Shown here: positions 1 through 64,000 of the stretch, piece after piece
Layout of the letters: each line of letters opens with the position of its first letter
Numbering within the stretch: position 1 is the stretch's first letter
NCBI RefSeq assembly: GCF_032854445.1
Contig: NC_088295.1
Location: forward strand, 18,961,385-19,025,384
DNA length: 64,000 bases
Source: Liolophura sinensis
Taxonomy: Eukaryota; Mollusca; Polyplacophora; Chitonida; Chitonidae
Direction: 5' to 3'
Notes under the pieces: model-generated
Told to the model about the DNA's origin: nothing
The model's database searches: none
The model's input: only the letters and a program-made list of their open reading frames with translations
Program-made: the position numbers and the translations under genes

Positions 1-2283
1 TCTTGGCATCGGGATAGACCCTTCCGGCTACGACAAAAGTTTCCCGTCCAGGGTATATACATCATGTTATGCCGTTAGCCATTCGGTAACAAAAGATGGC
101 ATTTGCGTGTCTGTGGACAGCTGCGCAGCAGAGCGGCAAAACTCACTTTCAGTTAAACTTTTGTACGACGAGAAGAAGGCACGCAATCTGTGCATGTTAA
201 CGCGCAAGCATGCCACCAGTTAAAAACAGAGTTGTAACTATCTTTTGTTGCATACCCCGCATTTTATGCATAATTTAAGACATGGGCTTTAATTATAGAT
301 CCATAGATCTTACCATTGACGTGCAAAGATGTCAGAAACAATAGGGGACGATTTGAAATAGCTAAATGAAAAAAAGCATTAAAAAAAAACTGGATTTTCC
401 GAAGAAAATTATTGTTTATAAAGTTTATGTGATGTCTAAGTTCATTTATGTAAATGTGCCGCCCGAAGGGGAACTGGGTTTGGGTAATAAACGAGGAGAG
501 GCGCAGGTGCGCAGTCCGCAAAATAATATGAAGAATCAACAGAAGGCCAAATGGACGCTCGTTCTCAGATCTTGACCATTTGTTGAAATTGTAGATTTCC
601 TCGAGCACTAATGTAATTGTTGCGGTTGATCTGGGCAGATCCTAAAATTACTTTGCTCGGTAGAGTAATGGTTCAAGAAGTTGGGATCGGTTGAGATTCT
701 AGATCCTTTCTGAATCACCCGAGCCTAAAGCATGCTGACACTATTTACACCATACGTCCTGTTATGAGGAAAGTTGTGATATTATAGGTATAATTTTTGT
801 CAGATACTTTATCAATCAGACCATAGCCTATGAAAATATCAAACACTCAGTCTGATAAATGTGAAAACAAGCATAACTTGTAACTGAACCCACGAATATG
901 TAAGTCTCGATCGTAAGTATATGCTTTAATTAAATTTTTATATGACTACATACAAATACAAAAAATCATTAAGAAAAAGATTTTCCCCTTCTTATGGTAA
1001 CTCGTATATATGATGATATCGTCTTTCCTGTGACTGGTCACATTGCGTTAGTTCATAACAATGTTTTATGATATGAACGAGTGTGGAATCCATGATGAAA
1101 GTAAGAATATTATGTCAAACGAGATGTACAATTTTCTTAACTGTGTGTCAGTATCACCCCTTACGCATATGTACATTTATATGTGTAGCTAAATGTTCAT
1201 GTATATTTTAAGATTATTATTATTTTAACTCTGTTGGAAGCCAGTGTGCCAATTAGGATGTTGTGAGTAGACATCGCGATATAGAATTACACTTTGGTGT
1301 TGCATATTAGTACCTTGCAGAAGACGGGCTGTAGAGATCTCCATTTGTAAAATTTAATAGTGTTTAGTATGCGCGGAATGTGTTGATTTGGCGTTAACAA
1401 CGCCAGGGATGAGCAAAAGACCAGCTATGTATCTGCTTTCGGAACAAGACAGTCAGCTTGGCGCTAGGTCTACAACGATTTCTACGCCGTTGTAATGAAA
1501 TTGGTGATTACATTATTTTGTTAATGATGGCTATTTGTTCATTTGGTCGCGAAATTATTCTTTGGGGAATGGGAAAGCAGGTTTTACCACAATAGGGTGG
1601 GTTCATGTGTGGCTATTTCACAGATGAATGGCGCTATTACGTGAGAAATTAATGCGATTACTGCCTTTTGCTTCATCCACCTGTTTTCGCAGCCACTTTG
1701 TGACAGATAGCGGATATCGCTAGATCCTGCCCCCATCTGTCAATCATGAAGAGGCCCGCTGGGCGAACCAATGGCTTGAAAGAATCGCTTGTCACAAACA
1801 GACCAATCGTTACCGCCTTGATGCTGCAGATCGATTGATTCGCATAAATCAGCAATAATGGCCAGGAGTTTCGGGATTAGATTTACCATGGCTTTGATCG
1901 GCATCAAAAACTCACTATTGGCTTATAGCGACTTGGATGTAAGGCCTGTCGTAAGCGTTATGGAATTCATTTCGGATCCAGAAGAATTTAGAAGGAATTA
2001 CTTGAAGTTCTTATGAACAACTCTTCTTTTTGAAAAGGAGCATTTTCTCAACAAGATCGTATGTCTGGTTATGGTGTTGAAAAAGGAACTTCTCCCACAT
2101 CAGTGAAGAGAGTGTTTTCGTTTCTCATTTTGGATGAATAGAGAGCTACCTTCATTGACTGGTTTCCAATAATTAGGTGCCATGATTGAACAGGCAGTTT
2201 TGAACTCATGAACTGTTGTATACGAACCGTAGTCAGGCTTCACTAACTCTCCTTCTCATTCCGCCAACTTTGTCTTTTTTCAG
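1..2283. other. Upstream region of VAChT, no gene recognised
   Basis: AT-rich DNA with only short, unconvincing open frames. Because the VAChT exon begins after a splice acceptor at 2283, this stretch probably holds intron, and possibly an upstream non-coding exon of the cholinergic locus. I cannot point to that exon or to a promoter from the sequence alone. Confidence 0.4.
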
Positions 2284-2418
2284 ACACTGCCCATGAAAGA
2301 AGTTGATGTGACTTAGTTGGCGGCAGGTTTTAAGAAATCTTGAGGGACGAACCTTGACGATTGGGGAAAAGATTTTGGAATATACGTGAGTTGGCGCGTG
2401 AGAGAGGAGAAGGTCAAA
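2284..2418 (+). other. Probable 5' UTR of VAChT, after a splice acceptor
   Basis: A good pyrimidine tract followed by AG ends at 2283, so the VAChT exon probably starts at 2284. In other animals VAChT and ChAT transcripts share non-coding 5' exons that splice alternatively to one or the other. This acceptor fits that scheme, but the donor exon is not identified. The leader carries a 7-codon upstream ORF at 2293-2316. Confidence 0.5.
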
Positions 2419-4104
2419 ATGAGGGGCTACTTAACCAAGGAGTATATAACTGGGCTGTATGACAAATTCGATGAAAAAATCCACGACCCCAAATCACAAA
2501 GACGATTGGTTCTCTTGGTGGTCTGTATAGCACTGCTTCTTGATAATATGTTATATATGGTTATAGTGCCCATTATACCAAATATCCTTTCACCAAAAGG
2601 AGCTCAGGTCACTTCGAAAGTAGATGACCTTCCCAAAGTGAACTATTCTAATTGTAACTATACAGCAACTGGAACCACATTTTCTTATTGTAACTACACT
2701 CTAGTTGGAAATAGTTCAAAGAGGCACTATGTAGTGACAAAACCAAAGGAAAGGCGAATCCTTGATCTTCCCCCACCCCCAATTGACATGGGAGCGAATG
2801 ACGCAGCAATTGGGGTGTTGTTTGCTTCTAAAGCTATTCTACAGCTTATAGTGAATCCGTTCACAGGAACTCTCATTGACAGGATCGGATATGACACGCC
2901 AATGATGATAGGTTTAATAATCATATTTCTATCCACGACAACTTTTGCTTTAGGGGAAAGTTATGCTGTTCTCTTCGCGGCTCGCAGTTTACAAGGTCTT
3001 GGTTCAGCATTTGCCGACACTTCCGGTTTGGCCATGATAGCTGATCGTTTCACCGAAGAAGCAGAAAGAACTAAAGCCCTGGGTATCGCTTTAGCCTTCA
3101 TATCATTCGGTTGCTTGGTGGCCCCGCCCTTCGGCGGGGTACTGTATGAATTCGCGGGTAAGGTGGTCCCCTTCATGCTCCTTGCATTGCTCTCACTACT
3201 TGACTGTTTGTTGCTGTTTTTCCTCATGAAACCCATGCGTGCTAAGCGAGCTTTGATGACACAAGAGGAACGCCCGCAGGGTACCCCAATTTACCGTTTA
3301 CTGATGGACCCGTACATCGCTGTTACAGCAGGAGCCTTAGCTATGTCCAACGTATCTCTGGCTTTCCTGGAACCCACCATATCCATATGGATGAAGGAAA
3401 CCATGGACGCCTCTGCTTGGGAGATGGGTTTTGTATGGCTGCCGGCTTTCATCCCACATATTACAGGTGTATACTTGACTGTGAAGCTGTCTAGGAATTA
3501 TCCCAAGTACATGTGGTTATTGGCAGCTGCCGGACTAGCTATGGAAGGTTTATTCTGTGGGATAATCCCATTCGCAAAAGCCTTTGGTGTCTTAATAGCT
3601 CCAATCATGGGCATCTGTTTTGGGATTGCATTAGTGGATACAGCGCTTTTGCCTACATTGGGCTACCTTGTTGATGTCCGCCATGTTTCCGTGTATGGCA
3701 GTGTCTACGCCATTGCGGACATATCCTACTCGTTGGCCTACGCCTTTGGTCCCATCCTGGCAGGGAGCATTGTGGTCTCGATCGGTTTTCTTTGGCTGAA
3801 CATGCTGATAATGATCAGTAACGTAGTCTATGCGCCGGCCCTATATGCTCTCAGAAACATGTATCTGTACAAACCTTTCGATGATGAGAACGACATGTTG
3901 GTAGATGAGCCTCAAAGTAAGCATTACCAAACTTACATGCGCAATGATTCAGTGGGTGAACCACCTATCGACGGAAAAGAAGACAAAATCCAGCTGTCCA
4001 TGGGGGACGACCCTTACAACTGGCCTCCCAGCAAGCGTGTTAGGCAGCAAGATGAGGCTGGGGGCAGAGACGGATTTTTCTATCAACAATACAATGTTCG
4101 TTAA
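2419..4104 (+). CDS. SLC18A3: Vesicular acetylcholine transporter (VAChT), single exon
   Basis: A 561-residue proton/acetylcholine antiporter of the SLC18 branch of the major facilitator superfamily. It loads acetylcholine into synaptic vesicles. The first ATG of the frame is at 2419; the frame is open upstream only from a GTG at 2386. Visible features are a cytosolic N-terminus, TM1 at about 29-54 with Asp42, a long luminal loop with four N-glycosylation sequons (N75, N80, N92, N98), TM2 from about 128, the motif NPFTGTLIDRIGYD at 146-159, RSLQGLGSAFADTSG at 189-203, and membrane aspartates D407 and D434, which match those needed for transport in vertebrate VAChT. The cytosolic tail (about 485-561) has an acidic stretch with M-L-V-D-E-P, like the vertebrate dileucine trafficking region. 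The length is normal and the gene is intronless, as VAChT usually is. It lies 7.2 kb upstream of ChAT on the same strand. The related VMAT is less likely because the gene is nested at ChAT. Confidence 0.96.
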   Translation: MRGYLTKEYITGLYDKFDEKIHDPKSQRRLVLLVVCIALLLDNMLYMVIVPIIPNILSPKGAQVTSKVDDLPKVNYSNCNYTATGTTFSYCNYTLVGNSSKRHYVVTKPKERRILDLPPPPIDMGANDAAIGVLFASKAILQLIVNPFTGTLIDRIGYDTPMMIGLIIIFLSTTTFALGESYAVLFAARSLQGLGSAFADTSGLAMIADRFTEEAERTKALGIALAFISFGCLVAPPFGGVLYEFAGKVVPFMLLALLSLLDCLLLFFLMKPMRAKRALMTQEERPQGTPIYRLLMDPYIAVTAGALAMSNVSLAFLEPTISIWMKETMDASAWEMGFVWLPAFIPHITGVYLTVKLSRNYPKYMWLLAAAGLAMEGLFCGIIPFAKAFGVLIAPIMGICFGIALVDTALLPTLGYLVDVRHVSVYGSVYAIADISYSLAYAFGPILAGSIVVSIGFLWLNMLIMISNVVYAPALYALRNMYLYKPFDDENDMLVDEPQSKHYQTYMRNDSVGEPPIDGKEDKIQLSMGDDPYNWPPSKRVRQQDEAGGRDGFFYQQYNVR

Positions 4105-4765
4105 AATTCCATAAATGTAAATTTAGTAATAATTCCTGTGACATTGAAAGTTCACCAAGAAAATGTTTTCGCCTCGGAACGCATAAGTTCTTGGTAATTG
4201 CTATGAAGTTATGGACTGATTCCGAAAGGTGATTGTTTTCTCATTTAAATGCTGCCATCTTGCTTTTAGATAAAAAACTTTTTCTCTTAAGACGAATTCA
4301 GATGGACGTTCATGAGAAGTCATGTCCAACAAAACTACTGCGGCCAGTTTCGCAAAACTTCGTACACATATTTCAATCCCTAAGTTACGCCCCCTCACGG
4401 AGATAAAACATAGGCTGCGTATACTTAAGGAGAAAATATGAGGAAGAATTTTTACGAAAGCGAAACCGGATGCGTAAATGTATTGGAATTTGACAGTGAA
4501 TGTACAGAAAGAAAACCGCATACAGGCGGGTGTTCACTTGTCTCGAATAATATATGGCATCATTTATGTATAACGGAATCATTTGACTCAATTCAATAAC
4601 CACAAGAATTGCCTTTGTGCAAATTATAATATTGTATCTATATGTGTTATTTCATAAATATTATGTCTATTGCTTGATCTATATAATTTTTCCTTGATGT
4701 TAAATATAAGATGTTTCCTGTTTCCACAATTTTATTACATATTCTATTGCGATAAGTTAGCAGGA

Positions 4766-4771
4766 AATAAA
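4766..4771 (+). terminator. Candidate poly(A) signal of VAChT
   Basis: An AATAAA hexamer lies about 660 nt after the VAChT stop, in AT-rich sequence. It is the first canonical hexamer I noticed downstream. Its use is inferred. Confidence 0.35.
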
Positions 4772-7576
4772 CTGTGAAGACATCTTCACTGTCTTAGTTC
4801 ATATTCAGCATATCTGACTTTCTTACGTTTATCGTTCGTTGAATTCCTTAGACTTATTGATCTAAACTAATGACAGCAGTAGTGAACATGAGGAGATAAC
4901 AGAAATCAAGCAACTCTCACAGAAAAACAGAGTGTTTGGATAGACTTCTACATAAGAAGGAGGATTCACGGGACAGGCCTGTAGCTGTACATAAGCAGAC
5001 GAGTGGTTGCAGGATGTGCATACCATTCACTTAAATCATCCACACATCATGTGGTCAGATTCAGTATATGGACTAGGATTCACAGAAAATCTGAAAACAA
5101 TTTCTAAGTTATAGGGTAGCGATCATGTATGAGATCATGATATCAGAGATCAAAATCATTACATAATTAAAATTTGTTTCCTGTTAATTCAAATTTATAT
5201 CGTTGATAGGTGACATTAGTTAACCTTAACGCGTGTATGTACATATCCATAGAGGAAGGGTTTCACATATTTTCAACAAGTTATCTGTGGTCTCTGCAAA
5301 GAAAAATGCTTTGAAGTTCCTTACAAGTTAAAAACATATCGACAAGCTTCTACAAACTCGCCCCCAGTCATGTTAATTCGATTCTTGTGAACAGTTTAAC
5401 ACAGACTTCGGAAATCCACGACCCTTTATGTCTGCGTCTTGATGTCTGATAAGGCACTAGTACTCACTGAGATCTACATACCCGGTTTGAAAGCCAACGC
5501 TTTATGAGTCATATTACAACTCCAGACATTAGGAACAGGGATAAGTGTGTTAATAAGGAATTAACTCCGAACAACTCTGTGGAGAATTGTGGCGACGTCT
5601 CCAGTTGACTCCACTGCCGCTGGCCTATTGCCATAGTCCACATCGAGATACCAGTACAAATTGTTTTCCTGTTTTTTTCTAATAGTTTTGCAACTCAGTT
5701 TTGCAAGCGTGTACAGTTTCTGTTTAAAAACAGGGGTAATTTAATACGTCTTTTGATTAACATCTGCAGAAGAGGTTGCTTTGTAGAGAAATATTACTAA
5801 ATTGCGTTTGTTTCTGACTGTTTTATTAGCACGGTATTCGAAACGGCCAGGGGAAAGTAATCTATCAAATAGATTGTCGGAATTTTTGCCATATTCCTCT
5901 AAAAAGATCGAAGAAATCGAAGACAATTTAAGATGTCTGTAGTTTTGTCTCTAGGCAACGCTACATGTCCCGCACTAATTCCCCGTGTAGTATTTGTTCA
6001 GATTCCCAGTGCTGCTGAGAAATAGACGCGGCACGAGCTCGAGGACGCTTATTTGATCATACCCCGGGTGCGTATTATTCACTGTATGCGCCGAACAAAT
6101 ATGTCCCACAATTGCAAACAGAAACACTCTTACGTGAATTAGTGTGCCCAAGACGTGTTAAGTGATTGCAGGCAGATCCTAGTCAACTCCACTCCAGCCT
6201 GTCAGGAACAATAGCTTGTTTCCAGGCACATGGCGGGTGAAGAGAACAGCGCAGTGGACTGTGCACGGAAGGCGCCTTTGCCGAACAGAACCTATTAGAA
6301 TCGGCATCGGAAATATTAATTCTGAGTTAGTCAACAGGAGGAAATCGCTAGAGGTAGGCGTATCCGTCAAGCATAGGTTTACGGTTATACAAAATAACTA
6401 ACAGCTAAGACCAGCCTTTGCAATAAACTGACGTGTAACACTTTACAGCTCTATTAGTTTTAGCATCTGTCTTATGACGGCCAGACACACTCACTCTTTT
6501 GTCAGTTAACATACTGCTAGTTATTGCTTCTGATGGCAAAAATCTTTTACCAGATTACTCCCAATTAATCTAATGGGATTATGAGCATTATGGAAACAAA
6601 CATTGCGAGCTGTTTCCTGTATCCCCAACAGACAGTGAAGTAGGGTCAACAGTCACACTTTTTGGTACCACATGAATGAGTTATGAAAATCAGCTGCAAT
6701 GATTAAGAACGTTACACACTGTATGAAAGTACGACCATAAAAAGTTTAATGGGTCATTGAAAAGACAACACTTTGAAAAGAGAAAAATCTAAAAAGAGAA
6801 GTTTCGTCCAAAGTCTTTTTGTGTAATATATAGGTATGGCCTAAAACATTGACTACATCCAAGCAAAAATGTCAGGTCCTTGGTTCACCAATGTAAATAT
6901 CAACAATCAAGTACTTATTTTAAAAAAGCTCAGTTGTTGTCCAGTGGCTGTGCCTAGACATAAACACCGATAGCTCAGTGCCGGTGTATCCTATATCAGT
7001 CTTAGGTGACATTAACTTATAGACTTTAATTGCGTCCGTATGGCGTCCCCGAGGTCTTAAATTTTACCAGTCTCATAACAAAAGTTAACCAGACAAGAGA
7101 AGGAAATGGCGAAGTGTATTTTATGGACGGATTACAGGTAGTGTATGTCTACAAATTACCACCGTTATCCAGGGTGCCGATAAAGAACTTTCTGATCTCA
7201 TCCAGGAAAGGTCTCGGCCCCAACTATCAGGGGACTGGATGTGCAATTAAGTATTTGGAGAAACGGGAGGAAATTTCTACCTTTGCGTTAATCAAGTCCT
7301 TAACAACCCCTGTAACGAGTCCGTTCGATCGATAACAGTGCCCATTAACTTCTGCACTGGATCGAAACCAGCGTTCACTTTTAATCTCAACACCCAATCT
7401 TTTATTCTGACCTATCGCTGATTGATAGTGGAGATAAAATTTAGAACAATGTAAATCCTTACCAATCGTTAGACCAAGTCCCGCAAAAAGGCTGGGTGCA
7501 AAAACCTCGTGAAATAAAATTAACCCCAAATAACTGAGCATCCTAAAGAACGTTTTCACGGGCAATTCACTTAAAT

Positions 7577-7584
7577 TGACGTCA
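7577..7584. promoter_or_regulatory. CRE palindrome TGACGTCA
   Basis: A perfect cAMP response element palindrome (CREB/ATF family site) between VAChT and ChAT. The motif is seen; function is inferred only. Confidence 0.3.
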
Positions 7585-8491
7585 GGGAACTACAAAAGGT
7601 GTGTGTGTGATGAATGACCGGAAGGCTGCAGTAGGGTCGTCCTGCCTCCAGAGATGGGTCAATCCTGTGGGCCAGAGCAGCCCACCGATCCATTGAGTAC
7701 TGGACAATCTCAAACCTGATTTCCGATGCTAATAGCGCAACTTATACTACTCACATTCTTCGGTTTCAAAAGTTGTCGCATATCAAAAAATATTTCTTGG
7801 GTAAAGCCCGTAACCTGGCGGAATGAGGATTCTGCACGTCTTTTCTTTACATAGCCCGCACACTTGTTATCTCCTCCTCCATTCCATGCAGCATTGACAA
7901 GTCTTTCAAAGGAAAATAATTACAGCATTTGAGGCCTGCAAATCCGCGAGCTCACAAAGAGCTGCTGGTTTCTCTGGGGCCTGTTCGATAAGATACACGT
8001 GTCCCCATTCCCACACTGCAATATTACTACAAAGTACAGGCCTTTGACATGCTAAAAGATAAAATCTGCTTGCCAGCTGACATGGTCGATTTTCATCGGA
8101 GTAAACAAGAATTATAAGCGACGTATGACAGGATTCCACCAAGGTTTTACAATTGGAAAATTCACCAAAGTGAAAAATAATTGACGGTATCTTTCCTTTA
8201 TCACAAATAAGAATGCATAATCATGTCATAAGATAGTTTGTTCGCCCAAGAGATGTAATCTGAAATCAAATCCAATGTTTTATCCATGATTTCAAGTGAT
8301 GGTTTCAGAACACCTACATTCAGTTGTCAATAATCAACAACAAGAATGAATGTAGCGCCTGATTGACAGCAGTTTATACTTATACTGGTACGCTAAACAA
8401 GCAAACTTTGTTTTAATATTCTTACGTCACTTTTCAGATGTATTGTTTGATCATCTACAGAACGTTGCATTTTTAAACCGCCTTTGAACAG

Positions 8492-8520
8492 ACAAACAAA
8501 CAAATAAACAAACAAACAAA
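8492..8520. repeat. (AAAC/AAAT)n simple repeat
   Basis: A short run of acaaacaaat-type tetranucleotide units. Nearby sequence to about 9000 is also rich in AAC and CAA. Confidence 0.7.
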
Positions 8521-8639
8521 GAATTCATTCAGAATTTAACTAAAACACCCAAACCAACAAAGAAAGAAACAGAGTGCTTCTACAATGGCAAGCAAATAAA
8601 CAGGTATCACGAAAATACACAGCGCCCCGTCAAATAAAG

Positions 8640-8795
8640 CCAACTAACAAATAGGAAGTTGCATTATTCAGCACACCCAAAAACAAACAGGACGTTCCAT
8701 TCATGTGCAAGGCAACAAACAAATAGGACCTTCCATTAATCAGCATGCTAACAAAGCAATAGAACGTTTAATCTATCAGCATTCCAACAAACACA
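8640..8795. repeat. Degenerate ~36-bp tandem repeat, about 4 units
   Basis: Units contain 'aacaaataggacgttccatt'-like text at 8646, 8682, 8718 and about 8750, each followed by a variant of 'atcagcatgc'. Spacing is about 36 bp and the units are diverged, so the array is old. Confidence 0.55.
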
Positions 8796-11371
8796 TATAT
8801 TTCAAAATCCCAAACCCCAAGCGATGAACGAATCTTTCTTCGAACCCAAGGAAACAAATAAACATGCAGGCTGCTACAACAAACTCTAAAGCGAACTAAT
8901 AAAGTGCACCATCAAACAATCATTAACCCTAAACACTCAAAAGCAACAATCTGTTTGCATAATAGCTACACCGGCTATAACAAATATTTATTCCCAAGCC
9001 CCCCTTCCCCAACCCCACCTCCAAAAAATTACAATTAAACGGTAAAACGGGAAAAATGAATACATTATATCACGATATACTAGACTCCAACAAAAAGTTA
9101 CACATTGGGGCTGTGGTGGACTTGAGAAAACTTAGCCTATTCGTGGACAGCCAATAGGTAGCTTCGTCAGATGGGAAGTGGTTTAATTCGGATATCGTAA
9201 GAATAGTTTAAGTCTCAGATGTATTCAATTCATTTTCACCCGTCTCGACGGTAACAGGCGAGCTGCCCGCACGACTAGACTCTAATGGAGCTCGACCCAT
9301 CCTCATATCCCCAATGGCTTTGCGAGCTCAGCAGTGATTAATCTTATGGTAATATTGATCAAGACTATAAGGGAATCATAGGCCGCACCGAAAATCAACT
9401 TTAATAGAGGAATTTATGGAAGCTAATCCAGCGTGTAGTTGAAAGCGGAAGTGGTTTCTCTGACTCTAGCCAAGCAAGCTATCCAAGGCTGTGTGAGGAT
9501 ATTCCTTGTTTATTCAAACCTCTGTCACACTGTGGTTGTTGAGAACCCGCGTCTTTTCGCGCCAGGGAACAGGACAGAAACTCGGGAAGACCGAGTGGAT
9601 TGAAGATGTAAATGATTTGCGCAGGGACACTTTGAATCGATCGTCCAGAATTAGCCGACGTAAAAGGATGTAGACAATTATGTTGGCACTTTCCGCTCCA
9701 CACCGCCAGCCCTGTTACAGCCTGGGCTGCTCGTTGTCGTCGCTTGATGAAATTCCGCTGCACAATTTGTAGTTAATAAACCAACAAATTTTGTAACTGC
9801 AGTTGTGTCTCACGCTCCAGCAGCCCGGTGAACAGTGACAATTGGTGGTGATCATCATGACCCTGATCAAAGGGCGCCTGAGTCACGCAGAGAAAGTCAA
9901 TAGACTACCGCAGCTTACGTGTGAAGGCGCTTATACCGCTTATTGTCTTGCTACCATGTGCTGCTCTGTCACGATCGCACACCTAGTGAATAATCAACTA
10001 TAATTTACCATGTAATTGACTACATTGTCTATAATCTATGTAAAAACTAGATTTCTTCATTAAATGTTTCTTAATGAGTTGAATATCACCATTTTGAATA
10101 ACCGTCATCGTACTCGAGTATCATGGTTAAAGCCTTGTCTTTAATATGAATTTGTATTTTATGAACTCTAAAGTATATTACTGTTACTGTTTTCGCTATT
10201 ATCATTCTGCTCACTTCCTTATTTACAAACCCCCATTCAGATAATTTGCCCTCGCACCTTTCTCGGCGTGTTACGTTGCTTTGGACATTACTTTTATCGT
10301 ATTGCTGTTTGTTTTTGCCCCCGCTATACGTTAGTGCTACCACACTGGAACGCCATGCCGAAGGCAACAGGCATGCCGTATCAGCCGGTTATATTATACC
10401 GACACACCCAGTGTGCTTGCCCTATCATTTCATAAAGAAGAAAGTAACCTACTGAAATTTTCAATTTTTTAATCCTCACCCGAAAAATTCTGTAAAGTAA
10501 CAGCTTCGTCGATTATCTTCCTATGGTGATTTCATTATTGACAAATACGTCAACATACAATCCCTTCCTAGTTTGAAAAATATTTTGTAAAATCGGATAA
10601 TTTACAGTTATAACCAGCCGTGTCTGCAACGCTCCTTACAGTGTGCTTTCATAAGTTTTGATTTCGTTTATCGGTGACACGTTTGTAACTTAAAACGTGT
10701 GTAACAACGAACATTAATTCCCTCAAAAGTGACTTCAGCTCATTTGGAAGGGTTTAATGATGGAATCTTCTGGTTTCGGATGTTGAACAGATGATGTTTA
10801 TTAGGGTGACAGCAATAGTTATCCCGCCATGGAAGGCTACAATCAGCTTTAAAGTGACAACTAAAGTGTAAACGATCTCATTTTGCAGGTGGTTGTTACC
10901 AAACGAAGTTCACAACAATTGCCAGCCTCGTTAGTATTGAGATCAGGACGGGGCTTCGTGAATAGATTGTTCAGTCTAATTAACATAAAGTCTTCAGCCC
11001 AGGAGGGGAGCTCCGTAAACAGGATTGCTCAAATGTAGCTTCTAAATGAACGTATTCACTAAACTGTTGAGCTAATTTTTAAATTTGTCTAGGGATGAAT
11101 TGATGCCATATGTTGCAGACTGTACTGTAGAGTTATGTTAGCTTCCTTCGGACAAGCGTCACGTAACAGATCAATTCCTTGTCATTTCATGCTGCCATGT
11201 AAGCTTATAAATCCACGCACATATGTATGTTGCACAGAGAAGGCGATAGCCTGAGGTAAGGGTGGCCAGAACGGAGTGGTTGTCAAGTTCTGACTGTGTT
11301 TAGCCTAAATCCAACCAAAACCCAACGGGGCCTTAAATTGCAGTAGAACTCATTTATTTCGTTTCTTTCAG

Positions 11372-11642
11372 ACATGGAGTGGAGCTCTAAAAAGGTGCCT
11401 GCGTGTTGGTGACAATGGCCTTGTTGAAGATAGAAGCAGCTTTCCCCAGCTAGAAAGACAACACCCTAGCCTGAAGCTACTACATAACCATTGGTTAGTA
11501 ATTCCTTCTAATCTACATTAATGATCAACAAGAACTCAAGACGGCATATTTATAGAGAAGCTGTGCTGAATACAAGCTTGTCTCAGGAATCTGCAGAACT
11601 TTAAGGAAACAGAGTGTGATTGGGAGGCTGAGTTTCGGCAAA
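11372..11642 (+). other. Probable ChAT 5' UTR with three upstream ORFs
   Basis: A pyrimidine-rich acceptor (gtttctttcag) ends at 11371, so the exon carrying the ChAT start probably begins at 11372. The leader holds three short upstream ORFs: 11374-11412 (12 codons plus stop), 11415-11453 (12 plus stop) and 11521-11604 (27 plus stop). An in-frame TAG at 11553 closes the main frame upstream of the ATG at 11643. Confidence 0.45.
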
Positions 11643-11723
11643 ATGACGACGAGTCACGTGAAGGAATATGTAAAAAGAGTGGCCTCCATCGATCAAGAGG
11701 CGTACCCGGCCTGGAACCTAGAG
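11643..11723 (+). CDS. CHAT: ChAT coding exon 1 (residues 1-27)
   Basis: Encodes the N-terminal 27 residues, ending A-Y-P-A-W-N-L-E, then the donor GAG|gtatgt. The exon ends in phase 0, as exon 2 needs. It is present once; the duplicated block does not include it. ChAT N-termini vary, so the call rests on position, phase and splice sites rather than on strong similarity. Confidence 0.65.
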
Positions 11724-12718
11724 GTATGTAACTTTCTAGTCTGCCTACATCGATTTTATAACAGACATCACACCTACTTTGCTATGAAACAAAATATGTG
11801 TCTGGTTAAATAAATCTTGCTTAAGCCTAGGAAACAATATTTGGAACACCCACCATAAGATCCCTTACTTTTATTCGTTATTTGTTACTGATATTAAGGT
11901 TACACGGCCTATTCTTACATTTCCACATAACAGATACACGTGAAGGCACGAAACATGAAACAGCATATACCTAACTATAGGCTGCTAAGTTGACAACTTG
12001 GTTAAAAGGCCTATATGCATTCCGAACGTACTTAAAATATATTACATAATAACTATAATGGTTAATTAGGTGCTAACTTGACAAGTATGTGTTCTCTTGT
12101 TTACTGCACTCTTGGCAGACCATGTTTCAGGCCAGTGCACTAACAGTTAAACTACAAGACATTCCATTTGCATATTTTAAGATTTTAAAGATACGATTAT
12201 CCGCTGAATTTTATTATCCTTGGTTCCTCTCACCATTCTCGTGGAGTGAGGCAAATATGCAATACACAATCGTTTAATACTAAATGACAAATTTCACGTA
12301 AATTTCTGACATCATAATGGTTGTTTTTTCTTTTCATGATTTCGTCCTAATTTTTTGCATTCCGAGTTCTTTGGTGGTTTGTGTTCAAAATATTTTGGAT
12401 ATTATCTTGTGATTACTAACCCGGAACGTTCATTATATGGTTGACGATTTTTATACAAATGTCTGGTACAATGTCTAAATTAAATTTAATTTAAGTAAGC
12501 CGTAATGTTCTGATACTGTTGTCGTTACGTTTGACCAGCTCTGGCGTCTGACTGTATCTGAAATATAATGTCCCCCAGCCCAAGCTTAGATGGGACGTGC
12601 TGGTGCACTTATATGGAATGTTTGGAAAGCACTCCTACTCACATTGTAATGGGTTATTGACTCATGATACACGCTGGAAACAGGTCAGCCCACATGTATT
12701 TTGCCTGGATGTTACAAT

Positions 12719-12778
<60 letters not shown>

Positions 12779-15700
12779 AATAGTACTGCCCAGTACTCTG
12801 TTCGACTCGCGCGAAAAATGTTTTTTATGTGAACATCATATATGTTTCCAGTACCACATAGATAATCTGATTCAACACGAGCTTAATTTATGCTTTTGAA
12901 ATGAAGCGTTCTCGGGTCGGGAGCAAAAAGTGTAAAATTATTCGTAATAATACACATTAATGGAAGAAGCTGTTGTCTTCAAGCCTCCCGATGTAAAGGA
13001 GAGATGCAGTTTGAGGTAGCCAAAAGTGTTGGAATTTTCTAAATTATCGTTAACAGCTTTCCATTAGACGAAGATTTTGATGCCTTTGGCCATGGGTTAT
13101 TTTATGCGCAGGTTGGGGATATATCGCCCACGTCACCTAACGTACCACCCGCGCGTATGTTATGATAGCATGATCTCTTTTACCTAACATGCTCAAAGTA
13201 TATTAATTTCACTGGCTATGCCAAATTTTTGACGTCTTTGTATATCCCACTTTGATGCCTTTCCTATTTTATATTATAACCATAAACTAATGTAAACATT
13301 TATTTAAAAGAAAAATCAGGTGAACAGTTATTGGCATAAACCGGTTCGTAGTACTTTTCATCTAGTGATGATGACTACTCTGTAGTTCGTGCTTCAGCCA
13401 TGGGTTAACTATTGTGTAGATGTTTTATTTATGACAATGTCCTGTTACCTTCTGTTATTGTTATTATTTATTTGGTATTTTTTACATTCACATTGTCTCT
13501 AAACAACCCCATTTGTCGTAACGTTGAGACATGTTTTTTAAATTCACGTCTCAACATTGGACAACTAGAGCATCCGAGGTCCGAATGGACTATTAAATGC
13601 AGTGTCCTTAGCGCCTCCGCTGATTTTAATTTAGCTGTGAGTGGTCAGGTACCTGGCCATATGATGTGTATATCACCTGAGTTCTGTCCGGTTTCTTCCA
13701 CCTATAAACCTGACCGATGAAATAATAGTGAAATAACCCTGATTTATACAGTAACTCTGATTTATAAAAACTCCATTATGACATTATGTTTCAACTTGTA
13801 CTTTCCTATCACTAAATTTATTTACGTGAGCATAAGAGTGTTTCGGTTGGCGCTTGGTGCTGTCTGAGAATCTCTCCGTAGTGACCTTAGGTGTAATGTA
13901 TAGATCTTTGAACTGAGCTGCACAAAGATTCTCAAAACCTTTATCTTGGTGATGTGTGTAACTCGTTGACGTTGTCTTGTATTATGCAGTGCGACAAAGG
14001 GAACAGCTCACTTTATGTTAATCGACAAACAGAGTACAAGTTTTGCGATTTATAGATGGACAGTCCGCTTTGCTCATTATGAAACCAAGCCTTGGGCACG
14101 TGATGAGAACCGTACCGGAAAAGTTTTTACCAAACTAGATAAGTGTAAATGCTGAACGAATTTGTTAAGGTAATAACGTGACTCGGACTTCTAGACGGAT
14201 AGGAATTTTCTCCGTTTCCGGTAAACTAAAGAGCACTTTGTCGAAGTTAAGGTATTCACGCAGTCATTTGAAATTATAGATCAGTTCAGTACTGAGCTCT
14301 GTCTGCTATTCATGAATTTCAAGGTAAGGTATATAATTTGAATCCTTTACGTGCATCGTTTGTGGAGTTTTGTCTTTGTCCATACGACTGGTTCGATAAG
14401 GTCAATCCCCTTTACTCGTAGACATGCTTATTATGGTCACGATGGGACGATTAGGACCGCCAGCAGGCCATGGAAGTCTCTTTGTGACACACAGATGTGA
14501 TCACGGAACTTTGAGACGACGGGTAGCCACTTTGTGTCTGATTTGATTCCACATCTCGTATTGGCAATCGATACCTGACCAAGTGTCCCGCGCCTCTTGA
14601 CCAGATAACTTCAAAGAGGAGTTTTCTTGCGTTGGCACCTGTTGTTCTGTTTGACAGTTCACAGTGGGGCCAAATCCGGGCTCTTCTACTCGAGTCCCAT
14701 TGGTCTCGGTAAGGTATTAGTACGGATTACACTGTTAACTGATCTCATAATGTTTCATAAGCGTGATGAAGACGGTCTTCCATTGTCCAAGTAATCCCTT
14801 TCCCATCGTTATCTTCAGAAACCGGTTATTTACGGTGTAACACGAGTGCTGCTCTTATTATTCAACATCTTCTGTGTTTTATCCGTGGGTGAGGTCATGT
14901 GGTAGGAGGCCAGTGGCTCTCTAGTATGTTTCATTTCGTTTTATTTTACTGTCCGAGTAAAGAAATCTCTCGTATCCCTGTGTTTGACGTAGTTTCATGA
15001 CACTCAACAGACCAGTTGTCCCATTGACCCTGTGAGCAATTGTGTCTGCCTCATGCGTTGTCCACGGTATTTTGGTGTTGGGTATTTTATGCCCAGTCGT
15101 AGGAGTTTGTCCTATTCACAATAGGTTGATGTTATCCGGTTACACATTTACTCGCTCCGAACAAATTCTTGCCAGGAAAATGAGTATCCATCCATAGCGG
15201 GGGGTGGGGGTGGGGGTGGGGGGGGGGGGGGCTGTAGTGTTTATTTTTCTAATGTTCATGAAAGTATAGAGAAAGGTTTTAGATTTAACTGCAAAATGGT
15301 GTAAGTTCTTTAGGACTGAAAACTTCAAAATGCCAGTTTCATGCACAATTCAAGTTTTACTCATGTCATTTAAATCTCAGCTCTAATAGATTTGACAAAA
15401 TTATTCTTTTTGAAAATGGGTTGCTGATTATGGTGACTCGGACGATGACCTTCTATCTCGACCTAGCTGACATTCATATTTAAATTATTTACCACATGTG
15501 GAAGAGAGGTTGGCTTTGAAATCCGCTACCTTATTTACAAGGACTTCTTTCAGCCCATTTTTTCACCTGTGCGATTTTAGCAGCAGTACTTTCAGAGAAG
15601 TGTGCTGTCCGACAGTAATCATTTTTTCAACCATCTTAAGCAATCGTTTTGTGTAGAAGTTGTGTCCACAAGGCAAAATGTTGTTATCTAGCACTGTGCG

Positions 15701-18700
15701 GATGGTAATTGCTCAGCAATTTTACACCATTCCATGTGAGCTGTGTGCTTACCTATTTCTCCCAAGGCGCAAAGAAGGGAGAGCAGTGAATATCTGTTAC
15801 TCTGTACTACATAACACAATTATGTTTCACCTTCACTATATACTCACTTCATACACATGATGTACATTTTGTTCACGCCGCACAACGATACTGTATACTT
15901 ACTAAATATCACAATCATGTGTGAACTATGTCTGAAAAAAAACTTTAAAAACAAAACTGTCGGAACCAATCATTTTCTTTTGTAAATCATTATGTGCTAT
16001 CATTTCATTTTAATACCATTTAGAATACAATTATGGTCGCTTGAAAGATGCGTATATTACTTCTGATTATGGCCTTTTAATCCGGTGGAGTTTTTTGCCA
16101 TGTCTAGATCAAGTTCTTTGAATTAGCGGTGCCATAAATGATATCACGACTATTACAAAATTCAATAACAACGCCTGATCAAAGTCAAATAATTAAGCCA
16201 ATCAGCCCTGGAGTGAAATCGATCAGTCTTTGTTCGAAAGAAAAATAATTGGCAAGACATGGAATCTTCTGCTACGATGCTATCTTCCTCCATTAACAGA
16301 CGAAGTTGCCATGGCAACAACCCTTGTAATTTCCTTTGATGTGCCCCGTAAAATTTCTCGTCTTGGAGGAATTGGCCCAATCAAATGGACAAATGAGAAG
16401 GCAGTCTCTGGAGGATCACGGGACAGATTCTGTCTTCATTAATGGTATTTAGTCTTGTTGGATTAACGGATACATTAGTATGACGGTCAGATCTAGGCGT
16501 CCTCTACATTTCATGTGGGATTTCTACAATGGAGAAAACGTGACTCCACAAGCCTTGGCGCACCGACAAGGTCTATTATCGAAGCTGTTCAGTGGATTGG
16601 ACAATCATTACTAATAACTGACTGACTGTCAAGCCAATTACGCCAGGATTCTTATCACCTTGAAAAGCGTGATTAGTGAGCAAGATCACACTTAAAAATT
16701 GAGTCTTACTGAAAATTTGTGAGCCTGGTTTGACTCGATTAAACTCCATAAATAATAGCGCGATTTCCCTAGCTCTCGAAGGTGACATGGAAATGTGTGA
16801 TAAACATAAAGAAAATTTATTTACGCAGTCTGCAGCCCCCGTTGTTTACTTTATACTGAAATAAAAAACACAAACAAGCAGTGGATGTGTTTTGTAAGAT
16901 TTCAGTTGTTCATCTTTTCTTTGCAGACTTTCAAACTCTTATTATTTTCACTCCTCAAAGAAGTCTCAAAAGCTATGTACGCTGTTTGGTATTGCCCTAT
17001 TGCCCTATAATTACTTTTAACTTAACACTATATACAGCTGGGGCCAACAGAATTCCACAGGCAATCGAAATTTAGAAATGAAATTTATCTGGAACCAATG
17101 ACACTTGCAGTCCTTGAGCTTTATTTTAGCTTCTTATTCATGTATAAAATAGAGAAATTATTTTGAAGCATGGTGAAGGGAACACCCAATTTGTACTATC
17201 TGTACTGATTTGACAGCTTGATTCCGCCTTGTTTGGAAATTTATAATCCTTAACATGCTAAAACACTGGAAAAGTCGTGCCATTCGCGCCAGCATGGCGG
17301 TTCGAGTGGGGGTGTTTCAGCACATATTGATTTATAACTGGTTTATGTACCACAGTTAACTTGATATCGGATTTAGGTCAATAGATCTAGAAACATGTAT
17401 CGCTGATATGTTTACTTTAAACTGACCATATGTGACCAGTGGGCTCCAGCCAGTCCTGGAATAACTATTGCTGAGCGTTTATGGTTTTATTGCCTACTGT
17501 GGTCAAAGCCATAACAAAGCTGTGTAGCAATCAGTGGTTGCCATATCATGAAGTTTATTATTTATTGGAAATCATTGGAAATGTTATCTTCTCTAGGCAG
17601 GCAGTTGAGCAGCGCTGATATCAGAAATGAATCACCAGTATGCATCTTATCTAATGGCCGTGTCTCTTATTAGCGGGCAGTTAATTTGATGGTTTGAATA
17701 TCGTTATTTTAATAACGTAACATACATCAGATAATGACGTCAAACTTATTGGAAGGAGCACATTCACATTTGTTCAAAGATACACGAATTAGTAACTAAT
17801 GAACTGTATTGGAATGAGATAGCTAATTCTGTGATTCGTTCGGGCTAGATCTTTCGAACTTCTCCTTTCTATGTAACGTGTGGAAAAAACAACAATCTGG
17901 TTAATGGTTAGAATCTGCCTGGCCATCAGTCGCTGAATCACATGGTATGCTGTTTCTCGCTGAGCACCCCGTTATACTTTTCTGCTATACATTTTAAATT
18001 TCCTTCTAAACAACTGAAAGACAAATGTTGTCTTTCAAACCACTCCACTTAACTTTCATCATATATAATGTGGTTGTATATCTACCACCTATTAATGAAT
18101 TAATAACAAGACATTCCGATTATCATTTTTATACATTGATTCATTGAGCAACTGTCTGGGCGGTACTATGCGATTGAGCTGTCACGTGATGACGTCACAG
18201 TGAGAGCTTCTGTCTCATATCTAACACTGTCTACAGTATGTACTCTTGTAAACCTGCCTCTAAAGCGACTGAAAACCAGGCCTACCTGTGCAGTGTTAAT
18301 GCCTGTGACTCTAGTGGTGGTATCTGTGTGGACTAAACCACGCCTATCTTTGCACTGTTAATGCCTTCTACTCTAGTGGTGATATCTGTGTGGACTAAAC
18401 CACGCCATTCTGTGTACTGTTAATGCCTTCGACTCTTGTGGTGATATCAATGTGGACTAAACCACGCCTATCTGTGCCCTGTTAATGCCTATGACTCTAG
18501 TGGTGATATCAATGTGGACTAAACCACGCCTATCTTTGCACTGTTAATGCCTTCGACTCTAGTGGTGATATCAATGTGGACTAAACCACGCCTATCTGTG
18601 CACTGTTAATGCCTTCGACTCTAGTGGTGATATCTGTGTGGACTAAACCACGCCATTCTGTGTACTGCTAATGCCTTCGACTCTAGTGGTGATATCAATG

Positions 18701-21700
18701 TGGACTAAACCACGTCTGTCTGTGCACTGTTAAGGCCTTCGACTCTAGTGGTGATATCAATGTGGACCAAACCACGCCTATCCGTGCACTGTTAATGCCT
18801 TTGACTCTAATGGTGATATCAATGTGGACTAAACCACGCCTAACTGTCCACTATTAATGCCTATGACTCTACTGGTGAAATCTGTGTGGACTAAACAGTA
18901 TACTTTGTGAAAATCTTCATAAGACATGGAGTGAGGTGAGACTGACAGCAACTACATGATACACTATGTTCACCACGGCGTCAAACCCACACACAAAATA
19001 ATAAATAAATATGCGAAAACATTTAAATTCATGATTTAATCTTATGACTAACCAAGTAATCCTACGACCTTTTAAATCTACTACTTCATTATAGTGCTCT
19101 TTTTTTGGAAATGAAAACGAAATAGAAAAGAACGGGAAAATAAGTATGACAATATTTTTTTACGATATGAAAACAGATTAAAAGGTGGAGAGCTGCACTT
19201 GGCACAACAGTCTGAATGTCATTGTTATAATAACAAATATTTAGAAACAAACATTCGTACGCCAATCACTCACTATAATGGATGTTCCGGATCAATAATC
19301 AAATTTCCACACAAGCCACAAAATAACTAAGAAAGTAGTAAACCAGGACGGATTCATGTATTATGTATAAAACGGTTCCATAACAGCAGTGGGCTGCAAA
19401 AGAGTCGATTTCCAAAGTTTTTAAAAATATGTTGTATATTTATAATTACACTACCTTGAGCATTGATAATTGACGCCTGGTCGGGTCTATACATGAGTTC
19501 CATTGCTCAGCTAAAATTATTCCGAACAACTGAATTCATCAAATTGAAAAGATTATCACCGTCTCTTTATCGGCTTAGACAAGGCTTCAATCACAGGCTT
19601 CACTGCGCCTGTGTATAACTTGCATATTCGGAAAATACTTCGAATAAATAAGCTATCCGAGTATAAGCTATCCGCTGAAGTTTACTCTATTTCATCACCG
19701 GTTGACAGAAGTGACGCGGCTGTGCTCACTTAGCAGTACTGTCGCTAGCGAAAATGAAATTTGCACATAAATATCAGAGACACGACTTCGGGTTGTAAAC
19801 TTGTTCTACAAATATAATTTCTTGCCGGTTATTAGGGTATTCAGTACCAAGAGGTCACAAGATGAGGCAAGAAATTTTATAGTTTCTTATTACTAATAGT
19901 GTATAGTATTGCTGTACTTCAGGCTTGATGTTGAAATTAATCTTCTGTGGAGAGCTTGACGGTTCCAGTAGCTTATTGCTCATATGTGGGTAGAAATTTT
20001 ACATTTTTAATGAAGGAATAAGAGAATAATATAGCTTTCTCCTACATCAATCAGTTGTAAAAATAAGACATGTGATCATTTTGCATAATGATACATCTTC
20101 ACGTACAAAATCATATCGAAAATTCCAATTTCAAAACTTATGTTTTACAATTGTGATTATTATGTTAGTCCCCAAACATTTTTTTTTAGAAAACATCGGA
20201 AGTGCAGTCAAAATGTACCCCTGAAAGTATAAATCAATTTTACGTGCTCCACGGTATTCACTGTGCTGGTGTCCGATACTCTGTCGCTGATGGAAGCTAA
20301 CACCTTGAAAGGTTTCCAGGCATTTAACCAGTGTAATTGTCTTTTAACCTCTTCAGATTATCGACATATGCCAAGTTCTCGTGGCATTATTGATTATGAA
20401 TATGTATAGTCTCACTGTTACCCAATAGTTTTGAATAGAACAGAGAATCCTTGAAACGTACTGCTTCTCTTGCGACAGAAACGATTAAATTATTCAAACT
20501 GTCTAGTTTCTTAAAGGAAGGAATTGACAGCAATCAATGCATGGATACAACATGAGTGGCAAGATCTACTGCCCTTTGTCTTTGTTGTGGCTATTGAGGC
20601 CATCTGCCTTCAAACTCAAGTCCCAGTGTCTTCTATTTGTCACGCGATGAAAAACACAGCCAATTACCGCTGTCTTTATTTCTGGACATTTAGCCGCGAA
20701 TTCACGGCATTAAATATTAAAGTAAACTAGAGGATCATCTCTTCTTCCCGACACGCTTGCGTGCTACACGCGAAATATAGATTGCGCCGTCCTCTTAAGG
20801 TTGGGCTCCGACTGGACCTGTGCTATTACAAGCTTGTTGGAAGGGGTACAAATGTCTAGTGCTGTCAGTGTGATGCAATACGTGCCCTGGGCCCCGCGCC
20901 ATTCTTGCCTAGATTAGCACGCCTCTCAGACATGTTTAACTGGCCAGCACGCGAACCTTTCCTCCCCTCCACCTCCGCAATACGTTCATGCCATTTTCTT
21001 CAGATTCGTGTAAGATCAATTCAGGAATGATTAGGCTTGTTGAAACTAGGGCTAACTGGCAGTAAAGTAGTCCTCTGGGACAGCAGCCTTTATGCAATTC
21101 TCGCTTCAGAGTGTTTTACAGTTATATTATTTTAACACTTCACAGTTTGTCACGGCATCATTTATTCCTGAAATCTATAACAGCACAAATGAAATGCTCG
21201 TATAGACAAATTCCTGCAGTGATCATCTATTACTCACACTCTTTTATCTTTTTATTGAATAACAGTCTGGATGAAGTTTGTTTCATCCTTTAGCTGATTC
21301 AAATCGCCCTGGGAGACCAAATGAAAACCCCGCAGACAACTGGGATAAACGGAGGTTGAGCAATCACTGGACACAAGGGAGTCTGCTAGCTGAACACAAT
21401 GTTTTGACGGGCTTACGTTGCCAGCATAAATGGCCTATGATTACCGCCACAGAGAAATAAGATTTGGAAAAGGGACAACTTCCCAGTTGGAAAGATTAAG
21501 GCAATTCGATCTTCACCAGTTCTATCGATTGGGCAAACAATGTTCACAAACACTAGAAGCTTTTGTGAATTGTCCATCCACATATCACCAACAAGGCCGT
21601 GTTTTCACGGATACAAATTTCGTGATTTCGGTTAGGCTGGAGTGTTTGGGGAAGCACTCCCGGATTAGCGGCTCAACAAGCCAGTCGGAACAGTGAGCAT

Positions 21701-24700
21701 GTCGGAAAATGCTCCAGCCAGATCCTCCACTCGTGTCTTTTTTCACTTTGCCTAGGTTCTAGATTGTTTGGTCTACCCCTCCTCTATATGCCCCCCCCCT
21801 CTCTTCTGCAGCACACCCCCAATCCCCTCCACCACTTGGAGCAAGACGCAGTTAGACGAGCAACTTGGCTCGGACTATATTGCCTTGATACACATACGAA
21901 TGATGAAAGGTTGGCCAGGGATGTCACGAGAGGAAAGCTAAGACAAATATCTCCGTCCGCCCAAATCAATGGTTTCTGAGACGGGGAGACCCTGCTTCTA
22001 TCATGTCCGACTTCATAAAGTGGCAAATAAGATTATTTGTGTTGGTTGAACCGAGTAGCGAATCCCCCTTTCTATAAATGTCGATGACTCGGAGCCCCTG
22101 TTCGATTTTTCCTCCTCCAAGCCCACAATGTCCCAGCAAAAGTTGACCTAGGTTGCTCATCCATAGCCCTGTTTACACACAGCCTCTGCTTTATGGTCTT
22201 AGCATGCTCCCGCATACCATCCCGTTCCCTCATTTTCAAACACATTGGTTAGACTCTTGTCAGCATCCAATTGTTACATCAGAAGTGGAACGCGTTTGCA
22301 AAACACTTCAGAATAAGACTGTTTGACTGTGACCGCTCACAATAATTTGTGTTTAGTCCTAAACATCCTAAACATGCGACAGCTCTTTCCATTTTATATA
22401 CTCACATCGTCAAGCATTCCAGTGAGTATTATAATGTTTGTTGAGAATGAAAGATTTTAACTCCCATGAAAAACACTGCACCGAATTCAAGGTTGATTGA
22501 AGTGTTTCTTCTACCGTGAATAAAATATCAAAATTTCTCTTCCGGTTTCTTGAGTATTTCCTGAATATTTGTTCAAATATTGGACCAATTCTAAGATGCA
22601 GAAAAGCAGTTGAACTTTTATTACATCCTTTTGACATTGAATATGCTATGACATTATTAACACAGTTTGCACCTTAACACCTTAACAAATCATTTTGAGA
22701 ATAGGATGTATTAATATAATTTTCAACATGATTCATGCAGCAAATAATCTCAAGGAAGCTCTTGTTTTCTTACGATGGTGAAAATTGAAATTCCCTTCTA
22801 TTTCCATGCGTGACATATTTTGAATATTATTCGTTTTGAGCACATTTAGTGTCAATAATAAATTTTAGTTTGTCAATAATTAATTTTAGTTTCATCTATT
22901 AAAGGTTGTTTCTCATATCCAGATCATGTTCATACAAATAGAGGCCAGAATTTTGGCTCTGTTTTCAGTGATATTCAGCTGATAAGAAATATTTATAGCT
23001 TTGTCTTCTTCGAAAGAATTTTTCTAGAAATTCTAATTTTGGTACCCCAGAAAGCAGAAATATCTTTTTATTAGGAGAAAAGCTGTTGTACACTGCGTTA
23101 TATAAACTTTTATTTTATTTTGTTGTGGTCAATATTTGCTGTATTTTCTTTGTCAGAAACCCTTGCCCAAGTTGCCCGTCCCGGATCTTCAGTCAACCCT
23201 GGACAAGTATTTGGCCATGGTTAAACCCATTGTAGAGGAAAAGCAGTACGATATCACCAAACAAATTGTAGCAGAGTTCGGTCAAAAAGGAGGCGATGGA
23301 GAATACCTGCAAGAAAAGTTAAAAACATACGCTGAAACCAAAGATAATTGGGTAAGAACATATACGACAGGATGAATGAATGACGTGGGCATTTTAGTTT
23401 AAGCCACTTTATCAGTATGTTAGAAATAAATCGTATTAATTGTGAGAATTAGTCTGGTTTTATTTAGAGAGCCATGGAGACAACCTATAGGAAAAAGAAA
23501 CATAAATGAACGAAGGGAAAAGTATTAAAAATAAAACACTAGCGTGGTACCTTCGTCTTACATCCAAGAAATCAAAGTATGCTTGTCGACACAGAAGTAA
23601 ACTTTATGTTTGACATATTGGTACGGTGGACAAGTATAGTCTGCTTCAGCGCCTTGTGTAGAACCTAATCATCGACCAAACCAGGCCCTCCTTGAGATAC
23701 TTTACCCTCAAACATTACCATCATCTTTGCGATTTAGGTCTTGATCTTTGTCCACATGCCGGCATGAGTGCATTGTGGCGGTTATGGCAAAAGCTCGGCT
23801 TTCGGGTTTTTTCTTGGCACTTATATATCATTTTGATTTGGGGCATAGTATTGCCTTGACAGAAATCTAATTCTTAGTATCGAAAAAGACAAAGATGGTT
23901 GGCCGTAATGAATCGATATGAGTAAAGTTTTGTGTTGGAAGCGCCGATGTTTATCTCCTGGCCACCAGAAGCGTATCAGTAAGTTGACGGGAGTTAATGA
24001 ACGAGGCTGGGTTTGTATCCTGAATGGAAATAACCATTCCGTGCAAACAGCAGCCCAGTCGGTCTGCTTGGTTTACCCCAGGAAATTGTATCGCGAAAAT
24101 CCGTTACGCCCTACTGTAGACTGTTTGATGTAACGGTCGTTCTGGTGCAACTGAAGCTTCATGACGGGATGACCTTACTCCAGTATTCTATACCATGACG
24201 ATCCATGCCAATCACACAGGCACCATGATCCGTAAAGACTCTAGTATTCCAGAAAGTTGTGTGGTTTTTGGTTGCTTAGCCTAGCGCTCGCAAACCCCTT
24301 CTGGCATGTGAGATGAACCTCTAAAAGCTTGAATGTCATGAAGAAGGCTGTAAATACAGAAAAACTGTAAGAGAAACTTTTAGACATCAGACAAGTGGTC
24401 ATCTAGAAATGCCATTGGAGGGAGTATTTTAGAAAGTAAAACCTCCTTTGAGACTTGATAATTTGCTATACTGGAAGAAAGGTCTTATTTAGTCCTCCAG
24501 GGAAATAATTTTGATTTGCGAAATACATATCTGGCTTGGGCAAAGTAGCGATGGATCTGTGTCGCGGTTCCGCGCTAATGTCTCCCCTGTGCTTAGCCCG
24601 AGATCGAAGGCAGTCAGAAGGGGGAACGACCACTGTCTCACAAGAAACCCTGCCAGACAACCCGTCAATAGGAAAATATCTGCACGTGTAATTGCTGGAG

Positions 24701-27700
24701 ATAAATTAACTTAGGTCTGTCATCCAGGGACGAAAAAATCAAAGCTCATTTTCCTCTAGAATAGCCACGGGCACACCCCAGAACCCAGTCTTGAAATTTC
24801 CCATTTAGTCACAGCAGTAACAAAGTTGCCTGTGCCTCTCTGTTGGGCCCGTAATTCTGCAGCACATCGGCTGATGGAGTATCCGGCTCCACATGGCAAG
24901 CTTCCCTCCACAAGGGAAATAGACCTGAGGTTGCTCTGTCATTGGCCTTCTCGTCCGAAACGATAGACTGCAAATGGAAACCAAACTGAGTTATTCAGGC
25001 CTGGATATTTTCACTGTCTATTACATATGTAACGTTGTCATTTTGCGACTCTTAAACAAATATTTGTATAAAATGACAACAGAAAAAAAAACACCTGAGG
25101 GAATTGGCGATTTTCTCTTAATTTTACTGATTTACTATATTGGCCAGCAACATATACATTTGTTCTTTTTTTACAAACATAAGGAAGACATTTTTTGTTT
25201 GTTTTTTTTTTTGCACGTAAAATCAAAGGCTTTCTGAGAAAAACTACGAATAACACATTCTGAATTTTAATGATAATTTGTTACAAAGTTTTATATTTTA
25301 TACACAAAGTTTTAGTTTGTATTTAATTTCGCAAAACACAAAATATCATGAATTGTGATAGATTAATGTTTAACATGTCAATTTTCTGCACAGGCGTATA
25401 ATTGGTGGTTAGACGAGATGTATATGAAAGTACGACTTCCTCTTCCTGTGAACTCTAACCCAGGCATGGCATTTCCGCGCCAGTATTTCGAAGACGAACG
25501 CGCACAGTTACGGTATGTCTCAGTTACTTGCTGTAATAACTTGTGTGTTGTTTTTAATATCATTGTGAAATAGCAACACAAAAACTTTCCACGAAACTTT
25601 TTAAACTAAATTTACATTTGGACTTCCCCTTTACAGGTTTGCAGCCAGGTTAATTTCTGGCATTCTGGACTATAAAACAGTTATTGACGCGTGAGTATTC
25701 CGTTTTATTTGCACAGTTCACTGAAAGGTTAAGCCAACTAATTAATAAGTGAATATCTAATCAGAACAACGCCATTAGTTTATAACGGCATGTCGCTAAT
25801 GAGAATCTCTATGCTAAAATTCGCTGCGCATGTCCTCATTTAGGCCTCTTTCCCACTGTCCCCAATCCTCAGCCAAATGCTTCTGTCGGAAAGAATTTGC
25901 TTAGTAGTTGTCTTGTCATATTGATTATCTTGTCCTAGTCGTCTTTGTCAAATGTTTCGGAAACCTTGCAGAATTGATGCCCGTTTAATGTCAAAAACTG
26001 GACACTATAATCATTTTACAATGTTATCCGTGTCCGTGCGGCGCCGTGTCATCAGCTTATGTCCACAAATCCCTAATGAATGACACATTGATAGATCCCA
26101 GACCGAGCCTCGTAACACCGTCTCTTTGCTGCTGTCCTACCGCCATCAAGAACGGACAGGATGGAAAATGGTCACTGTCGTCTCTGATGACAACCAACGC
26201 TTAACTCGGCCATGTCCTATCTGTCTTATTTGTCTGGCATCACTGGCTGACATTCTAGGAACTATAAGTGTAGGGTATTGTGGTATGGATAGAATTTCAA
26301 GATAAGGGCAGGTGATGGCCTGTAGTAAACCTGACAGTATATAGATCGTCGTGGACATAAGATAACATACGGTCTCTGCATATTGTCCTGACCATTCAGA
26401 AGTTGTTCTATCGGCTTGATATGTCCCACAATTTTTATGCGCTCAGAAAAAAACTGAAGCCAGCCTGGAGGTCTAGAGTTTCCAGTTATGGTGGCACTGG
26501 ACTTGGACAACACTTCATTTTGGCTGTTCACAAAATCACAGCTCTCCTGGGGCGAAACTGGGCGGCAGGAATAGGTCATGGTATTCTGATCTGGGGGCCA
26601 AAATGTCGCCAGCTGACATCAAAGTTATCTTGACATCGCCTGGATAGAGCTCGACCTATGACTCCTATCCCTGGGATATTAAAGCAGAAAGTTTCCTCTA
26701 AATATACCGATCTGCTTGACCCGATTAATCGACTGTCATACATGATGGATGTAACATGGTATGGATGAATATATCATGGATTTGTTTTAGGCGAGGGCTG
26801 CCAATAGATCGAGCCAGGCACCGTGAGAAAGGCCAGCCGCTGTGCATGGAACAGTACTACCGACTGTTCACTTCCTACCGGGTTCCGGGCAAGGGCAAAG
26901 ACAGTCTCGTGGTGGACGCCACAAACATTTTACCCGAACCTGAACACATTGTGGTTATCTGTAAAAATCAGGTACTCTGTTCATAATCTGAGAGCTTCGC
27001 TAAGGCTTTACCAAGTCATCCATGTCAGCAATCATATGACTTACCGCCAAATGATTCCCTAATTCACACAAGTATGAGCCATTCACCACTAATGTCAAAT
27101 CCCAGCGAAGACTGACAGTCATTTACCACTTGTAAACCACGAAGACCAATCAAAGTCGCAAAACTTATTTCCAAAGCAACTTAAAACATCAGTTCCAAGG
27201 AAAATATACATGTAAGAAGTAATATAAAATGACGGCATGGATAAAGCTTTCTACCTTTATCAGAGAGTCGATATGATAGACCTTGTTTTATAACATAAAT
27301 AATAATAAAACTTATTTATGAGCACTATCAAAGAATATCAGTATAAACCATTTTACGGGTTACATTCGGATGGTACTTTTTACCCAAGATTAAAATTTCG
27401 CACCAACTACTTTCTCTGATCTCAGTCTATAATACACAGAAAACAACAAACCGACGTTGTTTAATTTGTATCGAAACCTTTGCTTCACTGACAGAGAGCC
27501 TCGTAGCTACTATTCATGATTACATGTAAACTGAAGCCGAAACAAAAAAGCAACCTTCAGTCAAGTGGATGTACATTAGATTTTACCCTTATTCAGGCCG
27601 AAAATTCGTGGTAATGAAATTTTTGATGGCAAAGTGCTTTAACAGAATAATAAATTTTTATCCACGACCACAAAGAAAAGAGTTCATCATGCCCCACACC

Positions 27701-30700
27701 CACTATTATCTTGATTTATTTATTTATTTGATTGGTGTTTTACGCCGTGCTCAAGAATATTTCACTTATACGACGGCAGCCAGTATTATGGTGTGTGGAA
27801 ACCGGGCAGAGCCCGGGGGACTATTATCTTAAGTTTTCGAGGACAGATGTCTTCGATGAAATGAAATGATATATTAATGAGCAGTATTTTTGGTGCAGAT
27901 GTTTTTGTGAGCTGCAAAGATAAATTACTTGGCATGTTTCGCTGTCTTATATTTCCAAAGACTTTCTTCTCATTTCTCATTGTTATACACTCCTCGGTCT
28001 TCAGTAATCCTGGCAATCTGAATACCCCTTCTTCTGACTAATGAGACCTAATGCGTTTATCTCTGATGAGTAACTGATGGAGTGAGAGAATTGCACCATC
28101 GTCATCATAATTATGGAAATCAACTGCATTCATAACGCAACGACACAAACATATGACAGCTTGGAGAGAAAGAAAACACGTTAACGGAAAATCATAAAAT
28201 CATAAGTGATGTATTATCAGGAAGTTCTCATTTAGTTCATTAGTATTATCCATCACATTCAGTCACCGACATTATCATTCATTTCCTTATAATTGGACGA
28301 GTGTTCCATGCTATTAAACAAACAGTGTTACGTAATTCACAGGTGTAGTTGTGAAAACATCTCGGGAAGTTTGCAATCTAAGATTCTCTCTAACAGGAAT
28401 TCAATACATCTATTAATTTACGTCTGAAAATCTATCTTAAAATAAAAATTGGATAATGAAGTAGACAATGCGCCACGAGAAAGATGAGAAATGTATATAT
28501 AATGTGCGTCATGTAATGTCAACGAAAGCAAATGTTGTTATTTATATTTTTGTGACAGTGGACTTGAAAATATAATGGCTGGGTCTTATAAAGTCGTGTG
28601 ATTTAGTTTTAGTGCATAGTTAGTGACTGAATATCAAAGTTAAATGGATTGTTACTGCTATATCACATATTCACATTTTTCCATCAATAAGAAGGGCATA
28701 TCTTCCTACAACAAAAGCTATTAAAACTTTTTGTACTTTAAAACTTATCACGCGTACACTCTTGTAATTAATTCTCCTTAATTGCTTCCCATAATGCGTT
28801 GGTTGAGACTAAAATTTCTTGATATAGACACATGGTGCGTGAATGTAACTATGTGCTACATTTTCCTTTCAGTTTTTTGTATTGGATGTTGTAATCAATT
28901 TCTTACGACTTACACAAGACAATCTTTTCACTCAACTTTCCCGAATTGTGAAAATGGCCGAGGAAAATGAAAGTACATGTGATCCTATTGGAATCCTCAC
29001 GTCACTCGGGCGGGATCAGTGGGCTACTGCGCGCATGCGTTTGATGGAAGGTAAAAATTGTCAACAGTCTCTCTTAAAAGGAAATCAGCCCCATTCCACC
29101 CAATGCCTTGTTTATCTGTACTTAATTTAGTTTGATTGTACAGAACCTCGAGCACATGTGTGTCAGGTGAAATTCAGCCGTTTACTTCTTCTTTTTGTAT
29201 CAACGAAATTGTGAGATTTATTTATTAGTAATTTGTTTTTATATTTGTTATGTATTATTTATTGCTGATTTATTATTTGTTGGTATTTTAAGGTATATTA
29301 ATTTAATCTACATCCACCATGACGTATATACGTAGAAAGACATTGGTAGAGCCCAAATTCCACCACACCGCCTTCAATATTTTTTTCAGTAGCTCTTCTA
29401 TTCTGATGAGATTCTAGTGAGAGAATAGTTAGGAGTCCTTGCCGGTCGCCTGGATTAATGACTTCTCTTCAATAGCAATTCACTAATGAGATCAAAGGTT
29501 CGAATTCAACCTCCCCTGATTTTGCCGCTGGTTGAAATTGTGCAGTGCTTTCTTGTCGCCACCAAATAAATAAAATATCCTTGATTACAGAGTAAAACAC
29601 TAATTACATAAACAAGAAAATAAACTTTTCTAGCGTGAGGTCTTTAGACTACTCGATCATTGAAAGCCTCGCTGATTTATGAATCTTACCAGGATTTCAC
29701 TGTCAGCAATATTGTACCTGTGTTTTGAAGTGACATTGTCTTATTTAGTAAGTTCTTCTTCCCAGAGTCTACCAATAGAGATAGCCTGGATCTTATTGAG
29801 AGGTGTATATTCGTGCTGTGTCTGGACTCCAGCGTACCAATAGCCTTTAACCATCAAAGTAGCGTGGACGAGACGTCCATGTCTGTCAGAGATGACGTCT
29901 CACTGGCTTTTCAGATGCTCCACGGGATGGGGTCTTGTGTCAACAGTTGTAACAGATGGTTCGACAAAACTATGCAGGTAAAGAGAAAGTTAATATGTGA
30001 AAACTGTTGATGGATCTTTCGTACAAATAACTGTATGAGGTGAGCTGAAAAGTCAAAATGTGTATGTTTCCTATATTTACATATGCAGTGGGCAAACTGA
30101 ATCGACTCTATCCTGAATTAACACATCCTTGGAATATTTCAGGGAGCAATATATAACCTGTGATATACATATGGATGCTGTAAGTAATTTTTAATATAGT
30201 TTCCATCCACAAAGTAATTAAGAAATCCAGATGTGCATAGTCTTCTGAAAAATATCAACAAGTGGGAAAGATATACAGACGATCCTACTTAAACATATTA
30301 TCTTTTCCGAAAGGTAAAGTGCCTAATTTCTGTAGTTCCAAACACTGTATTCCACCTAAAGTATAATATGTTACAATGCACTTTCAGAAGCACTTTTAAG
30401 TAATCATATAAGGTGGGTGAATCAATTAGAATCAAGCAAAATACGTCACTTGAAAAATGTTACACTTTAGGTGAAATCCTGTGGCTCTGTGGTTTTCTGA
30501 TTTCAGTTCAATATAATAACACAAGCATAGTGCAAAGTATTTTTTGTTGCAATCTGTCGGTCAGTGTGGAGAGAACTGTAGTGGACTGCTGTATACCAGT
30601 AGGGGAGACAGAAAGATTAAACCCCCGTATTCTCGCACACGCCGTGGGTGTAAGACGGAGGATCACCGGGGACAATCAGGGGTTGTTATTACAGCGCTTT

Positions 30701-33700
30701 GCTCGCCAATATCACCGCAATCTTACAGTTTTGATTTCATTTAATCGCTAATTTGGCTGAGCTCTCAACTCCGCTGATCAGTTTGCTACTGATGAAATGA
30801 GGGGTAAACTCAATTGAACAGTCTGCGAACGGGATTGGGCGGGTGTAGGTGAATTTTAGCGCTCATGGTCGAATTAGATTTTCCCGGGCAGGGGCACACA
30901 TTGTGGAAAGAAACAAAAAGCGAGAAGTTGCCTGGCCAGGGCTGCATCAATCTCAAATCTGCAGGTCTGTGTACAGCGGCCTGGCCCGCACCAAACTGCT
31001 ACACAGCCTTAATCGCGTTACTGCCAGCCAACAAATTAATTTCGATTTTCGATCACGCCTGCAAAAATAGTAACAAAAGAGGCAATTTCCCATCCCATTC
31101 TTTTGAGTGTTTTCCTAACACACTAAAAGCAGTCGATATAATAACATGCCTTCATCATTAACTGTGGAGTTTGAGGACAGCCGCTTATTAGATAAGAAGA
31201 TTGTCTTTGAAGATTGGGTGAATTATAAACTATACATGCCTCGTTCATGGCGTACTTTTGAAGTTGCCAGTGAAAAAAACACGTCATTAAATGTATGTAT
31301 GAATTGGAAAGCCACTTTACGCTGAAACTATCTGTAGTATTCTTAAAAAGTTTACATCTAAAATTAAAATGTTTTATCGAAATATTAATTCAGGGTAATT
31401 AACTGCTTTGTGTTTTTGTCTGCAGTTTGTGATTGGACAGGACGGAGCCTGTGGTTTGAACTATGAACATTCCCCATCTGAAGGCATTGCTGTGGTTCAA
31501 CTCATAGAACATCTCCTCAAGTACATGTGAGTATATAACTGCCAAACGGCAATATATCCTTTTCGCCAGAATGTATTATTGAAATGTGGCTTTACCTCCC
31601 ACGGCGATACAAGTCAAAAACCACAATTGAGACAATTCACAAATGAGACAAGCTAGTCAGAGTTGGGCATCTTCCTTTAGTTCATCAAGTTCTTGACAGA
31701 TCTCATTCTGAGAAATAGCCCCTTTTGGCGCAATGCCAAGTTCTGTAGACGACTTTGAGAAAGTTTTTGATGGCGTGCCAGATCTGACGTTGGTAAATGG
31801 AGGAGAACTGGAAAGCTGTTTCGGTATTTTCAGATGGCGTGGGAAGATGTTAAATACATCCCAACCCATGGGCAAGCCATCGACTGCAGACCGGAAGTGC
31901 AACATTCCAGGCTGAGAAAATCCCTTAAAAATAGCAAGCTTTTGAACTGGTTAATTGCATGTTTTCTTTTTCATATCAAGCATCACATCTCTCGTTTTGT
32001 TTTCTCTCTTAAACACGATTACTGTACTAAAATAAATTAGTCCAAAAGACTAAACGTCTAGAGGACAGATTATTAATAGCAACGATAACATTATATTTAA
32101 ATCGTGATTCATATTCACCGGTCATAACTACTTGGCAATGTTAGTGAACAATATTAGTGGCAATAGTCACAGATATTTCCTCTGCTAGTTAGGAATTCAG
32201 CTGTTAGAAACATCCTTGAGGCATTTTAATAATGCTCTGTAATATTTAATATAAATGAAAATTCATTCCATAGTATCTGCCTGAAACGTTTTAAATTTAC
32301 TATAACATAACACTAACATGCTGTTCGTTTAAACCGTAAGCTGAACAAAGGGCTGTAGACATGTAAAAGAGTTGATATCTGTCACCCATTTCTCAACATT
32401 AAATCTGATATTTGACAAAGAGCCCAAATTCTGTTGCGCGAATTTATAAATATTTTTATCAGATTAGTTCCACTTTTTCTGATATAGGTAAACTGGTTAA
32501 CGCTTAAAATATTTCCTCTAGTCGGAAAAGATGTGTACCAAAGTAACTTTTTCCTTGCGTAATTAATACCCGAGGGCTTGTGAATGTCTGAGTTGTGTCA
32601 AGTATCTTTTGTGGATAGATCCTCGAGGGTAACTGCTCGTGATATAGAGGGCTGGTAAGCATATTTGTTTACCCAGATTAGGGAGGTTACAGGATGTGTT
32701 TGAGCTCACGTAGACAAAGTTACTCTCCCGGTCACACAAGCCTACATGTATCTATATCCAGATTTATATAAGACAATGTCTAAGTGTGGACAGGTGACGT
32801 AAACACTGAAGAAGTCTGACAGACGACCAATCGATCACTGTTAGAAGCCGAAATTACCTTCATCTACGGCTGTCATTGCCATACTTTATCTTTAAACAGT
32901 GTCTTTACTGTTTTAAAACTCATCCTTGACAATGGACATAGTTTAAACCAATTTGCTTTTTAGCTCCGACTAGCAGCTCTATAGAAGAACTTTTTTTCTC
33001 TTATACTTCATTTTGGGGTGCATTTTTGAAATGCCCCTGCTTTTTCTCTTATCCTTCATCGTGGGGGATATTTCACATGTCTTCATGAACTAAAGAAGCA
33101 TGGAGAGGAATTAACCAAGATAATCAAACTATGTACCATTTGTTCCGTTCTGCTTATAATATACGAGAACGCATCGATTTATGGGCGATATCAGTGGAAA
33201 TAATCTCTTGAGTAGACTTCTTTCAGAAAAGAGGCGTCAGACAATTAATTTGTTCCACTTTACCAAAGATCTGGCATCACATGCATTTATTTTTCAAACG
33301 ATGAAATTTTCTTTGGAACATAAGGTAATACCATAAACATTCTCAATTATTTGAGTTGACGGTAATTAACAACACAAATATTTGTATTTTAGTCGGTGTC
33401 AGAAAGCAAACATTCTGTAGCCTTGCTTTCGTCCAGTTCACGCAGAGTTCTATGTTTTTTGATTGTAGGGAGGAGGTGAGAAAGCGACGATTACCACGGA
33501 TGCAGTCAATATGTGAGTTGCCTTATCCACGCAAGCTCTACTGGAAGGTCACCCTTGACATCCTACAGGATATCAGCGTGGCCAAAACTCAAATTGACAG
33601 GTATATATACAGTATGTTTGTTGTTTTACGCTGACTAAGTACAAGCTGTATTTACATTATACCACTGAACGGCGTACGTCATTAAATGTATACTCCACCA

Positions 33701-36700
33701 GCTTTTCGGCACTCTCAGTAAGCCTTCAGATGGCTCAGTCCCAGTCCGCTCCCCAATCTCAGAACGCAGCATTGATTGATGTGAATATTTTTTGCAGTAC
33801 AAATCAGGCGAACAGGTCCTCGTCCGGAGACAAATTGTTCGGATACCTGAATGAAGGGCGAGAAGTACATGTTTTTACTGATTGGTTAGATCACGCAGTT
33901 GACTACTCTTTCAATCTATTTAATCGAAGAAGTCCCTGGGGATTTATTTCAATTGGGATCGCTTAGCTGAAAATCTGTATTCTGGCGATATCCCGCACCA
34001 GACAATTAAGGGATTTCAGCCGCCAAAATTAACAAACAAGCCCGGACCATTTTGAAACGAGTTGATTGACAAGCCGATCTGGTTAAAGGGTGGGCCGTTC
34101 CTGGAGTTTAGTTCATTTATTTTCCTGGTACGGATGTAAATTGGCTAGAGGATGTCATTTAGGGGGACACTAATCCAACCCATCTATCGATTTCATTAGG
34201 CCACTTGCTCTAGCTGGAATAAATGATGAGTTCCTCAGCCAAGTCAGGTCATTGACGTCCCAACTGACCAGAGAAGAATCATCCAATGAATCGAAGAGAA
34301 TTTAAATAATAAGTTTTCTTCCCAATATGTCTTGGCCGTTCAATCTTTTCCATGCTGAAATAACAACAATATATCAAACGTCAATGACGTCATGGTGTGG
34401 CCTTGCTTCGCTGCAAGCACCCGCGTTTATTATCATTTCAATACAGACAATGTCTGGCAAACCTCCAAAGGTCCCGCCAAAAATAAAATAGTTCAGGCAT
34501 TCATCAAAGATAAATTTATATATTCAAACCATCTTGGACCCATGCAAGAAGGGAAAATTAGAAAATTCGCGTTTTTCACCATCAGGAGTAGAGATAATTT
34601 TCGATGTGAAACGAGACAAATTCATTCTTGCAATTATCGAACCAATTCATTATATTTCAATTCAAGCAACTTGGCGTTGATGTTTGGTTGGTGGGCGTTT
34701 TTATTTATTGAGCCTATATATTTTGTATATACCTCTATTATTCTAGCTTTCCAGACCTTTACTCTGTTCGATCTCAAGAAAAGTTATTTGAAACAGTTGA
34801 GCATTAAAAAATGAATCGTGAGAAAATGTGAAGATTTTATTGCTGGAGCACTTGTATACCTCTGCTTGATGGTACTTGATCAATAGATCTACATTATTGA
34901 TGAACTGTCAGTATCTTAATATGCGAATTTTGTTCGGCCATTCACAAATGTCCGAAAGACTTTGTTGTGTTTCATTTATGAATAGATTTAGGAGGGCTTT
35001 CGTTACATGTACATTTTGTTGTTGTTGAATCATGAGACTCTAGAAGGTTCCATGGTGAGGTGTGCACAGCTCAGATACCATTCATACTCCGTTAGAGCGT
35101 GGGTTCCAGTTACTGAACAACTAAACCAAATCACGTTTATGGAAATATGGTATGTTGTAGATAGGGATGTTATTGTCTCTGCTACGTTGCTGTTGGCGTC
35201 CCTAACAAGTCGTTGGTTCCAGCGACTTCCCTGAACCCTATGATCTCTGATTATACACAAATCGATTCAACAATATGGTTGAGGTTGCCAGCAAATCAAG
35301 CATAGTACGCTAGTTTGTGATCGATCGTCTTACTGTTTTTCTTTCCGTTATTTCAGGTTGATAAAGAATCTGGATTTGTACATTCTCCGTTTTTCTAAGT
35401 TCGGTCGAGAGTTTCCGAAAACACAAAATATGAGCCCTGACTCGTTTATCCAATTAGCGCTGCAGCTGACTTATTACAAGTAAGTATCGTGTTTCTGTGG
35501 AGTTCAAACAAACCGGGCGGTTCACAAACAAAAATGTACACGAACTCCAGGTTTGTTAGCCTTTCCGCTAATTACATCGGCCAGGTTTTGTAGACGTTGA
35601 TTCAATGAACTCCGATTTCAAGCCTTTGTTCACAGAAGTTAGAGCTGGAAATTTCATTTGTTGGACATTTCATGGTTTTATCTTACTGGTGTGCAGTTAC
35701 AGATTGACATGCGTGCTCATGTCAACTTGTATTACCTGTACAAACTACAATTTACCAACCCGTGTCTTATCGATGGAACGTACAATCGGTATTTCGCCAA
35801 ATTACCATTGTTTTAAGGTATGGAACCAGTAAGAATTAATCCCATTTCTTAATTAAATCACTGAGTTGTTGGTGAATAGCTACTGGTCAAGGACATTTCA
35901 GGCTAGAAGAAAATATGAAATGAGTGAACTTTAAGCGACAGTAAACAACACACACAGAGAAAGGTTTACACCGAAGATTTTCCGTCGGGACAGAAAAGAT
36001 ATCAATCAGATCAATGTCTGTTGACATCTTATAAATACCATGACTAAATATACGCCAGTTAAACATCTGGTTAAATTGGCAGGGTTCACGGGCGTTTAGT
36101 GTCCACCTACGAAAGTGCGTCCACCAGACGTTTCCGGTTGGGGAGAGTAGATAACATCCGGGCATGTTCACCTCCGGCATTGGAATGGGTAAAGGCAATG
36201 ACTGGAGAAATAGAGGCCACGGTAAGGATGGCATTGGATGGACGCCAAAATTATAACCTTGACTAATGTCTGGTAACTGGTCATAGAGTATAAATACACC
36301 TACGTCATAACGTTAATTTAACACAGAAAAGTAAACAGAAAAGACACGTTGTTTTGTTGAAAAAAAAATGTTTAAACAGTCTGTCATCAACTAAAAGTAT
36401 TTCTGGCTACATCTCCATATCTTATCCTCAATATTACATCGTATATCACAGGATGAGGAGAAAATGAAGTTGTTGCGAAAAGCCATGGCCTGGCAGACAG
36501 ACATTATGGTTCAGGTGGGTTTTACGAGCTTTTCTTTTACCTAGTGGTCTGAGCTAAAAGTTCTGATCCGGGTTATTACAGTTTTAGAAGACACAGAGAA
36601 TGTTTTCGGTACATATCAGTTGGGATGACCGTAAGTTTAATGGTGACATCTAATTGTAACTTTCAACATCTTTGTTGAAACCATACTTCTTTAGGTGATT

Positions 36701-39700
36701 AATCGGGAAAGACACAACAAATGAACACATATCACAAGATCATCAACGGTAATTGTTGCTACCAGCAGAATACTGATTTAATATAATATTGATGCTTCCA
36801 CAATGTTGATGCAATAACTTACGGAAACCACTGCAATGCTTGTGTAATAGAATGATGTACTTCCTAATGTAATGAAATAGCGATGCCTCCACATTAATGA
36901 TTTAATTTGATAGTCATCCACATTGATGATTTAATGTAATAGCGATTTCTCCACTTCGATGATTTAATATAATCGCAAAGCCTACACATTTACGCTTTAA
37001 TACAATAGTGATGCCTCCACATGAGGGTGTAATACAATAGCGATGTCTCCACATTGATGATTTGATATAATAGCGATGCCCCCACATTGATGATTTAATA
37101 TAATAACGATGTCTCCACATTAATGATTTAATATAATAGCGATGCCCCCACATTGATGATTTAATATAATAACGATATCTCCACATTGATGATTTAATAT
37201 AAAAGCGATGCCCCCACATTAATGATTTGATATAATAGCAATTCTACACATTTACGATTTAATATAATAGATATGCCTCCACATGACGGTGTAATACAAT
37301 AGCAATGTCTCCACATTGATGATTTCATATAATAGCGATGCCCCCACATTGATGATTTAATATAATAGCGATGTCTCCACATTGATGATTTAATTTAATA
37401 GCGATGCCACCACATTGATGATTTAATATAATAGCGATGCCTCCCCATTGATGATTTAATATAATAGCGATGTCTCCACATTGATGATTTAATATAATAG
37501 CGATGCCTCCACATTAATGATTTAATGTAATAGTGATACCATCACATTGATGATTTAATATAATAGCGATGCCTCCACATTGATGATTTAATATAATAGC
37601 GATGCCCCCACATTGATGATTTAATATAATAACGATATCTCCACATTGATGATTTAATATAAAAGCGATGCCCCCACATTAATGATTTGATATAATAGCA
37701 ATTCTACACATTTACGATTTAATATAATAGATATGCCTCCACATGACGGTGTAATACAATAGCAATGTCTCCACATTGATGATTTCATATAATAGCGATG
37801 CCCCCACATTGATGATTTAATATAATAGCGATGTCTCCACATTGATGATTTAATTTAATAGCGATGCCACCACATTGATGATTTAATATAATAGCGATGC
37901 CTCCCCATTGATGATTTAATATAATAGCGATGTCTCCACATTGATGATTTAATATAATAGCGATGCCTCCACATTAATGATTTAATGTAATAGTGATACC
38001 ATCACATTGATGATTTAATATAATAGCGATGCCTCCACATTGATGATTTAATATAATAGCGATGCCCCCACATTGATGATTTAATATAATAGCGATGTCT
38101 CCACATTGATGATTTAATGTAATAGTGATACCATCACTTTGATGATTTAATATAATAGCAAAGCCTACACATTTACGCTTTAATGTAATAGTGATGCCTC
38201 CACATGAGGGTGTAATACAATAGCGAGGTCTCCACATTGATGATTTAATGTAATAGCGATGCCACCACACCGTTGGTGTTAAAGCATGGGGTTCAACAAC
38301 AGCCAAATAAATAAATAAGTTAACATTTAACGTGGAACGTTTAAAACTCAACAATTTTAAAATACTGAAATAGCGATACCGCCACATCATGGATGTAATG
38401 AAATAGTGACATCTCAACGAATTATGGATTATTGATGTAACGAAATAGTGACGCCTCAGAGAAATAGGGATTATTGATGTAATGAAATAGTGACGTCTGT
38501 TTATTTAGAGAAAATCTGAATTTAGACATAATCTATATTCGGGTCAGTCGTGAAAAATGTTTCGTCAGCTTACGTGCCATTTTCATTTGTAGACAATTCT
38601 CGGACACGGCATTGATTGTCATTTGATGGGACTGAGAGAGATCGCCAATGAGCTCAACTTTCCCGTACCGGAAATATTCACAGACCAATCTTACATCAGC
38701 TCTAATCAGTTTACCTTATCCACCAGCCAAGTAAGTGAGGCCCGACAACCTTACTGACATAACCAGTAAGCGAGCGCTATACCGGTATTTATTCATCTGA
38801 GCCTCCGCGATCAGATTTGTTCAGTACAGAGGTAGGTGTGTCCCGACAATCTTACTGACGGTAGTAAGGGAGTGGTATTCCGGTATTGCATCCATCTGAT
38901 CTTCCGTGGCCGTGCGTGTCCACCGGAAAGGTAAGTGTAAAAGTCAGGATGTCTAATCGTCAGTTCGGTTAATCTTTGCATTAATCTGAAGCATCTGAGT
39001 TTCAGTGATGATACAGAATTCATAAAGATTGGCTGTACCGAAAGTCACAGAAAACACAGTGGTTTACATCAGGACAAATCAACTTTATCGTCCGATTTAT
39101 ATTCTATGCGTCGTAACAGACATTGCTTATCATCAACTACAATGAACGCTCCTGGTCAATGACCGCTAGAGCATTTTACAAAACGTTCAGCACAAATGAC
39201 CAGAAGCTAAGAACGTCTATAAAGTAAGATATACCGACAATATCATGTTTAGCGTGCTATCGCAGTACAGTGTGAAGAACTACAGCACGGAGAGTAGAAC
39301 TAGAACAGTGACGACAGTGTGAAAGGTGGGGAATGGTCGTACGTATTTCCGGTGAAATCTGGCCTCTTGTCAGTTTACCTTAGTCAAGGTTTTATTTCGA
39401 CTGTTCATGTATATGTCTAAACAGTAGCAACGTAGACACCCCCTAGCACCATGGCTTAAGTAGAAGTAGGTAAAAAAATTTATTGATGTTAGCTGCAATT
39501 AATTATTCGTCACTTGTCCAGAATCACTCAAAATGCCGTGTTGTAATCATGTTTAATAGATAATCAGATTAAAACAATGACCTAGGAAAAGGGCAGTTTT
39601 TCCAATGCGATCATTGTGTGTTAACGTCCATCTCACCCTGGCTTCATCTCCGGTCGTAAATTGAAAAGTGTTCCAGCAACCAGCGAATTATCGTGGGTTT

Positions 39701-39783
39701 CCCGAGCCCGGTTTTCTCCTATCAAAATGCTGATCGCTGTCGTTTAAGTGAAACATTATTGAGTTTGGCGTAAAACTCCTGTA

Positions 39784-39838
<55 letters not shown>

Positions 39839-40493
39839 ATCATAATCTTTCTGTTGGTGCTTTATATCCTTTATGCTTATGCAGGAGAGATTTTTCCAAT
39901 ACTTTTTTTCTTCATCCTTTGCTCATCCCTCTTGGAAAATAGACAACAAGTTCATAAATATTTGATTTATTTATTTATTTGATTGATGTTTTACGCCACA
40001 TAAATATTTGAGGTATGTTACATGATGTTTGTTTTCTTCATGCCGTGTTCAGGTACCCACGACGATGGACGATGCGTTCATGTGCTACGGCCCGGTTGTC
40101 CCTCACGGTTACGGAGTCTGCTACAATCCTCACCCCAACAACATCCTCGTGTGCGTCTCCTCATTTCATAGCTCTTCAGAGAGTGGCTCCGAATTCTTCG
40201 CATTGACTTTGGAAAGCAGTTTTCTGCAAATGTACGAGTTGTGTATGAAGCTCAGTGCTGGCAATGCCGATAACTATGCAAAGCAGCGCGTGAATGGTGT
40301 TTCCAGCAGTTCTTTAGCGTCCACTGACGCTACCAGTTGTCCACCAGTTAACGGGATCAATGGGAAACCTAACTGCCCGAAAAATGACTTGGACTCATCA
40401 AACGTGTGTAGTAACGGGGGTGTGGCTGGAGACAGTCCACGCCGGAACAAGCTGATGAGACAGAAGGACCGGAATTCTCTAGACCGGAAGTAG
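11643..40493 (+). CDS. CHAT: Choline acetyltransferase, intact copy A (14 coding exons, spliced)
   Basis: This enzyme transfers acetyl from acetyl-CoA to choline to make acetylcholine, in the cytosol of cholinergic neurons. Coding exons: 11643-11723, 23157-23351, 25394-25512, 25637-25690, 26791-26971, 28873-29050, 29766-29977, 31426-31526, 33469-33600, 35357-35479, 36083-36221, 36452-36514, 38593-38730, 40053-40493. All introns are GT-AG, phases match, and the total is 2157 nt (718 aa plus stop). Family signature 1 is at about 30-45 ([14 protein letters not shown]). Signature 2 spans 333-360, with catalytic His355 in [15 protein letters not shown] (479-484) holds the V-D-N that gives choline rather than carnitine preference, helped by Asn564. 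S-T-S (569-571) is the CoA-side motif. The length resembles insect ChAT, about 720 aa. VAChT lies upstream, and a broken duplicate follows. The least certain part is exon 1. Confidence 0.93.
12718..12776. repeat. (AT)n microsatellite
   Basis: An almost uninterrupted run of about 28 AT dinucleotides. The open frame of alternating I and Y across it is an artefact. Confidence 0.95.
15199..15231. repeat. G-rich run with G-quadruplex potential
   Basis: Thirty-three bases of almost only G with three T interruptions, giving at least four G-tracts on the + (coding) strand of intron 1. It could fold as a G-quadruplex in DNA or pre-mRNA. This is inference from composition. Confidence 0.7.
16305..16318. 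promoter_or_regulatory. Perfect palindromic X-box (RFX site)
   Basis: GTTGCCATGGCAAC is a perfect 14-bp palindrome and matches the classical X-box bound by RFX transcription factors. It lies in ChAT intron 1 outside the duplicated segment. Whether it is bound is unknown. Confidence 0.45.
17735..17742. promoter_or_regulatory. CRE palindrome TGACGTCA
   Basis: A perfect CREB/ATF consensus in ChAT intron 1, about 450 bp before a second one. Confidence 0.3.
18183..18197. promoter_or_regulatory. E-box CACGTG joined to CRE TGACGTCA
   Basis: A palindromic E-box (18183-18188) is followed one base later by a full CRE (18190-18197), just upstream of the 62-bp array. The pairing of two bZIP/bHLH-type palindromes suggests an enhancer, but this is inference. 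Confidence 0.35.
18269..18896. repeat. 62-bp tandem array, about 10 units
   Basis: The motif 'gtggactaaaccacg' recurs with exact 62-bp steps (anchor 'gactaaac' at 18331, 18393, 18455, 18517, 18579, 18641, 18703, 18765, 18827, 18889). Each unit also has 'ctgttaatgcctt' and 'gactctagtggtgatatc'. Units are mostly over 90% alike. GTGG and CCAC in the motif form a small inverted repeat. Confidence 0.93.
23157..23351 (+). CDS. CHAT: ChAT exon 2, copy A (residues 28-92)
   Basis: Starts [11 protein letters not shown], the acyltransferase family signature 1, and ends K-D-N-W before TGG|gtaaga. Acceptor is ctttgtcag. 195 nt, phase 0 at both ends. Confidence 0.95.
23352..25393 (+). other. ChAT intron 2, copy A
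   Basis: No gene recognised. About 1.2 kb of it (roughly 24073-25283) is missing from the matching B intron (47994-48937), while B has about 110 bp near 48182-48290 not found here. Confidence 0.75.
25394..25512 (+). CDS. CHAT: ChAT exon 3, copy A (residues 93-131)
   Basis: Encodes [20 protein letters not shown] and on to D-E-R-A-Q-L, matching the region of vertebrate ChAT with 'LPVNSSP'. Acceptor gcacag, donor cg|gtatgt; ends in phase 2. Confidence 0.95.
25637..25690 (+). CDS. CHAT: ChAT exon 4, copy A (54 nt, residues 132-149)
   Basis: A small exon encoding [17 protein letters not shown]. Acceptor ttacag, donor gc|gtgagt. Its length is a multiple of three, so skipping it would keep the frame. 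The 124-bp intron before it is featureless. Confidence 0.93.
25691..26790 (+). other. ChAT intron 4, copy A
   Basis: No gene recognised. About 115 bp (near 26243-26360) is absent from copy B. Confidence 0.7.
26791..26971 (+). CDS. CHAT: ChAT exon 5, copy A (residues 150-210)
   Basis: Encodes [20 protein letters not shown], which in this family is 'GQPLCMxQYYxLFSSYRxPG', then [13 protein letters not shown]. Acceptor tgttttag, donor cag|gtactc; ends in phase 0. Confidence 0.96.
26972..28872 (+). other. ChAT intron 5, copy A
   Basis: Carries a SINE insertion (27713-27819) that the B intron lacks. Otherwise AT-rich with no gene recognised. B also lacks about 85 bp corresponding to sequence near 28180-28265. 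Confidence 0.75.
27713..27819 (-). mobile_element. 5'-truncated SINE, present only in copy A
   Basis: On the minus strand it reads the molluscan SINE 3' part: 'gggctctgcccggtttccac', then 'cgtcgtataagtgaaatatt', 'cttgagcacggcgtaaaaca' and an AAAT tail. It is flanked by an 11-bp direct repeat, actattatctt (27702-27712 and 27820-27830). The matching B site (about 51115-51125) has one uninterrupted target-like sequence, so the insertion is a clean difference between copies. Confidence 0.88.
28873..29050 (+). CDS. CHAT: ChAT exon 6, copy A (residues 211-269)
   Basis: Encodes [20 protein letters not shown] and then [13 protein letters not shown] and [17 protein letters not shown], all strongly ChAT-like. 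Acceptor ctttcag, donor aag|gtaaaa; ends in phase 1. Confidence 0.96.
29051..29765 (+). other. ChAT intron 6, copy A
   Basis: Holds a degenerate SINE (29437-29610). Copy B (52264-53021) has about 45 extra bases near 52904-52950. Confidence 0.7.
29437..29610 (+). mobile_element. Degenerate tRNA-derived SINE (also at 52651-52820)
   Basis: Contains a B-box-like 'ggttcgaattcaacc', then 'aaataaataaa' and 'ccttgattacagagtaaaac', a decayed form of the 'cttgagtacggcgtaaaac' tail. Present in both copies, so it predates the duplication. Boundaries are approximate. Confidence 0.5.
29766..29977 (+). CDS. CHAT: ChAT exon 7, copy A (residues 270-340)
   Basis: Encodes [20 protein letters not shown] through N-R-W-F-D-K-T-M-Q. 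The end begins family signature 2 (R333-W-F-D-K). Acceptor ttcccag, donor cag|gtaaag; ends in phase 0. Confidence 0.95.
29978..31425 (+). other. ChAT intron 7, copy A
   Basis: No gene recognised. About 290 bp at its start is deleted in B together with the end of exon 7. Sequence near 30980-31165 is also absent from B. Confidence 0.7.
31426..31526 (+). CDS. CHAT: ChAT exon 8, copy A (residues 341-373), catalytic histidine
   Basis: Encodes [20 protein letters not shown]. His355 in E-H-S is the catalytic base of the choline/carnitine acyltransferases, and this completes signature 2. Acceptor tctgcag, donor acat|gtgagt; ends in phase 2. Confidence 0.97.
31527..33468 (+). other. ChAT intron 8, copy A
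   Basis: No gene recognised. A minus-strand open frame at 31657-31905 (82 codons) has a protein-like composition but no family I recognise; part of it is deleted in B. AT-rich elsewhere. Confidence 0.65.
33469..33600 (+). CDS. CHAT: ChAT exon 9, copy A (residues 374-417)
   Basis: Encodes [20 protein letters not shown] then Y-W-K-V-T, matching vertebrate 'ELPAPRRLRWK'. Acceptor gattgtag, donor cag|gtatat. 132 nt, phase 2 on both sides, so skippable in frame. Confidence 0.94.
33601..35356 (+). other. ChAT intron 9, copy A
   Basis: No gene recognised. A CRE palindrome lies at 34385-34392 (copy in B at 58771-58778). The matching B intron is 2 kb longer. Open frames at 33730-33966 and 34392-34814 differ from their B partners mainly by replacements or are shortened there, so they are not constrained coding sequence. 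Confidence 0.7.
34385..34392. promoter_or_regulatory. CRE palindrome TGACGTCA in intron 9
   Basis: Perfect CREB/ATF consensus, retained in copy B at 58771-58778. Confidence 0.25.
35357..35479 (+). CDS. CHAT: ChAT exon 10, copy A (residues 418-458)
   Basis: Encodes [20 protein letters not shown] and then [15 protein letters not shown], matching vertebrate 'SPDAFIQVALQLAFY'. Acceptor atttcag, donor aa|gtaagt. Confidence 0.96.
35480..36082 (+). other. ChAT intron 10, copy A
   Basis: 603 bp, nearly unchanged in B (605 bp). No feature recognised. Confidence 0.7.
36083..36221 (+). CDS. CHAT: ChAT exon 11, copy A (residues 459-505), choline-specificity motif
   Basis: Encodes [20 protein letters not shown] then R-V-D-N-I-R. 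The V-D-N at 481-483 is what separates choline from carnitine acyltransferases in mutagenesis of the rat enzyme. The acceptor (attggcag) has a poor pyrimidine tract; the join gives Y-Y-K-V-H-G-R-L-V, which aligns without a gap to vertebrate ChAT. Donor acg|gtaagg. Confidence 0.94.
36452..36514 (+). CDS. CHAT: ChAT exon 12, copy A (63 nt, residues 506-526)
   Basis: A small exon encoding [21 protein letters not shown]. Acceptor tatcacag, donor cag|gtgggt, phase 0 both sides. The 230-bp intron before it is featureless. Confidence 0.93.
36515..38592 (+). other. ChAT intron 12, copy A
   Basis: Mostly filled by the 33-bp minisatellite array (separate entry). The matching B intron is only 998 bp because its array is shorter. 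Confidence 0.85.
36877..38270. repeat. 33-bp minisatellite array, expanded in copy A
   Basis: About 40 units of 'ccacattgatgatttaatat' plus 'aatagcgatgcct', with diverged units at both ends. A higher-order repeat of 460 bp is visible: text from about 37141 to 37630 recurs almost unchanged from 37601 to 38090. Minus-strand open frames across it (repeats like [11 protein letters not shown]) follow from the 33-bp period (11 codons) and are not genes. Confidence 0.95.
38593..38730 (+). CDS. CHAT: ChAT exon 13, copy A (residues 527-572)
   Basis: Encodes [20 protein letters not shown] and ends [11 protein letters not shown]. Asn564 and the S-T-S triad (569-571) match ChAT. Acceptor tttgtag, donor caa|gtaagt, phase 0. 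Confidence 0.96.
39607..39840 (+). mobile_element. Molluscan-type SINE with (ATAA)n tail (B copy: 62893-63110)
   Basis: Core from 39691: 'tcgtgggtttcccgagcccg', 'aaaatgctgatcgctgtcg', 'ttgagtttggcgtaaaact', then about 14 ATAA units (39783-39840; about 10 in B at 63069-63110). Shared by both copies, so older than the duplication. The 5' end is approximate. Confidence 0.75.
39961..40000 (-). mobile_element. SINE tail fragment next to exon 14 (B copy: 63306-63345)
   Basis: Reads 'tgatttatttatttatttga' followed by 'ttgatgttttacgcca', the reverse complement of a SINE 3' end. Only the last 40 bp remain, about 50 bp before the last ChAT acceptor. Confidence 0.6.
40053..40493 (+). CDS. CHAT: ChAT exon 14, copy A (last exon, residues 573-718)
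   Basis: Starts V-P-T-T-M-D-D and [11 protein letters not shown], matching the final core of ChAT, then SSFHSSSES. After about residue 645 comes a hydrophilic Ser/Asn-rich tail of roughly 70 residues ending in a basic stretch ([19 protein letters not shown]), longer than in vertebrates. Acceptor gtgttcag; stop TAG 40491-40493. Confidence 0.96.
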   Translation, partial: VPTTMDDAFMCYGPVVPHGYGVCYNPHPNNILVCVSSFHSSSESGSEFFALTLESSFLQMYELCMKLSAGNADNYAKQRVNGVSSSSLASTDATSCPPVNGINGKPNCPKNDLDSSNVCSNGGVAGDSPRRNKLMRQKDRNSLDRK

Positions 40494-40707
40494 TGGGTTC
40501 ACGGAGAATTATGTGCACATGTTAAAACTGTGATGAGATGTTAGGTTGTTATGGTCAGATTAATACGGCTTGTTAATTAGGCTGTAGGATAAAATTCATA
40601 TATATGACAATGGGTTAAGTAAGGTGTAGTTAGATTGATTGTTCCTCAAAAACCTTTGTCGTCCTACTATGGTGCTACATATAACACCGGAGGAAATCCA
40701 TTACAGC

Positions 40708-40713
40708 AATAAA
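40708..40713 (+). terminator. Candidate poly(A) signal of ChAT copy A
   Basis: AATAAA 215 nt after the stop. Whether it ends every transcript matters because the copy B exons lie downstream. Confidence 0.45.
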
Positions 40714-42533
40714 CATGAGACAGTTTTTTCATTTTGTTAACGACAGTTGTGAAACTCCTGGTGGTGATTTATCGCAGATTCTTCTGCAGGGCTCGGGAAT
40801 GATTTATATATGTCCACGTGGAGCTGACAGTTATGGCTATTTTTCACAATGATTAAGCTGTCAGACAATTAGACATTGCCGTAGTTAATCCCCGTTTCGC
40901 CTGTTACTAAACAGGATGTAATTCTGTACAAGCAGAGCACGTGTTCAGTCGGCTTGTTCTCAGTGATACATATTGCATGTGAGGAGGCATGCAGTTTTTG
41001 TAACGTACATGATGAACTTATTGTATTCCGCAATGTACTAGTCAAACTTCCATGGGATCACATACACCTCGGGCAATTTAAACTGTCTGTCGTAAGATAT
41101 ATTCTGGAACGATAAATAATCATTGCAAATGTACTTGGTTTTGTTCCAGATTGGGGAATATGTTGTATATCAATGTTGACGGGATAGTTTATGTAGGTCT
41201 ACATGACAGATGATCAACAATGACGATTTTAACATTTTTTATGACCAGTACTATTAATGTTGAATCTTGGCTTTGTATGTATTTACCTGTTAAACAAGTA
41301 ACTGTTATGTAAGCCGTCGGATTCGGTTGGTACGGCTCCACAATCTTGTTTACCATTACAACTGGATTGTTTGTTGAGGAGATTACTTGTAAGGAGTAAT
41401 CTCACGAACTAATATATCTATTGATGTTACTCTGTTGATATTACTAGCCTAGTGGTAATGCATTCTTCATCCTATTTCATCTATTACCGTTCTATAAACC
41501 AAACTTTAAAGGATGTTACAAGATGCTTAGTAACTTTAAAATCATCTTTTTTGTTCTTTATTGTTAGAGTTATTATCACTGGAATAACCTTTTACACACT
41601 TCTAAAGTAATATTACCTAGAATTATCACTAAAAATCCCATATATGAATGTTAATTACATTGCAAGAATTTATTCCAGTTCAGTAATGAATATAGATTTT
41701 CATTGTTCAAAGCTGTACTGGCTGCTGTCCGATCAGTTTGATATTGAATATATTTAATATGTGATGTTTTTGTGTATTGCGGTAGACGCCAATTAGAGGC
41801 ATGGAGACTGTGTAGACATACACACGGTGTAATGAACTCGCCATGGTGAGTGGGGTATCGGCTGGGAATCACTTGCCAGTTTCTCACCTGTGCCTCTGTA
41901 ATGTACATGCTTCATTAACTTTACACCAGCCGTTTCCGTTTGATTTGTGGTAAAATATTTATAAAAGAGAAATTAGCGAGCGCTTATGAGATCTGCCATT
42001 ACGACTGAGTGGAGCCTGGCGATGATTTGTTGAGAGTAAGTCGAACCCCAGTCGACACACACATCTGTGCTCGGCTTTATAAACCCCTATGAAAAGGAAA
42101 TAAAGCGGTATTTTACACTTACAACAAAGCAAACATGGCCTACAATTATTTATTTCCTGCATACGCCTCATATCAAATTAAGTTTGATTGTCTAAGATGG
42201 CTATCAGCCAAGATTTATGAGAGACTTAGAGAAATTCAATACAAGGAGCGAATGGAGGCCTGCCTACAGGAATATCGATATGATTATTAAAACATGTGTT
42301 TTCCCTCAGATACAATTAACAATGCCTGTTTTTTGTTAAGCTATCGTTTGAAAGTGATATTTAACAATTTTAACGGTTTGATAAGTTGAAAATGCCGAAA
42401 TAAAAACATAAATAACTTTTGAATATTCCGAATACAATAAAAACATTCTGACTTGCCGTAAGATATGCCTCAAGAAATGACATCCATGTTTGAGACTTAC
42501 AAAATTTATATCGCACGTAGGCGTTTTGTACAT

Positions 42534-42541
42534 TGACGTCA
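42534..42541. promoter_or_regulatory. CRE palindrome TGACGTCA in the spacer
   Basis: Perfect CREB/ATF consensus between ChAT copies A and B. Confidence 0.25.
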
Positions 42542-44180
42542 ACGTTTACCATCCTTGTGTGGAACTGTGGTTTCCTTTCATGTTTAATTAAATACACCAA
42601 TGAGTTTTTTAAATTATGAAGTAAATTTGCCGCTGGGCGAGAAACATTGGTCATAAGAAATAGAACACAACGAAAACAACGACATTAATTGCAAATGCCT
42701 TGTTTAAAAATGCATAGTGAAACTTAACTTGATCTCACAGAACAATTCAAACTTTTCTGAAAGATGTCATTCCGTCTTGTTTGGCGTTCTCACATTTTAG
42801 TTTACAGTTTTGTGGTTTGTTTATGTGTTTGCTGTAAGACGTTATAAGATGCCTCTTTGTCGTCATCAGTGCTTAATCAGAGATGCCAAGTTGCCAGGAC
42901 GCGGAATCTTCTCGACTAGGCCTGTAATTTACTCACTCTCCTACAATACGCGGATTGTGTCCCAGAGGCTCCTCGGGGCTCAAAAAACCCGATCGCTGTT
43001 AAACAGGGGGTCTGTGAGGACAGCCAGTCTGAAGAGGCAATTCGACAAGCACTTGGAGAGAGTGGAGTAGAAGTGACATGGCCAGAACACCATCCAGGAT
43101 TGGAATGTAACGGTCACGTCTTCCAGCAGTTTGCAATTGTAAATCAAAACTAAACACACTGACACTTCTCCACATCCTCCCCTGCTTTCACACGCCTAAA
43201 GCTTGTCTTTTTTCTGGTTGAAATTAGAATTACACTGCAACATCATTCAAGACTTCTTAAAAAATCCCTGAAATTGGCATGGAACTTCGAGAGTTATATG
43301 TGATGACATAATGAAGTATTTCTGGTCATCCTATCACTGGTTGAGACGACACCAAACTAATGACATTTCCATGTGAAACGCACGAAACTGCGTGTATACG
43401 TGGGGAACGCGCTGTTTTTGTTATTATGTGCAATCAGAAATAATCCCTTGAGGGGTTAGTTTTGATTCCTGTGCACCAAATCACGCGAGAGGAATTTGTG
43501 TTAAGCGGAGTTATTCCCCTTTAAACTTCCAGTAAACATATATCTGTTCACGAATGTCGTTTAATTCGCATTCACAAACCATGTATTCATATGGTATCCG
43601 CCATTAATATATGTACACTCCATCGGGGCAATTTATTCATTATTCAAAAGGGGAATAGCTATAATTTGCCTTCTTGCATCCTAGGCTAAAGAGCATAGTG
43701 TATGAGTGACGTTTCCTGTTTATTTAACGTGGCGTATCTCATGGTTTCGGGAGAATTCCAGATTAAAAGTTCATTTATGAAAAAACAAATGACTGTAGTC
43801 AGTTAGCGCTATTAAAGCACTCGTCTGAAATAACTAAAATCATATTATTTGTGTTGTCCCGAACCTCTGGTCTTTCAGTGTGTTGATATACATTGACGCT
43901 TTTGTTTTCAAATTCTGCTTCTTCAGGATAATGCCATGCCAAAGACACCTGCAATTATGCCCACTCCAGTCATAGTGCATTGGCACAGGCCACCCAATGT
44001 GTGTCAAGTGATGAATTAATAAGGTATTGGATATGAATATTAAGCAGTCCTAAAATAGTTGTAAACTTCACGAGATAAACGCGGATTAACAAAAGGTTGC
44101 AAATATACTTAATCCCTGACTTCAGATTAGCAGTGTCTGATTATAGTGTTATCTTTCATTAAGACCTTTCCTAATCTACA

Positions 44181-44384
44181 ACCAATGCGGTCGCTGTGAG
44201 TTCAAGTCCAGCTCATGCTGGCGGCCGTACATGAGAAGGTCTGTCAGCTACCTGCGGATGGTCGTGGGTTTCCCCCGGGATCTGCCCAGTTTCCACCCAC
44301 CATAATGCTGGCTGCCGTCGTATAAATGAAATATTCTTGAGTACGGCGTGAAACACCAATCAAAAAAAAAAAAAAAAAAAAAAA
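44181..44384 (+). mobile_element. Full SINE with poly(A) tail and target-site duplication
   Basis: A tRNA-like head with B-box text (gagttcaagtccagc) is followed by 'ggtcgtgggtttcccccggg', 'ccaccataatgctggctgcc', 'cttgagtacggcgtgaaaca' and about 23 A. The flanking direct repeat cctaatctaca (44170-44180 and 44385-44395) proves retroposition. This tail family is widespread in molluscs. Confidence 0.92.
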
Positions 44385-45799
44385 CCTAATCTACACATTA
44401 CCTTTCTGCATGCTGTATGGTACTGGTTACACCGACTTAAATAGCAGGTACTAACAATTTCCCATGGTCACTGTGAGATAAACCGATTATGCTGCAGGTT
44501 TTAACGCCTGCTTAACTCAAGCAGATTTGTCTTATTATACCTCACCAGTAGATTCTCTGTGTTGTTGTTTCGGTAATGCAACAAAACGTTATAGCTACAC
44601 CACAACACTCAACGTTGTGAACGGGCATGGGAGAGCATCAAGCTTGGTGCTTAACGCATGCAACCGTAAACCTACCAGTTTGTTAAACACCGATTGTGCC
44701 AAGTCGATCAATCTGGGGACATCTCACTAACACAGGTGGATAAGTCACATACTCGTTCTGCAGATTCATTGTTAGTGATTGAGAACAATGTAGTCAAAGT
44801 ATTCCCTATTCCGAAAGTTGTTTGTAAATTTGCAAACAGTTTAATGTGGGAAAATGTTCGTAAGGTGCACAAAGGTTACCGGATTTAACGTGGAAACGTA
44901 TCTGTAGATATGGGTCGAGTGTCGCCTTTTTGCACTGAGCAACAAGAACGCCTCAGACAGAACACAGTGCTACTCCGACATGTGAGATGTCCAGAAGCGA
45001 AACAGAAGACCACCAGTTGTGTATCAGCTGACTCCTAGAAACACGAAGTAGACAAATGCTACCAAAGACCAAATGTTAAACTGCGAAAAGCTCAAATACA
45101 GCTGACACAGTCTTTAAGAAACAGTACAACTTCTCTGAGATTTTATAAGAACATGGGTTATCTTCAGAGAACTTGTAAGCCCAAGACCAGCACAGATACA
45201 ACTAAGTTTTCCCGGAACAAAGACAAGACACACGAGCTTTCCCAAGTCAGGGGAACCAGCTCACGCCTACCCACAACTCCCACTTATGATGGAAACTGTG
45301 GTCCAGAGGGAGTCAAAACTGACTCAAACAAGCATGGCTATCCTCGAAAGAAAGCTCTAAAATGGACACACCCGGTTCCAGTTGCTTAAATAAGTACATA
45401 GTTGACCAGAAGCACTGTGCAGCTTCTGTGTACTAAGATTTCTGTACACAGAACAAACCCACGGACCCTGTTCAGCAAGCATCTCTTATGTCTTCTCAGA
45501 TACGGCCCAAGAACGATCGTAAGGGATGTTAACATGAAAAAGCACGATTTTATTTGGGGTGCTCAAAGACATAAAGACCTCCAAAAACCCTGTATCAACA
45601 TAATTAACCAGAAGCAAGAGTATCCATGTGTTTTAAAGAGAAAAGAGCAAGCTGATGGATATATATCTACCAGGGCACCGGCTGCAGATATCACCACTGT
45701 TGATGTCGTTGTTCACCACGACTGAAGAGACGGAGGGTATTTATCCGTCGCGAGGCGTTCCCAGAAGAATCTGCCGATCATGTGTGAAATTTCCAGTCC

Positions 45800-47798
45800 T
45801 ATTATTTTAACACTTCACAGTTTGTCACGGCATCATTTATTCCTGAAATTTATAACAGCACAAATGAAATGCTCGTATAGACAAATTCCTGCTATGATCA
45901 TCTATTACTCACACTCTTTTATCTTTTTATTGAATAACAGTCTGGATGAAGTTGGTTTCATCCTTTAGCTGATTCAAATCGCCCTGGGAGACCAAATGAA
46001 AACCCCGCAGACAACTGGGATAAACGAAGGTTGAGCAATCACTGGACACAAGGGAGTCTGCTAGCTGAACACAATGTTTTGATGGGCTTACGTTGCCAGC
46101 ATAAATGGCCTATGATTACCGCCACAGAGAAATAAGATTTGGAAAAGGGACAACTTCCCAGTTGGAAAGATTAAGGCAATTCGATCTTCACCAGTTCTAT
46201 TGATTGGGCAAACAATGTTCACACACACTCGAAGCCTTTGTGAATTGTCCATCCACATATCACCAACAAGGCCGTGTTTTCACGGATACAAATTTCGTGA
46301 TTTCGGTTAGGCTGGAGTGTTTGGGGAAGCACTCCCGGATTAGCGGCTCAACAAGCCAGTCGGAACAGTGAGTATGTCGGAAAATGCTCCAGCCAGATCC
46401 TCCACTCGTGTCTTTTTTCACTTTCTAGATTGTTTGGTCTACCCCTCCTCTATATGCCCCCCCCCTCTCTTCTGCAGCACACCCCCAATCCCCTCCACCA
46501 CTTGGAGCAAGACGCAGTTAGACGAGCAGCTTGGCTCGGACTATGTTGCCTTGATATACATGCGAATGATGAAAGGTTGGCCAGGGATGTCACGAGAGGA
46601 AAGCTAAGACAAATATCTCCGTCCGCCCAAATCAATGGTTTCTGAGACGGGGAGACCCTGCTTCTATCATGTCCGACTTCATAAAGTGGCAAATAAGATT
46701 ATTTGTGTTGGTTGAACCGAGTAGCGAATCCCCCTTTCTATAAATGTCGATGACTCGGAGCCCCTGTTCGATTTTTCCTCCTCCAAGCCCACAATGTCCC
46801 AGCAAAAGTTGACCTAGGTTGCTCATCCATAGCCCTGTTTACACACAGCCTCTGCTTTATGGTCTTAGCATGCTCCCGCATACCATCCCGTTCCCTCATT
46901 TTCAAACACATTGGTTAGACTCTTCTCAGCATCCAATTGTTACATCAGAAGTGGAACGCGTTTGCAAAACACTTCAGAATAAGACTGTTTGACTGTGACC
47001 GCTCACAATAATTTGTGTTTAGTCCTAAACATGTTAAACATGCGACAGCTCTTTCCATTTTATATACTCACATCGTCAAGCATTCCAATGAGTATTATAA
47101 TGTTTGTTGAGAATGAAAGGATTTTAACTCCCATGAAAAACACTGCTCCGAATTCAAAGTTGACTAAAGTGTTTCTTCTCTTCCGGTTTCTTGAGTATTT
47201 CCTGAATATTTGTTCAAATATTGGACCAATTCTAAGATGCAGAAAAGCAGTTGAACTTTTATTACATCCTTTTGACATTCAATATGCTATGACATTATTA
47301 ACACAGTTTGCACCTTAACACCTTAACAAATCATTTTAAGCATAGGATGTATTAATATAATTTTCAACATGATTCATGCAGCAAATAATCTCAAGGAAGC
47401 TCTTGTTTTCTTACGATGGTGAAAATTGAAATTCCCTTCTATTTCCATGCGTGACATATTTTGAATATTATTCGTTTTGAGCACATTTAGTGTCAATAAT
47501 AAATTTTAGTTTGTCAATAATTAATTTTAGTTTCATCTATTAAAGGTTGTTTCTCATATCCAGATCATGTTCATACAAATAGAGGCCAGAATATTGGTTC
47601 TGTTTTCAGTGATATTCAGCTGATAAGAAATATTTATAGCTTTATCTTCTTCGAATCGTCATTTTTCTAGAAATTCTAATTTTGGTACCCCAGAAAACAG
47701 AAATATCTTTTTATTAGGAGAAAAGCTGTTGTACACTGCGTTATATAAACTTTTATTTTATTTTGTTGTGGTCAATATTTCCCTTCTTTTTTTGTCAG
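45800..47798. other. Copy B part of intron 1
   Basis: Matches 21125-23156 with small indels, including the same C-rich stretch. No promoter-like or coding element is recognised. Confidence 0.75.
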
Positions 47799-47993
47799 AA
47801 AGCCTTGTCCAACTTGCCCGTCCCGGATCTTCAGTCAACCCTGGACAAGTATTTGGCCATGGTCAAACCCATTGTAGAGGAAAAGCAGTACGATATCACC
47901 AAACAAATTGTAGCAGAGTTCGGTCAAAAAGTAGGCGATGGAGAATACCTGCAAGAAAAGTTAAAAACATACGCTGAAACCAAAGATAATTGG
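47799..47993 (+). pseudogene. ChAT exon 2, copy B
   Basis: Open and with good splice sites, but family signature 1 is altered: K-A-L-S-N-L-P-V-P instead of K-P-L-P-K-L-P-V-P, plus G-to-V later. The changed residues are those that match vertebrate ChAT in copy A. Confidence 0.85.
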
Positions 47994-48937
47994 GTAAGAA
48001 CATATACGACAGGATGAATGAATGAGGTGGGCATTTTAGTTTAAGCCACTTTATCAATATGTTAGAAATAAATCGTACTAATAATGAGAATCAGTCTGTT
48101 TTTTTTTAGAGAGCCATGGAGACAACCTATAGGAAAAAGAAACATAAATGAACGAAGGGAAAAGTATTAACAATAAAACACCAGTTAAAATTCATACCAC
48201 AACATAATAGCAATATCATGAAACTATGATATTTTGCGATGAATAAATGTGCTGATAAAATTAGATATTAAGAATTGAACCAGGAAATCACTAGTGTGGT
48301 ACCTATTCTTACATCCAAGAATTCAAAGTATACTTGTCGACACAGAAGTAACCTTTATGTTTGACATATTGGTACGGTGGACAAGTGTAGTCTGCTTCAG
48401 CGCCTTGTGTAGAACCTAATCATCGACCAAACCAGGCCCTCCTTGAGATACTTTGCCCTCAAACATTACCATCATCTTTGCGATTTAGGTCTTGATCTTT
48501 GTCCACATGCCGACATGAGTGCATTGTGGCGGTTATGGCAAAAGCTCGGCTTTCGGGTTTTTTTCTTGGCACTTATACATCATTTTGATTTCGGGGCATA
48601 GTATTGCTTTGACAGAAATCTAATTCTTAGTATCGAAAAAGACAAAGATGGTTGGCCGTAATGAATCGATATGAGTAAAGTTTTGTGTTGGAAGCGCCGA
48701 TGTTTATCTCCTGGCCACCAGAAGCGTATCAGTAAGTTGACGGGAGTTAATGAACGAGGCTGGGTTTGTATCCTGAATGGAAATAACCATTCCGTGCAAA
48801 CAGCAGCCCAGTCGGCCTGCTTGGTGTACAAAGTTTTATATTTTATACACAAAGTTTTAGTTTGTATTTAATTTCGCAAAACACAGATATTATGAATTGT
48901 GATAGATTAATGTTTAACATGTCAATTTTCTGCACAG
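47994..48937. other. Intron 2, copy B
   Basis: Less than half the length of the A intron owing to a 1.2-kb deletion ending near 48829. Contains about 110 bp not present in A. Confidence 0.7.
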
Positions 48938-49056
48938 GCGTATAATTGGTGGTTAGACGAGATGTATATGAAAGTACGACTTCCTCTTCCTGTGAACTCT
49001 AACCCAGGCATGGCATTTCCGCGCCAGTATTTCGAAGATGAACGCGCACAGTTACG
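48938..49056 (+). pseudogene. ChAT exon 3, copy B
   Basis: Encodes the same residues as copy A; I saw one synonymous change (GAC to GAT). Splice sites are intact. Confidence 0.85.
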
Positions 49057-49180
49057 GTATGTCTCAGTTACCTGCTGTAATGACTTGTGTGTTGTTTTTA
49101 ATATCATTGTGAAACAGCAACACAAAAACTTTCCACGAAACTTTTTAAACTAAATTTACAATTGGTGTTCCCCCTTACAG

Positions 49181-49232
49181 GTTTGCAGCCAGGTTAATTT
49201 CTGGCATTCTGGACTATAAAACAGTTATTGAC
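49181..49232 (+). pseudogene. ChAT exon 4, copy B, donor site lost
   Basis: Identical to A up to T-V-I-D, after which the donor gc|gtgagt and about 24 bp are replaced by 'gtaggtaactg'. Candidate donors there (after 49232 or after 49236) would both shift the frame into exon 5. Confidence 0.85.
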
Positions 49233-50203
49233 GTAGGTAACTGAAAGGTTAAGCCAACTAATTAATAAGTGAATATCTAATCAGAACAATGTCATTAGTT
49301 TATAACGGCATGTCGCTAATGAGAATCTCTATGCTAAAATTCGCTGCGCATGTCCTCATTTAGGCCTCTTTCCCACTGTCCCCAATCCTCAGCCAAATGC
49401 TTCTGTCGGAAAGAATTTGCTTAGTAATTGTCTTGTCATATTGATTATCTTGTCCTAGTCGTCTTTGTCAAATGTTTCGGAAACCTTGCAGAATTGATGC
49501 CCGTTTAATGTCAAAAACTGGACACTATAATCATTTTACAATGTTATCCGTGTCCGTGCGGCGCCGTGTCATCAGCTTATGTCCACAAATCCCTAATGAA
49601 TGACACATTGATAGATCCCAGACCGAGCCTCGTAACACCGTCTCTTTGCTGCTGTCCTACCGCCATCAAGAACGGACAGGATGGAAAATGGTCACTGTCG
49701 TCTCTGATGACAACCAACGCTTAACTCGGCCATGTCCTATCTGTCTTATTTGTCTGGCATCACTGTTATCATAAGATAACATACAGTCTCTGCATATTGT
49801 CCTGACCATTCAGAAGTTGTTCTATCGGCTTGATATATCCCACAATTTTTATGCGCTCAGAAAAAACTGAAGCCAGCCTGGAGGTCTAGAGTTTCCAGTT
49901 ATGGTGGCACTGGACTTGGACAACACTTCATTTTGGCTGTTCACAATATTACAGCTCTCCTGGGGCGAAACTGGGCGGCAGGAATAGGTCATGGTATTCT
50001 GATCTGGGGGCCAAAATGTCGCCAGCTGACATCAAAGTTATCTTGACATCGCCTGGATAGAGCTCGACCCATGACTCCTATCCCTGGGATATTAAAGCAG
50101 AAAGTTTCCTCTAAATATACCGATCTGCTTGACCCGATTAATCGATTGTCATACATGATGGATGTAACATGGTATGGATGAATATATCATGGATTTGTTT
50201 TAG
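49233..50203. other. Intron 4, copy B
   Basis: Resembles the A intron with two deletions, one of which removed the donor. Nothing else recognised. Confidence 0.65.
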
Positions 50204-50384
50204 GCGAGGGCTGCCAATAGATCGAGCCAGGCACCGTGAGAAAGGCCAGCCGCTGTGCATGGAACAGTACTACCGACTGTTCACTTCCTACCGGGTTCCG
50301 GGCAAGGGCAAAGACAGTCTCGTGGTGGACGCCACAAACATTTTACCCGAACCTGAACACATTGTGGTTATCTGTAAAAATCAG
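50204..50384 (+). pseudogene. ChAT exon 5, copy B
   Basis: 181 nt, apparently unchanged in protein from copy A, with both splice sites kept. Confidence 0.85.
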
Positions 50385-52085
50385 GTACTCTGTTCATAAT
50401 CTGAGAACTTCGCTAAGGCTTTACCAAGTCATCCATGTCAGCAATCATATGACTTACCGCCAAATGATTCCCTAATTCACACAAGTATGAGCCATTCACC
50501 ACTAATGTCAAATCCCAGCGAAGACTGACAGTCATTTACCACTTGTAAACCACGAAGACCAATTAAAGTCGCAAAACTTTTTTCCAAAGCAACTTAAAAC
50601 ATCAGTTCCAAGGAAAATATACATGTAAGAAATAATATAAAATGACGGCATGTATTAAGCTTTCTACCTTTATCAGAGAGTCGATATGATAGACCTTGTT
50701 TTATAACATAAATAATAATAAAACTTATTTATGAGCACTATAATAGAATATAAACATAAACCACTTTACAGGTTACATTCGGATGGTACTTTTTACCCAA
50801 GATCAAAATTTAGTACCAACCACTTTCTCTGATCTCGGCCTATAATACACAGAAAACAACAAACCGACGTTGTTTAATTTGTATCGAAACCTTCGCTTCA
50901 CTGACAGAGAGCCTCGTAGCTACTGTTCGTGATTACATGTAAACTGAAGCCGAAACAAAAAAGCAACCTTCAGTCAAGTGGATGTACATTAGATTTCACC
51001 CTTATTCATGCCGAAAATTCGTGGGAATGGCATTTTTGATGGCAAAGTGCTTTAACAGAATAATAAATCTTTATCCACGGCAACAAAGAAAAGAGTTCAT
51101 CATGCCCCACAGCAATTGTTATCTTAAGTTTTCGAGGACAGATGTCTTCGATGAAATGAAATGATATATTAATGAGCAGTATTTTTGGTGCAAATGTTTT
51201 TGTGAGCTGCAAAGATAAATTACTTGGCATGTTTCGCTGTCTTATTTCTCCAAAGACTTTCTTCTCATTTCTCATTATTATACACTCCTCGGTCATCAGT
51301 AATCCTGGCAATCTGAAGACGCCTTCTTCTGACTAATGAGACCTAATGCGTTTATCTCTAATGAGGAGCTGATGGAGTGAGAGAATTGCACCATCGTCAT
51401 CATAATTATGGAAATCAACTGCATTCATAACGCAACGACACAAACATATGACAGCGTGGACAGAAAGAAAACAATCACCGACATTATCATTCATTTCCTT
51501 ATAATTGGACGAGTGTTCCATGCTATTAAACAAACAGTGTTACGTAATTCTCAGGTGTAGTTGTAAAAACATCTCGGGAAGTTTGCAATCTAAGATTCTC
51601 TCTAACAGGAATTCAATACATCTATTAGTTTACGTCTGAAAATCTATCGTGAAATAAAGATTGGACAATGAAGTAGACAATGCACCACGAGAAAGATGAG
51701 AAATGTATATATAAAGTGCGTCATGTAATGTCAATGAAAGCAAATGTTGTTATTTATATTTTTGTGACAATGGACTTGACAATATAATGGCTGGGTCTTA
51801 TAAAGTCGTGCGGTTCAGTTTTAGTGCATAGTTAGTGACTGAATATCAAAGTTTAAGTGCATTATTACGGCTATATCACATATACACATTTTTCCATCAA
51901 TAAGAAGGGCATATCTTCCTACCACAAATGCTATTAAAACTTTTTGTACTTTAAAACTTATGACGCGCGCACTCTTGTAATTAACTCTCCTTAATTGTTT
52001 CCCATAATGCGTTGGTTGAGACTAAAATTTCTTGATATAGACACATGGTGCGTGAATGTAACTATGTGCTACATTTTTCTTTCAG
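50385..52085. other. Intron 5, copy B
   Basis: Lacks the SINE found in copy A and about 85 bp near 51475. No gene recognised. Confidence 0.7.
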
Positions 52086-52263
52086 TTTTTTGTGTTGGAT
52101 GTTGTAATCAATTTCTTACGATGTACACAAGACAATCTTTTTACTCAACTTTCCCGAATTGTGAAAATGGCCGAGGAAAATGAAAGTACATGTGATCCTA
52201 TTGGAATCCTCACGTCACTCGGGCGGGATCAGTGGGCTACTGCGCGCATGCGTTTGATGGAAG
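52086..52263 (+). pseudogene. ChAT exon 6, copy B
   Basis: Full length with splice sites kept. One replacement, L-R-L-T-Q to L-R-C-T-Q, and two silent changes relative to A. Confidence 0.85.
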
Positions 52264-53021
52264 GTAAAAATTGTCAACAGTCTCTCTTAAAAGGAAATCT
52301 GCCCCATTCCACCCAATGCCTTGTTTATCTGTACGTAATTTAGTTTGATTGTACAGAACCTCGAGCACATGTGTGTCATGTGAAATTCAGCCGTTTACTT
52401 CTTCTTTTTGTATCAAAGAAATTGTGAGATTTATTTATTAGTAATTTGTTTTTATATTTGTTATGTATTATTTATTGGTGATTTATTATTTGTGGGTATC
52501 TTAAAGTATATTCACTTAATCTACATCCACCATGACGTTTATGGACAGAAAGACATTGGTAGAGCCCAAATTCCACCACACCGCCTTCAATAATTTTTTT
52601 CAGTAGCTCTTCTATTCTGATGAGATTCTAGTGAGAGAATAGTTAGGAGTCCTTGCCGGTCGCCTGGATTAATGACTTCTCTTCAATAGCAATTCACTAA
52701 TGAGATCAAAGGTTCGAATTCAACCTCCCCTGATTTTGCTGTTGGTTGAAATTGTGCGGTGCTTTCTTGTCGCCACCAAATAAATAAAATATCCTTGATT
52801 ACGGTGTAAACACCAATTACATGAACAAGTAAATAAACTTTTCTAGCGTGAGGTCTTTAGACTACTCGATCATTGAAAGCCTCCCTGATTTATGAATCTT
52901 ACCGGAGATGAAAAACGATGATGGCCTTCTACTTCTCTGGGTTGCTGAAAGGATCTCACTCTCAGCAATATTGTACATGTGTTTTGAAGTGACATTGTCT
53001 TATTTAGTTCTTCTTCCCCAG
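52264..53021. other. Intron 6, copy B
   Basis: Carries the degenerate SINE at 52651-52820 and about 45 bp absent from A (near 52904-52950). Confidence 0.65.
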
Positions 53022-53081
53022 AGTCTACCAATCTTATGGAGAGGTGTATACTCGTGCTGTGTCTGGACTCAAGCGTACCAA
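53022..53081 (+). pseudogene. ChAT exon 7 remnant, copy B
   Basis: The acceptor and first codons remain. Five codons after S-T-N are missing in frame, and after S-S-V-P the sequence jumps to text found at about 30268 in A, deleting the rest of the exon, its donor and about 290 bp of intron. A cryptic donor AAAG|gtaaag at 53130 would join exon 8 out of frame and meet a stop within four codons. Confidence 0.88.
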
Positions 53082-54057
53082 AGATGAGATACAGACGATC
53101 CTACTTAAACATATTATCTTTTCCGAAAGGTAAAGTGCCTAATTTCTGTAGTTCCAAACACTGTATTCCACCTAAAGTATAATATGTTACAATGCACTTT
53201 CAGAAGCACTTTTAAGTAATCATATAAGGTGGGTGAATCAATTAGAATCAAGCAAAATACGTCACTTGAAAAATGCTAAACTTTAGGTGAAATGCTGTCT
53301 CTCTGTGGTTTTCTGATTTCAGTTCAATATAATAACACAAGCATAGTGCAAAGTGTTTTTTTTGTTGCAATCTGTCGGTCAGTGTTGTGTGGAGAGAACT
53401 GTAGTGGACAGCTGTATACCAGTAGGGGAGACAGAAAGATTAAACCCACGTATTCTCGCACACGCCGTGGGTGTAAGACGGAGGAACACCGGGGACAATC
53501 AGGGGTTGTTATTACAGCGCTTTGCTCGCCAATATCATCGCAATCTTACAGTTTTGACTTCATTTAATCGCTAATTTGGCTGAGCTCTCAACTCCGCTGA
53601 TCAGTTTGCTACTGATGAAATGAGGGGTAAACTCAATTGAACAGTCTGCGAACGGGATTGGGCGGGTGTAGGTGAATTTTAGCGCTCATGGTCGAATTAG
53701 ATTTTCCCGGGCAGGGGCACACATTGTGGAAAGAAACAAAAAGCGAGAAGTTGCCTGGCCAGGGCTGCATCAATCTCAGATCTGCCGGTCTGTGGGTTTT
53801 GAGGACAGCCGCTTATTAGATAAGCAGATTGTCTTTGAAGGTTGGGTGAATTATAAACTATACATGCCTCGTTCATGGCGTGCGTTTGACGTTGCCAGTT
53901 TAAAAAAAAACACTTCATTAAATATATGTATGAATTGGAAAGCGACCTTTACGCTAAAACTATCTGTAGTATTCTTAAAAAGTTTACATCGAAAATTAAA
54001 ATCTTTTATGAAAATATTAATTCAGGCTAATTAACTGCTTTGTGTTTTTGTCTGCAG
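53082..54057. other. Intron 7 remainder, copy B
   Basis: Matches A from about 30268 onward and also lacks A sequence near 30980-31165. Confidence 0.65.
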
Positions 54058-54158
54058 CTTGTGATTGAAGAGGACGGAGCCTGTGGTTTGAACTATGAAC
54101 ATTCTCCATCTCAAGGCATTGCTGTGGTTCAACTCATAGAACATCTCCTCAAGTACAT
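54058..54158 (+). pseudogene. ChAT exon 8, copy B
   Basis: Keeps the catalytic E-H-S but reads L-V-I-E-E-D-G and S-P-S-Q-G where copy A has F-V-I-G-Q-D-G and S-P-S-E-G. The last change breaks the acidic position of family signature 2. Confidence 0.85.
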
Positions 54159-55876
54159 GTGAGTATATAACCGCCAAACGGCAATATATCCTTTTCGTCA
54201 GAATGTATTACTGAAATGTGACTTTACCTCCCACGGCGATACAAGTCAAAAACCACCATAGAGACAATTAACAAATGACACAAGCTAGTCAGAGTTAGGC
54301 ATCTTCCTTAAGTTCATCAAGTTCTTGACAGATCTCATTCTGAGAAATAGCCCCCCTTTGGCGCAATGCCAAGTTCTGTTTTCAGATGGCGTGGGAAGAT
54401 GTTAAATACATCCCAACCCATGGGCAAGCCATCGACTGCAGACCGGAAGTGCAACATTCCAGGCTGAGAAAATTCCTTAAAAATAGCAAACTTTTGAACG
54501 GGTTAATTGCATGTTTTCTTATTTCATATCAAGCATCACATCTCTCGTTTTATTTTCTCTCTTAAACACGATTACAGTACTAAAATAAATTATGTGTCAA
54601 AAAAACTAAACGTCTAGACGACAGATTATTAACAGTAACGATAACATTATATTTACATCGTGATCCATATTCACTGGTCATAACTATTTGGCAATGTTAG
54701 TGAACAATATTAGTGGCAATAGTCACAGATATTTCCAGTGCTAGTCAGCAATTTACAACCAGTCAGCTGTTAGAAACATCCTTGAGGCATTTTAATAATG
54801 CTCTGTAATATTTAATATAATGAAAATTCATTCCATAGTATCTGTCTGAAACGTTTTAAATTTACTATAACATAACACTAACATGCTGTTCGCCTAAACC
54901 GTAAGCTGAACAAAGGGCTGTAAGACTTGTAAGAGTTGATATCTGTCACCCATTTCTCAACATTAAATCTGATATTGACAAAGAGCCCAAATTCTGTTGC
55001 GCGAATTTATATATATTGTATCAGATTAGTTCCACTTTTCTGATATAGGTAAACTGGTTAACGTTTAAAATATGTCCTCTAGTCGGAAAAGATGTGTACC
55101 AAAGTAACTTTTTCCTTGCGTAATTAATACCCGAGGCTTGTGAATGTCTGGGTTTGTGTCAAGTATCGGTTGTCGATAGATCCTCGAGGGTAACTGCTCG
55201 TGATATAGAGGGCTGGTAAGCATATTTGTTTACCCAGATTAGGGAGGGTTACAAGATGTGTTTGAGCTCACGTCGGCAAAGTTACTCTCCCGGTCACACA
55301 AGCCTACATGTATCTATATCCAGATTTATATAAGACAATGTCTAGTGTGGACAGGTGACGTAAACACTGAAGGAAGTCTGACAGACGACCAATCGATCAC
55401 TGTTAGAAGCCGAAATTTACCTTCATCTACGGCTGTCATTGCCATACTTTATCTTTAAACAGTGTCTTTACTGTTTTAAACTCATCCTTGACAATGGTCA
55501 TAGTTTAAACTAATAGCATTTTATCTCCAACTAGCGCTCTATAGAAGAACTTTTTTCTCTTATACTTCATTTTGGGGTGCATTTTTGAAATGCCCCTGCT
55601 TTTTCTCTTATCCTTCATCGTGGGGGATATTTCACATGTCTTCATGAACTAAAGAAGCATAGAGAGGAATTAACCAAGATAATCAAACTATGTACCATTT
55701 GTTCCGTTCTGCTTATAATATACGAGAATGTATCGATTTATGGGCGATACCAGTGGAAATAATCTCTTGAGTAGACTTCTTTCAGAAAAGTGGTGTCAAA
55801 CAATTAAATTTGTTCCCACTTCTGTAGCCTGTGCTTTCGTCCAGTTCATGCAGTCTTCTATGTTTTTTGATTGTAT
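54159..55876. other. Intron 8, copy B
   Basis: Similar to A with a deletion of about 90 bp near 54376 and many single-base indels. No gene recognised. Confidence 0.65.
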
Positions 55877-55994
55877 GGAGGAGGTGAGAACGCGACGATT
55901 ACCACGGATGCAGTCAATATGTGAGTTGCCTTATCGCTGTAATCTCTACTGATATCCTACAGGATATCAATATGGCCAAAACTCAAATTGACAG
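55877..55994 (+). pseudogene. ChAT exon 9, copy B, three lesions
   Basis: The acceptor gattgtag has become gattgtat. A 14-nt deletion follows the Y-codon of L-Y-W, shifting the frame and giving TGA at 55950-55952. Codons just before it are also scrambled (Y-R-C-N instead of Y-P-R-K). Confidence 0.9.
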
Positions 55995-58900
55995 GTATAT
56001 ATACAGTATGTTTGTTGTTTTACGCTGGTTAAGTACAAGCTGTATTTACATTATACCACTGAACGGCGTACGTCATTGAACCGGTTTGGTTTTTCTCTGA
56101 ATATATGTGAATACTTCTTGCTGAATATTCTCTCCAGTCCGTTAAAGCGACTTGGGTTCAAAAAGAATATTTGCAGATGAGATTTGGTTTTTCATGAATG
56201 ACCTATCCTCGACGGAAGATTTTCAGAGAAGGCATTGGCAAAACTTTGCAGCTACTGTGTTTGGAATAGACATGTTAATAATGTGAGCTTTGTTGAGTAA
56301 ATACACTACTTTGCAGACAAGGAACAAGGTCTAGGGGTAATGTATACAAGTACCTGCATGATTCGGAATTTGATCAGTGCGTATTTTGTTGTGAATACTA
56401 AATTGCCTTTTGGCAATTTAATGGTGAACATTAACATGTGTGACGAAAAGCTCCACTCCAATTTGTTGAACGTAACGCCCCACAAACGGATTCATGAGAG
56501 CAGCTGACCGCGCTATTGGTACTAAGCTTCCACGAACAGCAAGAACCAGTGAATGTTGATGGCCAATGCAGATTGAAGTACATTGAAAGAAATAGTTTTA
56601 AGACCTTGTACATGGCTGAATGCACTTTTATCTTCGTCTGAGGCAATCTAAATGAATGTTTACATCTCACACGTTTCTGTAAAAGAGCAAATCTTCCCAC
56701 CTCACAAAGAACAAGATCACCACAGGGAAATGCTTAAATACCATGCTTCTTCATTACAAACGTAAGTATTTTATGGAATTACTCTTAAATTACATTTTAA
56801 GAGATTACATTACATTTGAAAGCTATGTTAATAACGTAGGATCTGTGGCTTGTGGAAAACATTTGACTGAATAATAAAGCTAGAATGAGAACAAAAAGAA
56901 GTTAATTTGATTCTATCGACCCCTTTTGGGCGCTAACGACGTATTAATAATATTAATAATGGCAAGGGACGAATGGCCCCTTCAACAGATCCAATACAAC
57001 TAAGGATTTAAGGTATACAAATTCTTTGGTGTAGATTTTAATATTGCCTGGCCCAACAGTTCTATGAAATTTTACCACGTACAATTAAAGATGTGAGTGA
57101 ACTGATAATATGGTATCAATCAAACACTGGAAACGCTTAAAACAACTAACTTCCCAGGGGAAGAATTGTGTTACAACTGATTTGCATAGCCTCGCCAAAT
57201 AAACTTCACACACGCTCTGCTTACCATTTGCTAATATCAGTAGTCTTATTCTTTTTCTCGCATTTTGGTATTTTAAATTCTTTTAAGTAGTTTGGAAAGT
57301 TTCGGCTTGATAGTTTAAAAGTAGATTAAAACCTGAGCTCAATTTGTCTACTAGTGATATTTTGTAGAAATACAGGAGAAGTCAAGTTCGAGTTCATACT
57401 AGGAAAAGTCTTGTGAAGAGTGTTAATGCATGCGCATCTTGTATTAGAACAACAGACATATTCACTTGTTGCGTAGCGTATTGTGAGTTAAGTTGGTCAA
57501 CACTTTGTGAATAAAGTTGGTCAACACTTTGTGAATTAAGTTGGTCAACACTTTTTGAATTAAGTTGGTCAACACTTTGTGAATAAAGTTGGTCAACACT
57601 TTGTGAATTAAGTTGGTCAACACTTTTTGAATTAAGTTGGTCAACACTTTGTGAATTAAGTTGGTCAACACTTTGTGAATTAAGTTGGTCAACACTTTGT
57701 GAATAAAGCTGGTCAACACTTTGTGAATTAAGTTGGTCAACACTTTTTGAATTAAGTTGGTCAACACTTTGTGAATTAAGTTGGTCAACACTTTTTGAAT
57801 TAAGTTGGTCAACACTTTGTGAATTAAGTTGGTCAACACTTTGACATGACGAATACTCGATTGAGTTTGTTTAGTGCCCCGAATCTCGCTAAAGCTCTGA
57901 CAAGTACCATGTTCCAGAGTGAGACTGTGACGAGTAATCTGTAGTGAATATAATGTAATAGCTGCACGCTGTGACGAGTATTCTTCACATTCTTGGGACA
58001 AATGGTCTGAATAGGGTCAATAGTAAGGTCAGTACTGAACAGGCCTTCTATACAGGGAGTTAAAGTACTGGCGAATACTCCACCAGCTTTTCGGCACTCT
58101 CAGTAAGCCTTCAGATGGCTCAGTCCCAGTCCGCTCCCCAATCTCAGAACGCAGCATTGATTGATGTGAATACTTTTTGCCATATAAATCAGGAGAACAG
58201 GTTCTCGTCCGGAGACAAATTGTTCGGATACCTGAATGAAGGGCGAGAAGTACATGTTTTTACTGATTGGTTAGATCACGCAGTTGACTACTCTTTCAAT
58301 CTATTTAATCGAAGAAGTCCATGGGGATTTATTTCAATTGGGATCGCTTAGCTGAAAACCTGTATTCTGGCGATATCCCGCACCAGACAATTAAGGGGAT
58401 TTCAGCCGCCAAAATTAACAAACAAGCCCGGACCATTTTGAAACGAGTTGATTGACAAGCCGATCTGGTTAAAGGGTGGGCCGTTCCTGGAGTTTAGTTC
58501 ATTTATTTTCCTGGTACGGATGTAAATTGGCTAGAGGATGCCATTTAGGGGGACACTAATCCAACCCATCTGTCGATTTCATTAGGCCGCTTGCTCTAGC
58601 TGGATTAAATGATGAGCTCCTCAGCCAAGTCAGGTCATTGACGTCCCAACTGACCAGAGAAGAATCATCCAATGAATCGAAGAGAATTTAAATAATAAGT
58701 TTTCTTCCCAATATGTCTTGGCCGTTCAGTCTTTTCCACGCTGAAATAACAACAATATATCAAACGTCAATGACGTCACGGTGTGGCCCTGCTTCGCTGC
58801 AAGCACCCGCGTTTATTATCATTTCAATACAGACAATGTCTGGCAAACCTCCAAAGGTCCCGCCAAAAATAAAATAGTTCAGGCATTCATCAAAGAAAAA

Positions 58901-59746
58901 TTTATATATTCAAACCATCTTGGACCCATGCAAGAAGGGAAAATTAGAAAATTCTCGTTTTTCACCATCAGGAGTAGAGTAGAGATAATTTTCGATGTGA
59001 AACGGACAAATTCGTTCTTGCAATTATCGAACCCATTCATTATATTTCAATTCAAGCAACATGGCGTTAATGTTTGGTTGGTGGGCGTTTATAAATATTG
59101 AGCCTATATATTCTGTATATACCTCTATTATTCTAGCTTTCCAGACCTTTACTCTGTTCGATCTCAAGAAAAGTTATTTGAAACAGTTGAGCATTAATAA
59201 ATGAATAGTGAGAAAATGTGAAGAATTTATTGCTGGAGCACTTGTATACCTCTGCTTGATGATACTTGATCAATAGATCTACATTATTGATGAACTGTCA
59301 GTATCTTAATATGCGAATTTTGTTCGACCATTCACAAATGTCCGAAACACTTTGTTGTGTTTCACTTATGAATAGATTTAGGAGGGCTTTCGTTACATGT
59401 ACATTTTGTTGTTGTTGAATCATGAGACTCTAGAAGGTTCCATGGTGAGGTGTGCACAGCTCAGATACCATTCATACTCCGTTAGAGCGTGGGTTCCAGT
59501 TACTGAACAACTAAACCAGATTATGTTCATGGAAATATGGTATGTTGTAGATAGGAATGTTATTGTCTCTGCTACGTTGCTGTTGGCGTCCCTAACAAGT
59601 CGTTGGTTCCAGCGACTTCCCTAAACCCTCTGATCTCTGATTATATACAAATCGATTCAACAATATGGTTGAGGTTGCCAGCAAATCAAGCATAGTACGC
59701 TAGTTTGTGATCGATCGTCTTACTGTTTTTCTTTCCGTTATTTTAG
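55995..59746. other. Intron 9, copy B, with a 2-kb B-only block
   Basis: Matches A at both ends. Sequence from about 56080 to 58074 has no counterpart in A and contains the 24-bp array. I see no terminal inverted repeats, poly(A) tail or clear target duplication at its edges, so it may be an insertion here or a deletion in A. An 89-codon minus-strand frame at 56431-56700 is unrecognised. Confidence 0.7.
57490..57842. repeat. 24-bp tandem array, about 15 units
   Basis: Unit 'aagttggtcaacactttgtg' plus 'aatt', repeated every 24 bp from 57490 to 57842 with few variants. Because 24 is eight codons, the minus strand reads an open K-V-L-T-N-L-I-H repeat; I regard this as an artefact of the period. 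Confidence 0.95.
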
Positions 59747-59869
59747 GTTGATAAAGAATCTGGATTTGTACTTTCTCCGTTTTTCTAAGTTCGGTCGAGA
59801 GTTTCCGAAAACACAAAATATGAGCCCTGACTCGTTTTTCCAATTAGCGCTGCAGCTGACTTATTACAA
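59747..59869 (+). pseudogene. ChAT exon 10, copy B
   Basis: Full length, splice sites kept, two I-to-F replacements (L-Y-F-L-R-F and S-F-F-Q-L). Confidence 0.83.
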
Positions 59870-60474
59870 GTAAGTATCGTGTTTCTGTGGAGTTCAAACA
59901 AACCGGGCGGTTCACAAACAAAAATGTACACGAACTCCAGGTTTGTTAGCCTTTCCGCTAATTACATCAACCAGGTTTTGTAGACGTTGATTCAATGAAC
60001 TCCGATTTCAAGCCTTTGTTCACAGAAGTAAGAGCTGGAAATTCTATTTGTTGGACATTTCATGGTTTTATCTTACTGGTGTGCAGTTACAGATTGACAT
60101 GCGTGCTCATGTCAACTTGTATTACCTGTACAAACTACAATTTACCAACCCGTGTCTTATCGATGGAACGTACAATCGGTATTTCGCCAAATTACCATTG
60201 TTTTAAGGTATGGAACCAGTGAGTTAATTAATTCCATTTCTTAATTAAATCACTGAGTTGTTGGTGAATAGCTACTGGTCAAGGACATTTCAGGATAGAA
60301 GAAAATATGAAATGAGTGAACTTTAAGCGACAGTAAACAACACACACAGAGAAAGGTTTACACCGAAGATTTTCCGTCGGGACAGAAAAGATATCAATCA
60401 GATCAATGTCTGTTGACATCTTATAAATACCATGACTAAATATACGCCAGTTAAACATCTGGTTAATTTGGCAG
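59870..60474. other. Intron 10, copy B
   Basis: Almost the same length as in A (605 versus 603 bp). No feature recognised. Confidence 0.6.
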
Positions 60475-60613
60475 GGTTCACGGGCGTTTAGTGTCCACCT
60501 ACGAAAGTGCGTCCACCAGACGTTTCCGGTTGGGGAGAGTAGATAACATCCAGGCATGTTCACCTCCGGCATTGGAATGGGTAAAGGCAATGGCTGGAGA
60601 AATAGAGGCCACG
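60475..60613 (+). pseudogene. ChAT exon 11, copy B
   Basis: Keeps G-R-V-D-N-I; the conserved Arg after it is Gln, and a Thr is Ala. Splice sites kept. Confidence 0.83.
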
Positions 60614-60841
60614 GTAAGGATGGCATTGGATGGATGGCAAAATTATAACCTTGACAAATATCTGGTAACTGCTCAAAGAGTATAAATACACCTACGTCAT
60701 AACGCTAATTTAACACAGAAAAGTAAACAGAAAAGACAGGTTGTTTTGTTGAAAAAAATGTTTAAACAGTCTGTCGTCAACTAAAAGTATTTCTGGCTAC
60801 ATCTCCATATCTTATCCTCAATATTACATCGTATATCACAG

Positions 60842-60904
60842 GATGAGGAGAAAATGAAGTTGTTGCGAAAAGCCATGGCCTGGCAGACAGACATTATGGT
60901 TCAG
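60842..60904 (+). pseudogene. ChAT exon 12, copy B
   Basis: Sequence appears identical to copy A, with the same splice sites. Confidence 0.83.
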
Positions 60905-61902
60905 GTGGGTTTTACGAGCTTTTCTTTTACCTAATGGTCTGAGCTAAAAGTTCTCATCCAAGTTATTACAGTTTTAGAAGACACAGAGAATGTTTTCGGT
61001 ACATATCAGTTGGGATGACCGTAAGTTTAATTGTGACATCTAATTGTAACTTTCAACATCTTTGTTGAAACCATACTTCTTTAGGTGATTAATCGGGAAA
61101 GACACAACAAATGAACACATATCACAAGATCATCAACGGTAATTGTTGCTACCAGCAGAATACTGATTTAATATAATATTGATGCTTCCACAATGTTAAT
61201 GCAATAACTTACGGAAACCACTGCAATGCTTGTGTAATAGAATGATGTACTTCCTAATGTAATGAAATAGCGATGCCTCCACATTGATGATTTAATGTAA
61301 TAGCGATGTCTCCACATTGATGATTTAATATTATAACAATGTCTCCACATTGACGATTTAATATAATAGCGATGTCTCCACATTGATGATTTAATATAAT
61401 AGCGATGTCTCCACATTGATGATTTAATGTAATAGTGATACCATCACTTTGATGATTTAATATAATAGCAAAGCCTACACATTTACGCTTTAATATAATA
61501 GTGATGCCTCCACATGAGGGTGTAATACAATAGCGAGGTCTCCACATTGATGATTTAATGTAATAGCGATGCCACCACACCGTTGGTGTTAAAGCATGGG
61601 GTTCAACAACAGCCAAATAAATAAATAAGTTAACATTTAACGTGGAACGTTTAAAACTCAACAATTTTAAAATACTGAAATAGTGATACCTCCACATCAT
61701 GGATGTAATGAAATAGTGACATCTCAACGAAATATGGATTATTGATGTAACGAAATAGTGACGCCTCAGAGAAATAGGGATTATTGATGTAATGAAATAG
61801 TGACGCCTGTTTACTTAGAGAAAATCTGAATTTAGACATAATCTATATACGGGTTTGTCGTGAAAAATGTATCGTCAGCTTACGTGCCCTTTTCATTTGT
61901 AG
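60905..61902. other. Intron 12, copy B, with short minisatellite
   Basis: Contains only about 10 units of the 33-bp repeat (61258-61578) where copy A has about 40; flanking text matches A. Confidence 0.8.
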
Positions 61903-62040
61903 ACAATTCTGGGACATGGCATTGATTGTCATTTGATGGGACTGAGAGAGATCGACAATGAGCTCAACTTTCTCGTACCGGAAATATTCACAGACCAATC
62001 TTACATCAGCTCTAATCAGTTTACCTTATCCACCAGCCAA
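61903..62040 (+). pseudogene. ChAT exon 13, copy B
   Basis: Full length with S-T-S kept. Replacements R-E-I-D-N for R-E-I-A-N and F-L-V-P for F-P-V-P. Confidence 0.83.
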
Positions 62041-63069
62041 GTAAGTGAGGCCCGACAACCTTACTGACATAACCAGTAAGCGAGTGCTATACCGGTATTT
62101 ATTCATCTGAGCTTCCGCGATCAGAGTTGTCCTGTACAGAGGTAGGTGTGTCCCGACAATCTTACTGACGGTAGTAAGGGAGTGGTATTCCGTGGCCGTG
62201 CGTGTCCACCGGAATGATAAGTGTAAGAGTCAGGGTGTCTAATCGTCAGTTCGGTTAATCTTTGCATTAATCTGAAACATCTGAGTTTCGGTGATGATAC
62301 AGAATTCATAAAGATTGGCTGTACCGAAAGTCACCGAAAACTCAGTGGTTTACATCAGGAGAAATCAACTTTATCGTCCGATTTATATTCTATGCGTCGG
62401 AACAGACATGGCTTATCATCAACTACAATGAACGCTCCTGGTCAATGACCGCTAGAGCATTTTACAAAACGTTCAGCACAAATGACCAGAAGCTAAGAAC
62501 ATCTATAAAGTAAGATATACCGACAATATCATGTTTAGCGTGCTATCGCAGTACAGTGTGAAGAACTACAGCACGGAGAGTAGAACTAGAACAGTGACGA
62601 CAGTGTGAAAGGTGGGGAATGGTCGTACGTATTTCCGGTGAAATCTGGCCTCTTGTCAGTTTACCTTAGTCAAGGTTTTATTTCGACTGTTCATGTATAT
62701 GTCTAAACAGTAGCAACGTAGACACCCCCTAGCACCATGGCTTAAGTAGAAGTAGGTAAAAAAATTTAGTGATGTTAGCTGCAATTAATTATTCGTCACT
62801 TGTCCAGAATCACTCAAAATGCCGTGTTGTAATCATGTTTAATAGATAATCAGATTAAAACAATGACCTAGGAAAAGGACAGTTTTTCCAATGCGATCAT
62901 TGTGTGTTAACGTCCATCTCACTCTGGCTTCATCTCCGGTCGTAAATTGAAAAGTGTTCCAGCAACCAGCGAATTGTCGTGGGTTTCCCGAGCCCGGTTT
63001 TCTCCTATCAAAATGCTGATCGCTGTCGTTTAAGTGAAACATTATTGAGTTTGGCGTAAAACTCCTGTA

Positions 63070-63108
<39 letters not shown>

Positions 63109-63397
63109 ATCATAATCTTTCTGTTGGTGCTGTGCGCCGTGTTCTGAATTGTTTTCTGCACCATCGTATCTACTAGTGTACATCTTCATAGTTCTTATCT
63201 CTACATGTATATCCTTTATGCGTATGCAGGAGAGATTTTTCCAATACTTTTTTTCTTCATAGTTTGCTCATCCCTCTTGGAAAATAGGCAATAAGTTCAT
63301 AAATATTTGATTTATTTATTTATTTGATTGATGTTTTACGCCACATAAATATCTGAGGTATGTTACATGATGTTTGTTTTCTTCATGCCGTGTTCAG
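62041..63397. other. Intron 13, copy B
   Basis: Has the same SINE and tail fragment as copy A and about 75 bp near 63130-63205 not found in A. Confidence 0.65.
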
Positions 63398-63838
63398 GTA
63401 CCCACGACGATGGACGATGCGTCCATGTGCTACGGCCCGGTTGTCCCTCACGGTTACGGAGTCTGCTACAATCCTCACCCCAACAACATCCTCGCGTGCG
63501 TCTCCTCATTTCATAGCTCTTCAGAGAGTGGCACCGAATTCTTCGCATTGACTTTGGAAAGCAGTTTTCTGCAAATGTACGAGTTGTGTATGAAGCTCAG
63601 TGCTGGCAATGCCGATAACTATGCAAAGCAGCGCGTGAATGGTGTTTCCAGCAGTTCTTTAGCGTCCACTGACGCTACCAGTTGTCCACCAGTTAACGGG
63701 ATCAATGGGAAACCTAACTGCCCGAAAAATGACTTGGACTCATCAAACGTGTGTAGTAACGGGGGTGTGGCTGGAGACAGTCCACGCCGGAACAAGTTGA
63801 TTAGACAGAAGGACCGGAATTCTCTAGACCGGAAGTAG
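63398..63838 (+). pseudogene. ChAT exon 14, copy B
   Basis: 147 codons including TAG, open, with acceptor gtgttcag. Four replacements from A (F-to-S, V-to-A, S-to-T, M-to-I). The 3' flank up to the window end matches the flank of copy A. Confidence 0.85.
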
Positions 63839-64000
63839 TGGTGGGTTCACGGAGAATTATGTGCACATGTTAAAACTGTGATGAGATGTTAGGTTGTTAT
63901 GGTCAGATTAATACGGCTTGTTAATTAGGCTGTAGGATAAAATTCATATATATGACGCTGGGTTAAGTAAGGTGTAGTTAGATTGATTGTTCCTCAAAAA

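Follow-up and report, generated by a model that had tools for sequence, protein, structure and literature searches.

The window (a stretch of 64,000 nucleotides, positions 18961385-19025384 of its contig) very probably contains one real tandem duplication in which the second set of ChAT exons is dead; that the duplication itself is real is a shade more probable still. The proposed event is a single tandem duplication of ~24.7 kb. Its left breakpoint would lie in what is presumed to be intron 1 of ChAT, on the downstream side of VAChT, and its right breakpoint within a predicted neighbouring gene, referred to here as gene X. Under this scheme ChAT would stay complete on the left, where the upstream region with VAChT and presumably exon 1 is followed by unit 1, while gene X would stay complete on the right, in unit 2 and the right flank. 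The interval between them would be taken up by two partial copies, an X without its 3' end followed by a ChAT without its 5' end. Each gene would have lived on at the side where the end absent from its inner copy was preserved, and the inner copies would have decayed, presumably since they were never complete. An incomplete extra copy that decayed would make this an ordinary duplicated pseudogene and not a second working enzyme gene.

The original prediction had proposed a direct tandem duplication of ChAT exons 2-14 with an offset of 24.7 kb, to be checked by self-alignment. Self-alignment of the window, and of the window extended by 10 kb to the left and 30 kb to the right, bears out both points and places the offset at ~24,675 bp. 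The two units and their junction are as follows.

21115-45789, plus strand: duplication unit 1, 24,675 bp (self-alignment and global alignment), containing part of the presumed ChAT intron 1, exons 2-14, the downstream region and a truncated copy of gene X
45790 to ~68964, plus strand: duplication unit 2, ending ~5 kb past the window (right flank L001, ~4964)
45789/45790: junction, where gene X sequence is joined to presumed ChAT intron 1

The units abut head to tail without a spacer, and the assembly sequence includes no N between 21000 and 70000. In the global alignment they are 96.9% identical (20,204 of 20,844 aligned bases), which is far above chance. They differ by 71 gaps, 21 of which are at least 15 bp long (16 missing in unit 2 and 5 in unit 1); this total omits a 72nd and last gap, an edge effect from cutting unit 2 at 69000. 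The locus had first been drawn as a 19-kb repeat with a spacer between the copies, and 40.7 kb had been taken as the site distinguishing one block from two. The unit is instead 24.7 kb long. The stretch 40.65-45.79 kb is rejected as a spacer, since self-alignment finds it duplicated as well: it forms the tail of unit 1, carries the 5' part of predicted gene X and is repeated after ChAT copy 2. The position 40.7 kb is thus the wrong place to separate one block from two, and the true junction lies at 45789/45790.

On the upstream side the duplication is preceded by an intronless frame of the MFS type, which we take to be VAChT from its position beside ChAT and from general knowledge.

2344-4104, plus strand: VAChT open reading frame, intronless, 586 aa, Pfam MFS_1 at 8.7e-35, upstream of the duplication

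This frame sits 19 kb upstream of the ChAT exons on the same strand, which fits a VAChT nested in ChAT intron 1, the arrangement of the cholinergic gene locus in other animals, such as the tick of PMC7524744. The 3-kb stretch carrying the frame has one match in the genome (609 Mb, 632 contigs searched), and VAChT was therefore not duplicated. In neither copy does the stretch from the last upstream stop to the exon 2 acceptor contain an in-frame ATG, so that translation must start in an earlier exon. A ChAT exon 1 thus presumably exists upstream, outside the duplication. The claim that the exons had been copied without VAChT or exon 1 is therefore confirmed for VAChT, and for exon 1 it is one that we infer.

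The first set of exons maps as follows.

23157-40493, plus strand: ChAT copy 1, exons 2-14 (exon mapping)
23157-23351, 25394-25512, 25637-25690, 26791-26971, 28873-29050, 29766-29977 and 31426-31526, plus strand: ChAT copy 1, exons 2-8
33469-33600, 35357-35479, 36083-36221, 36452-36514, 38593-38730 and 40053-40493, plus strand: ChAT copy 1, exons 9-14

These 13 exons form a single uninterrupted frame of 691 codons, with AG before 13 of 13 exons and a GT donor after 12 of 12 internal ones. The deduced protein scores 676.8 bits against the solved ChAT 1t1u and 650.9 bits against 2fy2 (presumably the rat and human enzymes), compared with 511.9 bits for the best carnitine acetyltransferase (1t7q). 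Judged by its predicted protein, copy 1 is a ChAT, nearer over its full length to ChAT than to carnitine acyltransferases. When this protein was compared with the genome, 23 of 28 matches fell inside the two units. Further ChAT copies elsewhere were rejected, the 5 matches outside the units showing just 39-51% identity. Copy 1 presumably makes all the ChAT of this animal.

The second set of exons is damaged at three places.

47799-63841, plus strand: ChAT copy 2, remains of exons 2-14, predicted pseudogene (exon mapping, lesions)
49181-49235, plus strand: copy 2 exon 4, native splice donor removed by a ~24 bp deletion
53022-53081, plus strand: copy 2 exon 7, of which 60 of 212 nt align, with an internal 15-nt gap and then a 425-bp deletion
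55877-55994, plus strand: copy 2 exon 9, with AT in place of the acceptor AG and 14 nt missing, giving a frame shift

The 425-bp deletion takes the remainder of exon 7 together with its donor. In the two genome searches whose output shows exon matches, the only match to this exon lies in unit 1. Part of the difference in exon 9 may reflect a local rearrangement instead of separate substitutions. Exons 2, 3, 5, 6, 8 and 10-14 retain their splice sites and length, except for a 3-nt insertion at the exon 14 stop. The introns align between the copies and are thus retained in copy 2. Thirteen exons had been announced for each copy, which holds for copy 1 and fails for copy 2, where most of exon 7 is gone, exon 4 lacks its donor and exon 9 its acceptor. 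The second copy had also been described as lacking a promoter and start codon. Even apart from these, the lesions in exons 4, 7 and 9 make it a probable pseudogene, and they reject the presence of two intact ChAT genes. By its sequence, copy 2 is a duplicated, unprocessed pseudogene from which no protein function is expected, and a second functional ChAT gene at this locus is not supported.

Divergence between the copies was analysed on 633 of the 691 codons, gapped codons being excluded. They differ by 28 non-synonymous and 13 synonymous changes (dN 0.0191, dS 0.0320, ratio 0.60); without exons 7 and 9 the per-exon counts are 20 and 8, respectively. The dS value is close to the divergence outside exons (0.0324), which suggests that synonymous sites behave as neutral. 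With constraint on one copy (0.05-0.2) and none on the other, the expected dN/dS ratio is 0.53-0.60. Under constraint of both copies at 0.1, the probability of finding at least 28 non-synonymous changes among 41 would be 2e-8. Comparison with vertebrate ChAT (1t1u, 2fy2) polarised 15 of the 27 changed residues: the outgroup state is retained by copy 1 at 15 of them and by copy 2 at none, the remaining 12 residues being undecided or not covered. The ratio of 0.60, together with the change in copy 2 of 15 out of 15 polarisable residues, points to a loss of constraint in this copy. Divergence is lower in exons (41/1909) than outside them (596/18791), as would be expected if one copy were constrained, yet this comparison alone has no power to tell a paralogue from an allele. 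Along the unit, divergence per kb is uneven, from 1.1 to 7.0% in bins with at least 600 aligned bases (one bin of 148 aligned bases, at 10.1%, was left out). Such unevenness is as compatible with gene conversion or difficulties in alignment as with a single clock. Since gene conversion may have acted, the age of the duplication is not simply readable from dS.

The right end of the duplication unit falls inside predicted gene X, the next gene on the ChAT strand. Its status as a gene is a prediction, drawn from an open frame and its position.

~L001:4025-5098 (right flank, outside the window): open gene X, spanning unit 2 and the right flank
44913-45789, plus strand: truncated gene X copy at the end of unit 1, its 3' end cut at the junction

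In unit 2 and the flank, the frame comprises 364 codons (357 from the first Met) and crosses the end of the unit without a stop. Past the breakpoint the predicted frame overlaps another open frame (69038-69340), so that the C-terminus it gives is provisional. A Pfam search at E values up to 0.1 gave no match for gene X. Its genome matches number 2 by DNA, and 3 rows at protein level that correspond to two places, unit 1 and unit 2. The unit 1 copy is 77% identical over residues 1-280 of 357 and carries 3 in-frame stops (2 TAG and 1 TAA), several frame-shifting gaps and a 48-bp gap. Decay is thus arranged in mirror image: for ChAT and X alike, damage is seen in the very copy that the layout would make dispensable.

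This pattern bears on the possibility that the two units are alleles of a heterozygous individual placed in series, a false heterotype duplication produced by the assembly. Highly heterozygous invertebrates can show ~3% divergence between alleles, and both the 3% divergence and the 21 length differences of at least 15 bp observed here lie within their range. A false duplication would also give an identical layout, and such errors, as described in PMC9516828, are common in assemblies and may carry connecting sequence without read support. However, the junction is gapless, whereas false duplications in the same account are mostly, but not universally, separated by gaps (PMC9516828). Moreover, one allele would have to carry a ChAT with three damaged exons and an amino-acid divergence far above the constrained rate, and the other a broken gene X, which is exactly the mirror pattern of a real duplication. 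Stretches on either side lack a second copy: the VAChT stretch has its one match, and the right flank has one full-length genome match, beside which 46 partial rows at 70-84% trace to a dispersed repeat. An assembly artefact is therefore considered unlikely. The preferred reading remains that of a duplication that presumably arose in the germline and not by assembly error. Mirror-image decay may be useful more widely, as an internal test that separates a real duplication from an unmerged haplotype without recourse to reads.

The junction gives some indication of how the duplication may have formed. Only a short, imperfect common stretch and no long repeat is seen there, by eye from the alignment. 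The 200-bp stretches at the two outer breakpoints give a local score of 7, against a mean of 7.6 and a maximum of 11 in 200 shuffled comparisons, and no repeat of at least 90 bp links the outer breakpoints among the self-matches listed. Recombination between long repeats was rejected as the origin, the outer breakpoints being no more similar than shuffled sequence. End joining or template switching would be a better fit. Several further differences distinguish the units.

44170-44384, plus strand: SINE-like insertion in unit 1 only, 215 bp, ending in poly-A and flanked by an 11-bp repeat (by eye)
27699-27816: SINE-like insertion in unit 1 only, with an 11-bp flanking repeat (by eye)
56081-58071, plus strand: stretch in unit 2 only, 1,991 bp, containing a 24-bp tandem array at 57481-57843

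At least two SINE-like insertions are thus absent from unit 2, which suggests that they probably came after the duplication.

The order of the two inner copies allows for an expressed chimera, in which transcription driven by the promoter and 5' part of X would run on into ChAT copy 2, the product now acting as a non-coding or regulatory RNA. The truncated X and ChAT copy 2 lie on the same strand across the junction, and tandem duplications that cross gene boundaries are described as making chimeric genes, often with altered expression (PMC5460883, PMC3449122). However, the X part contains stops and frame shifts and ChAT copy 2 is broken, so that no long protein is expected, and no sign of constraint is seen on copy 2. 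We regard such a chimera as quite improbable. As to origin, it is compatible with the duplication proposed above. The more specific conjecture that a chimeric X/ChAT copy 2 transcript, in neurons or other cells, might regulate the intact ChAT, the broken copy being kept as a regulatory RNA gene, appears less probable again. Least credible of all is that copy 2 is a working ChAT cassette, alternatively spliced or separately promoted, with exon 1 joined past copy 1: many of its exons retain splice sites and length, but the exon 4 donor is lost, exon 7 is mostly gone, exon 9 lacks its acceptor and its frame, dN/dS stands at 0.60 and the residue changes are one-sided.

The single duplication with a dead ChAT copy 2 leaves knowledge of acetylcholine synthesis unchanged. 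Duplicated pseudogenes are common, and the cholinergic (ChAT) locus is generally taken to be single-copy. The interest of the present case lies in a corrected gene count at such a locus and in the neat mirror image of the decay. A count of ChAT-like loci would give two ChAT genes where the evidence supports one, which calls for caution. The case is also small and clear: a duplication that cuts two neighbours leaves each of them alive only at its outer end. No partial ChAT duplication was noticed among the titles and abstract openings listed by the literature searches, which is not a claim that none exists.

Compared with known systems, the side-by-side arrangement of near-identical blocks resembles false heterotype duplication (PMC9516828). 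It differs from the form described there in that no gap separates the blocks and two genes have decayed in mirror image. The locus also resembles the cholinergic gene locus as presented for the tick (PMC7524744), with an intronless VAChT frame upstream and the ChAT exons following on the same strand; unlike that locus as presented, a second, broken exon set follows the ChAT part here. As in duplicated (unprocessed) pseudogenes, introns are retained, several exons are damaged and protein divergence is relaxed, while the parent copy 1 is undamaged. Unlike the usual member of this class, copy 2 was incomplete from the start, without VAChT and presumably without exon 1. A further parallel concerns duplications that partly span two adjacent genes and give rise to chimeric duplicates (review PMC3449122; Drosophila yakuba cases PMC5460883). 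Much as in those examples, the 5' part of one gene would here be joined to the 3' part of its neighbour, and the parents would be complete at the outer ends. The layout fits breakpoints in two genes, with ChAT exon 1 presumed and X a predicted open reading frame without a Pfam match. Unlike chimeric duplicates, the joined copies here exhibit in-frame stops, frame shifts and lost splice sites, and are known from sequence alone. A boundary-crossing duplication that joins parts of two neighbours is therefore already well described (PMC3449122, PMC5460883), and the duplication reported here is another instance.

Divergence between unit 1 (21115-45789) and unit 2 (45790-68964) is patchy along their length. 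The lowest values, 1.1-1.4%, are found in stretches near 26 kb and at 39-40 kb, and 4-6% is observed across most of 27-34 kb. Gene conversion may have occurred between the two units.

Two SINE-like insertions are carried by unit 1:

27699-27816, SINE-like insertion, unit 1 only, 11-bp flanking repeats
44170-44384, SINE-like insertion, unit 1 only, 11-bp flanking repeats

Related copies lie near -5321, -3153, 72000 and 77667 (window coordinates, negative values denoting the left flank). A tandem array with units of about 33 bp spans about 1.4 kb in unit 1 (36867-38269) versus about 0.3 kb in unit 2 (61257-61579). Another array, with 62-bp units, occupies 18273-18896 in the presumed ChAT intron 1, upstream of the duplication.

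At the other end, a 101-codon open frame (window coordinates 69038-69340; L001:5038-5340 in the right flank) overlaps the end of the predicted gene X frame in a different register. This overlap could be coincidental, or it could stem from an intron that escaped notice or from an indel in X. Downstream of gene X, and not part of the duplication, is a rhodopsin-like GPCR exon (L001:6099-6557, window coordinates 70099-70557; Pfam 7tm_1, 1.2e-12).

Elsewhere in this genome, PF00755 matches form two more sets on contig C11, oppositely oriented and with about 55 kb between them: G000:C11:10465276-10478550 (minus strand) and 10533159-10551526 (plus strand). Since their sampled pieces match at 71-85%, in four short rows, these sets are an older pair.
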